Assembly: GCF_003574965.1 (NCBI RefSeq)
Contig: NZ_CP032317.1
Coordinates: 3,658,001 to 3,722,000, forward strand
Length of the DNA stretch: 64,000 nt
Source: Hymenobacter oligotrophus
GTDB taxonomy: Bacteria > Bacteroidota > Bacteroidia > Cytophagales > Hymenobacteraceae
Direction: 5' to 3'
Shown here piece by piece: positions 1-64,000 of the stretch. The notes beneath the pieces were generated by a model that saw only the letters and a program-made list of their open reading frames with translations, did no database searches and was not told the DNA's origin. Within the stretch, counting starts at the first letter, position 1. Each line of letters starts with the position of its first letter. The position numbers and the translations under genes are program-made.

Positions 1-652
1 GGCCATTGGTAGCAAGCTGAGCCTTGGCTCCGAAGCCAGATAGCGGCCTGGCCGCAATTAGCTGGCCGTGCTCGTTCACGTCCGCTTGCACAAACACCAG
101 CATCGAGGCTTTCTGCCGACGGGCTGCTTCCGGATAATTTAGGTTGCTTTTCAGATGAGCCTCCAACGCAGCTTGCCCGCCCACGGGCTTGGGCGGATAC
201 ACCTCGGGAGCTGTGCGCGGACCGGCTGGCGGCAGCGGCGGGAGCCGGAACGTAATGGGCAGATTATAAGAGACCGGCACCGCCCGGCCCACTTGCCGGC
301 CCGGCTCCCAAGCCGGCATTAGTTTGATTACCCGAACTGCCTCGTCGTTGAGCAATGGGTGCGGACCTTTCACAACGGTCACGTTTTCCAGAGTGCCGGT
401 TTCGCTCACCACGAAGTTGACAAACACTTTGCCCTCGATGCGCTGCCTGAGAGCTTCCTCCGGGTATCTGAGGTTCTGACCCAGATACTCCCACATGGCG
501 TCCATACCTCCCCGAAAATAGGGCTGTTGCTCCACAACGGTGTACACCGCGTTGCGCGTCGTTGTCCCCGATGCGCCGGAGTTAACTGATTGACCTAGGG
601 CGGCAAAAGTCACGAACAACCCAGCACCGCAGAATAGAGAACGTAATAACAT
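1..652 (-). CDS. TonB C-terminal domain protein, two domains, cut by left edge
   Basis: The reading frame is open from ATG at 652 to the left edge, so the C-terminus lies outside. The N-terminus (MLLRSLFCGAGLFVTFAALG) looks like a signal peptide or anchor. Two TonB_C-like units follow, each with the pattern YPEEA..RQ..EGKV.V.F.V...G: one begins near residue 50 (NLRYPEEALRQRIEGKVFVN) and one near residue 150 (NLNYPEAARRQKASMLVFVQ). Such proteins link proton-motive force to TonB receptors, or act as stand-alone periplasmic TonB-like proteins. It lies just downstream of asd with a terminator between, so it is probably transcribed separately. Function by family; its partner receptor is unknown. 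Confidence 0.75.
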   Translation of the reverse strand, partial: MLLRSLFCGAGLFVTFAALGQSVNSGASGTTTRNAVYTVVEQQPYFRGGMDAMWEYLGQNLRYPEEALRQRIEGKVFVNFVVSETGTLENVTVVKGPHPLLNDEAVRVIKLMPAWEPGRQVGRAVPVSYNLPITFRLPPLPPAGPRTAPEVYPPKPVGGQAALEAHLKSNLNYPEAARRQKASMLVFVQADVNEHGQLIAARPLSGFGAKAQLATNG

Positions 653-657
653 AGCCA

Positions 658-700
658 CAAAAAAAGCCCGGATACGCCAGCATTTGGGCATATCCGGGCT
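658..700 (-). terminator. Rho-independent terminator of asd
   Basis: Arms AGCCCGGATA (665-674) and TATCCGGGCT (691-700) form a 10-bp stem, followed on the minus strand by a run of seven T (658-664). It lies just after the asd stop. The T run ends only five bases before the ATG of the downstream TonB gene. Confidence 0.85.
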
Positions 701-717
701 CAAATTTTCACTCGAGC

Positions 718-1713
718 TTACTTAATCAGCCCTTGCCGGAGCATGTACTCGGCAATTTGCACGGCGTTGGTAGCGGCGCCTTTGCGCAGGTTGTCGGCTA
801 CCACCCACATGTTCAGCGTGTTCGGCTGCGATTCGTCGCGGCGCAGGCGGCCTACCAGCACGGCGTCTTTGCCGTGGGCATCTTTGGGCATGGGGTAGCG
901 GTTGTTGACCGGGTCGTCAACCACCTCTACGCCTTCGGTGGCTTCGAGCAGGCGGCGCACTTCGCCTAGGTCGAAGTCGCGGGCAAACTCCACGTTCACC
1001 GACTCGGAGTGGCCGCCGATTACCGGAATGCGCACCGTGGTGGCCGTAACGCGAATCGTGTCGTCACCCATAATCTTCTTGGTCTCCTTCACCATTTTCA
1101 TCTCCTCTTTGGTGTAGCCGTTGTCCTCGAACACGTCAATGTGCGGCAGCACGTTCAGGTCGATGGGGTGGGGGTAAGCCTTGGAGGTTACCTCGCCGCC
1201 GGCGCGCTCCTGCATCAGCTGATCCACGGCTTTTTTGCCAGTGCCGGTTACGCTTTGATAGGTGCTCACCACCACGCGCTCCACTTTGTAGGCCTCGTGC
1301 AGCTTGCTCAGGGCCAATACCATCTGAATAGTGGAGCAGTTGGGGTTGGCAATAATCTTGTCCTCCGGCGTGAGCACGTGAGCGTTTACCTCGGGCACCA
1401 CTAGTTTCTTGGTGGGGTCCATACGCCAGGCCGAGGAGTTGTCGATTACCACGGTGCCTACTTCAGCAAAGCGCGGCGCCAACTCTTTCGACACCGAGCC
1501 ACCGGCCGAGAAAATGGCCACGGCCGGGCGGGCGGCAATGGCATCGTCCATGCTTACCACCGCAAACGGCTGGCCTTTGAAATGAATGGTTTGGCCCACC
1601 GATTTCTCGGAAGCCACGGGCAGCAACTCGGTTACCGGAAAATTGCGCTCTTCGAGCACTTTAAGCATCTGGCCACCCACAAGGCCGGTGGCGCCTACTA
1701 CGGCTACTTTCAT
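718..1713 (-). CDS. asd: Aspartate-semialdehyde dehydrogenase
   Basis: Catalyses NADPH reduction of aspartyl phosphate to aspartate semialdehyde, the branch point to lysine/diaminopimelate, threonine and methionine; cytoplasmic. The 331-residue length is normal for the family. The N-terminal nucleotide-binding motif GATGLVG covers residues 7-13. The catalytic cysteine is Cys126 in NPNCST, and the active-site histidine is His235 in GGHSES. The start is the ATG at 1713, directly before the conserved MKVAVVGATG. It diverges from the lamin-tail gene across about 90 bases and ends in a strong terminator. One CCTAGG copy (965) is read as Asp-Leu-Gly. Confidence 0.95.
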   Translation of the reverse strand: MKVAVVGATGLVGGQMLKVLEERNFPVTELLPVASEKSVGQTIHFKGQPFAVVSMDDAIAARPAVAIFSAGGSVSKELAPRFAEVGTVVIDNSSAWRMDPTKKLVVPEVNAHVLTPEDKIIANPNCSTIQMVLALSKLHEAYKVERVVVSTYQSVTGTGKKAVDQLMQERAGGEVTSKAYPHPIDLNVLPHIDVFEDNGYTKEEMKMVKETKKIMGDDTIRVTATTVRIPVIGGHSESVNVEFARDFDLGEVRRLLEATEGVEVVDDPVNNRYPMPKDAHGKDAVLVGRLRRDESQPNTLNMWVVADNLRKGAATNAVQIAEYMLRQGLIK

Positions 1714-1806
1714 ATTCAGTATCAGCGGAAAGCTGCTTTGGGCAAAGCAGAACGCAAAAGTCGTTAAAAGCGAAGTATTTTTGGAGAATATCTATTGCTA
1801 TCCTCG

Positions 1807-4416
1807 ATGCTGCTACGCCTACTTTACTTGTTAGGGCTGGTGCTACTGACGTTGCCAGCTACCGCACAATTATCCGAGAGTTTTGCCGACGGCGACTTCA
1901 GTCAAAATCCTGCTTGGGCGGGCGACGCAGCCGCTTTTCAGGTAAACACGCAGCAACAGCTGCAAAGCAACGGGCCAGCGGTTACGGGTTCCCAAATTCA
2001 GCTGGCCGCGCCGCAGCAAGCGGCAACCGGCACCACCTGGGAGTTTTGGGCCAATTTGCGGCTGGCTACCTCGGGCGGCAACCTGGCCGATGTGTGGCTG
2101 ATTTCGGAGCAAGCCGACCTGAAAGCTGCCAACAACCGCGGTTACTTCGTGCGCCTAGGTGGCACCCCCGACGAGGTAGCCCTGTTCCGGAAGGACGCCG
2201 GCGCCAGCCCGGTGTATCTTATTAATGGCCAGGACGGTACTCTTAGCTCAGCCACCAACAACCTGGTGCGCGTGCGCGTTACGCGCAGCCCCGGCAACGT
2301 CTGGACGCTGGAGCGCGACCTGACCGGCGGCCGCGCCTTTACCGGCGAGGGTACCGCCACCGATGCCACCTACCAACGCAGCCAGTACCTAGGCGTGCTG
2401 CTCACGTACTCGGCTGCCAACAACCGCAACTTTTACTTTGACGATTTCCGGGTTACCGATGCCACGCCGCCGCAAGTGGTAAGCGCCGCGGCCGTGTCGG
2501 CCACGCAGGTTGATGTGCAGTTCACGGAGCCGCTGGCAGCGCCGTTAGCCGCCGGCTCGTTCCGGCTGGGCGGCGGCCCGGTGGCTACCGCAGCGCAGCC
2601 CGATGCAGCCGATGCCAGCCTAGTGCACCTCAGCTTCGGCAGCAACTTGCCCCTGGGTCAGAACACCCTGGAGGTGCGCAACGTGGCCGATGCGTTCGGC
2701 AATGTGGCGGCGGGGCCGCTTACCGCTGCGTTTCGGTTTAACGGGACGCTGGCAGCACCGGGCGTTAATCAGCTGCTCATCACCGAAATTATGGCCGACG
2801 AAACCCCACAGGTGGGGCTGCCGGCCTCGGAATACCTTGAACTACACAACCCTTCGGCTACCAACCAGCTCGACCTAGGGGGCGTACGTCTGCTGAAGCC
2901 CGGCAGCAGCTCGGCGGCGGTATTCCCTGCAGGCGCTGTGTTGTTGCCGGGCGAGTACGCCGTGGTGTGCGCCAGCACCCGTACGGCGCAGTTTACCGGT
3001 TACGGCAAAGTGTTCGGCCTCGCCAACTTTCCGAGCCTTACCAATACCGGCGACCAACTGCTGCTGCGCGGCCGCGACGGACGTACGCTTTTTGAGGTGC
3101 GCTACGCCGACACCTGGTACCGCGACAACCGCAAGAAGGAGGGCGGCTGGGCCTTGGAGCTGATTGACCTAGGTAACCCTTGCGGCGGCGCCGAAAACTG
3201 GCAGGCCAGCCTCGACGCCAACGGCGGCACGCCCGGCCGCGCCAACTCCGTACAAGCCGCCAACCCCGACCGCACGCCGCCGCAACTGATAGCCGCGGTA
3301 GCCGTTACGGCCACGCGCCTGCGCCTCACCTTTGCCGAAAAGCTCGATAGCACCCTTGCCAGCAACTCCGCCTTGTACCGCTTGCAGCCCAGCGGCGCGG
3401 TGCAAAGCGTGGCTGCCGTGCCGTTCGATTTTCGCACTGTGGAGCTTATCCTAGGTGCCCCGCTTGCGCCCAACCAGCCGTACACCGTGCAGGTGCAGCG
3501 CGCTACCGATTGCGTGGGCAACGCCGCGGGGCCGCTTACCTCGGCCACCATTGCGCTGCCCGTACCTGCCGCGCCCGGCGATGTGGTCATCAACGAAGTG
3601 CTGTTCAACCCGCGCTCGGGCGGCTACGATTTTGTGGAGCTGCTCAACCGCTCCAATAACTACATCAGCCTGCAGGGTTGGCGCCTGGCCCGCGAACTGC
3701 CCGATGGCTCGCTCGATGCCCACAACATCAGTCCCGAGCCGCTGGTGCTGGCGCCCGGCCAACTGCTGGTGCTCAGCGAGCGGCCCGAAACCGTGCAGGC
3801 GCAGTACCCCAATAGCCACGAGGCCACGGCTTTTCTGCCGGCCACGAGCCTGCCCTCGTTGCCCGATGATGCCGGTGTAATTGTGGTGCTCGATGCGCAA
3901 AACCGCATCATCGATCGGCTGGCCTACGCCGAAACCATGCACCTGCCGCTGCTCGATTCGCGCGAGGGTGTTTCGTTGGAGCGCATTCGGCCTGCCGGGC
4001 CCAGCGCTGCCGCCAACTTTCATTCGGCAGCCAGCAGCACCGGCTACGCCACGCCCGGCCGCCGCAACTCGCAGTACCAAGCCGAGCCCGGCGGCGACAA
4101 GCAGTTTACGCTGGAGCCAGAGGTATTTACGCCCGACGACGACGGCCAGCAGGATTTCACCACCCTGAGCTACCGCCTCGATGCGCCCGGCTACGTGGCC
4201 AGCGTAACCGTGTACGATGCCCTAGGTAGGCTTACGCGGCGGTTGGTGCGCAACGAAACGCTGCCCACCTCGGGCTTCTTCCGGTGGGATGGCCTCACCG
4301 ATGCCAACCGCAAAGCGGCTGTGGGCTACTACGTGCTGCACATCGAGCTTTTTCAGCCCGCCAATGGCATGCGGCGCGAGTACAAAAAAACGGTGGTGCT
4401 GGGGGCGCGGCTCTAG
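1807..4416 (+). CDS. Secreted lamin-tail domain protein with Ig-like and FlgD-like domains
   Basis: Large exported protein of about 869 residues. I chose ATG 1807 over an upstream TTG at 1795 because it opens a clean signal peptide (MLLRLLYLLGLVLLTLPATA). An N-terminal region of about 200 residues resembles a laminin-G/jelly-roll fold. Then come an SbsA-like Ig segment (TPPQVVSAAAVSATQVDVQF), a lamin-tail domain (ITEIMADETP.....EYLELHNPS), a second Ig-like segment (TPPQLIAAVAVTATRLRLTF), a second lamin-tail domain (VVINEVLFNPRSGGYDFVEL) and a FlgD-like C-terminal Ig domain (VTVYDALGRL...FRWDG). Such proteins are common surface or gliding-associated proteins in Cytophagales; the precise role is unknown. 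Six CCTAGG copies lie in frame, all as Leu-Gly. Confidence 0.85.
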   Translation: MLLRLLYLLGLVLLTLPATAQLSESFADGDFSQNPAWAGDAAAFQVNTQQQLQSNGPAVTGSQIQLAAPQQAATGTTWEFWANLRLATSGGNLADVWLISEQADLKAANNRGYFVRLGGTPDEVALFRKDAGASPVYLINGQDGTLSSATNNLVRVRVTRSPGNVWTLERDLTGGRAFTGEGTATDATYQRSQYLGVLLTYSAANNRNFYFDDFRVTDATPPQVVSAAAVSATQVDVQFTEPLAAPLAAGSFRLGGGPVATAAQPDAADASLVHLSFGSNLPLGQNTLEVRNVADAFGNVAAGPLTAAFRFNGTLAAPGVNQLLITEIMADETPQVGLPASEYLELHNPSATNQLDLGGVRLLKPGSSSAAVFPAGAVLLPGEYAVVCASTRTAQFTGYGKVFGLANFPSLTNTGDQLLLRGRDGRTLFEVRYADTWYRDNRKKEGGWALELIDLGNPCGGAENWQASLDANGGTPGRANSVQAANPDRTPPQLIAAVAVTATRLRLTFAEKLDSTLASNSALYRLQPSGAVQSVAAVPFDFRTVELILGAPLAPNQPYTVQVQRATDCVGNAAGPLTSATIALPVPAAPGDVVINEVLFNPRSGGYDFVELLNRSNNYISLQGWRLARELPDGSLDAHNISPEPLVLAPGQLLVLSERPETVQAQYPNSHEATAFLPATSLPSLPDDAGVIVVLDAQNRIIDRLAYAETMHLPLLDSREGVSLERIRPAGPSAAANFHSAASSTGYATPGRRNSQYQAEPGGDKQFTLEPEVFTPDDDGQQDFTTLSYRLDAPGYVASVTVYDALGRLTRRLVRNETLPTSGFFRWDGLTDANRKAAVGYYVLHIELFQPANGMRREYKKTVVLGARL

Positions 4417-4510
4417 CGGCTAGGCCGGTACGCGGCACCTAGGGCTTGGGCAACCGCCGATAAAAGCCGCGTTGCGTCGAGCGCAGCCCGGTGGTTTCGG
4501 CTGCTGGCGC

Positions 4511-4567
4511 CTCAGGATGACAGTTACTATCCAGCGAGATGTCTCGACGGGGCTCGACATGACGTTC
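4511..4567. repeat. Dispersed intergenic repeat, second copy of the 11.2-kb family
   Basis: The gene-free stretch 4417-4747 holds a CCTAGG at 4438 and this element. It has CTCAGGATGAC (4511-4521), then GCGAGATGTCTCGAC (4534-4548), then GGCTCGACATGAC (4551-4563). The same blocks occur in the same order at 11376-11467. Repeats with CTCAGGATGA and GCTCGACATGAC cores are typical of Hymenobacter intergenic regions. Nothing else recognisable is present before the next gene. Confidence 0.65.
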
Positions 4568-4747
4568 TGGGGCGCGACGTGACGCGACCTGGGCAAGCAG
4601 CAATTATTACGTCTTTCAGCTGTGCACTGCTGCCACGCCGACCGGCCAGAACACCTAGAAAAGCAAGCTGAGCAATATCCATTTGGTTGTCAGGGCGTAA
4701 GAATAGGCAGATTGCAAGGTCCCATCTTTAATTATATCCGACCAACC

Positions 4748-5152
4748 ATGAAAATTCTGTCACCTTCCGCCCACGGCGTGCTCGACTACATAGTTTCCAT
4801 GTTCTTCATCATGGCTCCGCTGCTGTTCGATTTGCAGCACCCGTACTCCACGGCGTTCTATACGTTGGGGGTTGGCTACCTGCTGGTTGCGCTGCTCACC
4901 GACTATCCGCTCGGCTGGATGCGCGTTATTCCGTTTCCGCTGCACGGGGCCATGGAGCTGGTGAGCGGTCTGGTGTTCATTGCGTTGCCGTTCATTTTCG
5001 GCTTCTCCGATACCGAACCGGCCGCCCGTAACTTGTTTATCGGCTCGGGCATTGCCTTTGTGCTTTCGTGGTTGGTTACCGACTGGAAAGCCGCGCACGG
5101 CCACAGCCGCACCGGTACCCTGCTCACCGACGCCGGCGAAATGCGCCACTAA
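4748..5152 (+). CDS. Small integral membrane protein, SPW-repeat-like
   Basis: A protein of 134 residues starting at ATG 4748 (MKILSPSAHGVLDYIVSMFF). A longer frame from 4622 exists, but its extra N-terminus is not membrane-protein-like and overlaps intergenic DNA. Four hydrophobic segments are visible: about residues 10-27, 38-52, 62-80 and 92-108. The opening SPxxHGxxDY pattern is seen in small Bacteroidota membrane proteins often assigned to the SPW repeat family. No catalytic motif is seen. It stands alone between a repeat-bearing spacer and a bidirectional terminator. Function unknown. Confidence 0.65.
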   Translation: MKILSPSAHGVLDYIVSMFFIMAPLLFDLQHPYSTAFYTLGVGYLLVALLTDYPLGWMRVIPFPLHGAMELVSGLVFIALPFIFGFSDTEPAARNLFIGSGIAFVLSWLVTDWKAAHGHSRTGTLLTDAGEMRH

Positions 5153-5171
5153 GCAACCCTGCCTGCAAACC

Positions 5172-5209
5172 AAAGCGGCCGGACTACCCTAGGTGGTCCG
5201 GCCGCTTTT
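5172..5209. terminator. Bidirectional terminator with CCTAGG in the loop
   Basis: AAGCGGCCGGAC (5173-5184) pairs with GTCCGGCCGCTT (5196-5207), followed by TT. The loop holds CCTAGG (5188-5193). It lies between two convergent genes. Confidence 0.8.
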
Positions 5210-5235
5210 ATGTATCGGCACCTAGGGCCTCGGGG

Positions 5236-6093
5236 CTAGCGCCGCACCGTAAAGCCCACAAAAAACTCGCGGTCCATTTCGCGGTTCAGGGCAAAGTGCC
5301 CGCCGAAATCGAATTGCAGGTTGTCGGTGAAGTTGATGATGGGCGCCACGTTGATGGAGCTGCGCCAGCCCGAGTGCTGCGCGTCCCACTTCGTCACGCC
5401 CTCGAGCAGCAGCGAGAGTTTGTCGTTCACTTCGTAGTCGACGGCCACCGAGGGCATCACGCGCAAAAAGTGCTCGGCGGCGTCGCGGTCGTAGTTAACG
5501 TCGGCAATCAGCTGGGTTTCAAGGTTCCACTTCTGGCCAATGTGCCAATCGACGGGCAGCACCACGCCGCCCTCTACGCCGCCGCTGCCGGCCGCGCCGC
5601 CGGTGGGCAGGCGCACAAAGCCTACCACCGCCACGGCCACCGGACCCTCTTGGTCGTCGCCGATAAAGTTGTGCTTCAAGCGCACCGAAAGGTCGCCAAA
5701 GCCGCGGTTGCTGCGCCACGTGGGCTCGTCGGCCATGCGCTCCTTTAGCACGGTGTAAAGCGGTGCTTCCAGCTGCACATCGGTGCGGCGCCACAGGCCC
5801 AGCTTGGCCGTTACGTAGGCCGCTTTCCATTGCCGTTCGCGCTTGTCGTCGTCGCGGCGGTTTATCAGGCGCAGTATGTCGGTTTCTACCTGCAGGTGGC
5901 CGGCATCCACGGTAAAGGGGCTTTCCGTTACGCCGGGGCGGTCGGGGCGCAGCTCGCGCAGTTGGTTGCGCGGCACGGGTTTAAACAAGTGAAATCGGGC
6001 CGAGTCGTACGGCGACGATGCGGGGCCGCTGGCTTGGGCGTGCGCCGAGGTGCACCAAGCCAAAGCGGCCAGCAGGCAAATAATGCGGTACAT
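5236..6093 (-). CDS. Outer-membrane transporter, phenol-degradation MetA-like family
   Basis: A 285-residue beta-barrel protein with a signal peptide (MYRIICLLAALAWCTSAHAQ). The segment LRPDRPGVTESPFTVDAGHL is the hallmark opening of the Phenol_MetA_deg (PF13557) porin-like family. Alternating hydrophobic strands run through to a terminal strand ending in an aromatic-rich segment (REFFVGFTVRR). Family members are presumed outer-membrane channels for small hydrophobic molecules, but most Bacteroidota members are untested. It follows a TonB receptor on the same strand with about 100 bases between, so they may share a transcript. The link to metal uptake is only by location. Confidence 0.7.
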   Translation of the reverse strand: MYRIICLLAALAWCTSAHAQASGPASSPYDSARFHLFKPVPRNQLRELRPDRPGVTESPFTVDAGHLQVETDILRLINRRDDDKRERQWKAAYVTAKLGLWRRTDVQLEAPLYTVLKERMADEPTWRSNRGFGDLSVRLKHNFIGDDQEGPVAVAVVGFVRLPTGGAAGSGGVEGGVVLPVDWHIGQKWNLETQLIADVNYDRDAAEHFLRVMPSVAVDYEVNDKLSLLLEGVTKWDAQHSGWRSSINVAPIINFTDNLQFDFGGHFALNREMDREFFVGFTVRR

Positions 6094-6198
6094 GGTTGAG
6101 GGAAGGAATGAAGGGGTTTTGCCCCCGCATACGCTTCTGCTTGCAAACCGGGTAACGCGCCGGTGCAGCTAGGGCGCAAATAGGGCGCAAGTCGGTAT

Positions 6199-8463
6199 TT
6201 ATAGTGCGTAGCGCATCCCCAGAAATACGCGGCGGCCCTGCACCGGGGCGTAGTTGTACTCGGTGTCGAAGGTGTAGCCGTTGGGGTTGTCCTGCTCCAC
6301 GTACTTATCGAAGGGGTCGAAGGAGCGCAGCAGCACGTGGCGCGGCAAGAAGTTCAGCAGGTTCTTCACGCCGCCGTACACCTCCAGCCCTTTGCCAAGC
6401 CGCTTGGTGGCCTGCAGGTTTTGCAGCGAGTACCACGGCGAGCGGCTGGGGCGGTAGTCGTTGGGTTGCACGGGCAGCTGCATGGGGCCGTTTACCTGGC
6501 CGGTGTAGTCGATTGTAAGGCCCCAGCGCTCGGCCGTGTACGAGGCCGCGTAGGTGCCCGACAGCGCCGGGGTGTGCAGCTGCTTGATGTACTCGGTGGG
6601 CCCGTCGGGGGTGCGCTGCTCGCGGCGGTACACATCCAAGGCCGTGATGCCGGCCATAATTTTCACCTGCGTACCTAGGGCCAGGTCGGCGTTTAGGCTA
6701 GCCCCACGCGATACGGCAAACCCGCGCAGGTTGCGGTACACAATCTGGTTGGGGTCGGTATCGTAATCGGGCGTGATTTTGTTCGTGAAGTACGTCCAGA
6801 ACAAGCTGCCGTCGAAGGTGAGCGAGCCGGTGGCCGTGCGCAACTGGTGCGTGTAGTTGAGGGTGGTGTTCCAGGAGCGTTCGGGCCGCAGCTGCTCCTC
6901 TACCACCACGGTGCGGGCCCCGGTAAGGGCGGCGTGGTCTTCGGTAAACAAATTCACCACCCGAAAGCCGTTGCCCACGCCCAGGCGCAGCACGCGGCTG
7001 CCGTCGTCGGTGCCCCACTTATAGTTAACCCGCGGCGACAAAATGGCGCCGTGCCGCGAGTTGTAATCGAGGCGCAGGCCCGCGAGCAGCGTAGCGTGTT
7101 CGGTGAGGCGCCATTCGTCTTGCGCAAACACGCCGGGCAGTTGCACCACGTCGGGCTGGTTGCGCACTAGGTTGTTGGTGGCTTGCTCGGTGGCGGGGGT
7201 GTTGTCGTCGTACCAAGTGTAGCGGTAGGCCGCGCCCAGCAGCAAGTTGTGCCGAATGCTGAGGGCCCGCGTCCACGTCAGCTGGCCAAACGCTACGTGC
7301 TGGGTGGCTTTGTAAAGCGTGGTGCCGTACACGGAGTTTTGGCGGTGGCGGTTGTAGGAGCCGCTCAGCATCATTTTTTGCCCCCGTACGGGCAGCTGGT
7401 ATTGCCCCAGCAGCTCGTAGCGGTTGGTGTAAATGCTCTCGCCGTAAATGCTGTCGGTGCCCCGAAACTCGTTGCGCCACGGCAGCTGCCCGCCAAACCG
7501 GTCTTCGTAGTAGTAGCGGCCGGCCAGCGAGGCTACTTGGTTTTCGGGCCGCGCAAAGCTCCACTTGTTAAATACCGAGGCGCGCTTCTGCGTCGGAATG
7601 TCCGTGAACCCGTCGCGGTTCACGTCGCGGCGCTGGTCGAAGTGAAACACGTTGCCGGTGAGCAGCGAGGTAGCCTTGCCGGCGCGCAGGGTGGTGCCCA
7701 AATCGAGGTTGGTTTCGCCGTGCGAGGTGGCAAAGCCATCCACCGAAAGGCGCGAAGCCTTCTGCGGGTCTTTGGTAATTACGTTGATGAGGCCACCTAG
7801 GGCCTCGGAGCCGTAGAGCGTGGAGGCCGGGCCCTTCACCACCTCAATGCGCTCCACCATGCTGTTGGGGATGCCGCTCAGCCCGTACACCGTGCTCAAG
7901 GCCGACACAATGGGCATGCCATCGATAAGCACCATGGTGTACGCGCCTTCCAGCCCGTGAATGTGGATGTCGCCGGTGGCGCACACGCTGCAATTCAGCT
8001 GCGGGCGCACGCCGTTCACCAGCGTCAGGTTTTCGAACAAGCTAGGCGAAGGGTTTTTCTGGAAGAACTTGGGCGTGAATATCTCCACCGGTACCGGCGA
8101 TTCGCTTTTCACCACCTCGCCCAGCGTGCCGCTGATTACCACATCCTGCAACTCGTTAGCCACGCCGGCCAGCAGCAGGTTGTGCTCGAGCGCGGCGCCT
8201 GGCGGCACGGTAATGGTGCGCTCGGCGGGTTTGTAGCCCACGGCCGAGGCCACTAGTTGGTAGGTGCCGGCTGGTACTTGCTTTAGGGTGTAGGTGCCGG
8301 TTTCGGAGGCGGTGGTGCCTAGGGTAGTGCCTTTGAGGGCCACGGTAGCAAAAGGCACCGGCTGCCCACCCGCGCGCACCTGGCCGCGCAGCGTGGCCGT
8401 TTGGGCCCACGTTGCACCCAGGGATGTGCTTAGGAGTACCAGAATAAGTAACAGCTGTTTCAT
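6199..8463 (-). CDS. TonB-dependent receptor, probable metal (Mn/Fe) uptake
   Basis: Outer-membrane receptor of 754 residues. After a signal peptide (to about residue 20, ATWAQ) comes a carboxypeptidase-regulatory-like domain (RGQVRAGGQPVPFATVALKG, about 25-110). The plug follows, with LIDGMPIVSALSTVYGLSGI and ERIEVVKGPASTLYGSEALG, then a C-terminal 22-strand barrel ending in RRVFLGMRYAL. The plug contains Cys158 and Cys161 (CSVC) followed by DIHIHG, a possible metal-binding patch. Its promoter region has a palindrome of the same type as that before mntH, the next gene upstream, which suggests joint control and a shared substrate. Substrate assignment is inference. CCTAGG occurs three times, each as Leu-Gly. 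Confidence 0.8.
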   Translation of the reverse strand: MKQLLLILVLLSTSLGATWAQTATLRGQVRAGGQPVPFATVALKGTTLGTTASETGTYTLKQVPAGTYQLVASAVGYKPAERTITVPPGAALEHNLLLAGVANELQDVVISGTLGEVVKSESPVPVEIFTPKFFQKNPSPSLFENLTLVNGVRPQLNCSVCATGDIHIHGLEGAYTMVLIDGMPIVSALSTVYGLSGIPNSMVERIEVVKGPASTLYGSEALGGLINVITKDPQKASRLSVDGFATSHGETNLDLGTTLRAGKATSLLTGNVFHFDQRRDVNRDGFTDIPTQKRASVFNKWSFARPENQVASLAGRYYYEDRFGGQLPWRNEFRGTDSIYGESIYTNRYELLGQYQLPVRGQKMMLSGSYNRHRQNSVYGTTLYKATQHVAFGQLTWTRALSIRHNLLLGAAYRYTWYDDNTPATEQATNNLVRNQPDVVQLPGVFAQDEWRLTEHATLLAGLRLDYNSRHGAILSPRVNYKWGTDDGSRVLRLGVGNGFRVVNLFTEDHAALTGARTVVVEEQLRPERSWNTTLNYTHQLRTATGSLTFDGSLFWTYFTNKITPDYDTDPNQIVYRNLRGFAVSRGASLNADLALGTQVKIMAGITALDVYRREQRTPDGPTEYIKQLHTPALSGTYAASYTAERWGLTIDYTGQVNGPMQLPVQPNDYRPSRSPWYSLQNLQATKRLGKGLEVYGGVKNLLNFLPRHVLLRSFDPFDKYVEQDNPNGYTFDTEYNYAPVQGRRVFLGMRYAL

Positions 8464-8492
8464 AGCGTATTTAGGAGCGACGGCGTTTGTTA

Positions 8493-8508
8493 TTTAGGCG
8501 AGTCTAAA
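8493..8508 (-). promoter_or_regulatory. DtxR/MntR-like operator before the TonB receptor
   Basis: TTTAGGCGAGTCTAAA matches 11 of 14 core bases of the DtxR-family box TTAGGTTAGCCTAA and has the same 16-base layout as the site before mntH. It lies 30 bases upstream of the receptor start. A further half-site TATTTAGG is at 8468-8475. Confidence 0.55.
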
Positions 8509-8523
8509 ACCCGCATCGGGCGC

Positions 8524-8561
8524 AAAAAAACGGAGCTGCCCTAGGTGGGCTGGCTCCGTTT
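8524..8561 (-). terminator. Terminator of mntH containing CCTAGG
   Basis: On the minus strand, ACGGAGC pairs with GCTCCGT and a run of T follows. CCTAGG (8540-8545) lies in the upper part of the hairpin. It separates mntH from the receptor gene, so these are two transcription units. Confidence 0.8.
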
Positions 8562-8568
8562 GAGGGGT

Positions 8569-9957
8569 TTAGCCGAAGAACGTTTCGTACAGCAGGTATG
8601 CGTTGAGGGCAATGATGATGGCCGATACCGACCACGCTACCACCTTCACCCAGGGCTTGTTGGCAAAGGGACCCATCTTCAGCTTGTCGCCGGTAAATAG
8701 CACCAGCGGTACCACGGCAAAGCTTAGTTGCAGCGACAGGATTACTTGGCTGAGTACCAGCAACTCGCCGGTGCCTTTTTCGCCGTACAGCAGCGTTACC
8801 ACAAAGGCCGGTACCACAGCAATCAGGCGCGTAATGAGGCGGCGCAACCAGGGCTTTAGCTTCAGGTTGAGGAAGCCTTCCATCACGATTTGGCCGGCCA
8901 AAGTGCCCGTAAGGGTCGAGTTTTGGCCCGAAGCCAGCAGCGCTACGGCAAACACCACGCTGGCCGCGCCCGCGCCCAGCACCGGGGCCAGCAGCTTGTG
9001 CGCGTCGTGAATATCAGCCACCTGAAACAGCCCGTTGCGGTGAAAGGCCGCGGCGGCCAGCACCAGAATGGCGGCATTCACGAAGAAGGCCATAAACAAG
9101 GCCACCGACGAATCGATGGTAGCGAATTTGATGGCCGAGCGTTTGCCTTCTTCGTCGCGCTCGAAGGCGCGCGTTTGCACAATGCTGGAGTGCAGGTACA
9201 GGTTGTGGGGCATTACGGTGGCCCCCAGAATGCCAATGGCCACGTAGAGCATGGCCGGGTTCGTCACGATTTCGGTTTTGGGTACCAGGCCGGCCGCCAA
9301 AGCTGCCCAATCGGGCCGCGAAACAAATACTTCGTAGGCAAAGCAGCCGAAAATGATGAAAATGAGGCCTGCTACCAGCACTTCCAGAATGCGGAAACCC
9401 CGGTTTTGGAAGTACAGTACCACCAGCACGTCGAGAATCGTAATGAGTACGCCCAGCGTGAGGGGAATGCCGAACAGCAGGTTCAGGGCAATGGCCGAGC
9501 CGATTACCTCGGCCAAGTCGCAGGCGGCAATGGCAATTTCGCACAGCAGCCACAGGGCCATGGCCACCGGCTTGGAGTAATGGTCGCGGCAGGCCTGGGC
9601 CAGGTCGCGGCCGGTTACAATGCCGAGCTTGGCCGCCAGGTGCTGCAGCAACATGGCAAACAGGTTCGAAATCAGGATTACCGACAGCAGCGTGTAGCCG
9701 TAGCGCGAGCCGCCGGCAATGTCGGTGGCCCAGTTGCCGGGGTCCATGTAGCCCACGGCCACCATCAGTCCCGGGCCCCAAAACGCCATCAGCTTGCGCC
9801 AAAACGAAGCGTTGCGGCCCGGCACCCGAATAGAGGCGTACACCTCGCCCAGCGAAGGCGCGTGCCGCGGGCGGCGCCAGCCCGGGTCGGCGGCTTCGGG
9901 CGCGGGCGCGGCGGCTAGCGGAGCAACGGGTGGGGTAGGGGTATTGGCAGTAAGCAT
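8569..9957 (-). CDS. mntH: Nramp-family divalent metal importer MntH
   Basis: Inner-membrane proton-coupled importer of Mn2+ (and Fe2+), 462 residues with about 11 membrane segments. The metal-binding Nramp motif in helix 1 is present ([18 protein letters not shown]), as is the helix 6 motif [13 protein letters not shown] 9957 is preferred to a TTG one codon upstream. The N-terminus has a proline/alanine-rich cytoplasmic tail of about 45 residues. The gene is divergent from a CDF exporter and upstream of a TonB receptor. A near-perfect DtxR/MntR-type box lies 37-56 bases before the start, so repression by replete metal is likely. Confidence 0.93.
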
Positions 9958-9993
9958 CAAGTCGATAGGAGATGTCGGGGCAAAGGACGCTAA

Positions 9994-10013
9994 ATTTTAG
10001 GTTAGCCTAAAAT
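9994..10013. promoter_or_regulatory. DtxR/MntR-like operator between mntH and the CDF gene
   Basis: ATTTTAGG (9994-10001) and CCTAAAAT (10006-10013) form an 8-bp inverted repeat around TTAG. The core TTAGGTTAGCCTAA is identical to the DtxR/IdeR consensus core. It lies just upstream, on the minus strand, of a weak -7-like CAAAGGAC complement (9981-9988) of mntH. It could also affect the divergent CDF gene. Confidence 0.75.
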
Positions 10014-10127
10014 ATTTTTTAAGCCCCCTTAAATACCGTTTGCGCGCCAAAAAGTTTCGTCGGCTTACGGCACGCATCCGTTTAGGTCGGATGTTTACGC
10101 TTCTATTGCCCCCTACAGTTGCTTCGC

Positions 10128-11126
10128 ATGTTTGCATCCAAACGCAACCGCTTCGGCCTGCTTTCCTTGGTGGTGAGCGTGGTGCTAGTGGTTACCAAGT
10201 TTTATGCTTGGGCACTTACGCACTCGCAGGCTGCCCTCACCGACGCGCTCGAATCCATTATTAACGTATTTACGAGCGGTTTTGCCCTCTACAGCATTTA
10301 CCTTTCGGGCCTGCCCAAAGACGAAAATCACCCTTACGGCCACGGCAAGGTGGAGTACCTGTCGGTGGGTTTTGAGGGGGCGCTGATCCTGGGTGCCGGG
10401 GTGTATATTTTTTCCAGCGCCATACAGGCCTTGCTGCATCCGCACACGGTGCAGCAACTCGATTGGGGCGTGCTGCTGCTGGGCGGCACGGCCGTGGCCA
10501 ACCTGCTCACGGGCTTTGTGCTGGTGCGGCAGGGCCACAAGCTACATTCGCCGGCGCTGGTGGGCGATGGGCAGCACCTGTACCTCGATGCCGTAAGTAC
10601 GCTCGTGTCGTGCGCGGCCCTAGGGCTGGTGTACTTTACCGGGCTGGTCATCTTCGATACGGTAGCGGCGCTGATCCTGGGCGTGGTAATCGTGGTGAAC
10701 GGCTACCGCATGCTGCGCCGCTCGGTATCGGGGCTAATGGACGAATCGGACGTGGCCACGGTGGAGCGCGTAATTGCCGAGCTGCAGCAGCACCGTCAGC
10801 CGCCCTGGATTGATGTGCATAACCTGCGCATTGTGCGCTACGGCGCCAACCTGCACATCGATTGCCACATTACCATTCCGTACTATTTCAGCCTTGAGGA
10901 AGCCCACGCCGAGGTTTCGCGCATCGAGGAGCTGATCCGGAGCCGCTTTGACGTAGAGGTGGAAATGTTTGTGCACGCCGACCCCTGCACCTTTAGCGCT
11001 TGCCCGCACTGCTCCATGCCTGATTGCCCGGTGCGCCAACACGCCTTCACCCGCCTTGTACCCTGGACGCTCGACAACGTGGTGAAAAACGAGCGCCACC
11101 AACTCGACGAACCCACAACCGCCTAG
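10128..11126 (+). CDS. Cation diffusion facilitator (CDF) metal exporter
   Basis: Inner-membrane metal/proton antiporter of about 332 residues. ATG 10128 is preferred to TTG 10119. Six hydrophobic segments are followed by a cytoplasmic domain (from about residue 205). The helix 2 site reads TDALESIIN, so the usual second aspartate is Ser with Glu one position before. Helix 5 keeps the HxxxD site (HLYLDAVST). The C-terminal tail has a Cys cluster (CTFSACPHCSMPDCPV) that may bind metal. It is divergent from mntH, giving an import/export pair around one operator. The metal (Mn, Fe or Zn) cannot be told from sequence. Its TAG stop is formed by a CCTAGG copy (11122). Confidence 0.85.
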   Translation: MFASKRNRFGLLSLVVSVVLVVTKFYAWALTHSQAALTDALESIINVFTSGFALYSIYLSGLPKDENHPYGHGKVEYLSVGFEGALILGAGVYIFSSAIQALLHPHTVQQLDWGVLLLGGTAVANLLTGFVLVRQGHKLHSPALVGDGQHLYLDAVSTLVSCAALGLVYFTGLVIFDTVAALILGVVIVVNGYRMLRRSVSGLMDESDVATVERVIAELQQHRQPPWIDVHNLRIVRYGANLHIDCHITIPYYFSLEEAHAEVSRIEELIRSRFDVEVEMFVHADPCTFSACPHCSMPDCPVRQHAFTRLVPWTLDNVVKNERHQLDEPTTA

Positions 11127-11163
11127 GTCACCTAGGGCTGCCCTTCCGGCGCTTCGCCCGCCC

Positions 11164-11467
11164 GTCATGTCGAGTATGTTGCGCCATCTCGCTAGATAAT
11201 ATTGTCATCCTGAGCCTAAGCGAAGGACCTTCTCACGCCAGCACGATTTTCCCTAGGTTCTTGTCATGCCAAGCTTGTCGGGCATCTTTCGTGCTTACGC
11301 CTGATACTAACTGCCCCCTCTCTTGTGGAGAGGGGCCGGGGGTGAGGTCCAACGTGAAAAGGTCCTTCGCTTGGGCTCAGGATGACAGTCGACAATCGGT
11401 TGCTATCTGCCGTCAGCACGCGAGATGTCTCGATTCCTTGCTCTATGCGCAACATGCTCGACATGAC
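11164..11467. repeat. Nested palindromic intergenic repeat
   Basis: The gene-free stretch 11127-11499 is almost filled by inverted repeats inside each other. The outer arms begin GTCATGTCGAG (11164) and end CTCGACATGAC (11467). The next arms are 11204-11237 (GTCATCCTGAGCC...) and 11353-11386 (...GGGCTCAGGATGAC), complementary with very few mismatches. Inside these lie a GTCATGCCAAGCTTGTCGG-type unit (about 11262-11285) and a GC-rich hairpin (11315-11335). The units resemble dispersed repeats of the genus, apparently inserted one into another. A CCTAGG is at 11252. Confidence 0.7.
11315..11335. repeat. Short hairpin repeat, CCCCTCTC/GAGAGGGG
   Basis: CCCCTCTC (11315-11322) and GAGAGGGG (11328-11335) flank a five-base loop and are followed by CCGGGGGTGAGG. 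This is a hairpin type found scattered in many bacterial genomes; here it sits at the centre of the nested repeat. Confidence 0.6.
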
Positions 11468-11499
11468 CGTTCTTCCTCTCTTGCAAATGGGCGCGGCGC

Positions 11500-13521
11500 T
11501 TAGCGCATCAGCTCCACCCAGCCTTTGCGGCGGGTGCCGTTGCCGAGCGTGATTTGGTAATAGTACACACCCGCATCGTGGCCGGCACCGTCCCAGTTGT
11601 TTTGGTAATCGGCCCACTCCGCCACCTTGCGGCCCCAGCGGTTAAATATTTCGAGTCGTTGCGCTGGCAGCGCGGGGTCCTTGATGACAAACACATCGTT
11701 GACGCCGTCGCCGTTGGGCGTAAATGCGTTGGGCACTTGCGGCACCACACGCACCACAAACGAAGCCGTATCGGCGCAGCCTTGGCTTAGCTCGGTGGGC
11801 GTAACCGTTACGGAGTAACGCGTGGTGGTGCCGGGCCGAACCCGGATGCTCGCGCTGTTTACCGGCCCGGCACCTAGGCCGCTGGTGCCCGCTGGGGTGC
11901 TGGCCCGCCAGCTGTAAGTATAGCCTACCGGTATGTTGTTTACCGTAAGCGGCCGGTTCGGGCGGGCGGTTAGGCTTATTTCGTCGCGGCGGGCAACGAG
12001 CGTATCGCGGCGGAAGCGGCTGCCTTTGGGCGGATTGGTGCCGGCTACTACCACATCGGCAAAGCTGCGCCGGGCTACCTGCACCACAATTATGCGGTTT
12101 TGGACGGCCCGCACGGGGCAGGCGTCGTCTTCGATGCGCACCGGAATACGGAAGGTGCGGCCCGCCAGGCTAATGTCGGGGCGCAGGCGCAGCTTGCCCA
12201 CGGGGGCGTTGGTGCCATTGCCCTGCAGCGTAAACGGCCGGGCAGTTATGTTGCTGGGGTCGCGGTACAGGGCGGCGTAGGCTGGCTGCGTAGGCTCGGC
12301 AAACGTTACCGTCAGCTGGTCGGCCGGGTTTGGGTCGCGAAAGTTGATGTCGAGCTCGGTGTACTCGCAGGTTTGCGCCACCACAATGGTCGAGTCGGTG
12401 TTGGTAACCACTTGGTTGGCCTCGCGCACCATCGGCACCGCCCTAGGTGCGTTGGGCACTTGATTGCCGCCGCAGTCGATGACGACCACCAGCATATCGC
12501 GCCGTACCGAGCCCACTTTGTAGTAGCGCCCGCCCACCCGGCGGTACTCCGTAACCTTGCCCACCACGGCGTACTTGTTGCGGCCGTCGGAGCTGGGCCC
12601 GGGGAAGTAGAAGGCGGGCGTGAAGGTGAAGTTGCCGGCCTGCGCGTTGAAGGCAAAGAACGGCGTGGCCGTGCGCACCGGGCAGCTACCCCCAAACGTG
12701 TAGGAGCCGATAGGGAAGGTGGGCGAGTACACCGCCGTGCCGCCGGGTATGGTTACCACGCAGGGGGTGGTGGGCGAGTTGCTGGGGTCTAGGATTAGTC
12801 CGCCCAGCGGGCTGTACGACTCGTAAGTGGTAAACTGATTGCAGCCCTGCAGCGGCCGATCCAGCGAGTACACCAGCGAGTCGCCGTCGGGCTCGATGGT
12901 TGAAAACGTAATCTGGGTACGCTGCCCTACGCACACAAACGGCACCGGAATGTCCTGATCCTGGTACTGCGGCGAGGTGTTGCTGATGGCCAGCGGCCCG
13001 CCCGGCAGCGGCAGCAGGTTGTTGAGGGTGGCTTCGTAGCGCAGGTCGGTATAGCTGGGAATGTTGGCCAGCGAAGGGCGGTTGCTTATTTCCACGCTTA
13101 GCGTCCATTCGGGCGCGGGCGGCAGCGTAATTTCGGCGGTGTAGCGCGCGGTTTCGTAGTTGGTGAGGCCGTTTACCAAGCACTGCGTAGGCCCGCCCGG
13201 CACGTTGGCGCACCAAGGGCTGCCGGCCGTGAGGGGGCCGCGCAATAGCGTAGCCGAAAAGTTGCGTACATCAACGGTGTTGCAGGAAGTAGCCGGGCTG
13301 CCCACGCGGCAGTTCAGGGTAAGCTCGGGGTTGGCCTCGTTGCCCGAACAATCGCGGAAAAACCGGCACGTTACGCGGTAGCGGTTGGAGCCAGGCGGGC
13401 CAATGGCCTCGTAGGTAAGTTCGCCGCCTTGCGCGTGCGTAGCCCACGCCCTAGGTGCGCTCAGCAACAACAAACAGCACGCGGTAAGCCAGAAAAAGTA
13501 AACGGGTAAACGATGCTTCAT
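11500..13521 (-). CDS. T9SS-secreted protein with gliding-associated C-terminal (type B) domain
   Basis: Secreted protein of 673 residues. ATG 13521 is preferred over TTG 13527. A signal peptide (MKHRLPVYFFWLTACCLLLL, ending near APRAWA) is followed by THAQGGELTYEAIG, an opening shared by many large Bacteroidota surface proteins. The central part is Ig/PKD-like with paired cysteines (for example CRFFRDCSGN, SCNTV). The last 85 residues form a CHU_C type B sorting domain (VPNAFTPNGDGVNDVFVI, RLEIFNRWGRKV, NNWDG, GVYYYQITLGNG). This domain directs export by the type IX system. Adhesion or matrix function is an inference. Confidence 0.85.
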   Translation of the reverse strand: MKHRLPVYFFWLTACCLLLLSAPRAWATHAQGGELTYEAIGPPGSNRYRVTCRFFRDCSGNEANPELTLNCRVGSPATSCNTVDVRNFSATLLRGPLTAGSPWCANVPGGPTQCLVNGLTNYETARYTAEITLPPAPEWTLSVEISNRPSLANIPSYTDLRYEATLNNLLPLPGGPLAISNTSPQYQDQDIPVPFVCVGQRTQITFSTIEPDGDSLVYSLDRPLQGCNQFTTYESYSPLGGLILDPSNSPTTPCVVTIPGGTAVYSPTFPIGSYTFGGSCPVRTATPFFAFNAQAGNFTFTPAFYFPGPSSDGRNKYAVVGKVTEYRRVGGRYYKVGSVRRDMLVVVIDCGGNQVPNAPRAVPMVREANQVVTNTDSTIVVAQTCEYTELDINFRDPNPADQLTVTFAEPTQPAYAALYRDPSNITARPFTLQGNGTNAPVGKLRLRPDISLAGRTFRIPVRIEDDACPVRAVQNRIIVVQVARRSFADVVVAGTNPPKGSRFRRDTLVARRDEISLTARPNRPLTVNNIPVGYTYSWRASTPAGTSGLGAGPVNSASIRVRPGTTTRYSVTVTPTELSQGCADTASFVVRVVPQVPNAFTPNGDGVNDVFVIKDPALPAQRLEIFNRWGRKVAEWADYQNNWDGAGHDAGVYYYQITLGNGTRRKGWVELMR

Positions 13522-13605
13522 GAGCAATAGGCAGGCAAGGGAGCAGCCGCTGACAAACAGCGCAACCGAAAGTTACGCACAATTTGGGGCCGCTCGTGCC
13601 TCTGC

Positions 13606-15024
13606 TCAGGGGCGCATAATGCGCCCGCGTAGCTCGGCGCCATCGGGCGTGCGCAAGTGCAGCAGGTAGAGGCCAGGTGCTGTGGGCGGCAGAATAAGCT
13701 GCGACGAACCCGAGGCCAACTGGCCCTGCCATACTTGCCGCCCGCGCACGTCGGTAAGCAAGGCCGTAGCACTGGCGCGCAGCGTTGGCAATTGCACAGT
13801 GGCAGCCGAGCCGGCCGGCGCCGGGTTTGGGTAAAGCGTTAGGTTTAGGGCTGCCGGCCGGGTGGTTGAGGTGGGCGTGAAAGCACGGTTTTCGAGCACC
13901 AGAATGCGGTCGTCGGTGGGGGCGGGGTTGCTGCGGCCGTCGCGGTTGGAGGTAGCCGCGTACACGCGTCCCTGCGGCGACACGCAAATGGCACGCAGGC
14001 GGCCGTAGTTGCCCGTCCACAACCGGTTTTCACGCGCTACTTGCTCGCCGTTGGCTGATAGGGGCAAAGCAGAGAAAGTGCCCGCCTTCAGGCTAAGCAG
14101 CAGCAGGTTGTTGCGCCACTCGGGTATGGCGGGGTGGTCGTAGTACGCCAGGCCCGAAACACCTAGGGTGGGCGTCCAGGCAAAAAGCGGTTCGCGCACG
14201 TTGTTGGCCTGGCAAAAAGTTTGTTCGGCAGCCAGGTCGCAGGCACCCTCCACGTTGGGCCAGCCGTAGTTGCGGTTGGCTTCGATGAGGTTCACTTCGT
14301 CGTCGTTGTTGGGGCCGTGCTCCGAGCTGTAGAGCTTGCCGGTGCCCGGCGCCCGCACCAGCCCCTGCGGGTTGCGGTGACCTAGGGTATACACCAACGA
14401 GCCGGGCACGGGGTTGTCGGCAGGCGGCGTGCCATCGAGGTTCAGGCGCAGGATTTTGCCCGTGAGGCTGCTGCGGTTTTGCGCCGAGGGCAGGTCCTGC
14501 GCGTCGCCGGTGGTCATTAGCAGGGTATTGTCGGGCAGCAAAAGCAGGCGCGAGCCGCTGTGCGTGGTTTGGGCCGGTATGTTGCCCAGCAGCACCTGCG
14601 GGTTGCTCAGTGTAGTGGTGCCAACGGTGTACTGGTACCGCACGAGCTTTTCCTTCAGCTGCCCGCCTTCGGTATAGTTGTACACCACAAACACGCTGTA
14701 TTGGTTGCTTGCGCTGCCCGGCACCACGGCCAAGCCCAACAAGCCGCTTTCGCCGGTTTCGGTTACGTCGGCAATGGTGAGCAGCGGCGTTACGGTGCCG
14801 GTAGCCGGGTCGACGCGGCTTACGCGGCCGCCGCGCTCCGTCATCCACAAGAAATTATCGGGCCCCCAAAGCAGCTCCCACGGCGTGTCGAGGCCGGTGC
14901 TGAGCGTGGAGACGCTTACGGTGGTGTTGCCCACCTGGTAGCTGCTGGGCTGCGCGTTGGCACTCCTAGGTGTGCAGTTGGCGCCCAATACAAGCAGCAA
15001 AAAACATGCGGCGAAACGTTTCAT
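13606..15024 (-). CDS. Secreted PQQ-type sugar dehydrogenase with T9SS type A tail
   Basis: A 472-residue secreted protein. It has a Cys-containing signal (MKRFAACFLLLVLGANC), which may be a lipoprotein signal. A six-bladed glucose/sorbosone dehydrogenase propeller covers about residues 30-375, with diagnostic GHRNPQGL and SEHGPNNDDEVNLIEANRNY. The last 75 residues (NLTLYPNPAPAGS... GLYLLHLRTPDG) are a type A T9SS sorting domain. It probably oxidises aldoses with PQQ at the cell surface. Whether PQQ is made or scavenged cannot be seen here. Three CCTAGG copies, two as Leu-Gly and one as Pro-Arg in the signal region. Confidence 0.85.
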   Translation of the reverse strand: MKRFAACFLLLVLGANCTPRSANAQPSSYQVGNTTVSVSTLSTGLDTPWELLWGPDNFLWMTERGGRVSRVDPATGTVTPLLTIADVTETGESGLLGLAVVPGSASNQYSVFVVYNYTEGGQLKEKLVRYQYTVGTTTLSNPQVLLGNIPAQTTHSGSRLLLLPDNTLLMTTGDAQDLPSAQNRSSLTGKILRLNLDGTPPADNPVPGSLVYTLGHRNPQGLVRAPGTGKLYSSEHGPNNDDEVNLIEANRNYGWPNVEGACDLAAEQTFCQANNVREPLFAWTPTLGVSGLAYYDHPAIPEWRNNLLLLSLKAGTFSALPLSANGEQVARENRLWTGNYGRLRAICVSPQGRVYAATSNRDGRSNPAPTDDRILVLENRAFTPTSTTRPAALNLTLYPNPAPAGSAATVQLPTLRASATALLTDVRGRQVWQGQLASGSSQLILPPTAPGLYLLHLRTPDGAELRGRIMRP

Positions 15025-15151
15025 AAGCAGGGGTTTAGGGATGAGCTACGGCAGCAAACAGCAGGCTTACATGCTTAACGGTTTTACAGCCGCTTCGGAT
15101 TGCTGATATTTCCCGTCGGAGCCGCGATACACGGCTTCTACTTTCCCCACC

Positions 15152-16840
15152 ATGAAAAAACTTTTCCCTTCGTTGCTCGGCGGCGCCGTGTGCTTTGTGG
15201 CCGGTGCCCTTACCATGCGCACCGCCGACGCACCTAGCCCTATTACGGTACCCATGCTGCGCGCCGCGCAGGAGCTTATGGGCCTGCAATTTTCGGATGC
15301 TCAGCTCGATTCGGCCCGCCGCGAAGCCACCGACTCGCGCAACAGCTACGAAGCCCTGCGCAAGCTCCCGATCGGCAATGGCGTAGCGCCCACCACCGTG
15401 TTCGACCCGGTGCCCCTGCGCCTGCGCCCCACCGGCATCGAGAAAATGCGTCCCAACCCCGGCAAGCTGCCCAAAATGGGCAAAGTAACGCTGCCCGCCA
15501 ACCGCGACGACCTCGCCTTTTACACGGTGCGCCAACTGGGCGAGCTGCTGCGCAACAAGCAAATCAGCTCCGAAGAACTGACCAAATTCTTCCTGGCGCG
15601 CCTGAAAAAGTACGACCCCAAGCTGCTCTGCATCACCTCGCTTACCGAGGAGCTGGCCTTGCAGCAAGCCCGCCAGGCCGACGATGAAATCCGGCGCGGC
15701 AAGTACCGCGGTCCGCTGCACGGCGTGCCGTTCGGCGTGAAGGACTTGTTCAGCACCAAAGGGTACAAAACCACCTGGGGCTCGATGCCTTACAAAGACC
15801 AGATGCTCGACGAGGATGCCGCTGTGGTAACGCGCCTGCGCGATGCCGGCGGGGTGCTGGTGGCCAAGTTTACCCTAGGCGAGCTGGCCATGGGCGACGT
15901 GTGGTACGGCGGCATGACGCGCAGCCCTTGGGACATCAGCAAGGGCAGCAGCGGCTCGTCGGCGGGCTCGGCCTCGGCGGTGGCCGCGGGCTTGGTGCCC
16001 TACGCCATCGGTACCGAAACCCTAGGTTCCATCGTTAGCCCCAGCACGGCCTGCGGTACCACCGGCCTGCGGCCCACTTACGGCCGCGTAAGCCGCGCCG
16101 GCGCCATGGCCCTGAGTTGGTCGATGGACAAAGCCGGGCCCATCACCCGCTCGGCCGAAGACTGCGCCTTGGTATTCGCTGCCTTGGATGGCGTGGATGG
16201 GCGCGACCCGGCCACCCTCACGGTTCCGAGCAACGTGTGGCCCTTCCGCTACGCCTTCGATACCGACCTGAAGAAGCTGCGGATTGGCTACGTAAAGGCC
16301 GATTTCGACCGCACGTACCCCACCAAAGCCAACGACCAAGCCGTGCTGGAAACCCTGCGCAAGCTGGGCGTGCAGCTAGTGGAGCTGGAGCTGCCCAAGC
16401 TGCCCGCCGGCGACATGACCTTCTTGCTCACGGCCGAGGGTGCCGCCGCCTTCGACGACCTCACCCGCTCGGGCCGCGACGCCTCCATGGTGAAGCAAGA
16501 CCGCAACGCTTGGCCCAACTTGTTCCGGGCTTCGCGCTTTGTGCCCGCCGTGGAGTACATCCAGGCCCAGCGCGCCCGCCGCTTGCTGATTGAAGAGCTC
16601 GACGCCCGCATCAAAGACCTCGACGGGTACGTGGCGCCTTCGTTCAGCAGCAACTTGGTTATCACCAACCTTACCGGTCACCCGGCCGTGGTGGTGCCCA
16701 ATGGTTTCCGCCCGGGCGGGCTGCCGAGCACCATCACCTTCACGGGGCAGTTGTACCAAGAGGCCAAGCTGCTCGCGCTGGCCAAGGCTTATCAGGACGC
16801 CACTGAGTTCGACGAAAAGCACCCGCCGCTCAACTTTTAG
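15152..16840 (+). CDS. Exported amidase-signature hydrolase
   Basis: Amidase-signature enzyme of 562 residues with an N-terminal signal segment (MKKLFPSLLGGAVCFVAGAL), so probably periplasmic or lipid-facing. The catalytic triad is visible: Lys197 in GVPFGVKDLFSTKG, the cis-Ser in KGSSGSSAG (residues 264-272), and the nucleophile Ser293 in GTETLGSIVSP. The Leu-Gly before Ser293 is encoded by a CCTAGG copy (16021). The substrate is unknown; family members cleave amides from fatty acid amides to aryl amides. It runs into the HD hydrolase gene with six bases between and is likely co-transcribed. Confidence 0.88.
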   Translation: MKKLFPSLLGGAVCFVAGALTMRTADAPSPITVPMLRAAQELMGLQFSDAQLDSARREATDSRNSYEALRKLPIGNGVAPTTVFDPVPLRLRPTGIEKMRPNPGKLPKMGKVTLPANRDDLAFYTVRQLGELLRNKQISSEELTKFFLARLKKYDPKLLCITSLTEELALQQARQADDEIRRGKYRGPLHGVPFGVKDLFSTKGYKTTWGSMPYKDQMLDEDAAVVTRLRDAGGVLVAKFTLGELAMGDVWYGGMTRSPWDISKGSSGSSAGSASAVAAGLVPYAIGTETLGSIVSPSTACGTTGLRPTYGRVSRAGAMALSWSMDKAGPITRSAEDCALVFAALDGVDGRDPATLTVPSNVWPFRYAFDTDLKKLRIGYVKADFDRTYPTKANDQAVLETLRKLGVQLVELELPKLPAGDMTFLLTAEGAAAFDDLTRSGRDASMVKQDRNAWPNLFRASRFVPAVEYIQAQRARRLLIEELDARIKDLDGYVAPSFSSNLVITNLTGHPAVVVPNGFRPGGLPSTITFTGQLYQEAKLLALAKAYQDATEFDEKHPPLNF

Positions 16841-16846
16841 CCCTAG

Positions 16847-17530
16847 GTGACAATTCCTGACCAACCCGTAGCAGCCTCGTTGGCCGCACGCTGGCAACAA
16901 ACGGTAGCTCCGCTGTTGCCCGCCGCGGCCAGCGAGGCTTCTTGGCAGTATGTGCTAGGTGCCTACGCGGGCCCGGCGCGGCACTACCACGCCTTGCCGC
17001 ACCTGGCCACCATGTTTGCGGTGCTCGATGCCCACCCCGAAAAGCCGCTCGACCCGGCAGTGCTGGAGCTAGCCGTGTGGTTTCACGATGCCGTGTACGA
17101 CCCGCTGCGCCACGACAACGAAGCCCGCAGCGCCGAAGCAGCGTTGCAGCACCTGCAAGGCAGCGGCCTTGCGGCCGAGCAGCTCGTCCGCCTCGATTAC
17201 CTCATCCGGCGCACGCAGCACCACGCCCGCACCGAACCCAACGACGGCTCCGACACGGCCTTGTTGCTCGATGCTGACCTGTGGGTGCTAGGTGCCGAGC
17301 CCGCGCAGTACGCCGCGTATGCCCGGCAAGTACGGCGGGAGTACCGCTTGGTGCCCAAACTGCTGTACCGGCACGGCCGGGCCAACGTGTTGCGCCACTT
17401 GCTCGAGGCGCCGCAGCTCTACCGCACCCGCTACGCGCAGCAGCAACGCGAGGCGGCCGCCCGGCGCAACCTCGCCGCCGAGCTGCAAGCCTGGGAAACG
17501 GGCCGCGGCCTCGACGACCTAGCCCGGTGA
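16847..17530 (+). CDS. HD-domain metal-dependent hydrolase
   Basis: Cytoplasmic protein of 227 residues. The metal-binding HD pattern is visible in ARHYHALPHL and AVWFHDAVYDPLRHDNE, with later LDYLIRRTQHH and LLLDADLWVLG. This matches small predicted metal-dependent HD phosphohydrolases often annotated only by domain. The start is a GTG at 16847 whose first G is the last base of a CCTAGG copy (16842-16847), six bases after the amidase stop. No ATG lies upstream of the conserved domain, so GTG is favoured but not certain. Substrate unknown. Confidence 0.75.
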   Translation: MTIPDQPVAASLAARWQQTVAPLLPAAASEASWQYVLGAYAGPARHYHALPHLATMFAVLDAHPEKPLDPAVLELAVWFHDAVYDPLRHDNEARSAEAALQHLQGSGLAAEQLVRLDYLIRRTQHHARTEPNDGSDTALLLDADLWVLGAEPAQYAAYARQVRREYRLVPKLLYRHGRANVLRHLLEAPQLYRTRYAQQQREAAARRNLAAELQAWETGRGLDDLAR

Positions 17531-17659
17531 GTTCAGGCGCGCCTAGGTGCCAAAGTGCAGTAGCTGCCGCAAGCAGGTTGCAACGGCGGCACCTAGGGCT
17601 TGTCTTTGGCGATGCGTAAGTTGCGCTTCGTCCTTTTTCCTCCCCCGAATACCATCGTT

Positions 17660-20128
17660 ATGCGTTTTTATAGTGCGCTGCGGCTGCTGGCTTTGTGGCC
17701 GGTGGCAGCCGTTGCTCAAGCTCCGCAGGCCGGCGCGCCGCTGGCGCCACTTTCCGTCGAGAAAATTATGCGCGAGCCGGCCCAGTGGCTTGGCGGCCTG
17801 CCCTCGGCCCAGTACTGGAGCGAAGACGGCAAGCGCATTTACTTTCAGTGGAACCCCGACCGCGCCCGACGCGACTCGCTCTACTACACCACGCCCGATG
17901 GCAAAGCGCCGCGCAAGGTAAGCCTGGCCGAGCAGCGCCAACTGCCCGCTGCGCGCGGCGACTACGACGCCACCCACACCCGCAAGGTGTACGAAAAGGA
18001 CGGCGACATTTACTTGCTCGATCTGAAATCGGGCCGCACGCGGCGCATTACCAACACCGCCGAGCGCGAGGTGGAGCCCGAATTTGCCCTGCAAGGCCGC
18101 GCCGTGAGCTACACCCGCAACGGCAACCTGTTCACCTGGGACCCCGCCACCGGCGAAACCACCCAGCGCACCGATTTTCGGCGCGGGCAGCGGCCGCCTG
18201 GGCCGTCCGCCGATAAATCGGAGAAGTACCTGCGGGCCCAGCAGTTGGCCCTGTTTCAGGTAATAAAGCAGCGCGAGCAAGACCGCCAAGCCCGCGAGCG
18301 GCTGCAAAAGGCGCTGGCCAAGCTGCGGCCCAAGCCCATTTACCTAGGCAACCAAACCGTCGAGAACCTGCGCCTCTCGCCCGATGGCCGCTACGTAACG
18401 TACTCGCTGGTGCAGGCCCCCACCAACGATAAGGTGGCCATTGTACCCAGCTTTGTAACCGCTTCGGGCTTCACCGAAGACATCAACACCCGCAACAAGG
18501 TGGGTGCCCCCCAAACGGCCTACGAGCTGGGTATTTACGACATAGGCCGCGACACCACCTTTGTGCTCGGCTACAAAGAGCTGAAAGGCCTCGACGAGCA
18601 GCCCGCCTACCGCAAGGAGTACGCCCTAAAGGCAAAAGCCCCCGTGCCCGCCGAAGGCGACAAAGCCAGCACCAAAGACAAGCCCGCCACCGAGCTGCGC
18701 CGCGTGGTGCCCCACGGCCCGTATTGGAACGACTCGGGCCAGCGCGCTTTCCTGGTGATGCGCTCCACCGACAACAAGGACCGGTGGATTGTGTCGCTCG
18801 ACCCCACCACGCAGAAAATTGCCCTGCTCGACCGCCAGCGCGACGAAGCCTGGATTAACGGCCCCGGCATTGGCTACGAGGCTGGCAACGTAGGCTGGAT
18901 GCCCGACGGCCGCCGCATTTATTTCCAAAGCGAAGAAACCGGCTACTCGCATCTGTACACCGCCGATGCGACTTCGGGCCAGAAGAAGGCTTTGACCAGC
19001 GGCAACTTTGAGGTGCAGCAGGCCAAGCTCAGCCGCGACAAGAAGACGTGGTACATCACGGCCAACAAGCCGCACCCCGGCGAGCAGCATTTCTACCGCA
19101 TGCCCGCCGAGGGCGGTCAGCTCACGCAAATCACCTCGCAAAGCGGTGCCCACGAGGTAGCGCTTTCGCCCGATGAGAAAACCCTGGCCGTGCGCTACAG
19201 CTACGCCAACAAGCCCTGGGAGCTGTACGTGATGGACAACAAGCCCGGCGCCAAAATGCGTCAGCTTACCCATTCCACCACCAAGGAGTTCGAAAGCTAC
19301 AAATGGCGCGAACCGGAGGTGGTAACCTTTAAAGCTCAAGACGGTGCTTTGGTGCACGCTCGCCTGTACCGCCCGGCGCAGCAAGATCCTACGCGCCCGG
19401 CCGTCATCTTCGTGCACGGCGCTGGCTACTTGCAAAACGCGCACAAGTGGTGGAGCCAGTACTTCCGCGAGTACATGTTCCATAACCTGCTCGCCGACCG
19501 CGGCTACACCGTGCTCGATGTGGATTACCGCGGCTCGGCCGGCTACGGCCGCGACTGGCGCACGGGCATCTACCGCTACATGGGGGGCAAGGATTTGTCG
19601 GACCACGTGGATGGCGCCAAGCTGCTGGTAGATAAATACAACGTCGATCCGCAACGCATCGGCATATACGGCGGCTCTTACGGCGGCTTCATCACGCTAA
19701 TGGCCATGTTTACGCAGCCCGAGGTGTTCAAGTCGGGTGCCGCCCTGCGCTCCGTTACCGACTGGGCCCACTACAACCACGGCTACACCGACAACATCCT
19801 CAACGAGCCCTACAACGACTCCGTGGCCTACGCTAGGTCGTCGCCCATCAATTTCGCCGAAGGGCTGAAGGGCAACCTGCTGATGTGCCACGGCATGGTG
19901 GATACCAACGTGCACTTCCAGGACATTGTGCGCCTCACGCAGCGCTTGATCGAACTGGGCAAAGACAACTGGGAGCTGGCCGTGTACCCCGTGGAGGACC
20001 ACGGTTTCGTGGAGCCTTCGTCGTGGACCGACGAGTACAAGCGCATCCTGAAACTGTTCGAAACTACGCTGCGCAACCAGCCCAGCACCGCCGCAGCGGG
20101 CGGTGCGGTGGGCAGCAGCGGCAAGTAA
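17660..20128 (+). CDS. S9 family prolyl oligopeptidase / dipeptidyl peptidase IV-like
   Basis: Secreted serine peptidase of about 822 residues from ATG 17660, which opens a signal peptide (MRFYSALRLLALWPVAAVAQ); the upstream frame to 17600 adds no such signal. The N-terminal half is a DPP IV-type beta-propeller. The C-terminal alpha/beta hydrolase domain has the nucleophile motif GIYGGSYGGF, the acid in HGMVDTNVHFQ and the histidine in VEDHGFVEPSSW. It removes dipeptides or cleaves after proline in the periplasm or at the surface. It ends in a perfect bidirectional terminator. Confidence 0.9.
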   Translation: MRFYSALRLLALWPVAAVAQAPQAGAPLAPLSVEKIMREPAQWLGGLPSAQYWSEDGKRIYFQWNPDRARRDSLYYTTPDGKAPRKVSLAEQRQLPAARGDYDATHTRKVYEKDGDIYLLDLKSGRTRRITNTAEREVEPEFALQGRAVSYTRNGNLFTWDPATGETTQRTDFRRGQRPPGPSADKSEKYLRAQQLALFQVIKQREQDRQARERLQKALAKLRPKPIYLGNQTVENLRLSPDGRYVTYSLVQAPTNDKVAIVPSFVTASGFTEDINTRNKVGAPQTAYELGIYDIGRDTTFVLGYKELKGLDEQPAYRKEYALKAKAPVPAEGDKASTKDKPATELRRVVPHGPYWNDSGQRAFLVMRSTDNKDRWIVSLDPTTQKIALLDRQRDEAWINGPGIGYEAGNVGWMPDGRRIYFQSEETGYSHLYTADATSGQKKALTSGNFEVQQAKLSRDKKTWYITANKPHPGEQHFYRMPAEGGQLTQITSQSGAHEVALSPDEKTLAVRYSYANKPWELYVMDNKPGAKMRQLTHSTTKEFESYKWREPEVVTFKAQDGALVHARLYRPAQQDPTRPAVIFVHGAGYLQNAHKWWSQYFREYMFHNLLADRGYTVLDVDYRGSAGYGRDWRTGIYRYMGGKDLSDHVDGAKLLVDKYNVDPQRIGIYGGSYGGFITLMAMFTQPEVFKSGAALRSVTDWAHYNHGYTDNILNEPYNDSVAYARSSPINFAEGLKGNLLMCHGMVDTNVHFQDIVRLTQRLIELGKDNWELAVYPVEDHGFVEPSSWTDEYKRILKLFETTLRNQPSTAAAGGAVGSSGK

Positions 20129-20169
20129 GAAAGTGCCGGGCGGCCAACGCGCTTGGCAGGTTCAGCAAC

Positions 20170-20211
20170 CAGCAAAAAGCCCGACGGATGTTTCCGTCGG
20201 GCTTTTTGCTG
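20170..20211. terminator. Perfect 18-bp bidirectional terminator
   Basis: CAGCAAAAAGCCCGACGG (20170-20187) and its exact complement (20194-20211) flank a six-base loop. T runs on both strands serve the convergent genes on either side. Confidence 0.9.
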
Positions 20212-20232
20212 GTGCGTGATCAAAGAGCGGGC

Positions 20233-21651
20233 TTACTCTTGCAGCTTGCCCAGGCTCCAGCCGAAGGTAAGGGCCGCGCTCATCAGCTTGGTGTCGTAAG
20301 CCGCGCCGCCGTAGCCGGTGATGTTGCCGCGTTGGTCGCGGTACACCTCGCGCACAATCATGTTGTCGGCAAAGCTGGCCCGGCCAATGCCTAGGTGCAA
20401 GCGGCCCTCCAGCGCCAAAGAGGCCCGGCCGTGCCGCACACCTGCCTCGAAGTACGGCAACAACTGCTGCCAGGGCTGATCAAAGCCGCTTTCGCCGGCT
20501 ACCCGAACGCCTTCGGCTGCGGTGCGGGCCTGCCCGTCGCCGTAGCGCAGGGTAGAGCGGCTACTCAGGTTCACGTTCAGGCCCACGCCCACGCCGCCGA
20601 AGGGTTGCAACTGGCTTGGGTTGCCAAATACCCGGAAGCCAGCGCGGGCCGTGGCCATCAGGCCGCCAAAGTCAACGGTGGCATTGGGCACGGGGTTCAT
20701 TGTCGGGCGGCTGCCGGGGGCAATAACCTGCGGTTTGCTGCGGCCAAAGCTGCTGGCGGTCAGTTCAAAGTGTAGTGCCTTGCGCCGGCCGGGCTGCAAA
20801 ATGTCGGCGTACACGCCGCCCAGCGGATGAAAGCGGCCATCGAGCTGCGCGCCGGGCAGCAGCGGCTGTTCGAGCGCGCCGCCCGATTTCGTGGCCGGCG
20901 AGGCATCCTGCACGCGGTAGCTGCTGAATACGGCGCCCGCCACCAAACCCAGGCGCGTGCTTACGCGCTTTTGAGCCGTGGCGGGCTGTTGGTACAGCTT
21001 GGTGCTTGCTTGGGGTTGCGCGCTACACTGCTGATTGTATGTTTGCACCACCTTGGCCAAGCCCTCGGGCGTGAACTTGGCGTTGGGCAATAGCTGCTGA
21101 ATGGGCTGGCAGTCGATGAAATAGATGCGCAGCAAGCCCTGGTAGTTGTTGAACACCGTGCGGTGCTGGGCGCCGTCGCGCTCCTGCAAGTAGCCGCGGG
21201 CCACTAGCTCGAGGTACTCGCGGTTGGGGCGGCTCACGAAGTAATGCGGCGTGGTGTTTAGCACCACGCGCAGCAGCGAGGCTTCGCCCTCGAGCAGCAC
21301 CTCGGCCAGCAGCCGGGCAGGCTGCTGCTTGGTTACGAGGCCCACCTTGTACAGGTCGGGGCGCGTTTCGGCTTGGCGGTCGATGGGCAGCAGAGCGGCG
21401 CGATAGTAGGCCCCATTGTCGAAGCGGAATAGCTGCAGCTGCTCGGCTTTGTACTCGGTTACAGCACCGGTGGCCGTTGGCCGAAAACGAATTTCGGTGG
21501 GAGCTTCTTCCCAGAAGTAATTTTCAATTTCTCCGCGGAGCGTATCGCCTTGGCTGGATACGAGGTAACCTGGCTGAAACGTTTGCGCCGAAGCCGCCGA
21601 TGCACCTAGGGAGAGCGTAACAAGCAGGCCGATACGAATAAAAAGCGTCAT
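20233..21651 (-). CDS. Exported protein with C-terminal outer-membrane barrel, function unknown
   Basis: A 472-residue exported protein. ATG 21651 is chosen because it opens a signal peptide (MTLFIRIGLLVTLSLGASAASAQ). The N-terminal half begins GYLVSSQGDTLRGEI, a segment common in Bacteroidota proteins of unknown role. A Gln/Ala-rich linker (about 200-225) leads to a C-terminal part with barrel-like alternating strands ending SAALTFGWSLGKLQE. I do not recognise a specific family function. The -7 promoter element lies only four bases before the ATG, so the message may be leaderless. Confidence 0.6.
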   Translation of the reverse strand: MTLFIRIGLLVTLSLGASAASAQTFQPGYLVSSQGDTLRGEIENYFWEEAPTEIRFRPTATGAVTEYKAEQLQLFRFDNGAYYRAALLPIDRQAETRPDLYKVGLVTKQQPARLLAEVLLEGEASLLRVVLNTTPHYFVSRPNREYLELVARGYLQERDGAQHRTVFNNYQGLLRIYFIDCQPIQQLLPNAKFTPEGLAKVVQTYNQQCSAQPQASTKLYQQPATAQKRVSTRLGLVAGAVFSSYRVQDASPATKSGGALEQPLLPGAQLDGRFHPLGGVYADILQPGRRKALHFELTASSFGRSKPQVIAPGSRPTMNPVPNATVDFGGLMATARAGFRVFGNPSQLQPFGGVGVGLNVNLSSRSTLRYGDGQARTAAEGVRVAGESGFDQPWQQLLPYFEAGVRHGRASLALEGRLHLGIGRASFADNMIVREVYRDQRGNITGYGGAAYDTKLMSAALTFGWSLGKLQE

Positions 21652-21654
21652 GCA

Positions 21655-21686
21655 AAAAGGTATTGATAACAGGAGATTCAAGCAAA
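21655..21686 (-). promoter_or_regulatory. Bacteroidota-type promoter abutting the start codon
   Basis: On the minus strand, TTTG (21683-21686) is followed after 20 bases by TACCTTTT (21655-21662), close to TAnnTTTG. Transcription would begin at or next to the ATG at 21651. Confidence 0.5.
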
Positions 21687-21689
21687 GCT

Positions 21690-22037
21690 AGCCCATCAGG
21701 AGGTTACTACAAGCCCGTTTGCGCAGCCGCCCTAGGTACCCACTGCCCGCACGGGCACTAAGAGCCACGCAGCCGATACCTGCGGCCGGTGGTTGGTGGC
21801 AGCAAGACGGGCGCGGGGGCAAGCGTACCGCACGGGGTTTGCAACGCTGGCTTGGGCAACAAAGCAGGCTAGGCCGTCGGACCGCGAACGGATTGCAGAA
21901 GCCGAGGCCGTAGCGGCGGCGAACGGGTAAAGAATTGCACTGAGGTACGCAATCGGAGGGTTGCGCGCTCTACTGGTCGTTGGTTGCTCCAATCAGTGCC
22001 AAGGGTGTTAGGGGCATATCTACCTAGGGCAGCGCGC
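21690..22037. other. Gene-free stretch, nothing recognised
   Basis: GC-rich spacer between two minus-strand genes. It holds CCTAGG copies at 21731 and 22023. The open frames here (for example 21732-21992, minus) have no recognisable motif, so I call none. Confidence 0.5.
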
Positions 22038-22074
22038 AAAAAAGCCCCGGCCTGGCCTTGGCCAAACCGGGGCT
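22038..22074 (-). terminator. Terminator of the PAP2 gene
   Basis: On the minus strand, AGCCCCGG (22067-22074 on the plus) pairs with CCGGGGCT (22043-22050), followed by six T. The loop itself is partly self-complementary (GGCCAAGGCC). Confidence 0.85.
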
Positions 22075-22094
22075 AGCCTAGCAACCCAAGCAGC

Positions 22095-22925
22095 CTACAG
22101 GCGCTTGGTCAGCAACAGCCCGCCGTAGGAATAGCCGTTCGCGTTCAGGCCTTGCACGGGCACCACCGATACGCCGCCGCGGCTTTTTTTGTGCAGTTGT
22201 GGCACCAGTATGCCCGAGGCCGCGCCCACGGCGTAGCCCACCAGGTTGTCGGACAAAAAGTGCTTGCCGGCTTTCAGGCGCATGTAGCCCACGGCGGCGG
22301 GTATGGCCGCAGCCGCCGTCCAAACGAACGGGCGTGCCGCCGACTCGGGGTGAAAGTCGTGAAATACCTTGGCTACGAAAAACGTATTGGTAGCCGTGGC
22401 GGCCGTGTGGCCCGCAAAAAACGAGTTGGTGGCGTTGTTGTTGCCGCGCTGGCGCACGCTCAGCTCGGGGTTGGTGCTATAAGCCAGCGGGCGGCTGCGC
22501 GGCACCGCAGCCGTAGCCACCGTAAACAGCGCCCCCGTTACCGCCAGCGTTTCGAGGTACAGCACGCCCACCTGCCCGGCGTTGGAGCGCACGTCGCCGT
22601 CGGCCAGGGCCAGCACCAAAGGCGCCGCAAACGAGCCGTAGAACGGGTAGTCGCTGATTTTTTTGGCTGTAAGGTCGTAGTTGCCGGCCGCAAACCGGTC
22701 GAAGCGGTTCACGTCCTCGCGGCGCAGGGCGTACACCTCCTGCTCGGTCAGGCCTTTGTCTTTGCGGCCTTGGCTAAAAGCCACGCCTGTTGTAACCAGC
22801 AGACCGCCAATTACGGGGCCATCCACGGCGAGGCGGGTTTGGTAGGGCGAGCTGGTTTGTGCTTGCGCCAGAGCGGGCAGGGCGGCGCTCAGGGCCAAAG
22901 CGGCGCGCATCAGGAGCGTTTTCAT
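22095..22925 (-). CDS. PAP2-family membrane-associated phosphatase
   Basis: A 276-residue protein with a signal peptide (MKTLLMRAALALSAALPALA) from ATG 22925; a longer frame to 22967 is less likely. PAP2 acid phosphatase motifs are present in degenerate form: SFFAGHTA (the PSGH motif) and KHFLSDNLVGYAVG (the SxxxxxHxxxD motif). An earlier motif may be VPRSRPLAYS. Members dephosphorylate lipid phosphates such as phosphatidic acid or undecaprenyl pyrophosphate, or lipid A, at the outer face of the inner membrane. Substrate not predictable. It diverges from metK. Confidence 0.8.
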   Translation of the reverse strand: MKTLLMRAALALSAALPALAQAQTSSPYQTRLAVDGPVIGGLLVTTGVAFSQGRKDKGLTEQEVYALRREDVNRFDRFAAGNYDLTAKKISDYPFYGSFAAPLVLALADGDVRSNAGQVGVLYLETLAVTGALFTVATAAVPRSRPLAYSTNPELSVRQRGNNNATNSFFAGHTAATATNTFFVAKVFHDFHPESAARPFVWTAAAAIPAAVGYMRLKAGKHFLSDNLVGYAVGAASGILVPQLHKKSRGGVSVVPVQGLNANGYSYGGLLLTKRL

Positions 22926-23077
22926 AAGTCGAGAGGAAAAGCAATGGGTATGCTGCCCTAAACGCAAGCTCCGCAGTAGGGTTGAGCCCGGCCGCTGGCC
23001 CTAGGTGCGCCAGCCAGGCGCCGGGCACCTAGGGCAGCTTTCGCAGCCAACCACTGATGTGCTTTCCCGATTTTCGG

Positions 23078-23085
23078 TAGCTTTG
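23078..23085 (+). promoter_or_regulatory. Candidate -7 element of metK
   Basis: TAGCTTTG matches TAnnTTTG exactly. No good -33 element is seen. The predicted leader is about 70 bases. I do not see a riboswitch in it. Confidence 0.4.
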
Positions 23086-23162
23086 CGGCCCGCCTGTGGG
23101 TTGCTCTGCCGGGGCTTCTCTGCGGGTTTAGGTTTCACCGTAGCCGGCACTACACCAGCGCA

Positions 23163-24425
23163 ATGCCATATCTGTTTACCTCCGAATCCGTGTCGGAGGG
23201 CCACCCCGACAAAGTAGCCGACCAGATTTCCGACGCCATTCTGGACGAATTTCTGCGGCAGGATCCTTCCTCTAAAGTTGCCTGCGAAACCCTCGTTACC
23301 ACGGGCTTAGTAGTAGTGGCCGGCGAAGTAAAATCGAAAGCCTACGTCGATGTGCAAGGCGTGGCGCGCGAGGTTATCCGCCGCATTGGCTACACCAAAG
23401 CCGAGTACAAGTTCGAAGCCGAGTCGTGCGGCATTTTGTCGGCGCTGCACGAGCAGTCGCCCGACATCAACCAGGGCGTGGAGCGCCAAAACCCCGAAGA
23501 CCAGGGTGCCGGCGACCAAGGCATGATGTTCGGCTACGCCACGCGCGAAACCGATAACTACATGCCGCTGGCGCTGGACCTCTCGCACCGCTTGCTGCGC
23601 GAGCTGTCGGCTATTCGCAAGGAAGGCCGCCAGATGACGTACCTGCGCCCCGACGCCAAGTCGCAGGTTACCATCCGCTACTCCGACGACAACACGCCCG
23701 AGGCCATCGACACCATCGTGGTTTCGACGCAGCACGACGACTTCGACGCCTCGGAGGAAACCATGCTCCGCCGCATCTCCGATGATGTGAAGGGCATTCT
23801 GATTCCGCGCGTGAAAGCCCAGCTCAGCGCCGAAGTGCAGCAGCTCTTCACCGACGAAATCACCTACCACATCAACCCCACGGGCAAGTTCGTAATCGGC
23901 GGCCCCCACGGCGACTCGGGCCTTACCGGCCGCAAAATCATCGTGGATACCTACGGCGGCAAGGGTGCCCACGGCGGCGGCGCTTTCTCGGGCAAAGATT
24001 CCTCGAAAGTAGACCGCTCGGCTGCCTACGCCGCTCGCCACATCGCCAAAAACCTGGTGGCTGCCGGCGTTGCCGACCAAGTGCTGGTGCAGGTAGCCTA
24101 CGCCATTGGCGTGGCCAAGCCCGTGGGCTTGTACGTGACCACCTACGGCACCACCAAAGCCGTGGGCAGCAACGGCCAGCAACTCACCGACGGCCAGATC
24201 GGCGAAAAGGTGCAGGAGCTGTTCGACATGCGCCCGTACGCCATTGTGCAGCGTTTTGGCCTCCAGAACCCCATTTTCGGCGAAACAGCTGCTTATGGCC
24301 ACATGGGCCGTGAGTCGCAAACCAAGCGTGTGACGCTGCCCAACGGCGAAACCCGCGAAGTGGAAACTTTCACCTGGGAAAAGCTCGACTACGTCGACCA
24401 GATCAAGCAAGCCTTTAATCTGTAG
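23163..24425 (+). CDS. metK: S-adenosylmethionine synthetase
   Basis: Makes S-adenosylmethionine from methionine and ATP; cytoplasmic tetramer. At 420 residues it is of normal length. Signature motifs are present: [20 protein letters not shown] (residues 5-24), [12 protein letters not shown] (about 116-127) and [19 protein letters not shown] (about 277-295). The start ATG 23163 gives [10 protein letters not shown], as expected. It contains no CCTAGG copy. It ends two bases before a 76-base palindrome shared with the convergent hpf gene. Confidence 0.97.
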
Positions 24426-24427
24426 GC

Positions 24428-24503
24428 AACCCTTGGTGCCGCAACAACAAAGCGCCCTACCTCAGCTGAGGCAGGGCGCTTTGTTGTTGCGGCACCAAGG
24501 GTT
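24428..24503. terminator. 76-base near-perfect palindrome, shared metK/hpf terminator
   Basis: Two 38-base arms (24428-24465 and 24466-24503) meet with no spacer at CTCAG/CTGAG and differ at one position. The palindrome fills the whole gap between the metK stop and the hpf stop codon. Far longer than a normal terminator stem. Confidence 0.85.
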
Positions 24504-24799
24504 TAGTGGGCCGTCTGCTTTTCTTTGTGCCGAATCAGCTGCTTTTTAAGTTGTTCGGCAGCCGCGTCGGCGGCGGCCTCAAAGCTGCCGGCATTCTCTT
24601 GGCTGAAGAGCGTAGTGCCGGGCACGAACAGCTTGATTTCGACCGTTTTATTATTAACACCGTCGTTGTTCAGGCGCATGATAACTTCGCCTTCCGTAAC
24701 GCGGTCGTAAAAAGTTTCGAGCTTATCGAGGCGCTTCTGGATGAAGTCGAGCAAATTCTGATCGGCGGTAAAATGCACCGATTGCATCTGTACTTTCAT
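24503..24799 (-). CDS. hpf: Short-form ribosome hibernation promoting factor (HPF/RaiA)
   Basis: A 98-residue protein that binds the 30S decoding region and promotes 100S dimers or inactivation during slow growth. ATG 24799 (MKVQMQSVHFTADQNLLDFI) gives the normal short-form length; the longer frame to 24859 adds a non-conserved tail. The characteristic pattern LDFIQKRLDKLETFYDRV and the middle beta strand segment are clear. It is the last gene of the rpsU-xerC-hpf group, an arrangement conserved in Bacteroidota. Confidence 0.9.
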   Translation of the reverse strand: MKVQMQSVHFTADQNLLDFIQKRLDKLETFYDRVTEGEVIMRLNNDGVNNKTVEIKLFVPGTTLFSQENAGSFEAAADAAAEQLKKQLIRHKEKQTAH

Positions 24800-24833
24800 C
24801 GGTTGTGGGGTTTTGGGGTAAGACAAAGGAACA

Positions 24834-25721
24834 TTAGGCCTTTGGGTGGGCCTTTTCAAACACAGCTTTCAATTTGTCGATACTCAGGTGCGTATACACC
24901 TGCGTAGCAGCCAGGTTGGCGTGCCCAAGCAACTCCTTAATGGCGTTGAGGTCGGCGCCTTTGCCCAGCAAATGCGTGGCAAACGAGTGGCGCAGCACGT
25001 GCGGGTGCTGCTGCCCGGGCGCCGAGGTAATTTGCCCTAGGTAGTGCTTTACGGTACGATAAACCAGCTGCGGGTAGAGCGGCTTGCCTTTATCCGTAAC
25101 GAGTAGGGGGGCAGCGGCGTTGCCCGCCGTTCCAAACTCGTTGGTTTTGCGCACCATATAATTTTCAATGACATTGATCAGCGACGGGTTCAGCGGCACT
25201 ATGCGCTGCTTGTTGCCCTTGCCCGTAACGCGCACGGTGCGCGCGGCCACGCTCACGTCGTCGTGCCCAATTCCTATCAGCTCCGAAAGTCGAATCCCTG
25301 TGCCGTAAAGCATTTCCAGCATCAGTTGGTCGCGTACGCCCGCAAAGGAGTCATCGAACTGAAACGAATTGAGCAGCTGATTTAAGGGCTCCTCCGGCAC
25401 AAAGTCGGGCAGCTTCTTGCTGGTTTTCGGCGGCGTGATGCGCAGCATCGGGTTGCGGCCAATGCTGCCGGTACGCAGCAGAAACTTGTAGTACGACCGC
25501 AGGCACGCAATTTTTCGGTTCACGGTGCGTGGGTCGCGCTGCTGTTCCATCAGCGTCACAATCCACGAGCGAATCAGGGTGTGGTCGGCCGCGGCCGCAT
25601 CGGTTACCTCGTAAGTGTGCAGCAAGTAATCCTGAAACTGCCGCAAATCCGTTTGGTACGACAGTACCGTGTGCGGCGAGTAGCGGCGCTCGAAACGCAG
25701 GTAATCCAAAAATGCTTCCAT
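24834..25721 (-). CDS. xerC: Tyrosine recombinase XerC-like (chromosome dimer resolution)
   Basis: A 295-residue tyrosine recombinase. ATG 25721 (MEAFLDYLRFERRYSPHTVL) matches XerC/XerD starts; the upstream frame begins at a TTG. Catalytic residues are visible: Arg in GTGIRLSEL, Lys in GKGNKQR, the HxxR motif HVLRHSFATH, His in LLGHANL, and the nucleophile Tyr in TQVYTHLS. The conserved place between rpsU and hpf marks it as the housekeeping enzyme that resolves chromosome dimers at dif, not a mobile-element integrase. Whether it is XerC or XerD by descent is uncertain. Confidence 0.85.
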   Translation of the reverse strand: MEAFLDYLRFERRYSPHTVLSYQTDLRQFQDYLLHTYEVTDAAAADHTLIRSWIVTLMEQQRDPRTVNRKIACLRSYYKFLLRTGSIGRNPMLRITPPKTSKKLPDFVPEEPLNQLLNSFQFDDSFAGVRDQLMLEMLYGTGIRLSELIGIGHDDVSVAARTVRVTGKGNKQRIVPLNPSLINVIENYMVRKTNEFGTAGNAAAPLLVTDKGKPLYPQLVYRTVKHYLGQITSAPGQQHPHVLRHSFATHLLGKGADLNAIKELLGHANLAATQVYTHLSIDKLKAVFEKAHPKA

Positions 25722-25788
25722 AGGGGAAGCCGCAACAGCGGCAACGGCAGAGCCCAATGTAGAAAACCCCGACGATAATCAAAACACA

Positions 25789-25830
25789 AAAAAAAACAGC
25801 GGGCCTGCCCTAGGTAGGGCAGGCCCGCTG
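25789..25830 (-). terminator. Terminator after rpsU, with CCTAGG at the apex
   Basis: Perfect 16-bp arms (25797-25812 and 25815-25830) with CCTAGG (25809-25814) at the tip. On the minus strand a run of T follows. It partly separates rpsU from xerC. Confidence 0.85.
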
Positions 25831-25883
25831 ATGAGCTTGCTAGCAGCTAAACGCTAGGCTAGCCGGGCAACACGGCGCAAAAA

Positions 25884-26075
25884 CTAGTCTTGCGTGCCGT
25901 AGGTCGCCAGCTTGTAAGCGGCCTTTTCGCGCTGCTTGCGCTTGGTCACCGACGGCTTCTGGAAAAACGTGCGGCGACGCAGTTCTTTCAGCACACCTGT
26001 GCGCTCGAATTTTTTCTTGAAACGCTTCAGCGCGCGGTCAACCGACTCGTTTTCCTTGATTTGGACGATGAGCAT
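25884..26075 (-). CDS. rpsU: Ribosomal protein S21
   Basis: Small-subunit protein of 63 residues (MLIVQIKENESVDRALKRFK). It has the family's basic C-terminal helix (RRRTFFQKPSVTKRKQREKA). In Bacteroidota S21 has a special role near the anti-Shine-Dalgarno end of 16S rRNA (established for Flavobacteriia), fitting the lack of Shine-Dalgarno sites in this window. A textbook promoter lies upstream and a CCTAGG hairpin terminator downstream. Confidence 0.95.
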   Translation of the reverse strand: MLIVQIKENESVDRALKRFKKKFERTGVLKELRRRTFFQKPSVTKRKQREKAAYKLATYGTQD

Positions 26076-26113
26076 AAAAAAAGAAAGCGTGGAGTTTCAG
26101 AGTTTGAGGGTTG

Positions 26114-26144
26114 CAAAGGTAACAGCCAACTCGTTACGATGCAA
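26114..26144 (-). promoter_or_regulatory. rpsU promoter (TTG-N20-TACCTTTG)
   Basis: On the minus strand, TTG (complement of 26142-26144), 20 bases, then TACCTTTG (complement of 26114-26121). This is an exact match to the Bacteroidota -33/-7 pattern, with a predicted leader of about 35 bases. Confidence 0.7.
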
Positions 26145-26161
26145 GCCCCAACGAGGTTCCT

Positions 26162-27301
26162 CTATTTCAGAATGGTACGGGCAATAACGAGCTTCTGGAT
26201 TTCGGAAGTACCCTCGCCGATGGTGCACAGCTTAGAGTCGCGGTAGAACTTTTCGGCCGGGTAATCTTTGGTGTAGCCGTAGCCGCCAAAAATCTGCACT
26301 GCCTCGTTCGACACGCGCACGCACACCTCCGAGGCGTACAGCTTGGCCATAGCCGACTCGCGGTTTACGTTCAGGCCTTGGTCCTTCATGTCGGCCGAGC
26401 GGTACGTTAGCAACGACGCTGCTTCGATTTCCGTCGCCATATCGGCCAATTTAAAGCTGATGCCCTGGAAATTGCTGATCGGCTGGTTGAACTGATGACG
26501 CTCCTTGGAGTACTGCAGTGCTGCCTCATAAGCGCCTTGTGCAATACCTAGGGAAAGGGCGGCAATGCTGATGCGGCCGCCGTCCAGCACTTTCAGAGCC
26601 TGCACAAATCCGTCGCCAACCTTGCCAATCACGTTTTCCTTAGGAACACGGCAATCGGTGAAGATCAATTCGGTGGTTTCGGAAGCGCGCATGCCCAGCT
26701 TGTCTTCTTTGCGGCCAGCCGCAAAACCCGGCGTGCCTTGCTCAATGATGAAGGCCGTCATGCCGTGGGAGTCGCCTACCTCGCCGGTGCGGGCAATTAC
26801 CACGGCTACGTTGCCGCTTTTGCCGTGCGTGATAAAATTTTTGGCTCCGTTCAGCACAAAATAGTCGCCATCGAGCACAGCCGTGGTGCGCATGTTGCCG
26901 GCGTCCGAACCAGTGTTGGGCTCGGTCAGACCCCAAGCGCCAATCCACTCGCCCGAGGCAAGCTTGGGCAGGTACTTACGCTTTTGCTCCTCCGAGGCGT
27001 GCTGCAAAATGTGGCCCGTGCAAAGCGAGTTGTGTGCCGCCATCGACAAGCCAATGCTCGGGTCAATCTTCGACAACTCGGCAATTGCCGTAACGTACTC
27101 GGTGTAGCCAAAACCGGCTCCACCGTACTCCTGCGGCACCAATACGCCCATCAGGCCTAGCTCGCCGAGCTTGTGAAATACCTCAACGGGAAACTCCTGC
27201 GTCTCATCCCACTCGCGCATAAACGGCTTGATGTGGGTAGCGCCGAAGTCGCGCACCATCTGGGCAATCATTGTCTGGTTTTCAGTAGCTACCAGTTCCA
27301 T
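26162..27301 (-). CDS. Acyl-CoA dehydrogenase
   Basis: FAD enzyme for the first step of fatty-acid or branched-chain acyl-CoA oxidation, 379 residues. ATG 27301 ([20 protein letters not shown]) gives the normal length; the frame to 27367 adds a non-conserved tail. Diagnostic segments are [17 protein letters not shown] (about 127-143), a family signature, and [19 protein letters not shown] near the C-terminus with ...GEGTSEIQ closing. The catalytic Glu is not assigned with certainty. A TetR/PsrA-like palindrome 47-60 bases upstream suggests control by acyl-CoA availability. Confidence 0.92.
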
Positions 27302-27347
27302 GGAAAAGTGATTGTTGTGGGAATGACGGGGAGGTGGGGCTGTAAAA

Positions 27348-27361
27348 CAAACGCTCGTTTG
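27348..27361. promoter_or_regulatory. PsrA/TetR-like operator before the acyl-CoA dehydrogenase
   Basis: CAAACGCTCGTTTG has 6-bp arms around CT. It fits the PsrA consensus (G/C)AAAC-N2-4-GTTT(G/C), a TetR-family site that controls beta-oxidation genes in Pseudomonas. A -7-like TACCTTCG (complement of 27369-27376) lies next to it. Confidence 0.5.
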
Positions 27362-27467
27362 GTTCAAGCGAAGGTACGAATCTCGGCGCCTTTTGTCCTA
27401 CTTTAAAAGTTGCGGGTTGCGGATCTGGTTTTGAAAGGGAACTTCAATTCGGTTTCTTTGAATTTTA

Positions 27468-27528
27468 TTTGGGAATAATCCGCCCTTAGCTACGTTTTAG
27501 AGCCGACATTTTTCGTTTCTCGTCGGCT
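27468..27528 (+). promoter_or_regulatory. Promoter and 5' hairpin of the exopolysaccharide operon
   Basis: TTTG (27468-27471), 19 bases, then TACGTTTT (27491-27498), close to TAnnTTTG. The inverted repeat AGCCGAC (27501-27507) / GTCGGCT (27522-27528) would start at the predicted transcript 5' end, as an mRNA-protecting hairpin or an operator. Confidence 0.45.
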
Positions 27529-27542
27529 GGCTTTCGAAATAC

Positions 27543-28490
27543 ATGCATCTACACTCCGCCTTGCGTCTGTTTTTCCTGTTTTTGTTGGTGGCTTGCTTAG
27601 GCAGTTGCGCGTCATCTCGGGCCTATAAGCAAAACATCATGTTCAGGACCAGCCGGGGCACGCAGCCGGATACAGCTCGGCTACGGGGGGCCCTGTCACA
27701 AGCCGAGTCTATATATCGTATTCGCCCCAACAACTACTTAGAGGTACGGGTTTACACCAACCAAGGTGAGCGGCTGATAGATCCAAATGGCGAATTAGGC
27801 TTCGGAGCACCCGGTGGCGGGGTTGGGGCCAACACTGGCAACAACAATCGCCTCAACCGCTTGCCCGCCACGCAAGGCCGCGGCGTGCAACAAGGTATTG
27901 GCCAGGGCGGCGCTGGAACTCCAGCCTCTACCGACTACTTGGTATACCCCGACGGCGCCGTGGTGCTGCCTATCGTTGGGCGAGTTGCCATTGCAGGCCT
28001 AACTGTGCGCCAAGCCGATAGCCTTTTGCGCATTCGGTATGACGAATACTATAAAGGTTCATTTGTACAAACACGTGTAACCAACAACCGCGTGTTTGTG
28101 CTGGGTACGCCCGGCGGGGCAGTAGTACCTATGCTCAACGAAAACATGAACCTCTTGGAGGTACTAGCTTTGGTAGGAGGGGTTGACGGCGGTTTTGGTG
28201 GTGGGGGAGGCGGTCAATTCAGGGGCGGAGGAAAAGCTTTCAACATTCGGCACATTCGCCCCGAGCCAGATGGAACGCTTGACCGCGCGCAAGTGTCTGT
28301 AATTGATTTGACTACGATAGAAGGTATGCGCCGCGCCAACCTTGAGGTTAAGCCCAATGACATCGTGTACATTGAGCCGCTTCGTCGTCCCTTCTTCGAA
28401 GCATTGCAAGATATCGGGCCAATACTTGGGCTCGTAACCAGCATTACCGGATTCGTGACGACGCTCGTCTTGATCAACAATCAAAACTAG
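27543..28490 (+). CDS. Wza-like polysaccharide export lipoprotein
   Basis: Outer-membrane polysaccharide export protein of 315 residues, partner of the Wzc-like kinase next door. The N-terminus is a lipoprotein signal with lipobox LGSC (Cys about residue 22). The Poly_export segment is visible (YRIRPNNYLEVRVY), then DYLVYPDGAVVLPIVGRVAI and a SLBB-like part. The C-terminus has a hydrophobic helix (GPILGLVTSITGFVTTLVLI). A Gly/Asn-rich insert of about 45 residues (about 82-128) splits the export domain, and a second Gly run (FGGGGGGQFRGGG) lies near residue 222; both look like low-complexity loops. Confidence 0.87.
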   Translation: MHLHSALRLFFLFLLVACLGSCASSRAYKQNIMFRTSRGTQPDTARLRGALSQAESIYRIRPNNYLEVRVYTNQGERLIDPNGELGFGAPGGGVGANTGNNNRLNRLPATQGRGVQQGIGQGGAGTPASTDYLVYPDGAVVLPIVGRVAIAGLTVRQADSLLRIRYDEYYKGSFVQTRVTNNRVFVLGTPGGAVVPMLNENMNLLEVLALVGGVDGGFGGGGGGQFRGGGKAFNIRHIRPEPDGTLDRAQVSVIDLTTIEGMRRANLEVKPNDIVYIEPLRRPFFEALQDIGPILGLVTSITGFVTTLVLINNQN

Positions 28491-28552
28491 GTTTTAATTA
28501 AGCTTTAGTTTTAAAGGAGACAAGCAAGCATTTGCGGCCTGAAAAGAGTTTT

Positions 28553-31003
28553 ATGGCAATAGATAAAGAAGCCGAGTTGGAAGAACTAATCCGATCGGCT
28601 GGCAGTACGGAAGGGCAGGAAGAAGAAACCGACACTGCGTTTGATATCTCCACATTGCTGATGGTGGTTCGCCGCAGCCTGCCGTGGATGATTTTGCTGG
28701 TGCTTTTGGGTGTAACTGCTGCATGGTTGTATTTACGTTACACCCAGCCAATTTATCAATCGTCATCAACTCTGAAGATCGACCAAAAAACTCAAACAGC
28801 AGTATTGGGTTTAGGGGCTGTGGGTGGAGCTGCCGAAGCGCAGCAAAATTCTAAAAATTTGGCCGGTGAGGTTGAGTTAATTAAATCTAATATTATTTAT
28901 CGTAAGCTTCAGGATAGTCTTAATTTAAATGTCGGGTATTTTGTTGAAGGAACAGTTCTGGCTAATGAGTTATATACAGACACGCCTTTCAGAGTTCAGT
29001 ATAGTACTAAAGATGGTTTTTTATTTAACAAAAAAATATATATAAATTTCATCGACGAACAACATTTTTTGCTTTTGTATCGAAAAAACGACGTAGAACA
29101 AAAAGTAAATGGTAAAATCAATCAAACCCTGAATATAGAGGGTTCGTCTATTTCTGTTTATTCTACTAATAAATCGCCCCAAGCTGGGGTTAATTATTAC
29201 TTCGTAATTCACGACGATGCAACTGTTTGGGGTTATATAGGTGAGAATCTTACTGTTGAAATCATCAACCCCGAAGCCAATACTATTGGCATTTCTTTTA
29301 AAGATCATAATCCAGGCAAGGCCAGAGATATTGTCAATAAAATTGATACATTATATCTACAGGAAAAGCTTGCAAAAAATTCGTTGGCGACTCAGCAAAC
29401 ACTGGCTTTCCTAGAAGGCCAGCTGGATGAAAATAGGAATAAACTGCAGGGAGCCGAAGTGGCGTTACAGGAATTTGTACGCCGCAACAAAACCTACGAC
29501 GTAAAGTCGGACGTTGCTAATATTGCTGAGAAGATGGCCGCGTTGCAGGAAGAGCGGGTGGAATTGCAACGCAAAGCGGGGGCTTTAGCGGAAGTAGCCA
29601 GCTTAGTACAGCAAAACCGCGTGCTGACACGCGAGGGCGAAACCATTGAGCAGAGTATTCCAGCCTTGACCGTGTTGGAAGATGCTCAACTAAGTCAGCA
29701 AATTGCCCTGCTTAACGATCAGCAAGCGGATTTGAATCGTGTACTGGAATCTTATAAATCAACTACTACAGCGGTTCAAATTAAGCAAGAGCAGCTAGAT
29801 TATACGCGCCGCAGCATCGGACGACTTTTACAACAAGCCCGGCAGCTGTTGCAATCAGAATTAGCGGAACTCGATCGACAGCAACGTGAATTTGAGAGCC
29901 GTTTGCAATTGCTGCCCGAAAAAGAAACCGAGCTGGCTCGGCTGCGTCGGCCGTTTGAACTATACGAGAAGTCATATTTGATGCTGATGGACAAAAAAGT
30001 CGAGTTCAGCATTCAGAAAGCGGGTACCACACCCGATTTCCAGATTCTGTCGCCGGCTTCGTTGCCCACCGCTCCAATTTCGCCTATTAAAATAATGGTG
30101 TACGCCATTGGTTTAGCGGCCGGTATTGGTTTAGGCTTAGGTTTAGTAGCTGTGCGGTTCTTGTTGCACAACTCAGTTTCTAGCCTTCGCGAGTTGGAAA
30201 GTGGTTCTGTTGCTCCAGTGTTGGGTGTTGTACCTTCTTATGACAAAGAAAAACTTACGGTATCCAAACTCATTGTAGATAAAAATCCGAAATCAGCTAT
30301 TTCGGAAGCAATACGCTCAATCAGAACTAACCTCGAGTTTTTAGCGCCATCCAGGCATAAGCGATTAATATCTATTACCTCTACCATATCGGGCGAGGGC
30401 AAGACGTTTGTTGCTGTCAACTTAGGTGGGATTATAGCTTTATCCGATCAACGCGTAGTTATCATCGATTTGGATATGCGTAAGCCTAAGGTAAACTTGG
30501 CGTTTGAGGCTGAGAACACCAAGGGCGTCAGCACAATCCTAATTGAGCGACATACGGTACAAGAATGCATTCAACGTACCAGTATTCCGACGCTGGACTT
30601 TATTTCGGCAGGACCAACTCCGCCCAACCCTTCTGAGCTTATTCTGCACCCGCAATTCGATCGGATGTTGGAAGAGCTTAAGCAGCAGTACGACGTTGTA
30701 ATTATCGATACACCGCCGGTTGGATTGGTAACAGATGGGGTGCTGATTATGCGCAAAGTGGATATTCCGATCTACATTGTGCGGGCTGGGTATTCTAAAA
30801 AGACATTCCTGAAAAATATTAATAAGCTGGTTCGCGGTAGCGGCTTTACGAAGCTGACTACTATTTTGAACGATGCACAATCGGGCGGAGCCTACGGCTA
30901 CGGTTATGGTTACGGCTACGGTTACGGCACTGGTTATGGGTATTACGAGGAAGAGAAAGCACCAAAAGGATTGCTAGCACGGTTGCGTCGCCGCTTTTCG
31001 TAA
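28553..31003 (+). CDS. Wzc-like polysaccharide co-polymerase with BY-kinase domain
   Basis: Inner-membrane chain-length regulator and tyrosine kinase, 816 residues from ATG 28553 (TTG 28532 is also possible). An N-terminal Wzz domain with first membrane helix (LPWMILLVLLGVTAAWLYL) is followed by a long coiled-coil region, a GNVR-like segment and the second helix (IMVYAIGLAAGIGLGLGLVA). The kinase has Walker A ISGEGKT (Lys617), Walker A' VVIIDLDMRKP and Walker B DVVIIDTPPVG. The tail has nine Tyr in YGYGYGYGYGYGTGYGYY, the autophosphorylation cluster. The periplasmic part is strikingly AT-rich (about 30% GC in the 60 bases from 29041), unlike its neighbours, and has no CCTAGG. Confidence 0.92.
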   Translation: MAIDKEAELEELIRSAGSTEGQEEETDTAFDISTLLMVVRRSLPWMILLVLLGVTAAWLYLRYTQPIYQSSSTLKIDQKTQTAVLGLGAVGGAAEAQQNSKNLAGEVELIKSNIIYRKLQDSLNLNVGYFVEGTVLANELYTDTPFRVQYSTKDGFLFNKKIYINFIDEQHFLLLYRKNDVEQKVNGKINQTLNIEGSSISVYSTNKSPQAGVNYYFVIHDDATVWGYIGENLTVEIINPEANTIGISFKDHNPGKARDIVNKIDTLYLQEKLAKNSLATQQTLAFLEGQLDENRNKLQGAEVALQEFVRRNKTYDVKSDVANIAEKMAALQEERVELQRKAGALAEVASLVQQNRVLTREGETIEQSIPALTVLEDAQLSQQIALLNDQQADLNRVLESYKSTTTAVQIKQEQLDYTRRSIGRLLQQARQLLQSELAELDRQQREFESRLQLLPEKETELARLRRPFELYEKSYLMLMDKKVEFSIQKAGTTPDFQILSPASLPTAPISPIKIMVYAIGLAAGIGLGLGLVAVRFLLHNSVSSLRELESGSVAPVLGVVPSYDKEKLTVSKLIVDKNPKSAISEAIRSIRTNLEFLAPSRHKRLISITSTISGEGKTFVAVNLGGIIALSDQRVVIIDLDMRKPKVNLAFEAENTKGVSTILIERHTVQECIQRTSIPTLDFISAGPTPPNPSELILHPQFDRMLEELKQQYDVVIIDTPPVGLVTDGVLIMRKVDIPIYIVRAGYSKKTFLKNINKLVRGSGFTKLTTILNDAQSGGAYGYGYGYGYGYGTGYGYYEEEKAPKGLLARLRRRFS

Positions 31004-31020
31004 GTTGCGGTAATACACGC

Positions 31021-31776
31021 ATGGCTTCCTTCCTTCAAAAGCTTTTTGGGCGGCGAAACAACGCAGCGGAACTTGCATTCGCTGAGTTAGGTACGGATAT
31101 GCACTCGCACTTGCTGCCGGGCCTCGACGACGGCTCGGAGTCGGTGGAGCAATCGGTGGAGTTGCTACAAGCCATGGAAGCCCTGGGCTACCGCAAACTG
31201 GTGATGACGCCCCACATCATGGGCGATTTTTACCGCAACACGCCCTCTGGTGTGCACGCGGCGTTGAGCCAGCTGCAACAAGCCGCTACCGCAGCCGGTT
31301 GTACAGTAGAGCTTGCCTGCGCCGCCGAGTATTATCTGGATGAGTCGCTGACGCGCAAATTGGCCGCCGGCGAGCAGCTGTTGAGCTTCGGTGGCGATAA
31401 GCGCTATTTGCTGTTCGAAACGTCGTACATCAACGAGCCTTTCAATTTGCAAGAAGCTGTTTTTGAGATGAAAGCAGCTGGTTACCAGCCGGTACTGGCC
31501 CACCCGGAGCGGTATACTTATTTATACGGCCGGTTTGCCGAGTTGGAGCGGATTCGGGAGGGCGGAGTGCTGCTACAGCTAAACCTGAATTCGCTGGTAG
31601 GGTATTACTCTTCCGGGGCGAAACGCGTGGCCGAAAAACTGATCGATGCCGGATTGGTTGACTTTGCCGGCACTGATGCGCACAACCTTAAGCACACCAA
31701 CTCGCTTCAGCGGGTGCTACAGAGCGAGTACGTAGGCAAATTGTTGCGCTTGCCGCTGCTCAACCGCGAGTTGTAG
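31021..31776 (+). CDS. PHP-domain protein-tyrosine phosphatase (CpsB/YwqE-like)
   Basis: Cytoplasmic metal-dependent phosphatase of 251 residues expected to dephosphorylate the Wzc-like kinase. PHP metal-binding motifs are clear: DMHSHLLPGLDDG (about 27-39), MTPHIMGDFY, VLAHPERY (about 159-166) and GTDAHN (near residue 220). It starts 17 bases after the kinase gene, so the three genes form a kinase/phosphatase/export operon. Glycosyltransferases, Wzx and Wzy are not in the window. Confidence 0.88.
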   Translation: MASFLQKLFGRRNNAAELAFAELGTDMHSHLLPGLDDGSESVEQSVELLQAMEALGYRKLVMTPHIMGDFYRNTPSGVHAALSQLQQAATAAGCTVELACAAEYYLDESLTRKLAAGEQLLSFGGDKRYLLFETSYINEPFNLQEAVFEMKAAGYQPVLAHPERYTYLYGRFAELERIREGGVLLQLNLNSLVGYYSSGAKRVAEKLIDAGLVDFAGTDAHNLKHTNSLQRVLQSEYVGKLLRLPLLNREL

Positions 31777-31811
31777 TAAACGCAACACACCTACTGGTCC
31801 TTTCTGAGCTA

Positions 31812-32825
31812 ATGATATTTGTAACGGGCAGCAGCGGCTTAATTGGTTCGTACCTGATACCGGCGCTGCTGGCCCGTGGCTTTGCCGTGCGGGCGTTGTA
31901 CCGCGAAAAAATACCCGGCCACGTGCAGGGCGCTGCGCAGGTAGAATGGGTGGAAGGCGACTTGCGCGACTCTGGGGTGCTGCGCGAGGCCACGGCCGGC
32001 GTAACGCACGTTTTTCATTGCGCCGGGCTGGTGTCGTATGCGCCGCAAGACGGCGAACTGCTGCGGCAAGTGAATGTAGAAGGTACCGCTGCCGTGGTAG
32101 ATGCGTGCTTGGCGCGCCCGGGCATACGGCTGTGCCACGTGTCGTCGGTGGCGGCGCTAGGTGGGTTACCGGCCACGGCTACTGGGCCCAAGCTCGACGA
32201 AAAGGCCAAATGGGACCTAGGGGCCGCGCACCCGGCCTATGCCACCTCCAAATACCTAGGCGAAACAGAGGTGTGGCGAGGGGTAGCCGAAGGCCTTTCG
32301 GCTGTTATCGTCAACCCCGCGGTAATACTAGGCGCTACCAACTGGGAGCGGAGCAGCACCCAACTGTTTCGGTACGCCTACAAAGAGCATTCGTTTTACA
32401 CCCCAGGAAGCGTTAATTTTGTAGATGTACGCGACGTGGTGGAAGCCATGCTGCGCCTGACATTTGAGCTTGACGTGACGGGCGAGCGGTACATTTTGAG
32501 TGCCGGTGCCCTGCCGCTGATCGAGTTTTTTCGGCAGGCAGCGGCTTGCTTCGGTAAAAAGCCTCCGACGGTGCAGGTACCCGATTGGGCCGCCGAAATT
32601 ATCTGGCGGTTCGAGCACGTCCGGGGCGTGCTCACCGGCTCGCGGCCGCTCATCACCAAAGACACGGCCCGGGCGGGCCGCCGACCGGTGGTGTACCAGG
32701 CCGCGAAGGTGCAGCAAGCTACTGGCATGCGTTTCCGACCACTCCCGGAAACAATACAGTGGGCCTGCGCCGGTTTGATGGCTGCTCCGAACTCCACGCC
32801 CGCCAGCGGGGTTGTACAACCCTAG
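31812..32825 (+). CDS. NAD-dependent epimerase/dehydratase family protein
   Basis: Extended short-chain dehydrogenase of 337 residues. It has the nucleotide motif TGSSGLIG (residues 5-12), a catalytic YxxxK (YATSK, near residue 147) and SSVAALGG before it. It resembles dihydroflavonol reductase / sugar epimerase-type enzymes; substrate unknown. It lies 35 bases after the phosphatase gene and may be part of the same transcript, but codon use and two in-frame CCTAGG copies match the core genome, unlike the exopolysaccharide genes. Its TAG stop is inside a CCTAGG copy (32821). Confidence 0.85.
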   Translation: MIFVTGSSGLIGSYLIPALLARGFAVRALYREKIPGHVQGAAQVEWVEGDLRDSGVLREATAGVTHVFHCAGLVSYAPQDGELLRQVNVEGTAAVVDACLARPGIRLCHVSSVAALGGLPATATGPKLDEKAKWDLGAAHPAYATSKYLGETEVWRGVAEGLSAVIVNPAVILGATNWERSSTQLFRYAYKEHSFYTPGSVNFVDVRDVVEAMLRLTFELDVTGERYILSAGALPLIEFFRQAAACFGKKPPTVQVPDWAAEIIWRFEHVRGVLTGSRPLITKDTARAGRRPVVYQAAKVQQATGMRFRPLPETIQWACAGLMAAPNSTPASGVVQP

Positions 32826-32905
32826 GGCCTGCCGGCAATTATTGGCAAGCCGTACAGAAGAGGGATGCCGGCCGCTGCCCGCCGCCGCGTCCGTTTGCTG
32901 CTAAC

Positions 32906-34309
32906 ATGAGAATGAACGAACACTCTGAGGAACAGGACGAAGTATTGGCAACGGTGCGCCGCTTTGAGCGCATGATTGCCGAAGGCGAGCCGGTGTTCTT
33001 TGATCTGACCGATTTCGAGAACATCATCGACCATTATACCTCCACGGCCCAGTTCGATAAAGCCTTGCAGGCCTGCGAAGCAGCGGTTGCGCAATACCCG
33101 TTTTCCACGGAGCTGCTCATCGACCGCGCGCAGGTGCTGGCCATGCGCGGCGAGTACCAGCAAGCCTTGCAGCAGATAGATGAAGTAGCCGGGCGCGAGC
33201 CCGACAGCGCCGACGTGCCCGTTACGCGCGGCATTATTGCCACACAGCAAGGCGACTTCGCAGCCGCCGTAGGCTATTTTCAGCAAGGCATTGAACGGGC
33301 TCCCGACCGCGACGACATTTACTTTAACCTAGGGCTGGCCTACCAGCAGTGGCAGAAGTTTAAGAGCGCGGCCCGCAACTACAAGCAAAGCTTGCGCATC
33401 AACCCCGACAACGACGCCGCCGTGCAGGAGCTGCTGTTCTGTTTGGAGGTATCGGGGCGGCTGGAGCAAAACCTAGAGTTTTTCCGGCGCTTTACCGACG
33501 AAGACCCGTACTCGGCCATTGCCTGGTACAACCTAGGGCAAGCCTACTACAAGGCCGGGCAGTTTGGCAACGCCGCGCAGGCGTTCGACTATGCCATCGT
33601 CATCGACCCGAAGTTTTACGAAGCGCATGCGTTCCTGGCCAGCGCCTTCGTGAGCATGGAGGAATACCAGCGCGCCATCGAGGAATTTCAGCTGAGCTTT
33701 GAAGAAGGCAAACCTACCGCCGAAGCGCTATGCAACATTGGCGAGTGCCACGAAAAGCTCCGCCAGTGGGATGCCGCCCGCCGCTATTACCGCCAGGCCC
33801 TCGATATCGACCCCGATATGGACGAGGCGTGGTTTGGCATTGGTGTGGTGCTCGATGCGCAAGAACATTGGTTTGAAGCGCTGCACTTTTACCGCAAAGC
33901 CGTGAGTCTGTACGAGGAAAGCGGCGAGTATTGGCTGGCCCTGGCCAACGCCGAATACCAAGTGGGCAACGTGGTAAGCGCCATCGAGGCCTACGACAAA
34001 GCCACGCAGATGGCGCCCGAAATGCCCGAAGGTTGGATAAACTGGAGCGCTATTTTGTACGAGCAAGGCAACTACGACGCGGCTATTGATTTGATGAAGG
34101 CAGCCGCCGAGCTGTTGCCCACCGAGGCCGACTTGCTTTACCGCTTGTGCGCCTACCAACTGGCGGCCGGCCGCTACCGCCAGGCGTACGATGTACTCGA
34201 AAATGCCCTGTTGTTGGATTTCGACAAGCACAAGCTGCTGTTCGAGTTCTTTCCGGAGCTGGAGCAGCAACGCGCCCTCACCCGGCTGATTGAGCAATAC
34301 CGCAAGTAA
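32906..34309 (+). CDS. Tetratricopeptide repeat protein
   Basis: A 467-residue cytoplasmic protein from ATG 32906 (ATG 32912 also possible). The open frame continues upstream to 32585, but that part overlaps the epimerase gene in another frame. About ten TPR units are visible, for example AAVGYFQQGIERAPDRDDIY, AIAWYNLGQAYYKAGQFGNA and EAWFGIGVVLDAQEHWFEAL. No signal peptide or catalytic domain. TPR proteins are scaffolds; the partner is unknown. Conserved in Bacteroidota next to the synthase gene that follows, by my recollection only. Confidence 0.85.
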   Translation: MRMNEHSEEQDEVLATVRRFERMIAEGEPVFFDLTDFENIIDHYTSTAQFDKALQACEAAVAQYPFSTELLIDRAQVLAMRGEYQQALQQIDEVAGREPDSADVPVTRGIIATQQGDFAAAVGYFQQGIERAPDRDDIYFNLGLAYQQWQKFKSAARNYKQSLRINPDNDAAVQELLFCLEVSGRLEQNLEFFRRFTDEDPYSAIAWYNLGQAYYKAGQFGNAAQAFDYAIVIDPKFYEAHAFLASAFVSMEEYQRAIEEFQLSFEEGKPTAEALCNIGECHEKLRQWDAARRYYRQALDIDPDMDEAWFGIGVVLDAQEHWFEALHFYRKAVSLYEESGEYWLALANAEYQVGNVVSAIEAYDKATQMAPEMPEGWINWSAILYEQGNYDAAIDLMKAAAELLPTEADLLYRLCAYQLAAGRYRQAYDVLENALLLDFDKHKLLFEFFPELEQQRALTRLIEQYRK

Positions 34310-34350
34310 GCCTGGGGCCTGCCTTATCTGGGCAAGTTTCGGCTGACTAC

Positions 34351-34397
34351 ACCGTCCGCTTCGTCCAAGATAAGGCCGAAGCGGACGGTTTCTTTTT
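34351..34397 (+). terminator. Terminator of the TPR gene
   Basis: ACCGTCCGCTTCG (34351-34363) pairs with CGAAGCGGACGGT (34377-34389), followed by TTCTTTTT. The T run overlaps the -33 element of the next promoter. Confidence 0.85.
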
Positions 34398-34422
34398 GTA
34401 CCCGTTGGTTTGGCTACTTTTG
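34395..34422 (+). promoter_or_regulatory. Promoter of the ComA-like gene
   Basis: TTTG (34395-34398), 16 bases, then TACTTTTG (34415-34422), an exact -7 match. Spacing is shorter than usual. Leader about 65 bases. Confidence 0.5.
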
Positions 34423-34490
34423 CGCGGCCGCAGTCTGGCCAGGTCGGTGGGGCCAAGCCTCCACGACCCCAAGTTCCCAAGACCCCAGGA

Positions 34491-35324
34491 ATGAACTACG
34501 ATCTTACCCAAATCCCCGAACGCACCCAGAAACCCCGCGAGCAAGGCTTCACCATGGTAATGGACAAAGGCCTGAGCGTGCGCGAAGTAGAAGACTTTCT
34601 GGAGGTAGGGGCGGCGTATACCGACATTGTGAAACTTGGCTGGGCCACGTCGTTCGTGACGCCCAACCTGCGCCCCAAGCTGGAGGCCTACAAGGCCGCC
34701 GGCATTCCGGTGTACTTCGGGGGTACCTTGTTCGAGGCCTTCATCATCCGCGGGCAGTTCGACGATTACCGCCGCCTGCTCGATCAATTCGGCATGGAGT
34801 ACGCCGAGGTGTCGGACGGTTCGATTGAGCTCGACCACGACCAGAAATGCGAGTTCATCCGGCAGCTGTCGGGGCAGGTGAAGGTATTGTCGGAGGTAGG
34901 CTCGAAGGACGCCGAGAAAATCATCCCGCCCTACAAATGGATCAGCCAGATGCAAACCGAGTTGGAAGCCGGCGCGGTAAAGGTGATTGGCGAAGCCCGC
35001 GAGGGCGGCAACGTAGGCTTGTTCCGCAGCACCGGCGAGGTGCGCTCGGGTCTGGTAGAAGAAATCCTGACCAAGATTCCGTCGGAGCGCATTTTGTGGG
35101 AAGCCCCGCAGAAAGCCCAGCAAGTGTGGTTCGTGAAGCTGCTCGGCGCCAACGTTAACCTCGGCAACATTGCGCCGTCGGAAGTGGTAAGTCTCGAAAC
35201 CATTCGGTTGGGTTTGCGCGGCGACACGTTCTCGCACTTCCTAGATATGGATGCCGTCGACCCGATGTTTAAGCCTTCGGAGAAACCCGGCGCCAAGCCC
35301 GGTACCTCCATGCCGCGCGGCTAG
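34491..35324 (+). CDS. comA: Phosphosulfolactate synthase (ComA-like)
   Basis: Adds sulfite to phosphoenolpyruvate to give phosphosulfolactate; cytoplasmic, 277 residues, normal for the family. Recognisable blocks are GFTMVMDKGLSVREVEDFLE, DIVKLGWATSFV, PVYFGGTLFEAFI, YAEVSDGSIEL, VLSEVGSKDA and VIGEAREGGNVGLFR. ATG 34491 is chosen over the upstream frame (34410), which would run through the promoter. In archaea the product leads to coenzyme M. Here a role in making cysteate or other sulfonates for sulfonolipids (capnines) of Cytophagales is an inference. It ends one base before a perfect 35-bp palindrome. Confidence 0.85.
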   Translation: MNYDLTQIPERTQKPREQGFTMVMDKGLSVREVEDFLEVGAAYTDIVKLGWATSFVTPNLRPKLEAYKAAGIPVYFGGTLFEAFIIRGQFDDYRRLLDQFGMEYAEVSDGSIELDHDQKCEFIRQLSGQVKVLSEVGSKDAEKIIPPYKWISQMQTELEAGAVKVIGEAREGGNVGLFRSTGEVRSGLVEEILTKIPSERILWEAPQKAQQVWFVKLLGANVNLGNIAPSEVVSLETIRLGLRGDTFSHFLDMDAVDPMFKPSEKPGAKPGTSMPRG

Positions 35325-35397
35325 CACAGCAGCCCCACCAACAAAAACGCAGCGCACCCGCTGGGTGCGCTGCGTTTTTGTTGGTGGGGCTGCTGTG
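35325..35397. terminator. Perfect 35-bp inverted repeat with 3-base loop
   Basis: Arms 35325-35359 and 35363-35397 are exact complements around the loop GCT. The right arm contains GCGTTTTTGTTGG. It begins directly after the stop codon of the ComA-like gene. Confidence 0.85.
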
Positions 35398-35417
35398 GCG
35401 CCTAGGTGCCCATTGGG

Positions 35418-35452
35418 TTTGCAGCGCAGGCAGCCCAAAACCGGTAGGTTTG
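35418..35452 (+). promoter_or_regulatory. Promoter abutting the GNAT start codon
   Basis: TTTG (35418-35421), 23 bases, then TAGGTTTG (35445-35452), an exact -7 match. The ATG begins at 35456, about where transcription should start, so the message may be leaderless. Confidence 0.5.
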
Positions 35453-35455
35453 TTT

Positions 35456-36007
35456 ATGCTTACCATTCAACTTTCGCCCGTGCCCGAGCTGCGCACCGCG
35501 CGCTTGCGCCTGCGCCGCTTGGTGCCTACCGATGCGCCCGCTTTGCTGCAACTGCGCTCCGACGAACGCGTGATGCGCTACTTCGACCGCGAACCGATGA
35601 CTACCGAACAGCAGGCTTTGGAGCTGATCGGAAGCACCGACGAGCTGATTGCCGCCAACAAAGGCGTAATGTGGGGCATTTGCATGCCCAACGGTGCCGA
35701 AATAGTAGGCACCATTGGCCCCTGGAATATATCGGCCGAGCACCACCGCGCCGAGCTGGGCTACCTGCTGCACCCCGATTTGTGGGGGCAGGGGCTCATG
35801 GGCGAAGCCCTAACGGAGGTATGCCGCTACGCCTTCGAGAACCTAGGGCTGCACAGCCTCGAGGCCAACGTAAATCCCGACAACGCGGCTTCGCGGCGGC
35901 TGCTCGAAAAGCACGGCTTTGTGCAGGAAGCCTACTTTCGCGAAAACTTCTACTACAACGGGCAGTTTCTCGACTCCGTTATTTACGCGCGCCTCGCCCC
36001 GCGTTAG
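35456..36007 (+). CDS. GNAT N-acetyltransferase, RimJ/RimL type
   Basis: A 183-residue acetyltransferase using acetyl-CoA. ATG 35456 (MLTIQLSPVPELRTARLRLR) follows the family pattern TxRLxLRxL. The acetyl-CoA pyrophosphate-binding region is HPDLWGQGLMGEALTEV (about 102-118) and the C-terminal part reads NPDNAASRRLLEKHGFVQEA. Such proteins acetylate ribosomal proteins, or small amines; the substrate is unknown. The promoter sits directly against the start codon. Confidence 0.87.
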   Translation: MLTIQLSPVPELRTARLRLRRLVPTDAPALLQLRSDERVMRYFDREPMTTEQQALELIGSTDELIAANKGVMWGICMPNGAEIVGTIGPWNISAEHHRAELGYLLHPDLWGQGLMGEALTEVCRYAFENLGLHSLEANVNPDNAASRRLLEKHGFVQEAYFRENFYYNGQFLDSVIYARLAPR

Positions 36008-36092
36008 GCGGCAGCGCCGTGCTTTTGCCACTTTGTGGCCCGGGGCGTGTAATTTGGCCAAGCCCTAGGTAAGCGTTCTGTTGTTTAGCCTC

Positions 36093-37019
36093 ATGCCCTA
36101 CACGTATTTCCGCGGGTACCGCCGCGCGCTGCAGTTGGCGGCGGTTTGCCTGCTGCTGGTTGCTTTTCGGGCTGACAACCCGCGCGACCCCGGCCGGGTG
36201 GTGCACCTCGCCGATTTTCAGTCGAAGCACGTGAAGCCCCGCCACGTGGATGTGTGGCTGCCCGACGGCTACCCGCAGCCCGGGCGCAAATACGCCGTGC
36301 TGTACATGCACGATGGCCAGAACCTGTACCACCCCGCCACGGCCTACGGCGGCACCGCCTGGGAAGTGGATAGCACGCTCGCGGCCCTAGGTGGGCAAGT
36401 GCGCAACACCATTGTGGTAGGCATCTGGAACACCGATTTGCGCTTTGCCGAGTACGCACCCGCCAAGCCCTACCAACTGCTGCCCGCGGCCCGCCGCGAG
36501 CAGCTGGCGCAGGAAAGGCCCGGGCAGCCGCTCTCCGATGCTTACTTGCGCTTTATCGTGGAGGAGCTGAAACCCTACATCGACGGGCAGTACCGCACCG
36601 ATAAGCGCCGCAACGCCACCTTCGTTGCTGGCTCGAGCATGGGCGGGCTGATTTCGTTGTACGCCGCCATGGAGTACCCCAGGGTGTTTGGGGGTGCCGC
36701 CTGCGTATCAACCCACTGGCCATTGAGCCTGAAAGACAACACGCCCGCTTTTACCAACGCCATGCTGCGCTACCTGGCTGCTAAACTGCCGACCGGCAAG
36801 CGCCGCCCGCGGTTGTATTTCGATTACGGTACCGCCACGCTCGATGCCCGCTACGAGGTGCACCAACTGCGCATCGACAGCCTGCTGCGCGCCAAAGGCT
36901 ACGATGCCCAACACTGGCAAACGCAAAAGTTTGCGGGCGCCGCGCACAACGAAGGATCCTGGAAAAAGCGCTTTGCCACGCCGGCGCTCTTCCTGCTTGG
37001 GGCCCAAGCCCAGCGGTAG
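36093..37019 (+). CDS. Exported esterase (putative esterase, EstD/Fes-like family)
   Basis: An alpha/beta hydrolase of 308 residues from ATG 36093, with a hydrophobic export signal after a short basic start (MPYTYFRGYRRALQLAAVCL). The esterase family block VWLPDGYPQPGRKYAVLYMH is clear. The nucleophile is in FVAGSSMGGLISLY (near residue 180) and the histidine probably in AGAAHNEGSW. These enzymes hydrolyse feruloyl, siderophore or general carboxyl esters; substrate unknown. It precedes a sugar dehydrogenase lipoprotein by about 65 bases and could be co-expressed. Confidence 0.82.
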   Translation: MPYTYFRGYRRALQLAAVCLLLVAFRADNPRDPGRVVHLADFQSKHVKPRHVDVWLPDGYPQPGRKYAVLYMHDGQNLYHPATAYGGTAWEVDSTLAALGGQVRNTIVVGIWNTDLRFAEYAPAKPYQLLPAARREQLAQERPGQPLSDAYLRFIVEELKPYIDGQYRTDKRRNATFVAGSSMGGLISLYAAMEYPRVFGGAACVSTHWPLSLKDNTPAFTNAMLRYLAAKLPTGKRRPRLYFDYGTATLDARYEVHQLRIDSLLRAKGYDAQHWQTQKFAGAAHNEGSWKKRFATPALFLLGAQAQR

Positions 37020-37083
37020 CACCATACGGGCAACCCTGCCCCCAAAAGGCAGTACTACTGGAGGTTCACCCACTGAGCCTACC

Positions 37084-38421
<1,338 letters not shown>

Positions 38422-38528
38422 GTTGCGCCGCGCGGCCTTAGGTAGCCGCCGCCCCAAGCAGGCCAGCAGCCGGGGCAGCGTGGCTTTGGCCGCCAGGCAT
38501 TTACTTTGCAGGATAACTTACGCTCTGT

Positions 38529-39179
38529 ATGGAAATACTCAAGGACTTCGTTGACATTGTCCTGCACCTCGATAAGCACCTGGCCGAGCTGATTCAGCAG
38601 TACGATGTCTGGACTTACGCCATTCTGTTCCTGATCATCTTCGTCGAAACCGGCGTGGTGGTGCTGCCCTTCCTGCCCGGCGACTCGCTGCTGTTTGCGG
38701 CCGGCTCGCTGGCGGCGCTGCCCAACAGCCCCCTCAACGTGGTGCTGCTCATGGTGTTGCTCATTGTAGCGGCCGTGCTCGGCGATGCGCTCAACTACCA
38801 CATCGGCGACTACATCGGGCCGCGCGTGTTCCGGCGCGATTTCCGCTTTCTAAAGCGCGAGCACCTATTGCGCACCCAGCAGTTCTACGAAAAGCACGGC
38901 GCCAAAACCATCATCATCGCCCGCTTTGTGCCCATCGTGCGCACGTTCGCGCCGTTTATTGCCGGCGTGGGCACCATGAGCTACGGCAAATTTTTGTCGT
39001 ACAACCTAGTAGGCGGCGTGGTGTGGGTAACCTCGCTCACCATGGCCGGCTATTTCCTGGGCCGCATCGAGTTCATCCAGAAAAACTTTGGCCTGTTCAC
39101 GCTGCTGATCATCGCCGTATCGGTACTTCCCGTGGTGGTGGAGTTTCTGAAACAGCGCTTTGCTTCGCCTGCTCGTTAA
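38529..39179 (+). CDS. DedA/VTT-family membrane protein
   Basis: A 216-residue polytopic inner-membrane protein. It has the VTT/SNARE-associated core: ETGVVVLPFLPGDSLLFAAG (residues 41-60), GDALNYHIGDYIGPRVFRRD, and the arginine-containing ARFVPIVRTFAPFIAGVGTM (about 136-155). Recent work shows DedA proteins recycle undecaprenyl phosphate or phosphatidyl lipids across the membrane, driven by proton-motive force. Which lipid is moved here is unknown. It ends in a strong terminator. Confidence 0.9.
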   Translation: MEILKDFVDIVLHLDKHLAELIQQYDVWTYAILFLIIFVETGVVVLPFLPGDSLLFAAGSLAALPNSPLNVVLLMVLLIVAAVLGDALNYHIGDYIGPRVFRRDFRFLKREHLLRTQQFYEKHGAKTIIIARFVPIVRTFAPFIAGVGTMSYGKFLSYNLVGGVVWVTSLTMAGYFLGRIEFIQKNFGLFTLLIIAVSVLPVVVEFLKQRFASPAR

Positions 39180-39200
39180 TATTTGCACATTCCGAAGCGC

Positions 39201-39240
39201 AAAACCGCCCCGGCTAACTTTGGCCGGGGCGGTTTTTTTT
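39201..39240 (+). terminator. Terminator of the DedA gene
   Basis: AAAACCGCCCCGGC (39201-39214) pairs with GCCGGGGCGGTTTT (39223-39236) and a long T run follows. Confidence 0.9.
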
Positions 39241-39268
39241 GTTTTTTCGGGGTAAAATCCGTTTTGGT

Positions 39269-40012
39269 ATGGCTCGTGAATTTGGCCTGATTGGCAAATC
39301 GTTGGTGCACTCGTTTTCGCCTACTTACTTCTCTCAAAAATTTGAGCACCTAGGCCTGCACGACTGCACCTACGAGGCCTTTGAGCTGGAGCACGTACGC
39401 GACCTACCCGGGTTGGTGGCCGGCCGGCCCAGTTTGCAGGGCCTTAACGTAACCATCCCGTACAAAGAGCAAATCCTGCCTTACCTCGATGCCCTCGATT
39501 CGTCAGCGGCACGCATTGGGGCCGTTAATGTTATTCAATTCGATGCCGAGCGGCGCCTCATCGGCCACAACACCGATTACGTAGGCTTTCGCGACTCGCT
39601 GCGGCGTTTTTACCCCTTGCGCGCCGAGCGGGCCGCGGCTCTGGTGCTGGGCACCGGCGGCGCGGCCAAAGCCGTGGAGGTAGCCCTGCGCGAGCTGGAC
39701 ATTCACTACCTGTTTGTCTCGCGCGACCGGTTGGCCCTGGGCCTTACCTACGCCGAGCTTACGCCCGAACTCCTGGCTGCGCACACGCTCATCATAAACA
39801 CAACACCCCTGGGCACTTACCCCCGCGTGGAGGAGTGCCCGGCCATCCCTTACGAGGCCCTGACGCCCCAGCATTACCTCTTCGATTTGGTGTACAACCC
39901 CTCCGAAACCGAGTTTATGCGCCGCGGCCGGGCGCAGGGCGCACAGGCGCAAAACGGCTTCGAGATGCTGTGCCTGCAAGCCGAGGCCGCCTGGAAAATC
40001 TGGAACCGCTAA
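39269..40012 (+). CDS. aroE: Shikimate dehydrogenase
   Basis: Reduces 3-dehydroshikimate to shikimate with NADPH in aromatic amino acid synthesis; 247 residues. ATG 39269 (MAREFGLIGKSLVHSFSPTY) fits the family start. Shikimate-binding and catalytic residues are in GLIGKSLVHSFSP, NVTIPYKEQI (catalytic Lys), IGAVNVI and GHNTDYVGF (Asp). The NADP loop is LGTGGAAKAVEVAL. The protein is slightly short for AroE, which is usual in Bacteroidota. One CCTAGG copy codes for Leu-Gly near residue 28. Confidence 0.95.
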   Translation: MAREFGLIGKSLVHSFSPTYFSQKFEHLGLHDCTYEAFELEHVRDLPGLVAGRPSLQGLNVTIPYKEQILPYLDALDSSAARIGAVNVIQFDAERRLIGHNTDYVGFRDSLRRFYPLRAERAAALVLGTGGAAKAVEVALRELDIHYLFVSRDRLALGLTYAELTPELLAAHTLIINTTPLGTYPRVEECPAIPYEALTPQHYLFDLVYNPSETEFMRRGRAQGAQAQNGFEMLCLQAEAAWKIWNR

Positions 40013-40048
40013 CGCCCTAGGTAGCCGCCGTGCCGCACCCCAAAACAC

Positions 40049-40084
40049 CAACGGGCCGGCTCTCCTGCGAGAGTCGGCCCGTTG
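40049..40084. terminator. Hairpin between aroE and the TonB receptor
   Basis: CAACGGGCCGGCTCTC (40049-40064) pairs with GAGAGTCGGCCCGTTG (40069-40084), one mismatch, four-base loop. It serves two convergent genes. T runs are weak. Confidence 0.65.
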
Positions 40085-40141
40085 CTATTGGCCTGTCGGT
40101 TGTCACTTCGGGGGCAGCGGGGCCGCCCGTGTGCAGGCCAA

Positions 40142-42769
40142 TTAGTTGCCGCCCTGGCCGCCGCCGTCGCCGGCTTTCTGGTCGTCGTTGCGGATGCTGC
40201 GTTTCGGGCGTTGCGGCTTGTTCTCGAGCTTGCCAAAGCGGTAGCTAAAGGCCAGGCGCACGCCGCGGTTGTACACCTTGGTGGTGTTGGTTTGCTCGGA
40301 AAAGGCCGTGCGGAAATCGTTGGTGAGGCGCACGTACTTGGTGAAGGGGTTATCGGCGTTCAGCGTCAGGTCGCCTTTGTCTTTCAGGAAGTTCTTGCGC
40401 AGGCCAAACGAGTACATCTGCCACGGCGACGACTTGCCTTGCAGCTGAATGCGCGGCGAGTTGAGCATGCCGAAGAACTGCAGGCTGTAGCCCTTGTCAA
40501 ATTTGTAGCCCGAGTTGATGTTGGTGGAATACACCAGGCCGCGGTTCGAGGTGTTCAGCGCGCCGCTTTTCAAGTACACGTAGTATACGCTCACGTTGCC
40601 GCTGATGTCCCACTTGGGCAGGGGTTTCACCGAGCCAAACAGGTTTAGGCCAAAGGTTTGGTTGCGGGCAATGTTGCCGTAGGTGGTCTCGACGATGCTA
40701 ATTTCGCGGCCCTGCGGGTCGGTGCCCGTGGTGGTTTCGCGCTTGGCCTCGATGGCGTTGTTGGTGATGCGCGAGTACGCCGTAATGTTGATGACCGAAC
40801 CCTTCACGAAGGTGTTCCAGTTCGCCTCGTAGTTGTCCGAGAATTCGGCGTCGAGCTTGGGGTTGCCAAACTGCACGTTGTACGGGTCGATCTGGTTGCG
40901 GTAGGGGTTCAGGAAGAAAATGCTGGGGCGCTGAATACGGCGCGAGTAGCTAAGGCGCACCGTGGAGCCTTGCTGCTTGAGGTTGCGCGTGAGCGACACG
41001 TTGGGCAGCAGGTTGGTGTAATCGGTGCTGAAGCGGTCGGCCTCGCCCTGAAAGTTGCCGCCCAACTCGGTGCGCTCCAGGCGGCCCCCGAGGCGCACGT
41101 TGTATTTTTTACCTAGGGCCGTGCCGTAGGTGGCGTACATGGCCTGCACGTCCTGGTTGTAGTCGTACACGTTGGTGCGCGGGGCGTCTTCTACCAGCGG
41201 GCCGCTACCGAAGGCGTTGCTGAGGCGGAAGTCGCTGCGCACGTTGCGCATGATGGTTTTGCCGCCGATTTCCACCGTTTGCTTGTCCGACAGCGGGTGC
41301 ACGTAGTCGGTTTGGATGGTGGTTTCGAGGTTGCGCGCAATGTTGGGGCTTTCCTCGCGGTAGTACGCGTCGGCGTCGGAGCCACCTAGGGCAAACTCAT
41401 CAAGGGTGTAGAAGCGGCGGTTGCGGTTGCGCGAGTGTTGGGCCAGCACCGTCCACTCGCGGCGGCTTTGCTGGCCGAAGCTGCGCGTGTACGAGCCCGT
41501 AAGGTCGTAGCTCTGCGTGCGAAACTGCTGCGCCAGGTCGCGCTCGAAGTTGTTGCGCGCGCTCAGCGGCTCGCCTTCGGCCACGCGGTATTGGCTCAGC
41601 ACGTCCACATCGAAGCGGTTGCGGAACATGTTGCCGTTCCAGGTAACGTTGAAGGCATGGTTCGGAGCGGGCTCCCAATCGAGGCCCACGCGGCCGTTGC
41701 CGCCGCCGCCGCCGCCAAAGCCGTTGTTGCGCTGCGTCAGGTAGCCTTCGGTGATGATGCGCTTCTCGATGCCGTTGGCGTCGCGCTCCACCGCTACCAC
41801 AGCACGGTCCACGCGGTCGACGCCCTGCACGCCCGGCGCGTAAAAGCCAAAGCCGTTGAGCGCAGCCGTAAGGCCTACCTTGCCGCGGCGCGCGTTCAGG
41901 CCTAGGTTGGCGTTGGAGTTGCGCGTGCCAGCAGCCAAGCCCACGTTGCCGTTCACGCCCTGCAGGTTGTTCTCCTTCAGCACAATGTTGATGATGCCCG
42001 CCGTGCCTTCCGAGTCGTACTTGGCCGAGGGGTTGGTAATCACCTCCACGTTCTTGATCTGGTCGGCGGGCAGTTGCTTGAGGGCCTGGGCCACGTCGCC
42101 GGCCACCACGGCCGAGGGCTTGCCGTTGATGAGCACGCGCACGTTGCCCGAGCCGCGCAACTGCAGGTTGCCGTCGGGGTCAACGCTCACCATCGGGGCC
42201 TTGCGCAGCACGTCGGCGGCGGTGCCGCCGCGGTTGGTAGCATCTTGCGTGGCGTTGTACACCAAGCGGTCGGGCTTGCTTTCCACCACGGGCCGCTCGC
42301 CGGTTACCGTTACTTCGTTTAGCTGCTTTGCCTGCGACTGCAGCGCAATGTTGCCTAGGTCGAGGCTCATTTTGCCCTCGGCCAGCGTAACGGGCTGCAC
42401 CAAGCTGCCGTAGCCAATAAAGCTTACCGACAAGCGGTACGAGCCTTCGGCCAAGCCTTTGATGCTGAAATTGCCTTTGTCGTCGGCCACGGCGCCGTCG
42501 AGCGGCTGCTCGCCTTGCGCAGGCAGCAGGGCCACGGTAGCAAACTCCACCGGTTGCTTGGTTGCTGCGTCTACCACCTTGCCGCTAATGCGGCCGTTGC
42601 CGCGCGGGGCCGGCGCTGCCAGCAGCGGCGATTTGGCGCTGGCGCCGCCCGGAGCCCCTGTGGGCGCACCCGCCGGCGGGCCAGCAGGCCGAGTAGCCGG
42701 GTTTTGGGCAAGGGCATTGCCGGCAAGCAGGCCCGACGAAGCGAGCAAAAGCAGTACGGCGTTTTTCAT
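40142..42769 (-). CDS. TonB-dependent outer-membrane receptor, PF14905-like barrel
   Basis: An 875-residue outer-membrane protein. A signal peptide (MKNAVLLLLASSGLLAGNAL) is followed by a Pro/Gly/Ala-rich stretch, a carboxypeptidase-regulatory-like domain (GRISGKVVDAATKQPVEFAT, about 57-145), a plug (DVLRKAPMVSVDPDGNLQLR...VLINGKPSAV, and NVEVITNPSAKYDSEGTAGI) and a long barrel of the Outer_membrane_beta-barrel family. It ends in a Gly-rich tail (DGGGQGGN). Substrate unknown; such receptors often lack a strict TonB box. A good promoter and a pair of 29-base direct repeats lie upstream. Confidence 0.88.
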   Translation of the reverse strand: MKNAVLLLLASSGLLAGNALAQNPATRPAGPPAGAPTGAPGGASAKSPLLAAPAPRGNGRISGKVVDAATKQPVEFATVALLPAQGEQPLDGAVADDKGNFSIKGLAEGSYRLSVSFIGYGSLVQPVTLAEGKMSLDLGNIALQSQAKQLNEVTVTGERPVVESKPDRLVYNATQDATNRGGTAADVLRKAPMVSVDPDGNLQLRGSGNVRVLINGKPSAVVAGDVAQALKQLPADQIKNVEVITNPSAKYDSEGTAGIINIVLKENNLQGVNGNVGLAAGTRNSNANLGLNARRGKVGLTAALNGFGFYAPGVQGVDRVDRAVVAVERDANGIEKRIITEGYLTQRNNGFGGGGGGNGRVGLDWEPAPNHAFNVTWNGNMFRNRFDVDVLSQYRVAEGEPLSARNNFERDLAQQFRTQSYDLTGSYTRSFGQQSRREWTVLAQHSRNRNRRFYTLDEFALGGSDADAYYREESPNIARNLETTIQTDYVHPLSDKQTVEIGGKTIMRNVRSDFRLSNAFGSGPLVEDAPRTNVYDYNQDVQAMYATYGTALGKKYNVRLGGRLERTELGGNFQGEADRFSTDYTNLLPNVSLTRNLKQQGSTVRLSYSRRIQRPSIFFLNPYRNQIDPYNVQFGNPKLDAEFSDNYEANWNTFVKGSVINITAYSRITNNAIEAKRETTTGTDPQGREISIVETTYGNIARNQTFGLNLFGSVKPLPKWDISGNVSVYYVYLKSGALNTSNRGLVYSTNINSGYKFDKGYSLQFFGMLNSPRIQLQGKSSPWQMYSFGLRKNFLKDKGDLTLNADNPFTKYVRLTNDFRTAFSEQTNTTKVYNRGVRLAFSYRFGKLENKPQRPKRSIRNDDQKAGDGGGQGGN

Positions 42770-42888
42770 ATTGTTGTAGTACAGTAGCGGCTGGAGAGAG
42801 AAGAGGGGAGGTAGCTACAAGGCATAGCAGTAGCCGGCCAAGCATTAGCGAGGCAATTGGGGAGGAGGGGTGCCCGCGCAGTTAGCAG

Positions 42889-42982
42889 GCGTAATCAGGC
42901 ATGAGTGCAGTTTGCGGGATATCTACGTAGTACTCGCGCTGCTGCAACTGCTTGCGTAATCAGGCATGAGTGCAGTTTGCGG
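42889..42982. repeat. Two 29-base direct repeats in the receptor leader
   Basis: The same 29 bases, beginning GCGTAATCAGGCATGAGTGC, occur at 42889-42917 and 42954-42982, 65 bases apart. Both lie in the predicted transcribed leader of the receptor; one touches the -7 element. Confidence 0.85.
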
Positions 42983-42985
42983 AGG

Positions 42986-43016
42986 CAAAAGTACAGGTAT
43001 GTACTTTGTTAAGCAA
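42986..43016 (-). promoter_or_regulatory. Receptor promoter (TTG-N20-TACTTTTG)
   Basis: On the minus strand, TTG (complement of 43014-43016), 20 bases, TACTTTTG (complement of 42986-42993). Exact match to the Bacteroidota pattern. The predicted leader is about 210 bases. Confidence 0.65.
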
Positions 43017-43174
43017 GGTAGCTTGTAATGTTTATTTCAATAACTGCTCGCAGAAGTCCAACGGCTGTTATTGCTGATCAATCACCTAAGGATGCGGTAC
43101 TGGCTTTAGCTCAACTGCCCAAGGATCGGGGCTGTATAGGAAAGGCTGCATCTATTCTGAAATTTTTACCAATG
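43017..43174. other. AT-richer gap, possible decayed sequence
   Basis: The spacer downstream of the ABC permease is visibly richer in A and T than its surroundings (for example 43021-43060). A short frame (43028 on) shows no recognisable motif beyond its overlap with the permease gene. No terminator hairpin is evident. Confidence 0.35.
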
Positions 43175-43998
43175 CTATTTCACACGCTCGTGCCGGAAGC
43201 CCATGGCCACGTAACCCACCAGCAGGGTACCGGCAAAGCAGGCCAACGAGGTTAGCTCGTTGAGGGGCAGTTTTGAGGCGACTGTAAGCTCTGCCCGTCC
43301 CGGTACAAAATTGCCGAGCGACAGCAGCGGCGAGGCGTAGGGCACCCACGCGATGTGCTCCCACCGGAGTAGCGCTAGGGCCGCTACCACGCACCCCATA
43401 CCAATGGCCACCGGGGCTACAAACGAGCGCCACCACTGCGCCGCCAGGTATTGCAGCGCCAGAATACCTAGGGTAGCCAAGTACGTGTGGGAGAGTTGCA
43501 GAGCCACGGCTTGCACGGGCGCAGCATGGTCGAGAAAGTGCAGCTCGGGCCGCAGCACGCCCAACAAATACCCCGACAGTACCAGCAGCACCGCGTAGAG
43601 CACTTGCGCCAGCAAGTTGAGGCCCAGCAGCAGCAGCAACTTGCTGCTAAACAGCGCCAAACGGCTGGCCGGCTGCGCGTACAAGTGCTTCCAGGCGTTG
43701 GCTTTGTTTTCGATGTGCAGCACCAGGCTGGTGAGCAGCACCACAAACAGCGGCAGCAGCAAGCCCGTGGCCGTTTGCCAGTTCTGCATCACGTACGAGG
43801 CCCACGGCGCCTGGCCCGGCTTCAGGATTTGATGCCCCTTGAAGTAGTAGATGCAGAACGACAGCAGCACCGGCAGCGCCCCGCTACCTAGGGCCAGCCA
43901 CAAGGCAGCCGTGCGGCGCAGCTTAAGCGCATCGGCCGAGAGGCTGCGGGCTAGCTGTTGGGCAAACGAGGGTGAGGCAACGGAAGGTAGGGCAAGGC

Positions 43999-44002
<4 letters not shown>
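43175..44002 (-). CDS. ABC-2 type exporter permease
   Basis: A 275-residue integral membrane protein. ATG 44002 (MSLALPSVASPSFAQQLARS) overlaps the ATPase stop as ATGA. Six hydrophobic segments are visible, including ALWLALGSGALPVLLSFCIY, LLLPLFVVLLTSLVL and LLVGYVAMGF. The pattern LSADALKLRRTAALWLALG, then a segment with HIENKANAWKHLYAQP, is typical of the BcrB/LanE-like permease group of antibiotic or bacteriocin resistance transporters. Substrate unknown. The pair is divergent from a LytS/LytTR two-component pair. Confidence 0.82.
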
Positions 44003-44928
<926 letters not shown>

Positions 44929-45183
44929 GGCAACAGTGGTTGAGCGAAGAACTGACCCAAACCTAGGCGGCCGATTTTGCGCTTGCTGGCTTTTTCGACC
45001 AAGCCCTGTATTGCCAGCCGAAACGCCTGATTTCGACCCTCCAACCGCTGCGCCTGGCTCCACAACCAGGTTCCGCTTCCCACGGGCAGTGTTGGTGGCC
45101 GGCCCTAGGTGGTTGAGGGTGGCAAATGCCCCGTTGGTTGAAAACACCTAGGCGCAATCGGGTGGCCGCGCTATCTTCCGAGC

Positions 45184-46341
45184 GTGGAATACTCTGCTAC
45201 TTCGGCCTCATTACCGGCATCGGCTACTACGCAGCCCTCCTCCGGGCGCCGCCTGCGCTATTTTGCCAAGCTACAGTGGTGGCCCAACGCGCCCGGCCTA
45301 GCCAGCGTGCCGGCCTGGGTGCACGTGTTGTGGGTGGTGCTGCTGGTGATATCGGACGTATTGCACAGCTACTCATCCCTCAACGGCAAAAACCCGCCCA
45401 GCACCGAGATGATGGTACTGCGGGCGCTACTCTACGATACCATCGCCTCGCTTATCTTTTACCTCAACTGGGTGGTGCTTATACCACGCACCTTGGCCCG
45501 GAACCGCCTCGGGGCTTACGTGCTGGGAGTGCTAGGTTTGCTGTTGCTGTATGCGCCGCTGCGCCTAGGTGCTTCGTGGCTGGTCAACAGCGCAGCCTTA
45601 ACCACCGAACTACAGAAGTATTGGCTACCTGTGCTATTTCAGTTCATCGTGTTTGGGCTGATGATCATCTTCATCAGCTCGGGACTGAAGGTAACGGGCG
45701 ACTACCTGCTGGCTCAGCGCAACCGCCGCGAGCTGGAGCGCCAGCAACTGCTCACCGAGCTGTCGTTGCTGAAAATGCAGGTAAACCCGCACTTCTTGTT
45801 CAACACGCTCAACAACATCTACTCGCTGGCCAGCCAGAAGTCGGACCGGGCGCCCGAGGCCGTGTTGCGCCTGTCCGAAATCATGCGCTACATGCTCTAC
45901 GAAAGCGCTGCTGATGCTGTGCCGTTGAGCAAAGAGCTTAACCACCTCCGCAGCTTCTTGGATTTGCAGCGCCTGCGCCTGCCCGCCAACGGCGCCGATG
46001 CCATCGTGTTCAGCACCGCCGGGCTCAGCCCCGATGCAGCCTACCCCATTGCGCCCATGCTGCTGCAGCCCCTGGTGGAAAATGCTTTTAAGCACGGCGA
46101 CCTCACGGCGCGGCCAGCAGTAGTAATTGAGTTGGTGCTCGATGCGCAGGGTGTACTGCACTTTGCCGTGCAAAACGCCACCGCACCCGCTCCAGCCAGC
46201 CAAGGCCTTGAGCAGCCGGGCGGGGTAGGGCTCGTAAACCTGCGCCGCCGCCTCGAGCTGCTCTACCCCGAGCGGCACCACCTGCACATCAGTGAGCAAC
46301 CCGGGCAACACCGCGTGGAGCTAACCTTGTTGCCGGCCTAG
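45184..46341 (+). CDS. LytS-family sensor histidine kinase
   Basis: A 385-residue sensor kinase. The start is GTG 45184; no ATG precedes the first membrane helix. Four membrane segments (about residues 45-60, 80-100, 110-130 and 148-170) are followed by a His_kinase domain with LLKMQVNPHFLFNTLNNIYS (phospho-acceptor His), then an ATPase with LLQPLVENAFKHG (N box) and GVGLVNLRRRLELLY (G box). The signal is unknown. Its TAG stop lies inside a CCTAGG copy (46337). The response regulator follows 34 bases later. Confidence 0.92.
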   Translation: MEYSATSASLPASATTQPSSGRRLRYFAKLQWWPNAPGLASVPAWVHVLWVVLLVISDVLHSYSSLNGKNPPSTEMMVLRALLYDTIASLIFYLNWVVLIPRTLARNRLGAYVLGVLGLLLLYAPLRLGASWLVNSAALTTELQKYWLPVLFQFIVFGLMIIFISSGLKVTGDYLLAQRNRRELERQQLLTELSLLKMQVNPHFLFNTLNNIYSLASQKSDRAPEAVLRLSEIMRYMLYESAADAVPLSKELNHLRSFLDLQRLRLPANGADAIVFSTAGLSPDAAYPIAPMLLQPLVENAFKHGDLTARPAVVIELVLDAQGVLHFAVQNATAPAPASQGLEQPGGVGLVNLRRRLELLYPERHHLHISEQPGQHRVELTLLPA

Positions 46342-46375
46342 GTGCCTACACTTACCTACCAATATCTTAGTGCCT

Positions 46376-47149
46376 ATGGACAACGCTACGCCCAGCCGCA
46401 AGCTTACCTGCGTCATCATCGACGACGAGCCCTTAGCCCTCGACCTGCTCGCCGGCTACTGCGCCCAGGTGCCGTACCTCGAGCTGAAGGGGCAGTTTCA
46501 CGATGCGCTGGTGGGCTTGGCGTTTGTGCAGGACAACCCCGTGGACGTGGTGTTCGTCGATATTCACATGCCGCGCATTACGGGCTTGCAACTGGTGCAG
46601 CTGCTGCCCAGCCCGGGGCCCAAGGTTGTCTTCACCACCGCCTACGATCAGTACGCAGTGCAGAGCTACGAGCTGAGCGCAGCCGATTACCTGCTGAAGC
46701 CCATTGCGTTCGAGCGGTTTGTGCAGGCCGTAAACAAAGTGCGGCAGGCACCAGCTACGGCCTCGGCCGCGCCCGCAGCGGCCCCGCCGCTTCCGGCTTT
46801 GGCCGAAACAGCGCCGGTGCCCGTGGTGCCCGATGCCATGTTCGTGAAAAACGAGCACCGCCTGCAGCGCGTCGCCTTTAACGACATCCTCTACATCGAG
46901 GGCATGAAGGAGTACCTCATGATTTACACCCTAGGTAGCAAAATCCTCACGCTGCAATCGTTCAAAAGGGTAGAGGAGGTGTTGCCGCCCGATCGGTTTG
47001 CGCGCATACACAAGTCGTACATCGTGGCGCTCAACCACATCGAGCACGTGGAGCGCAGCAAAGTGCAGGTGGCCGGCCGCCTGCTGCCCATTGGCGACAC
47101 CTACCGCGACTCCTTTGCGGCTACCATTAGGGCGTACAACCTGCTGTAA
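46376..47149 (+). CDS. LytTR-family response regulator
   Basis: A 257-residue DNA-binding response regulator, ATG 46376 (GTG 46370 possible). The receiver has the acidic pair IIDDEPLA, the phosphorylation Asp in VFVDIHMPRITGL, and conserved Thr/Lys in FTTAYD and LLKP. An Ala/Pro-rich linker (about 126-155) leads to a LytTR domain (FVKNEHRLQRVAFNDILYIE, FARIHKSYIVALNHIEHVER). It probably acts with the kinase upstream, perhaps on the divergent ABC exporter; this is an inference from location. Confidence 0.92.
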   Translation: MDNATPSRKLTCVIIDDEPLALDLLAGYCAQVPYLELKGQFHDALVGLAFVQDNPVDVVFVDIHMPRITGLQLVQLLPSPGPKVVFTTAYDQYAVQSYELSAADYLLKPIAFERFVQAVNKVRQAPATASAAPAAAPPLPALAETAPVPVVPDAMFVKNEHRLQRVAFNDILYIEGMKEYLMIYTLGSKILTLQSFKRVEEVLPPDRFARIHKSYIVALNHIEHVERSKVQVAGRLLPIGDTYRDSFAATIRAYNLL

Positions 47150-47170
47150 TACGGAGTTACGGGAAAACGA

Positions 47171-47210
47171 AAGCGGGCCGGATGCACCAAACAGCGCATC
47201 CGGCCCGCTT
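47171..47210. terminator. Hairpin between regulator and wrbA
   Basis: AAGCGGGCCGGATGC (47171-47185) pairs exactly with GCATCCGGCCCGCTT (47196-47210), ten-base loop; convergent genes on each side. Confidence 0.75.
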
Positions 47211-47236
47211 CATGTGGTAGCAAGCCCTAGGTACGA

Positions 47237-47851
47237 TTAGGGGCGGGCGAGCTTGCTGGCAATTTCGGCGGTGTACTTGCCTTGGTGGCGGGCGCCTTCC
47301 AGCTCGTTTTCGCTGGGCAAACGCTCGCCGCGGCCGCCGGCAATGGTGCTGGCGCCGTAGGGCGTGCCGCCGGTTACTTCATCAATACGGGTTTGGCCTT
47401 GCCACGCGTAGGGCAAGCCCACGAGCACCATGCCGTGGTGGAACAGCTCGGTGTGCAACGAGCGAATGGTGGTTTCTTGGCCGCCGTGGGCCGTGGCCGT
47501 GCTCACAAAAGCGCCGCCTACTTTGCCTACCAGCGCACCTTTCGCCCACAGGCCGCCGGTGCCGTCGAGGAATGCCTGCATTTGGCTGGCCACGTTGCCG
47601 TAGCGCGTGGGCGTACCGAAGATGATGGCGTCGTAATTCACCAGGTCTTCGGGCTTGGCTACCGGAATGTGGGCGTACGCCTGCTGGGCCTGCGCCGCGC
47701 CAATTTGCTCCAGCAGCTCCTGCGGCAGCGTTTCGGGCACGCGCATCACGTCAACTTGGTTGCCCTCCACTTCGCGGGCGCCTGCGGCAATGGCTTCAGC
47801 CAACGTCCAGACGTGGCCGTAGGTGGAGTAAAACAAAACCAGGGTCTTCAT
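47237..47851 (-). CDS. wrbA: NAD(P)H:quinone oxidoreductase, WrbA type
   Basis: Flavodoxin-like FMN enzyme of 204 residues that reduces quinones by two electrons. ATG 47851 ([20 protein letters not shown]) gives the family start. Conserved blocks include [47 protein letters not shown] and [14 protein letters not shown] perfect 14-base palindrome between its likely -33 and -7 elements suggests repression by a quinone- or redox-sensing regulator, which is not in the window. Confidence 0.93.
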
Positions 47852-47890
47852 AAATAAGGTATTAGGGGTTCGATGAACAAGAAAGCAGGC

Positions 47891-47925
47891 GAAAGGTAAG
47901 CAATAATATATGTACGTACATACAA
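47891..47925 (-). promoter_or_regulatory. wrbA promoter with internal operator palindrome
   Basis: TATGTACGTACATA (47909-47922) is a perfect palindrome lying between TTG (complement of 47923-47925) and TACCTTTC (complement of 47891-47898), the classic place for a repressor. The family of the regulator (HxlR-like or other) is not determined. The rest of the gap, 47969-48171, holds nothing recognisable. Confidence 0.55.
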
Positions 47926-48171
47926 TTTGCGAGTAAGGTTTCGGTAGCCGCCGGCTTTGCCGGCGCAACCCGTAGTTTCGCAGAAAATATTTCCGGCCGG
48001 TGCAACCGCTTGCCTGGCTCCCGACTCTTACCTACGCCGGCCCACACCGCCGGTTGCTTTCGACTATCAGGTGGACCATCAGGGTATGAGGAACACGTTA
48101 CCAGTACAGGAGTGCGGCGCTGCCGCGGCTCCGGTTAGCTGCGGAACCGGCCGCTTGAACCGGCACTACGC

Positions 48172-48855
48172 ATGAGCGCCTTGGCCGCTGCCTTTGGAGG
48201 CACCAGCTTGGGGCGGCTGGTGGGAGGGCTTTCGGCATCGTCGGCAACGGCTGAGCCCGAGGTGAAGCCCGCGCCCGCCCGCCCGCTGCAGCCCTCGAGC
48301 CGCTGGAGCGAGGCCGAGCTGATCGACGCCTGCCTCGACGGCAGCCGCGTGGCCCAGAAAGAGCTGTACACGCGCTACGCCAGCCGCATGCTGGCCGTGT
48401 GTGCCCGTTACTCGCAAACCACTTTCGAGGCCGAAGATGTGCTGCAAGAAGGGTTTGTGACGGTGTTCAGCAACCTGCGCCATTTCCGGCGCGAGTGCCC
48501 GCTCGAGTTCTGGATTCGGCGCATCATGATTAACGCCGCGCTGCGGCAGCACCGCCGCAACGCGCCCATGCTGGCCGTTACCGAAAGCGAATACCCCGAA
48601 GCCATAGCCGACGAAGAGCTCATCCTCTCGAACTATTCCTTCGACGAATTACTCAAGATGGTGCAGGAGCTAGCCCCGCGCTACCGCATGGTGTTCAACC
48701 TGTTTGCCATCGAAGGCTACGGCCACAAAGAAATTGGCGATATGCTGGGCATATCGGAGGGTACCAGCAAATCGCAGTACTCCCGCGCCCGGGCCATTCT
48801 CAAAGCCAAGCTCGAACGTCTCGACCAACGTTGCAATGACACCCGTTTCCAATAA
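48172..48855 (+). CDS. ECF-type RNA polymerase sigma factor
   Basis: A 227-residue sigma-70 family protein. An N-terminal extension of about 45 residues (Ala/Pro-rich) precedes region 2 (LIDACLDGSRVAQKELYTRY, FEAEDVLQEGFVTVFSNLRH) and region 4 (YRMVFNLFAIEGYGHKEIGD MLGISEGTSKSQYSRARAIL). It directs RNA polymerase to a regulon unknown here. Its end overlaps the next gene by 20 bases, so the partner is probably translated with it and may be its regulator. Confidence 0.9.
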   Translation: MSALAAAFGGTSLGRLVGGLSASSATAEPEVKPAPARPLQPSSRWSEAELIDACLDGSRVAQKELYTRYASRMLAVCARYSQTTFEAEDVLQEGFVTVFSNLRHFRRECPLEFWIRRIMINAALRQHRRNAPMLAVTESEYPEAIADEELILSNYSFDELLKMVQELAPRYRMVFNLFAIEGYGHKEIGDMLGISEGTSKSQYSRARAILKAKLERLDQRCNDTRFQ

Positions 48856-50422
48856 TAACAACCACCAACAGCCCACCGGCAACCTGGAGGACTTGTTCCG
48901 CCAGCGGTTTGCCGAGGCCGAGCTAACGCCCCGCGCCGCCGTGTGGGAGCAGCTCGACCACGAATTGCTGGTGCGCGAAAACCAAGGCTACCGGAAGCGT
49001 TTGCTGGGCTACCGGCGCGCCGCCGCGGCCGCTGCCGTGCTGGCCGTGCTGGGCCTGGGCGGTTGGTATACCCAGCACAACCTCGGCACTGGCAACCCCA
49101 TCGGCAATGCTACGGCAACGGTATTTACACCCGAAGGGCAGCAAGGCCTGGCCGGTGCCTCCGTTGCCAGCACCGACAACCGCCTAGGGGCCGAAAGCCA
49201 AGCAACCGCAGCCACCCCCGGAGCTACGCGCCGGGCCCTAGGTGCCGCTGCGGCTGCCAGCGCACCGGCAGCGCCCAACAACCTAGGCAACGCCGCTGTG
49301 GGGAGTGTTGCCATGCAGCCTGGTGTAGCTCGGCGCCGTGCTGCGGAAGTGCTGGCCGATGCCGCTTCAAGCCGCAGCGCAGCGGGCCGTGCACTTGCCG
49401 CAATCAAGCAAGCGTTTGGCGGTTCGGCCGAGGGCAGCCTGCAGCAGCCTGGCTTGCTGAAGTCGCGTAACGTTGGCTCACGCAGCACCAGCCGCACGGC
49501 AATAGCCCAAGCCCAAGCGCCGGCTGCTGGCAACGGCAGTAGCTACGCCGCCACCGAGCTGCAGCCCATGGCCGCGCAGCTGCGGCAAGCCCGCTTCGGC
49601 GGCACCTTGCTCAACCCCGACTCGGTAAAGCGGGCCTTGCTAACCGTGCCGGTGCAACAGCTGGTAGCCCAGGCCGCCCCGCGCCCCGAGCGCGAGGAAA
49701 AAACCAACGAAGCCACGCGCCCCAGCCGCTGGCGCTGGCGCGGCGGCTACGCGGCCGAGCGCTTCGTGCCCAACGTAAGCAGCCCCACCGGCGAGGGGCT
49801 GGCCCTGCGCGCAGCCGACCCGACGACCAACTTTTTGGCCCCGCCGCCCGCGCCTACCAAGCTGCAGCCCGGTTTGGCACAGCGTGGCCACCTAGGCGGC
49901 GCTATTAGCTTGGGCAAGAAGCACTGGACGCTGCTCGCCGGCGTGGAGATGACGCACCTTTCGGGCGAAACCATGCGCGAGACGCCCCGGCAGTACCAAA
50001 CGTTTTACCCCGGCGCCGACCGCTCCAACCAGGCCCAGCAGGAGGGCCGCTACGCCATGACCACCGCCGGCGTGCCGGTGCAGCTGCGCTACGAAGGCCG
50101 CAAGCCTGGGGTATCGGTGTACGCCGCCGTGGGCGCCGCCGTAAACGTGCTGCTGCGCACCCGCACCACCGTAGGCGACCAAGCCACCAGCAACGACGGC
50201 GCCTACCGCCGCGTGCTTACCTCGGCCCGCGGCAGCGCTGGTCTGCGCTTCGCCCCGGCCGGTGGCAACTGGCAGGTATCCCTAGGTCCCGAGGCCGAAG
50301 CGGGCCTGAGCACCCTCAACACCAACCCCGCCGGCCAGTGGGGCGAGCGTACGCGCCCCTACGCCGTAGGCCTCTCGGCCAGCGTGGAGTTTGGCGGCGG
50401 CAAAGTAGCTTTACAACCCTAG
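48836..50422 (+). CDS. Sigma-linked membrane protein with C-terminal outer-membrane barrel
   Basis: A 528-residue protein from ATG 48836, which overlaps the sigma gene. The first 55 residues are soluble (EDLFRQRFAEAELTPRAAVW EQLDHELL), then a basic segment and a membrane helix (YRRAAAAAAVLAVLGLGGWY, about 60-80), as in anti-sigma factors. A low-complexity Ala/Gly/Ser/Arg region of about 250 residues follows. The last 150 residues (GHLGGAISLGKKHWTLLAGV... RPYAVGLSASVEFGGGKVAL) look like a PorT-type outer-membrane barrel. A single polypeptide joining both membranes would be odd. An anti-sigma role is inferred only from position and the N-terminal plan. Confidence 0.65.
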   Translation: MTPVSNNNNHQQPTGNLEDLFRQRFAEAELTPRAAVWEQLDHELLVRENQGYRKRLLGYRRAAAAAAVLAVLGLGGWYTQHNLGTGNPIGNATATVFTPEGQQGLAGASVASTDNRLGAESQATAATPGATRRALGAAAAASAPAAPNNLGNAAVGSVAMQPGVARRRAAEVLADAASSRSAAGRALAAIKQAFGGSAEGSLQQPGLLKSRNVGSRSTSRTAIAQAQAPAAGNGSSYAATELQPMAAQLRQARFGGTLLNPDSVKRALLTVPVQQLVAQAAPRPEREEKTNEATRPSRWRWRGGYAAERFVPNVSSPTGEGLALRAADPTTNFLAPPPAPTKLQPGLAQRGHLGGAISLGKKHWTLLAGVEMTHLSGETMRETPRQYQTFYPGADRSNQAQQEGRYAMTTAGVPVQLRYEGRKPGVSVYAAVGAAVNVLLRTRTTVGDQATSNDGAYRRVLTSARGSAGLRFAPAGGNWQVSLGPEAEAGLSTLNTNPAGQWGERTRPYAVGLSASVEFGGGKVALQP

Positions 50423-50447
50423 TTTCCTACCATTCACTCACCCAAGC

Positions 50448-50482
50448 AAAACCCCGCAGCCGGTTGCCGGTTGTGGGGTTTT
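50448..50482 (+). terminator. Terminator after the sigma operon
   Basis: AAAACCCC (50448-50455) pairs with GGGGTTTT (50475-50482), with an inner CCGG/CCGG pairing, followed by CTTTT. Confidence 0.75.
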
Positions 50483-50561
50483 CTTTTGCTGCTTCGGAAA
50501 CCCCGAGAGGCGCGCTGCAGTTAAGAAGGGTTATCTTTCCCGCTCTCCGAAACCTCCCCGC

Positions 50562-52601
50562 ATGGAGTACCAACTGACCTCCGAATTCAAGCCCACCGGC
50601 GACCAGCCCAAAGCCATTGCGCAGCTCGTGAGCGGCGTTGAGTCGGGCGAACCGTCGCAGGTATTGCTGGGCGCCACCGGCACCGGCAAAACCTTCACCG
50701 TTGCCAACGTAATTGCCCAAACCGGCCGCCCCGCGCTTATTCTGGCCCACAACAAAACGCTGGCTGCCCAGCTCTACGGCGAGTTCAAGCAGTTCTTCCC
50801 GAATAATGCCGTCGAGTACTACATCAGTTACTACGACTACTACCAGCCCGAGGCCTACATTGCCAGCACCGATGTCTTCATCGAGAAAGACTTGGCCATC
50901 AACCAGGAAATCGAGAAGCTGCGCCTGCACGCCACCTCGTCGCTGCTGAGCGGCCGCCGCGACGTGATTGTGGTGGCCTCGGTGTCGTGCATCTACGGCA
51001 TCGGCAACCCTGAGGAGTTCGGCAAAAACGTGCTGTTTCTGAAGCCCGGCATGCGCCACTCGCGCAACAACCTGCTCTACCAGTTTGTGCAGATTCTGTA
51101 CTCGCGCACCGAGCAGGAGTTTACGCGCGGCACCTTCCGCGTGAAGGGCGACACCGTCGACATCTTCCCGGCGTACCTCGACTATGCCTACCGCGTGTAC
51201 TTCTTCGGCGATGAAATCGAAGCCATTCACCGCATCGACCCGGCCAGCGGCAAAAAGCTGGGCGAGGAAAAGGACATTGCCCTGTTCCCGGCCAACCTGT
51301 TCGTTACGGGCAAAGACACGCTGCACCAGGCCATCAAAGACATTCAGTTCGACATGGTGCAGCAGCACGCCTACTTCGAAAAGGAGGGGCGCGATGCCGA
51401 AGCCAAGCGCATTGTGGAGCGCACCGAGTTCGACCTGGAGATGATTCGGGAGTTGGGCTACTGCTCAGGCATCGAGAACTACTCGCGCTACTTCGATGGC
51501 CGCATGCCGGGTTCGCGCCCGTTCTGCTTGCTCGATTATTTCCCGAAGGATTACCTGCTCATCGTCGACGAGAGCCACGTAACCATGCCCCAGATTCGGG
51601 CCATGTGGGGCGGCGACCGGAGCCGCAAAACGGCGCTGGTGGAGTATGGCTTCCGCCTACCATCGGCCATGGACAACCGCCCGCTTACGTTCAACGAGTT
51701 CGAGAGCATGTACCAGCAGGCTATTTTCGTATCGGCCACACCGGCCGATTACGAGCTGGAGCGCTCCGGCGGCGTGGTGGTGGAGCAGATCATCCGCCCC
51801 ACCGGCCTGCTCGACCCCGAGATTGAAGTACGCCCCAGCATCAACCAGATCGACGACCTGCTCGACGAGGTGGACAACCGCGTGAAGCAAGGCGACCGGG
51901 TGCTCGTAACCACGCTCACCAAGCGCATGGCCGAGGAGCTTACCAAGTACATGGAGCGCCTGAACATCAAGGTGAGCTACGTGCACTCCGACGTGAAAAC
52001 CCTCGACCGCGTGGAGATTTTGCGCCAGCTGCGCCTAGGTGAACTCGACGTGCTCATCGGCGTGAACCTGCTGCGCGAAGGTCTTGACTTGCCCGAGGTA
52101 TCGTTGGTGGCGATTTTGGACGCCGACAAGGAAGGCTTCCTGCGCGACCAACGCAGCCTGATTCAGACCATGGGCCGCGCCGCCCGTAACGACCGCGGCA
52201 AGGTTATCATGTACGCCGACCGCATTACCGGCTCGATGCAACGCGCCATGGACGAAACCAACCGCCGCCGCGCTACCCAAATGGCCTACAACCTCGAGCA
52301 CGGCATCACGCCCAAAACGGTGCGCAAGTCGCGCGAGGCGATTATGGAGCAAACCTCCCTCTCGGACTACCGCATCCCCGAGCCGCAGGCCTACGCCGGC
52401 CCCGACGAGGACGGTGGCGGCTTGGCCATTGCGGCCGAGCCCGTGGTGGCCATGATGAGCAAAGTGGACCTGGAAAAGCTCATCAAGCAAACCGAAAAGC
52501 AGATGGAAGCCGCCGCCAAGGAGCTCGACTTCTTGCAGGCCGCCAAGTTTCGCGACGAGCTGGCCTCGTTGCGGCAGTTGCTCAAGAGCAAGCGCGATTA
52601 A
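50562..52601 (+). CDS. uvrB: Excinuclease ABC subunit B
   Basis: DNA-damage-loading helicase of nucleotide excision repair, 679 residues, normal length. Walker A is [16 protein letters not shown] (about 34-49), the beta-hairpin is [11 protein letters not shown], and helicase motifs [35 protein letters not shown] and QTMGRAARN are all present. The C-terminal UVR motif ([20 protein letters not shown]) binds UvrC. ATG 50562 ([20 protein letters not shown]) is the standard start. Confidence 0.97.
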
Positions 52602-52615
52602 GCTTAGAATTGATT

Positions 52616-52660
52616 AACAACGCCGCCCACTTAAGCTTAATTTAGGTGGGCGGCGTTGTT
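52616..52660. terminator. Hairpin after uvrB
   Basis: AACAACGCCGCCCAC (52616-52630) pairs exactly with GTGGGCGGCGTTGTT (52646-52660), with an AT-rich loop; convergent genes. Confidence 0.75.
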
Positions 52661-52723
52661 GTGTGCGCTGATATGCTACCGCATCGATTCGCTGAGGGGC
52701 CTTGCCTACAGAAGCCCTGAGTC

Positions 52724-53230
52724 TTAATCGTTGGCTTTCTTCACGGCCGTGATTCCGCCGTCGCGCTCCAGCCGCACGGTGGCTAGCTGGGTTATGTCGT
52801 CGGTGTTGGCTGCGCTGCGCACCCCTTCCTGCAAATCGTGCTCGGTGATATTGTGGGCGCGCATGTTGTCGTGGCGCAGCTCGCCGTTTTCGGCCAGCAC
52901 CACGGCCTTGCCCTTAACTAGCCGACCCAACGCCGAGCTGCGGTAGGTGGCCGAGGCTACCAAGCGGTGCAGGCCCACCATTACCGCGCAAGCCAGCAAC
53001 GTGGCCCCAAACGGTGACGCCGCCACCACCGCCCGGCCAAGCACCGAGCCAATGATGATTTTCAGAACCACATCGAAGGAATACGTGCTGCCAAACGTGC
53101 GCTTGCCCGACAACCGCAGCAACAACAGCGCCACAACAAACACCACCACAGCGCGCAAAGACATTTGCAGCGGCGAAATGCTCTCGGCGGTGGCCTGCAG
53201 GCCCAGCAAGTCGTTGAGGAGTTGTTTCAT
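52724..53230 (-). CDS. DUF421 (YetF/YcaP-type) membrane protein
   Basis: A 168-residue protein with three N-terminal hydrophobic segments (SLRAVVVFVVALLLLRLSG, FDVVLKIIIGSVLGRAVV, GATLLACAVMVGLHRLV) and a small cytoplasmic alpha/beta domain (GKAVVLAENGELRHDNMRAH). The LRLSGKRTFGSTYSFDVVLK segment is the DUF421 signature. Relatives are involved in spore germination (Bacillus YetF family); function here unknown. Confidence 0.87.
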   Translation of the reverse strand: MKQLLNDLLGLQATAESISPLQMSLRAVVVFVVALLLLRLSGKRTFGSTYSFDVVLKIIIGSVLGRAVVAASPFGATLLACAVMVGLHRLVASATYRSSALGRLVKGKAVVLAENGELRHDNMRAHNITEHDLQEGVRSAANTDDITQLATVRLERDGGITAVKKAND

Positions 53231-53349
53231 GCGCTTGGCAGGCGGGTAGGGTGGACAGGAACACGCGGGTGTGCACCAAAAATGGCAAGGGGTATACCGC
53301 CACTACCAATGAGATGTTGCCTTGGGGTGCCGCATCACATAATTGTGCG

Positions 53350-53380
53350 TTGGCAACTGCAGCGGGAGCTGGTACTTTTG
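53350..53380 (+). promoter_or_regulatory. Promoter (TTG-N20-TACTTTTG)
   Basis: TTG (53350-53352), 20 bases, TACTTTTG (53373-53380). Exact match, about 26 bases of leader before ATG 53410. It decides that start over the upstream frame to 53251. Confidence 0.7.
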
Positions 53381-53409
53381 GGGACCCTAAACTCAACAGC
53401 TCTTTTGCC

Positions 53410-53814
53410 ATGCGCAACCACCGTTTCCTCCGCCTGCTGCCCTTGTTGCTTTTGCTGATGCTGCCCTTGCTGCCGCAGCGCGCCCAGGCCCAATCCAAGC
53501 CTGCTTATCAGTACATGCAAATGACCACCATCGAGTCGATTGTGGCCGGTGGGTTGGGTCGCTCGCGGGTGCTCTTCACGCCCGAGTTCAAAGGCACGAA
53601 AGAAGCCCAGATGGAAAACCTGTTCAGCCTCACGGGCATCAACATCAACAACGTAAAAGCCAACGAAGAAACCATCCTGCGCTACCTCAGCGAGGTGACG
53701 GCCGAGGGCTGGGAGCTGTTCCAGGTGACGCCGCTGACTCAAACTCTGCAAAACACCGGCACCACCGGCCAAGGCATATTCCTGACGCGCTACACCTTCC
53801 GGAAAGCCAAGTAG
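53410..53814 (+). CDS. Small secreted protein, DUF4177-like
   Basis: A 134-residue exported protein; the promoter and the signal peptide (MRNHRFLRLLPLLLLLMLPL) fix the start at ATG 53410. The mature part reads YQYMQMTTIES... EETILRYLSEVTAEGWELFQ ... GIFLTRYTFRKAK, a pattern like DUF4177-type small domains (GWEL followed by a final aromatic strand). No catalytic residues are evident. Function unknown. Confidence 0.65.
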   Translation: MRNHRFLRLLPLLLLLMLPLLPQRAQAQSKPAYQYMQMTTIESIVAGGLGRSRVLFTPEFKGTKEAQMENLFSLTGININNVKANEETILRYLSEVTAEGWELFQVTPLTQTLQNTGTTGQGIFLTRYTFRKAK

Positions 53815-53840
53815 CCCGAGTTGCCATTGCCCGCATACAG

Positions 53841-53876
53841 CAACGCCCTAGGTAAGCACCTAGGGCGTTGTTTTTT
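53841..53876. terminator. Terminator built from two CCTAGG copies
   Basis: CAACGCCCTAGGT (53841-53853) pairs exactly with ACCTAGGGCGTTG (53858-53870), four-base loop, then TTTTTT. Each arm contains one CCTAGG, an inverted motif pair forming the stem. Confidence 0.9.
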
Positions 53877-53908
53877 AGAACCTGAGGCGGGCGTATGCCC
53901 GTGCTAGA

Positions 53909-54673
53909 TTAGTGCTGTTGCTCGCGGAGTTGCTTCAAGCGCACATACGTCTGCTTGGCATGGGCGTACTGCCGCTCCACTTCGGCGCCCAGGGCACCTA
54001 GGAGAGCCGGTTCGCGCAGGGTTTTTTCGTACGCTTTCAGGGCCCACTCTTCGCCGTAAATGTTGTCGTCCAGAATGGCCTTCTCGTCGTGGCCGGTTAC
54101 GGTGGCCTTGGCTTTCATCCAGGCGCGGTAGATTTTGCCTTTGCGGGTGGTGCCGTGCTCGTACTCGGCGGCTTTGTCGCGCAGGTACGTGTTCAGGCGC
54201 GCGGCAAACGCGTGGCTTTTGCCCGCCAGCTCGTGGTAGTAGTCGCGCAATTCGGCGTCGCGACTTTCGTGGTGGGCCCGGCGGTAGCCATCCACGCGGT
54301 CGTTTACAAACAGCAGCAGCTCGTGCAGGGCTTTGGCCTGTTTACGACTGCGCTTCTGCACGCGCTTCGTTGCTTTGGCCTTGCCGCCGCCGCGCAGTAG
54401 CAGCCAGCCACCTAGGGCCAGGGCTCCAGCGGCAAGCAGCTTTTCCGAAGTAGTGAGCCGGCGCCAGGTATCGCCGGAGGTTTGCGTGGCCCGACGAAGC
54501 ATCTGCTTGGCGTTGTCGGCATTGCTGCCCTGCAGCAGGTTGGTGGCTTTGTCGAGCCAAGGCTGCACAGCGGCAGTCAGCTCCTGGCCAATCTGACCTT
54601 GGGTAGTACCTAGGGAAGCATTGGGCTGGCCGGCGGCGTTGTCGGGCAAGCGGCTATCGTTGGGTTGGCTCAT
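53909..54673 (-). CDS. PA2169-family four-helix-bundle protein with membrane-anchored extension
   Basis: A 254-residue protein. The C-terminal 150 residues fit the PA2169/DUF2383 four-helix family: LLLFVNDRVDGYRRAHHESR, SHAFAARLNTYL, TTRKGKIYRAWMKAKATVTG, ILDDNIYGEEWALKAYEKTL. The N-terminal 100 residues are an added part with a short hydrophobic helix (EKLLAAGALALGGWLLLRGG) and a basic stretch (KATKRVQKRSRKQAK). The family is ferritin-like in shape and induced by stress in some bacteria; biochemical function is unknown. Two CCTAGG copies are in frame and one lies upstream of the C-terminus. Confidence 0.75.
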   Translation of the reverse strand: MSQPNDSRLPDNAAGQPNASLGTTQGQIGQELTAAVQPWLDKATNLLQGSNADNAKQMLRRATQTSGDTWRRLTTSEKLLAAGALALGGWLLLRGGGKAKATKRVQKRSRKQAKALHELLLFVNDRVDGYRRAHHESRDAELRDYYHELAGKSHAFAARLNTYLRDKAAEYEHGTTRKGKIYRAWMKAKATVTGHDEKAILDDNIYGEEWALKAYEKTLREPALLGALGAEVERQYAHAKQTYVRLKQLREQQH

Positions 54674-54859
54674 GGTGCACGGGTTAGAAAGCGGATGACT
54701 AGAGCTATCTAAATCGCAGCACCGGGCGCAAAGGTTACGAGTGCAGTGCTGGCTTTTGAGTTACCGTCCCAGGTGGTTCTTTACCTTCGTGCATCGCGGG
54801 TTTGATTCAGGAGGTAAACTGGATTTGAAAGATTCCGAAACAACCAGCGCCCCAAAAGC

Positions 54860-54897
54860 AAATCAGCCACTCAGTATTGCTGCTAAGTGGCTGATTT
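54860..54897 (-). terminator. Hairpin after tRNA-Gly
   Basis: AAATCAGCCACT (54860-54871) pairs exactly with AGTGGCTGATTT (54886-54897). It lies directly downstream of the tRNA on the minus strand; the following T run is short. Confidence 0.7.
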
Positions 54898-54903
54898 AGA
54901 ATG

Positions 54904-54976
54904 AGCGGGAAACGAGGCTCGAACTCGCGACCCTCAGCTTGGGAAGCTGATGCTCTACCAACTGAGCTACTCCCGC
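54904..54976 (-). tRNA. tRNA-Gly (anticodon CCC)
   Basis: A 73-base cloverleaf. The acceptor GCGGGAG pairs with TTCCCGC, the D-arm has AGCTCAGTTGGTAGAGC, the anticodon stem TCAGC/GCTGA encloses TTCCCAA (anticodon CCC), and the T-arm reads GTTCGAGCC. Discriminator base U. The 3' CCA is not encoded. It reads GGG codons, which are used in the CCTAGGG motif context here. Confidence 0.95.
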
Positions 54977-55064
54977 TGATGATGGTAAAGCAAAAATACG
55001 GGGTTAAATCAGATTCGCAACAACGGTGCGGCGCGTATAAGCAGCAAACCAGTTGTTTTGCTGC

Positions 55065-55334
55065 ATGCCTACTTCGCGCCTAAAGCCCGGTTCGCGCCGC
55101 CTCGTCGGCTTGTTGTTTATTGTTGCCGGCGGTTTGCTGGTAATTGCGCAGGTGCTCCGGTTTGGGGTGGTAGCCAGCGAGTGGAACGGCGCCGGTTGGG
55201 CCGGCGTGAACAACACCTACCTGATCATGTCGGTGCTGATGCTGGTGGTGGCCGTGCTGCTGATCCGCTTCGGGTGGCGCATGCGGCGCGACGGGCACAT
55301 ATCGGACGAACCCGGTGGCGGTGCCATTACCTAA
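55065..55334 (+). CDS. Small two-helix membrane protein
   Basis: An 89-residue protein from ATG 55065. A basic N-terminus (MPTSRLKPGSRRL) is followed by two membrane helices (VGLLFIVAGGLLVIAQVLRF and YLIMSVLMLVVAVLLIRFGW) and a charged tail (RMRRDGHISDEPGGG). No family recognised. Placed between a tRNA gene and a GNAT gene. Confidence 0.55.
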   Translation: MPTSRLKPGSRRLVGLLFIVAGGLLVIAQVLRFGVVASEWNGAGWAGVNNTYLIMSVLMLVVAVLLIRFGWRMRRDGHISDEPGGGAIT

Positions 55335-55406
55335 CGAGCACTTGCCCGTGGCGGCAGCTTGGTAGTTGCCTGGCCCACCGGCTTGCGCTTCCTAACTTGC
55401 CGCGCT

Positions 55407-55943
55407 ATGTCATCTCCGCTTCGCATTACCACCGCCAAACGCAGCGCGGCCACGGCTGCACAACTGGCCGAACTAGGCCGCCGCACGTTTCACGAGGCCT
55501 TTGCTGCCCAAAATACGCCCGAGGACATGGCCGAGTACCTCGCGCAAACCTTCGGCCCCGACAAACAGCTAGCCGAGCTGCAGGCGCCGAACGCGACCTT
55601 CTTTCTGGCAATGCTGCAGCAGGAGCCTGTGGGGTACGCCAAGCTCATCGTGCCATCGGCCCTAGGTGCTGAGCCGGGCGCCGATGTGAGCACCCGGGCC
55701 GAAATTCAGCGCCTGTACGTGCTGGAGGATTGGATTGGTACCGGCTTGGGCGCCTCGCTCATGCGCCGCTGCATTGAAGAAGCGCGGCAGCGTGGTTGCC
55801 GCTCGGTGGTGTTGGGCGTGTGGGAGAAAAACACGCGCGCCATCGAGTTTTACCGCCGTTTTGGCTTCAAGCAAATTGGCGGCGTCGACTTTAAGCTGGG
55901 CCAAGACCTGCAGCACGACATCATCATGCGCAAGGGACTGTAA
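55407..55943 (+). CDS. GNAT family N-acetyltransferase
   Basis: A 178-residue acetyltransferase from ATG 55407. The acetyl-CoA-binding part is IQRLYVLEDWIGTGLGASLMRRCIEEAR (about 100-128; RLYV then GxGxG/A), followed by VVLGVWEKNTRAIEFYRRFG and the closing DLQHDIIMRKGL. The first helix with TFHEAFAAQNTPEDMAEYL is common to many GNAT proteins of this size, sometimes linked to spermidine acetylation (PaiA-like). Substrate unknown. Confidence 0.87.
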   Translation: MSSPLRITTAKRSAATAAQLAELGRRTFHEAFAAQNTPEDMAEYLAQTFGPDKQLAELQAPNATFFLAMLQQEPVGYAKLIVPSALGAEPGADVSTRAEIQRLYVLEDWIGTGLGASLMRRCIEEARQRGCRSVVLGVWEKNTRAIEFYRRFGFKQIGGVDFKLGQDLQHDIIMRKGL

Positions 55944-56041
55944 TACCGAGAGGCTAGGCTTCGTTGGCAGCAGGTGCCTACATTTGGGCAGCTACCGCAC
56001 CTAGGGCGGCGGCTGCATACAGGAACACTGAACGCGTGCTT

Positions 56042-57433
56042 ATGCTTTGCTGCCAACGCCTGCGGGCGCTGCTAATGCTTACCGGATGCTGGGCCCTGCT
56101 TGCCCTAGGTGCTTGCTCGCCGCCAGGGGGGCAGAGCACCGAGGCGGCGCCCCCTACCGGGCACTACGAGGGCACGTTTACGGCAAATGGCACGCCGCTG
56201 CGTGTGGTACTCGATGTGCGGCAGGATACCACGCAGGCGTTACAGGCCGAGGTATACTTTCCGGAGTGGTTGCTGCTGGGATTTTCGGCCGAGCAACTGC
56301 GCTACGAGCATCCGCAGCTGAGCTTTGTGCACCGCCAACCCGAGGGCCGCACTATGCAGTTCAGCTTGCGGCACGAAGGAAATTTCCTGCAAGGGGCTTT
56401 TAAAACCGATTCGTTGCAAGCTGAGGTGCTGTTGATTCGGCGCGACCAAGCACCACCCAGGCCGTACCGCGAAGTGGCCATGCGCTGGCAAACCGCTGCG
56501 GGCCCAACTACCGGTACGTTGCTGATACCCAACGATACCGTGCTGCTACACCCCGCCGTGCTGCTGCTCCACGGCAGCAACGCGCCGCACCAGCACGAGC
56601 TCAGCAGCTACGCCAGTTGGCTCGCCCGGCATGGCATTGCCACGTTGGTGTTTGATCGGCGCGATGCCCGCGCCCCCAAAAACCGGCCGCCGCAATTTGG
56701 GCTGAACGACCTGGCTGCCGACGCCGCGGCGGCCCTCCGCACGCTCAAGCAGAACCCGGAAATTGATTCGACGCGCGTAGGATTGTGGGGCATCAGCCAG
56801 GGAGCTACGGTGGCCGCCCTGGTAGCTGGGCAGCCAAGCAGGCCCGCTGCCTTTGTGGTGGGCGTGTCGGCGCCGGGTATGTCGTTGGCCGATGTGGTGC
56901 AGTACCAAAACGAAGAAGCCTTGGCGAAGCAAGGCGCTACCAAAGCCGAGCAAGCACAAGCCTGGCGCACCTTTGAGGCACTGGAGCGCTACGTGCGCCG
57001 GCCCACCAGCAAAACCGAAACTGCCAAGACCACTGAGTTGCTGAGCAGCGCGTTGCAACAGCCGTGGGCGCGTTTCACCACCTTGCCCCAGCAATTGCCC
57101 GATACAGCCGCCATCCGTACCAACTCGTACTGGCGCGAGCTGAATTACAACCCACGCGATGCTTGGCAAGCTGTGCGCGTGCCGGTGCTGCTGCAATACG
57201 GCACCCACGACGAGCGCCTCGATGCCCGCGCCAGCGCCGAAAGGCTGCGCTTGGCGGCGGGCCGGCGCGGTACCTCCCTGGTACGCGTGTACGCCGGCGC
57301 CAACCACGAGCTGATTTTGCCCGCCACCACAGTAGCCGAAGGCGAAGCAAGCCAGCAGTGGCAATGGCCGCGGCCCGTGCCCGGCTACCTCGAAGAGCAA
57401 CTCGAGTGGTTGCTGGAGCGCGCCAGCAAGTAG
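56042..57433 (+). CDS. Alpha/beta hydrolase lipoprotein, dienelactone/acyl hydrolase type
   Basis: Exported hydrolase of 463 residues from ATG 56042, or from ATG 56072, which opens the lipoprotein signal (MLTGCWALLALGAC). An N-terminal domain of about 120 residues (TGHYEGTFTANGTPLRVVLD) precedes the hydrolase: PAVLLLHGSNAPHQHELSSY, nucleophile in VGLWGISQGATVAALVAG, acid in LLQYGTHDERLDA and histidine in VYAGANHELILPA. The domain order matches Bacteroidota alpha/beta hydrolases of unknown substrate. A CCTAGG copy encodes Leu-Gly just before the lipobox cysteine. Confidence 0.83.
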   Translation: MLCCQRLRALLMLTGCWALLALGACSPPGGQSTEAAPPTGHYEGTFTANGTPLRVVLDVRQDTTQALQAEVYFPEWLLLGFSAEQLRYEHPQLSFVHRQPEGRTMQFSLRHEGNFLQGAFKTDSLQAEVLLIRRDQAPPRPYREVAMRWQTAAGPTTGTLLIPNDTVLLHPAVLLLHGSNAPHQHELSSYASWLARHGIATLVFDRRDARAPKNRPPQFGLNDLAADAAAALRTLKQNPEIDSTRVGLWGISQGATVAALVAGQPSRPAAFVVGVSAPGMSLADVVQYQNEEALAKQGATKAEQAQAWRTFEALERYVRRPTSKTETAKTTELLSSALQQPWARFTTLPQQLPDTAAIRTNSYWRELNYNPRDAWQAVRVPVLLQYGTHDERLDARASAERLRLAAGRRGTSLVRVYAGANHELILPATTVAEGEASQQWQWPRPVPGYLEEQLEWLLERASK

Positions 57434-57549
57434 CCGCCTAGGGCTTGGCGTTGCCATTGCCGCGGTGGCCTGCGGCTGAAGCAGAGGTATCAGCAAGCCA
57501 AGCCGCTATTCGATTAAGTGCTCAATTAAAAGTGCCGTAGTCTCTAGGG

Positions 57550-57651
57550 CGTCATGCTTATCTGGCGTCCGCAAAGTCGAAACATCTCTACCGCTTCGCC
57601 CGGGCATATTCAACGAAGCGGTAGAGATGCTTCGACAGGCTCAGCATGACG
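57550..57651. repeat. About 100-base palindromic dispersed repeat
   Basis: In the gene-free stretch 57434-57779. GTCATGCT (57551-57558) pairs with AGCATGAC (57643-57650), and CATCTCTACCGCTTCG (57583-57598) pairs exactly with CGAAGCGGTAGAGATG (57614-57629); GTCGAA and TTCGAC also match between. The sequence type (TCATGCT...GTCGAAGCATCTC) is familiar from Hymenobacter intergenic DNA. CCTAGG copies flank it at 57437 and 57750. Confidence 0.7.
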
Positions 57652-57779
57652 TGCTTTTGTGCGCGCCGAAATTTCTCACCGGTCATCCTGATGCAGGAAG
57701 GTTGACCAGCAAAACAGGCGGCTTCGGTTTGCTATGCCACGCGCTGGCACCTAGGGCAACGGGCACGCGGCTTAGGCGC

Positions 57780-60026
57780 TTACACCAGCAGCAAGCCCTT
57801 TTCGCGCAGCAGCAGCCATTGCGGCGAAATCAAGAAGGCCTCGAAGCTCATGCCTGCTTCGGCGGCGGGGTAGGTAGCGGCTACTTCCTTCAGCAGTTGC
57901 TTGGTATCGTAATCGGTGGCTAGCGCACCTAGGAGCTGGTGCAGCCAACGGCCAATTACGGGGGTAGTCTTCAACTCGAAGTCCTCGGCTTGTTCGTAGA
58001 AGGTCAGCACCGCCTGCTCAATCTGGCGGCCTTTCTTCTGGCGCGTTTCCAAGCGCAGCTCCGGGGCATTGCCGAGCCAGAACACGCGCATGTTTTGCTT
58101 GGCCGAGTCGGGCTTGCCGGTCTCGGCGAGGGCCGAGTCGATGAGGTTGCGCGGCACCGTGGTGCGCGGCACCCGAAAATCAAACCAAAACTGCAGCGGC
58201 TCGTCGAGGGCTACGCCGTGCATGTAGTTGTACAGGGCCTTGGCGAGGCCCGGGCCAAACTGTTCGTGGTCGGCGCCGGTGGGGTCGTCGTGCCACAGGT
58301 CGTTCCAGGCAAAGCCTTCGAACTCGGGGCCGATTTGCGCCACCTGGTACTTTGCGGGGTTTTTGCCCACGGGCGAATGGGCCGTCATGGCGAAGCGGTG
58401 CCAAAAGCCCGACTGCACCACGCCGGCCGCTAGCAGCTGGCGCACCACCTCCAACGAGTCGATGGTTTCTTGCACGGTTTCCGTTGGGAAGCCGTACATC
58501 AGGTAAGCGTGCACCATAATACCGGCTTGCGTGAAGCCGTCGGTTACGCGGGCTACCTGCGCAATGCTTACGCCCTTCTCCATCAGCGCCAGCAGGCGGT
58601 CGGAGGCTACCTCCAAGCCACCCGATACCGCAATACAGCCCGAAGCGGCCAGCAGGCGGCACAAGTCGGGCGAAAAGGTTTTCTCGAAGCGGATGTTGCC
58701 CCACCACGTAATGCTCACGCGGCGCTTCAGCAACTCAATGGCTAAGTCGCGCAACGCCAGGGGCGGGGCCGCTTCATCCACAAAGTGGAAGCCGGTTTGC
58801 CCGGTTTGCCGCACAATCTGTTCGATGCGGTCGACCAGGAGCGTAGCCGGCGCAGTTTCGTAGCGGCTGATGTAGTCGAGGGTAACGTCGCAGAAGGAGC
58901 AGCGCTTCCAGTAGCAGCCGTGCGCCACCGTGAGCTTGTTCCAGCGGCCGTCGCTCCAAAGGCGGTGCATCGGGTTCAGCACTTCAATCACCGAGAGGTA
59001 CTCCGTCAGCGGCAGGCCGTCGTAGTCGGGGGTGCCTACCTCGGTGTGCGGGATGTTGGCATCCTGGCAGCCGTTGAGGTATTCTACCTGACCTAGGGCG
59101 TTGCGGTGGAAGGTGCGCTGCAGCTGGCCTAGGTCGCGCTGGCCCCGGAAGTAGTCGAGCAGCTTCAGCCACGGACCTTCGCCGTCGTCGAGGGTGAGGT
59201 AATCGATGTAATCGAAGAACCGGGGCTCCCGAATTTGGCGCAGCTCGGTGTTGGGGTAGCCGCCGCCCATCAGGGTTTTCACCTCGGGCCGCAGTTGCTT
59301 GAAGTGCTTGGCCAAGCGCAAAGCACCGTAGAGGTTGCCGGGAAAAGGCACCGAAAAGCCAATTACATCGGGCTGCTCGCGCTCGAGCACCGCCGTGCCC
59401 AACTCCAGCAGCATTTCATCAACCAAGTTGGGGGCCTGCTGCAAGGCCGTGTGCATGGGCTCGAAGGAGGTAGCCGTAAGCCCCAAGTGCTCGGCGTAGC
59501 GGCTGAGGCCAAACTGCGGCCCCACGGTTTCCTTGACGAGGTCGTTGAGGTCTTCGAGGTACAGCGTGGCCAGGTGGCGGGCCTGATCGGTAAGGCCCAT
59601 GGTGCCGAAGGCCGTTTCGAGGTCGGCCACTTGATCGAAGCGGGCGGCCTCGGGCAGGTAGCGGCCGTGGCAAATGCGCGGGGCCAGCGTCAGGTCTTTG
59701 TTCTGCAGAAAGCGAATGACCGGTTCGATGGTCATTTCGTAGCGCCGCCGCAGGCGCAGCATCCGGCGGGCGTTGTCGCTCAGCTCAAAGGCGCCTTGCT
59801 CCACGGCATCGAACACGCGCCGCAGCCCCGTAGCTGAAAACAGCTTCAGCACCAGTTCAATCCCTAGGTCGGCCTGCGCCACTTGGAACCCCTGGCCGCG
59901 CAAGAAACCGGTGATGTAGGCCGTGGCAGGGTAGGGGGTATTAAGCTGCGTGAGCGGCGGCGTAATGAGCAGGATGCGGGGCGTAGAATTCGTTGGCACG
60001 GGGCAACAACCGCCAAACGGCGGCAA
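57780..60026 (-). CDS. B12-binding-domain radical SAM protein
   Basis: A 748-residue enzyme. An N-terminal cobalamin-binding-like domain (ILLITPPLTQLNTPYPATAY, then PDVIGFSVPFPGNLYGALRL...VKTLMGGGYPNTE, about 15-260) lacks an obvious DxHxxG motif. The radical SAM core has the cluster motif CYWKRCSFC (CxxxxCxxC) near residue 375 and GGLEVASDRLLALMEKGV. A C-terminal domain of about 150 residues follows. The exact start is unclear: TTG 60026 or GTG 59999; the -7 promoter element favours one of these. The reaction is unknown. Note that the cysteine spacing is not the canonical CxxxCxxC unless Cys is counted from Tyr-flanked positions; check by alignment. Confidence 0.8.
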   Translation of the reverse strand: MPPFGGCCPVPTNSTPRILLITPPLTQLNTPYPATAYITGFLRGQGFQVAQADLGIELVLKLFSATGLRRVFDAVEQGAFELSDNARRMLRLRRRYEMTIEPVIRFLQNKDLTLAPRICHGRYLPEAARFDQVADLETAFGTMGLTDQARHLATLYLEDLNDLVKETVGPQFGLSRYAEHLGLTATSFEPMHTALQQAPNLVDEMLLELGTAVLEREQPDVIGFSVPFPGNLYGALRLAKHFKQLRPEVKTLMGGGYPNTELRQIREPRFFDYIDYLTLDDGEGPWLKLLDYFRGQRDLGQLQRTFHRNALGQVEYLNGCQDANIPHTEVGTPDYDGLPLTEYLSVIEVLNPMHRLWSDGRWNKLTVAHGCYWKRCSFCDVTLDYISRYETAPATLLVDRIEQIVRQTGQTGFHFVDEAAPPLALRDLAIELLKRRVSITWWGNIRFEKTFSPDLCRLLAASGCIAVSGGLEVASDRLLALMEKGVSIAQVARVTDGFTQAGIMVHAYLMYGFPTETVQETIDSLEVVRQLLAAGVVQSGFWHRFAMTAHSPVGKNPAKYQVAQIGPEFEGFAWNDLWHDDPTGADHEQFGPGLAKALYNYMHGVALDEPLQFWFDFRVPRTTVPRNLIDSALAETGKPDSAKQNMRVFWLGNAPELRLETRQKKGRQIEQAVLTFYEQAEDFELKTTPVIGRWLHQLLGALATDYDTKQLLKEVAATYPAAEAGMSFEAFLISPQWLLLREKGLLLV

Positions 60027-60034
60027 AGGTGCCG

Positions 60035-60042
60035 CAAAGGTA
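60035..60042 (-). promoter_or_regulatory. -7 element of the radical SAM gene
   Basis: TACCTTTG on the minus strand, exact match to TAnnTTTG, in the 39-base gap after the AraC gene. No -33 element with normal spacing. Confidence 0.4.
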
Positions 60043-60065
60043 TGGTAACCTGAGGCAGTGCTGCG

Positions 60066-60629
60066 TTACGCTATCTGATCGAGCGAAGTGCGCTCGGGGT
60101 TGGCTTTGTATTCGGTTACGGTTTGGCCAGTTACCTGCCTGAACTGCGTGCTGAGGTGTTGCGAACTGCTGTAGCGCAGCTCATCGGCTATTTCGGCAAG
60201 GGTTTTCTCGCCGTAGCTCAGCAGCTCCTTCACGCGCTCAATCTTGAGGCGAATAAGGTACTTTTCGAGGGTGATGCCCACCACCCGCGAAAACAGCTTG
60301 CTCAGGTGGGCGTACGAACCATCCAAGCGCTCGGCCAAAAAAGCCGACGTGGTTAGGGGCGCGCGGGCCGTGCGCAGGTGCACCAGGTAATCGGCCAGGG
60401 CAGTTTTTACTTGCTCCACCAACTGTTCGTCTTTGCTCTTGAGTAGCTCGAAGCCCTCGGCCTGCAGCAACGGCTGCAGCTGTGCAAGGTCGGCGGGGGT
60501 GCTGTCGTCGAGCAACGCATGACCTAGGGTTACTTCCAGCGGGCGCAGGCCGGCTTGTTCCAAAACGGATTTCACCGTGCTGATGCAGCGCGGGCAAACC
60601 ATGTTTTTAATGTGCAGTTCGGTGCTCAC
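60066..60629 (-). CDS. HMA-like/AraC fusion transcription regulator
   Basis: A 187-residue protein from GTG 60629, which overlaps the previous stop as GTGA. Residues 1-65 resemble a heavy-metal-associated domain with a CxxC motif (HIKNMVCPRCISTVKSVLEQ, Cys12 and Cys15). Residues about 70-187 form an AraC-type DNA-binding domain (LSKLFSRVVGITLEKYLIRL, ADELRYSSSQHLSTQFRQVT). This suggests that binding of a metal such as copper controls DNA binding; that is an inference. It lies in a pair with a small membrane protein and upstream of the radical SAM gene. Confidence 0.8.
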   Translation of the reverse strand: MSTELHIKNMVCPRCISTVKSVLEQAGLRPLEVTLGHALLDDSTPADLAQLQPLLQAEGFELLKSKDEQLVEQVKTALADYLVHLRTARAPLTTSAFLAERLDGSYAHLSKLFSRVVGITLEKYLIRLKIERVKELLSYGEKTLAEIADELRYSSSQHLSTQFRQVTGQTVTEYKANPERTSLDQIA

Positions 60630-60985
60630 GAGGTGGCGTCTTGCTCCGACATCCGCGACGATGCCGGACGGTTAGGCTTGGGCGCAGCCGGGCGGCTGCG
60701 GCGCTTGGGCTGCGGCGTGGGGGCCTCGGCCCAAGTGCGGCCAAACCAGTTGTCGGCCGCCCAGTTCACAAACGGTACCACCGCTAAAAAAGTCACGCTC
60801 AGCAACGTAAACCACACCAGCGTGGCGCCAACCAACCGGCCGAAGAAGCTACTGTCGAGCCCAAACAGGTAGGCCACCAGGGCAAACGATAGCACTGCGC
60901 TGATGCCCAGCAGCAGGCCGGCCCGGCGCAGCAACGGCTGGTACTGAAACGCGGGTTTAGACGAACGACGACGAGGAGCAGCCAT
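60626..60985 (-). CDS. Small two-helix membrane protein with basic ends
   Basis: A 119-residue protein. A basic start (MAAPRRRSSKPAFQYQPLLR) leads to two membrane helices (AGLLLGISAVLSFALVAYLF, LVGATLVWFTLLSVTFLAVV) and a basic, proline-rich tail (QPKRRSRPAAPKPNRPASSR). No family recognised. Its stop overlaps the regulator start, so the two are co-translated. The promoter lies directly against its ATG. Confidence 0.65.
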   Translation of the reverse strand: MAAPRRRSSKPAFQYQPLLRRAGLLLGISAVLSFALVAYLFGLDSSFFGRLVGATLVWFTLLSVTFLAVVPFVNWAADNWFGRTWAEAPTPQPKRRSRPAAPKPNRPASSRMSEQDATS

Positions 60986-60989
60986 GGCG

Positions 60990-61023
60990 CAAAGATATCA
61001 GCTGGCAACTGCGGGGCGGGCAA
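60990..61023 (-). promoter_or_regulatory. Promoter abutting the start of the membrane protein gene
   Basis: On the minus strand, TTG (complement of 61021-61023), 23 bases, TATCTTTG (complement of 60990-60997), then CGCC and the ATG. Transcription would start at or within one base of the ATG. Confidence 0.5.
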
Positions 61024-61189
61024 TGCACCTAGGGTACGCGGGTTGGCAAGGTAGCAGTAGCCGCAAACCCTCGCAAAATCAGCTGCATAACCAATCCGCC
61101 GAAATGGCGTTTGTGCTAGCGTAGCGCTACCGCCGGGCTTGGCGGCTGCGTATATTGCCCCGACACTATTTACCTACTCCCTCACTGCC

Positions 61190-61468
61190 ATGAACACCTC
61201 TCTCAACTTGCTGCGCCCCTTCCGGTACTTGGGTGCGGCCCTGCTGCTGGCCGTTGGCTTGGCCGCCTGCAGCACCGGTACCGAATCGGGCGACACGAAC
61301 GTGGAACGCAGCGACGAAAAAATCTCCCTCGACCCCGGTGCCCGGCACCCGTCGGGAGGCGTCGACAGCGCCCGCATTCAGCGCGATACCACCACCAGCT
61401 TGCGCGAAAGGCAATACCAGCAAGCCCGCCAGTCGAAAGACCGCAACAACGACGGCCGCGCCGACTAA
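61190..61468 (+). CDS. Small lipoprotein, function unknown
   Basis: A 92-residue lipoprotein from ATG 61190, with signal MNTSLNLLRPFRYLGAALLL and lipobox LAAC. The mature part is hydrophilic (TESGDTNVERSDEKISLDPG) and ends KDRNNDGRAD, a D-x-N-x-D-G calcium-loop-like sequence. No family recognised. Flanked downstream by a CCTAGG hairpin terminator. Confidence 0.65.
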   Translation: MNTSLNLLRPFRYLGAALLLAVGLAACSTGTESGDTNVERSDEKISLDPGARHPSGGVDSARIQRDTTTSLRERQYQQARQSKDRNNDGRAD

Positions 61469-61487
61469 CCTCCGCCAATGGTCCTTT

Positions 61488-61534
61488 ACGCAACAAGGCC
61501 CCGCTTCCACCTAGGGAGCGGGGCCTTGTTGCGT
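61488..61534. terminator. Perfect 18-bp terminator with CCTAGG in the loop
   Basis: ACGCAACAAGGCCCCGCT (61488-61505) pairs exactly with 61517-61534; the loop TCCACCTAGGG carries CCTAGG (61510-61515). Convergent genes on both sides. Confidence 0.85.
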
Positions 61535-61555
61535 AGGCCGATGGGCAGTGGCTGC

Positions 61556-62635
61556 CTAGCGGAACGAAATGTCGCCCGGAATCAGGCCGACGCCGAACGA
61601 GTCGATAGCCGTGCCAGCGCTGTTGTACCGAATGGCTTTGCCATCGGCGGTGTACGAACCTAGGGCGCCGTACAGCTCGCCGTCGGTCGGGTCGACGTTG
61701 ATGACCATGAAGCTGCGGCGCACAAACGGGGCCGTGGGCAGAGCGGTGGCCGAGCTGGGCATGCGGTACACAGCGCCGCCGTAGCGGTAGTATAACTGCG
61801 CGCCGTTGGGCGACACGCTTAGGTCGGCCGCTCCGCTCGAGGCAAACGTGAGGGTTTGGCGCGTAGCCGGGGTGGCGGGCGCAAAGCGGTGCAGCGCAGC
61901 CGGCGTTTTCGAGAGAACCGGGTAGTTGGGCGCGCCGCCGTAACGGGTAATGCCGCCGCACAACACCCACAGGTTGCCGTCAACGTCCTTTACTAGGTTC
62001 TGCGGGCCGTCGGTAAAGGTGAGCGTGGCTTCGGCCGCGTCGGTGGCGGTGTTGATAACGGTTACGGAGTTCTCGTCGGAGTTGGGCACGTACAGCTTGC
62101 CGTTGGCCAGCAAGGGTTGCTCGGGGTTTCGGCCCACGTCGATGGTTTTGGTAACCTGGTAGGTGTTCAGATCGATAACCGACACACGCCCGGCAGTGTA
62201 GTTGGGGTAGCTGCCCTGCCACTCGGTTACATATGCCTTGTTGGCGGGGCCGGCCACTAGGTAGCGCGGCTGCGAGAGGTTGCCAATTTGGCCCACCGAA
62301 CGGAAGTCGGCAGCGTTTACAATCTCCACTTTGCCGCTGTTGTTGGCCACGATGTACAGCTTATCGCCGATGGGCGTAACCGACTGCACCACGTCGCCGG
62401 CCGCGCGGCCGTTGGCGCGCCGGAAGGGGTCTTTGTCGGCTTGCTTGTTGGGCTTGTCGTAAGCCGTAACCGAGCCGCTGGGCGTGCCATAGTTGCCTTG
62501 GTTGGCCACGTACACCGCTTTGGTTACCTGCGGAGCCGGCTGCTCTTTGTTGTCGTCGGAGGGGTTGCAGGCGCCCAGCAGGAGGGCTGTTGCTACCAGC
62601 GCGGGTAGCCACGGGCGGCGCATCAAAAGTTGCAT
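61556..62635 (-). CDS. YncE/DUF5074-like surface lipoprotein, cobalamin-uptake partner
   Basis: A 359-residue lipoprotein (signal ...WLPALVATALLLGAC). A seven-bladed propeller of the YncE type follows, with repeats such as AVYVANQGNYGTPSGSVTAY, VEIVNAADFRSVGQIGNLSQ and VSVIDLNTYQVTKTIDVGRN PEQPLLANGKLYVPN. In Bacteroidota such DUF5074 proteins sit beside BtuB-type receptors and help to take up cobalamins. It lies 53 bases after the receptor gene on the same strand. The B12 link is by family and position. Confidence 0.78.
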   Translation of the reverse strand: MQLLMRRPWLPALVATALLLGACNPSDDNKEQPAPQVTKAVYVANQGNYGTPSGSVTAYDKPNKQADKDPFRRANGRAAGDVVQSVTPIGDKLYIVANNSGKVEIVNAADFRSVGQIGNLSQPRYLVAGPANKAYVTEWQGSYPNYTAGRVSVIDLNTYQVTKTIDVGRNPEQPLLANGKLYVPNSDENSVTVINTATDAAEATLTFTDGPQNLVKDVDGNLWVLCGGITRYGGAPNYPVLSKTPAALHRFAPATPATRQTLTFASSGAADLSVSPNGAQLYYRYGGAVYRMPSSATALPTAPFVRRSFMVINVDPTDGELYGALGSYTADGKAIRYNSAGTAIDSFGVGLIPGDISFR

Positions 62636-62688
62636 GTTTGCGGAAGTGAGTGTAGTGAAAGAGAATGATGTGGTTCAGCCGGAAGCCA

Positions 62689-64000
62689 CTAGTGCCAACC
62701 TAGGCGCAGGCTCAGCAAAGCCGAGCGGCCAGGCATGGCACGGCCGGCGTAGTTCTGGTAACTTTTGTTGGTGAGGTTATAGCCCTGCACCAAGCCTGTG
62801 AGGGTGTAGCGCCCTAGGTGCATGGTGCGGCCGGCGCTAGCGTGCAGCAAAGCGTAGCCGGGCAGGTAGTCATCGGCCGAGGCGGTAGTGTAGCGGTAGC
62901 CCGTAAACACACCATTAAGGGTAAGCTGCCAATTGCGCCATGCGTGTTGCGTACCCACCGAAGCCGAGTGGAGCGGCACGTAGCGCAACTGATTGCCAAT
63001 GGGGTCGAGGTCGGCGGCGTAGCCGCTTACCTTACGGGCTTGGGTATAGGCGTAAGCCGCCGTGGCGCTAAGCCAGTACCGGCCTAAGTGCAGTTGAGCT
63101 TGCGTACTGGCCTCGAGGCCACGGCTGCGCACGCGGCGCACGTTGCGCGGCGCCAGCGTAGGTGCTTCAATCCACTCTACCCAGTTATCAACCAGTAAGC
63201 TGTAGGCCGTCAGGTCGGCTTGCAGGGCTACGGGCAATTGCGTGCCCAGCAAAGCTTCGTAGTGCAGCCCGCCTTCGTAGCCGACGCCGGTTTCGGGCAG
63301 TAATTCCTGGCGTTCTACACCGCCCCAGTACCGCTCGTTCAGGGTAGGCGCACGGTAGCTCCGGGCCGCGTTGGCTTTCAGCCAGAGCTGCTGTTGCTGC
63401 CTGCGCCACAGCTGGTATTCGGCACCTAGGGTTGGCGCTACGGGGGCGCGCCGGCCGGGCAGCACGGCCTGGCGCGCGTTTAGCGTAAGGCGTAGGCGGG
63501 CCGTGGGGTCGTAGCGCAGCAGGGCAAAGCCGGCGTAGCGTTGCTCGGTAATGTGCCGCCGGTAGCCATCCACATCGGCCACGAAGTGTTGGGCCTCGGC
63601 GCCCAGGCGCAAGCTGGCATTGGGGCGCCACTGCAGGGTGTGCTCGGCTTGGGCCTGCCACACCACCGTAGCCGAGTTGCTGGGCTGTACATTGTCGTTG
63701 TAGTAGCGAATATTGTCGGCGAAGCGGGCGGCGCGCACGGTGGTTTCGCTGTGGGTTCCGCGCCGGCGGTAACCCAGTACCACCCGGCCGCTCTCATCCT
63801 GCTGGCGGGCGTGTGCATCAACCGAACCAACGGATGGCTGAATTTCGCGGTCGGAGCGGGTAAACCACGCCGCACCCGTTAGCTCGGCTTTAGGGCTGAG
63901 CTGCAAGCTGAGCTGCTGCGTAAAGCTGCTTTGCTGCAACGCTGCGCTGGCTTGGCGCCGCCGTACGGGGCCACCGAAGTCGAGAGCGGTGTACGGGAAG
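62689..64000 (-). CDS. BtuB-like TonB-dependent receptor, C-terminal part, cut by right edge
   Basis: The frame is open to the right edge, so the N-terminal plug is outside. The visible 436 residues are barrel: QQSSFTQQLSLQLSPKAELT, NARQAVLPGRRAPVAPTLGA, ARSYRAPTLNERYWGG (a motif typical of BtuB/FepA-type receptors), VRSRGLEASTQAQL and the end ALLSLRLGWH. The start ATG shown by a short frame at 63939 is not real; it is a TTG inside the gene. Paired with a DUF5074-like lipoprotein, cobalamin is the likely substrate. Confidence 0.82.
   Translation of the reverse strand, partial: FPYTALDFGGPVRRRQASAALQQSSFTQQLSLQLSPKAELTGAAWFTRSDREIQPSVGSVDAHARQQDESGRVVLGYRRRGTHSETTVRAARFADNIRYYNDNVQPSNSATVVWQAQAEHTLQWRPNASLRLGAEAQHFVADVDGYRRHITEQRYAGFALLRYDPTARLRLTLNARQAVLPGRRAPVAPTLGAEYQLWRRQQQQLWLKANAARSYRAPTLNERYWGGVERQELLPETGVGYEGGLHYEALLGTQLPVALQADLTAYSLLVDNWVEWIEAPTLAPRNVRRVRSRGLEASTQAQLHLGRYWLSATAAYAYTQARKVSGYAADLDPIGNQLRYVPLHSASVGTQHAWRNWQLTLNGVFTGYRYTTASADDYLPGYALLHASAGRTMHLGRYTLTGLVQGYNLTNKSYQNYAGRAMPGRSALLSLRLGWH

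What the first reader, a model, noticed from the sequence alone, without database searches (positions are those of the whole stretch)
594..63430. CCTAGG is a highly iterated palindrome with a biased flank (ACCTAGG)
About 94 copies by hand count against about 20 expected at 60% GC, in a domain of life where CTAG is usually avoided. About 86 have A on one side, 60 of them as ACCTAGGG/CCCTAGGT, split nearly evenly between strands. In genes, the copies checked force rare codons CTA (Leu-Gly) or AGG (Pro-Arg). Spacing (about one per 680 bases) is like HIP1 in cyanobacteria or uptake sequences in Neisseria/Haemophilus. It could be a DNA-uptake or self-recognition signal, a methylation/repair target, or a chromosome-organising site. 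I know of no description for this group.
Basis: partly seen in the sequence, partly recalled or inferred. Interest (0 to 1): 0.85.

Follow-up and report, generated by a model that had tools for sequence, protein, structure and literature searches.

The report
Genome-wide DNA watermark with species dialects
Bacteria of the Hymenobacter family carry thousands of copies of a short DNA word that differs from lineage to lineage and is missing from the small plasmid-like contigs sampled here, which looks most like a self-recognition tag for DNA exchange of a kind I could not find described for this group.

Summary
The window has exactly 94 CCTAGG (21 expected from base composition, 12 from a second-order Markov model). 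The word is not a true palindrome: 88 of 94 read ACCTAGG on one strand, followed by G (60) or C (23); the full palindrome occurs once. The whole genome has 5,341 ACCTAGG against 37 for the reversed control. Sites are held while surroundings diverge: in two sister species Leu codon CTA stays CTA in 43/49 and 35/46 cases inside the motif, 27/80 and 18/79 outside. Five poor genus-mates keep 1 of 94 site alignments. The motif is absent from 50 kb of small plasmid-like contigs and from a low-GC capsule block in the window. It is one of at least eight lineage dialects (ACCTAGGS, ASCTAGST, CCCTAGGS, GGGGTAGGG, ACTGGCCTAG, AAGTATAA, AGGTATAG, AACTATAG), all fitting NNSTAKNN; one genus reaches 1 copy per 250 bp. 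Dialect sites are enriched about twofold in noncoding DNA and sometimes paired in terminator hairpins. Searches for cytosine-5 (PF00145) and beta-class amino (PF01555) methyltransferases and type IV pilus ATPases (PF00437) found none in this genome. Best reading: a DNA-uptake-type self-recognition signal with an unknown, pilus-independent receptor (0.5). The receptor was not found.

The parts
594..63430 (.). Array of 94 CCTAGG sites. Starts: 594, 965, 2154, 2388, 2874, 3168, 3450, 4221, 4438, 5188, 5221, 6674, 7796, 8318, 8540, 10619, 11122, 11131, 11252, 11873, 12442, 13450, 14162, 14381, 14965, 15874, 16021, 16842, 17542, 17592, 18343, 20390, 21605, 21731, 22023, 23000, 23028, 25036, 25809, 26547, 32216, 32255, 32821, 33328, 33532, 35401, 35842, 36064, 36386, 38100, 39349, 40016, 41112, 41385, 41901, 42354, 43467, 43887, 44177, 44714, 44962, 45104, 45147, 45564, 46337, 46930, 47226, 49183, 49237, 49282, 49891, 50281, 52034, 53847, 53859, 53997, 54411, 54609, 55661, 56000, 56104, 57437, 57750, 57928, 59092, 59128, 59863, 60523, 61028, 61510, 61659, 62699, 62813, 63425
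   Evidence: Direct count. 88 of 94 are ACCTAGG on one strand.
53839..53876 (+). Intrinsic-terminator-like hairpin: inverted pair CCCTAGGT/ACCTAGGG in a 15-bp stem (one G-U pair) with a 4-base loop; a run of six T overlaps and follows the 3' end of the stem
   Evidence: Sequence; fold -26.5 kcal/mol, z -7.75; both motifs of the pair are present in G200 and G203
11122..11136 (.). Close inverted pair of motifs (opposite orientation)
23000..23033 (.). Close inverted pair of motifs within an approximate GC-rich inverted repeat
26553..32215 (.). Motif-free block of 5.66 kb. It holds Wza-type export (27543-28490), Wzc-type (28532-31003) and CpsB/CapC (31021-31776) genes. GC falls to 0.42-0.47 between 28 and 31 kb, and identity to G200/G203 to 67-80% between 28 and 32 kb, against 84-92% around it. 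Read as imported DNA that has not acquired the motif

Best explanation
ACCTAGGS is the local dialect of a DNA-uptake-type self-recognition signal in the Hymenobacter family. Inferred mechanism: a surface or periplasmic DNA receptor recognises an 8-10 bp word centred on S-TA-K. DNA carrying the word enters and recombines preferentially, so homologous exchange spreads and keeps copies wherever coding constraint allows (synonymous positions, noncoding DNA, terminators). When the receptor's specificity shifts, the word is replaced and a new dialect appears. Shown: the copies, equal strand totals, asymmetry of the word, conservation above matched controls, differences from relatives of many kinds, noncoding enrichment, dialects, absence from sampled plasmid-like contigs and from an imported block. 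Inferred: that the word is read during DNA uptake, and that recombination drives it. Not found: the receptor.
For: Genome: 2,671 forward and 2,670 reverse ACCTAGG vs 16/21 reversed control. Patchy in the family (204 genomes): thousands in 3 of 8 genomes of genus g1 (G000, G200, G203) and in G023, G029, G081, G097, G116 of g4; tens to hundreds elsewhere. Conservation: sites exactly kept 63/80 (G200) and 56/82 (G203), other 7-mers 43% and 45%, same-composition 7-mers 1852/4225 and 1861/4203. Codon-matched: CTA in motif 43/49 and 35/46, outside 27/80 and 18/79; noncoding sites 16/21 and 16/23, background 0.32. Five poor genus-mates: 1 of 94 ungapped site alignments intact, 59 of 94 with 2-3 differences, over all seven positions and all 21 possible changes. 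Dialects; whole-genome check of one set, ARSTATAR: 40 of 50 genomes of genus g6 at 3x or more the reversed control (maximum 16,572 vs 1,046), none of 154 others above 1.4x. Noncoding 303 observed vs 152 expected over 17 genomes. Terminator hairpin with inverted motifs in the window, similar pairs in G027 and G178. Small plasmid-like contigs: 0 ACCTAGG in 50 kb vs 27 in 20 kb of chromosome. ComEC, the DNA-translocation channel, in 203 of 204 family genomes. Same anatomy as Neisseriaceae DUS: dialects with a shared core, inverted pairs at terminators, a few thousand copies (PMC3630211, passages); mobile elements recognised by atypical DUS distribution (PMC7371117, abstract). Self-DNA preference exists in Bacteroidota: Riemerella columbina (PMC7965970, section 16).
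Against: None of the 19 iterated genomes searched has a type IV pilus/T2SS ATPase over cut-off (38 of 39 genomes lack one, the exception G009 is not iterated; some have weak sub-threshold matches), so the known ComP route is not there. The Riemerella-type outer-membrane competence protein has no match in any of the 8 g1 genomes and no strong one in the 13 iterated g4 genomes, yet it is in 6 sampled g4 genomes where I saw no word (G016, G018, G019, G022, G030, G055); in g6 it shows no association (13 of 15 positives and 27 of 35 negatives are motif-rich). ComEC is universal, so it does not discriminate. R. columbina itself shows only a weak word (GCCGTAG 37 vs 10.4, CCGTAG 100 vs 43.9 in 160 kb). 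The excess of inverted pairs is seen only in the ACCTAGG clade (G000 6 of 8, G200 6 of 8, G203 3 of 6), not in other dialects. Density in some g6 genomes (1 per 250 bp) is above the DUS counts seen. No transformation of these species was found in the papers seen.
Confidence: 0.5

Rival explanations
1. The word is the binding site of a chromosome-wide DNA-binding protein (nucleoid, replication, repair or segregation function). Weak selection at each site keeps thousands of copies; plasmids are too young or do not need it.
For: Near-palindromic dialects, conservation and absence from small contigs fit. Very high copy number in g6.
Against: A chromosome function should be stable within a genus, but 5 of 8 genomes of genus g1 and most of g4 lack the ACCTAGG word, and no word was assigned in 44 of 70 sampled genomes (detection limit of about 20 kb each). 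Selection on more than 5,000 sites each is demanding. Terminator pairs are not expected.
Confidence: 0.3
2. HIP-like site created or kept by a DNA methyltransferase (with or without methyl-directed mismatch repair), as Elhai proposed for cyanobacterial HIPs.
For: Alternate HIPs in cyanobacteria go with matching methyltransferases (PMC4390886, abstract and section 3.4 part 1). CCTAGG is a known restriction site (AvrII; recalled).
Against: Of eight motif-rich genomes, four (G000, G029, G097, G116) lack both PF00145 and PF01555; the others have one or both (G203 and G023 have PF00145; G200, G203 and G081 have PF01555). The G000 word is asymmetric and another dialect is a 10-bp asymmetric word, unlike usual type II methyltransferase sites. 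Small contigs in the same cell have no sites. Alpha- and gamma-class N6 families (PF02086, PF02384, PF07669) were not searched.
Confidence: 0.08
3. Chi-like signal for RecBCD/AddAB.
For: Short words with lineage variants, over-represented. Whole-genome strand totals cannot show a replichore bias, because the two halves cancel; one local stretch is skewed (G203, 64 to 38).
Against: Local counts in other stretches are near even: window 47/42, G200 60/50, G196 26/32, G178 36/32, G173 16/16. ASCTAGST is palindromic. The strong local skew of GGGTAGG in G012 and G027 goes with gene sense (13 sense/43 antisense, 4/30). Chi is usually strand-biased and sparser (recalled).
Confidence: 0.06
4. Mutational bias, a very-short-patch-like repair, or codon-pair bias; no function.
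For: Most genic sites use one codon frame (53 of 60). In sister species two transitions, T4 to C (20) and A1 to G (14), make 34 of the 71 differences.
Against: Noncoding sites are enriched and conserved; the remaining differences lie at all seven positions, 19 kinds in sisters and 21 in poor relatives; identical CTA codons outside the motif are not conserved; small contigs lack sites.
Confidence: 0.04

Closest known systems
DNA uptake sequence (DUS) dialects of Neisseriaceae and USS of Pasteurellaceae
   Same: Short words in thousands of copies, mostly in genes through permitted codons, noncoding enrichment, inverted pairs in terminators, dialects sharing a short core, atypical distribution in mobile elements
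   Different: No type IV pilus ATPase over cut-off, hence no ComP-type route, in the 19 iterated genomes searched; different phylum; core S-TA-K instead of CTG; some dialects palindromic; copy number up to 16,572; uptake not shown
HIP1 and alternate HIPs of cyanobacteria
   Same: Iterated (near-)palindromic octamers, replaced by alternates in some lineages; HIP density about one per kb (PMC4390886 section 3.4)
   Different: Asymmetric word in the window genome; no PF00145 or PF01555 methyltransferase there; motif missing from sampled small contigs; inverted terminator pairs
Riemerella natural transformation machinery (T4P-independent)
   Same: Same phylum; ComEC present; R. columbina prefers its own DNA (PMC7965970 section 16)
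   Different: Its outer-membrane protein has no match in g1 and no strong one in motif-rich g4 genomes; R. columbina has only a weak over-represented word
Chi sites
   Same: Short over-represented words differing by lineage
   Different: No consistent local strand skew in the ACCTAGG and ARSTATAR samples; some dialects palindromic; denser (recalled comparison)

Membership tests
DNA uptake sequence (DUS/USS) | Thousands of copies of a fixed short word, on both strands | tested here: met
   2,671/2,670 vs 16/21 control; window 47/42
DNA uptake sequence (DUS/USS) | Dialects in related species sharing a core | tested here: met
   At least eight words fitting NNSTAKNN
DNA uptake sequence (DUS/USS) | Noncoding enrichment | tested here: met
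   303 vs 152 expected over 17 genomes, 16 of 17 above 1 (crude gene calls)
DNA uptake sequence (DUS/USS) | Inverted pairs at terminators in high numbers | tested here: inconclusive
   Clear hairpin at 53839-53876 and single cases in G027 and G178, but pairs are few: (-,+) 6 of 8 in G000, 6 of 8 in G200, 3 of 6 in G203, no excess in other dialects
DNA uptake sequence (DUS/USS) | Atypical (here absent) in recently acquired DNA | tested here: met
   0 in 50 kb of small plasmid-like contigs; imported capsule block
DNA uptake sequence (DUS/USS) | Type IV pilus with a DNA-binding minor pilin (ComP) or equivalent machine | tested here: not met
   PF00437 not over cut-off in any of 19 iterated genomes searched
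DNA uptake sequence (DUS/USS) | Word raises DNA uptake or transformation | not testable with these tools
   Needs an uptake assay
HIP (cyanobacterial) | Iterated palindromic octamer | tested here: not met
   ACCTAGGT, the full palindrome, is 1 of 88 in the window; the ASCTAGST dialect of G023/G116 does contain palindromes
HIP (cyanobacterial) | Matching DNA methyltransferase in the genome | tested here: inconclusive
   PF00145 and PF01555 absent from G000; other classes not searched
Chi | Strand bias with replication | tested here: inconclusive
   Local counts mostly near even, one stretch 64/38; replichores were not mapped
Riemerella-type competence | RS04915-like outer-membrane protein next to DUF5689 lipoprotein | tested here: not met
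   Profile A1: no match in G000 or any of the 8 g1 genomes

The most novel reading that the evidence does not exclude
A whole bacterial family in Bacteroidota uses a pilus-independent, sequence-specific DNA-uptake (self-recognition) system whose receptor has repeatedly changed specificity around a conserved S-TA-K core, watermarking genomes with 5,000 to 16,000 lineage-specific words: a third, independent origin of uptake sequences with a new receptor type.
Probability: 0.42. Interest if true: 0.95.

Novelty: new variant of a known kind. Interest (0 to 1): 0.85.

Why it matters
Uptake sequences are established, as far as I recall, only in Neisseriaceae and Pasteurellaceae, both with type IV pili. 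A family-wide set of dialects without a pilus ATPase would show that sequence-specific DNA exchange evolved separately in Bacteroidota. It would put the reported self-DNA preference in that phylum in a wider setting and give a natural series of dialects for finding the receptor. If instead the word has a chromosomal role, it is a strong non-cyanobacterial case for solving what highly iterated words do. It also gives a simple marker: motif-free blocks may flag imported DNA.

Tried and rejected
DUF5689 (PF18942) as the receptor: a 430-aa class occurs in all five motif-rich g4 genomes, but in the 18 such loci looked at it sits after SusC- and SusD-sized genes and near phosphatase-like and glycerophosphodiesterase-like genes (recognised by eye, not by family search), and it also occurs in genomes where I saw no word. 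Rejected.

Riemerella outer-membrane protein (profile A1): distribution does not follow the motif. Rejected for g1/g4.

Type IV pilus ATPase, C5 methyltransferase, beta-class amino methyltransferase: none in the window's genome.

A strong iterated word in R. columbina: only GCCGTAG 37 vs 10.4 in 160 kb. A first look at rRNA-linked stretches was dominated by rRNA repeats and discarded. Zunongwangia mangrovi showed TGCTGAA 46 vs 9.9 in 40 kb, no TA core; not followed. No R. anatipestifer sequence was fetched, so the equation of the R. columbina operon with RS04915/RS04920 rests on domains and gene order.

Literature: CCTAGG+Hymenobacter 0 papers; DNA uptake sequence+Bacteroidetes 5; Bacteroidota+natural transformation+uptake+outer membrane+ComEC 2; two of Hymenobacter/uptake sequence/competence 158, 10 listed; uptake signal sequence+Bacteroidetes 1; highly iterated+Bacteroidetes 1; two of overrepresented/Hymenobacter/octamer 400, 10 listed. 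No title or abstract start in these listings describes such words in this family. Only open-licence PMC text is covered.

Limits: dialects came from 70 family genomes sampled by stretches of 7.5-98 kb (63, 7 more; recount); a word was assigned in 26 and not in 44. Six genomes were dropped because the fetched contig was under 5 kb (G011, G014, G017, G031, G033, G054). Genes were called by a crude codon score. Labels for G122, G163 and G167 rest on weak scores in the samples.
Full report
Observation. The 64-kb window holds 94 CCTAGG against 21 expected from base composition and 12 from a second-order Markov model; a maximal-order model built on the motif's own 5-mers expects 76.7, because the excess is already in those 5-mers. 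88 of 94 read ACCTAGG on one strand. The next base is G in 60, C in 23, A in 4 and T in 1 of 88, so the element is the asymmetric octamer ACCTAGGS and the full palindrome is avoided. The window is part of a 4.19-Mb genome with 2,671 forward and 2,670 reverse ACCTAGG; the reversed control gives 16 and 21. ACCTAGGG alone occurs 2,980 times against 1.

Distribution. Over all 204 genomes held for the family, ACCTAGG is in the thousands in 3 of 8 genomes of the window's genus (G000, G200, G203) and in 5 genomes of a second genus (G023, G029, G081, G097, G116; totals count palindromes twice). The others have tens to a few hundred, the highest 666. In an order-wide draw of 390 genomes, 311 of them outside the family, no genome outside the family exceeds 170 ACCTAGGG.

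Selection or drive. In two sister species (87% identity) sites are intact in 63/80 and 56/82 cases, against 43% and 45% for all other 7-mers and 44% for 7-mers of the same composition. The codon-matched test is cleaner: CTA stays CTA in 43/49 and 35/46 cases inside the motif and 27/80 and 18/79 outside (Fisher p 9e-10 and 7e-9). Noncoding sites are intact in 16/21 and 16/23 against 32% background. In five poor genus-mates, over the parts that aligned, 1 of 94 ungapped site alignments is intact (3 more had gaps); 59 of 94 differ at 2-3 places, and all 21 possible single-base changes occur. Against this, in the sisters two transitions (T4 to C, A1 to G) make 34 of 71 differences, so a mutational contribution is not excluded; a single mutation or repair reaction is.

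Where it is missing. Three small contigs of the same genome (42, 32 and 11 kb), sampled for 50 of about 85 kb, have no ACCTAGG; a 20-kb chromosomal stretch has 27. Plasmid nature is supported for C2, by eye for C3, and was not examined for C4. In the window the largest gap (26553-32215) has about a 2% chance under random spacing and is a capsule export block with GC down to 0.42 and identity to the sisters down to 67%, i.e. probably imported DNA.

Dialects. Markov-corrected octamer counts on samples of 70 family genomes show that relatives carry other words: ACCTAGGG (G081, G097), ASCTAGST (G023, G116, G029 in part), CCCTAGGS (G065), GGGGTAGGG (G012, G037, G027), ACTGGCCTAG or GTGGCCTAG (G034, G130, G036; weaker in G122), AAGTATAA (G196, G150, G147, G173, G191; weak G167), AGGTATAG (G178, G193; weak G163), AACTATAG (G164). 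All fit NNSTAKNN. With the window's clade that is 26 of 70; in 44 no word was assigned. A whole-genome count of ARSTATAR over 204 genomes (recount) confirms the last three: 40 of 50 genomes of genus g6 are at least 3-fold over the reversed control, up to 16,572 vs 1,046 (one per about 250 bp), while none of the 154 genomes of the other five genera exceeds 1.4-fold. Ten g6 genomes are low, 0.95-2.8-fold (G154, G160, G174, G176, G180, G182, G183, G184, G188, G194). Strand totals in the 40 differ by at most 9% (G150).

Anatomy. Over 17 genomes, 303 sites are noncoding against 152 expected (crude gene calls, 16 of 17 genomes above 1). In genes both orientations occur; GGGTAGG is mostly antisense (13/43, 3/13, 4/30 sense/antisense), as its in-frame TAG would suggest. 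Local strand counts are mostly near even (window 47/42), with one skewed stretch (G203 64/38). Close inverted pairs occur: (-,+) in 6 of 8 neighbours at 7-45 bp in G000, 6 of 8 in G200, 3 of 6 in G203; other dialects show no such excess. The pair at 53839-53876 is a 15-bp terminator-like hairpin with a T run (-26.5 kcal/mol, z -7.75); both motifs are also there in G200 and G203. G027 and G178 have similar hairpins with their own words.

Machinery. Methyltransferases: neither PF00145 nor PF01555 has a match in G000; of eight motif-rich genomes G000, G029, G097 and G116 lack both, the other four have one or both (26 genomes each). Type IV pilus/T2SS ATPase: only G009 of 39 genomes is over cut-off, and G009 is not iterated. 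ComEC is in 203 of 204 genomes, so DNA import is possible throughout, but it does not discriminate. Bacteroidota can transform without pili: in Riemerella anatipestifer a DUF5689/DUF5017 surface protein, a CarboxypepD_reg outer-membrane protein, an HHH protein, a DUF1343 protein, ComEC, DprA, ComF and RecA are essential (PMC8459023, abstract, passages and sections 19-21), and R. columbina prefers its own DNA (PMC7965970, passages and section 16). I located the matching gene pair in seven flavobacterial genomes (domains checked in two) and searched the family with a profile of the outer-membrane protein: 78 of 204 genomes match, but none of the 8 g1 genomes and no iterated g4 genome strongly; in g6 it shows no association with the motif. 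It is therefore not the receptor for ACCTAGGS. R. columbina has only a weak word.

Judgement. The anatomy is that of uptake sequences: thousands of copies, asymmetric words of 8-10 bp in most dialects, dialects on a shared core, noncoding enrichment, some terminator pairs, absence from sampled mobile DNA. Compare Neisseriaceae dialects with a CTG core, inverted pairs at terminators and 2,245-3,603 copies in four genomes (PMC3630211, passages), and mobile elements recognised by atypical DUS distribution (PMC7371117, abstract). It fails one defining feature of the known systems (pilus machine), and uptake is untested, so I call it uptake-like, not a member. The main rival is a chromosome-wide binding site. 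Methylation (Elhai's HIP model, PMC4390886, abstract, passages and section 3.4 part 1), Chi and mutation bias are weaker. Other papers were seen only as search listings.

Noticed in passing
26553-32215: Capsule export block (Wza-, Wzc-, CpsB-like) with GC 0.42-0.57 in a 0.6 GC genome and lower identity to sister species: probably replaced by horizontal transfer.
   Followed up: partly
L370, L371, L372: Small contigs of the window's genome look like plasmids: L370 carries RND metal-efflux and P-type ATPase genes shared with many Hymenobacter plasmids; L371 has an 886-aa conjugation-ATPase-like protein and other transfer-like genes (by eye). L372 was only counted for the motif.
   Followed up: partly
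54903-54976: Single tRNA-Gly (ccc) gene, the only Rfam match of the window at gathering threshold; no CCTAGG start inside.
   Followed up: no
L335, L336: Zunongwangia mangrovi: TGCTGAA 46 vs 9.9 expected in 40 kb, another possible iterated word, without a TA core.
   Followed up: no
L204:9034-10023 (G000): Secreted-looking ~330-aa protein with a weak DUF5689 match between MurB-like and MutS2-like genes (by eye), also in G200 but not matched in G203.
   Followed up: partly
G167:C1:2771217-2771876 and G187:C76:160505-161305: ComEC reading frames with one internal stop in two genomes of genus g6.
   Followed up: no
L206-L223: Recurrent gene order in 18 of 18 loci fetched: SusC-sized, SusD-sized and DUF5689 lipoprotein genes, often followed by phosphatase-like and glycerophosphodiesterase-like genes (by eye).
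   Followed up: partly
L086, L087 (G197): A motif-poor genus-mate has GGCTAGCC 5 times in 40 kb (0.25 expected), a possible weak further word.
   Followed up: no
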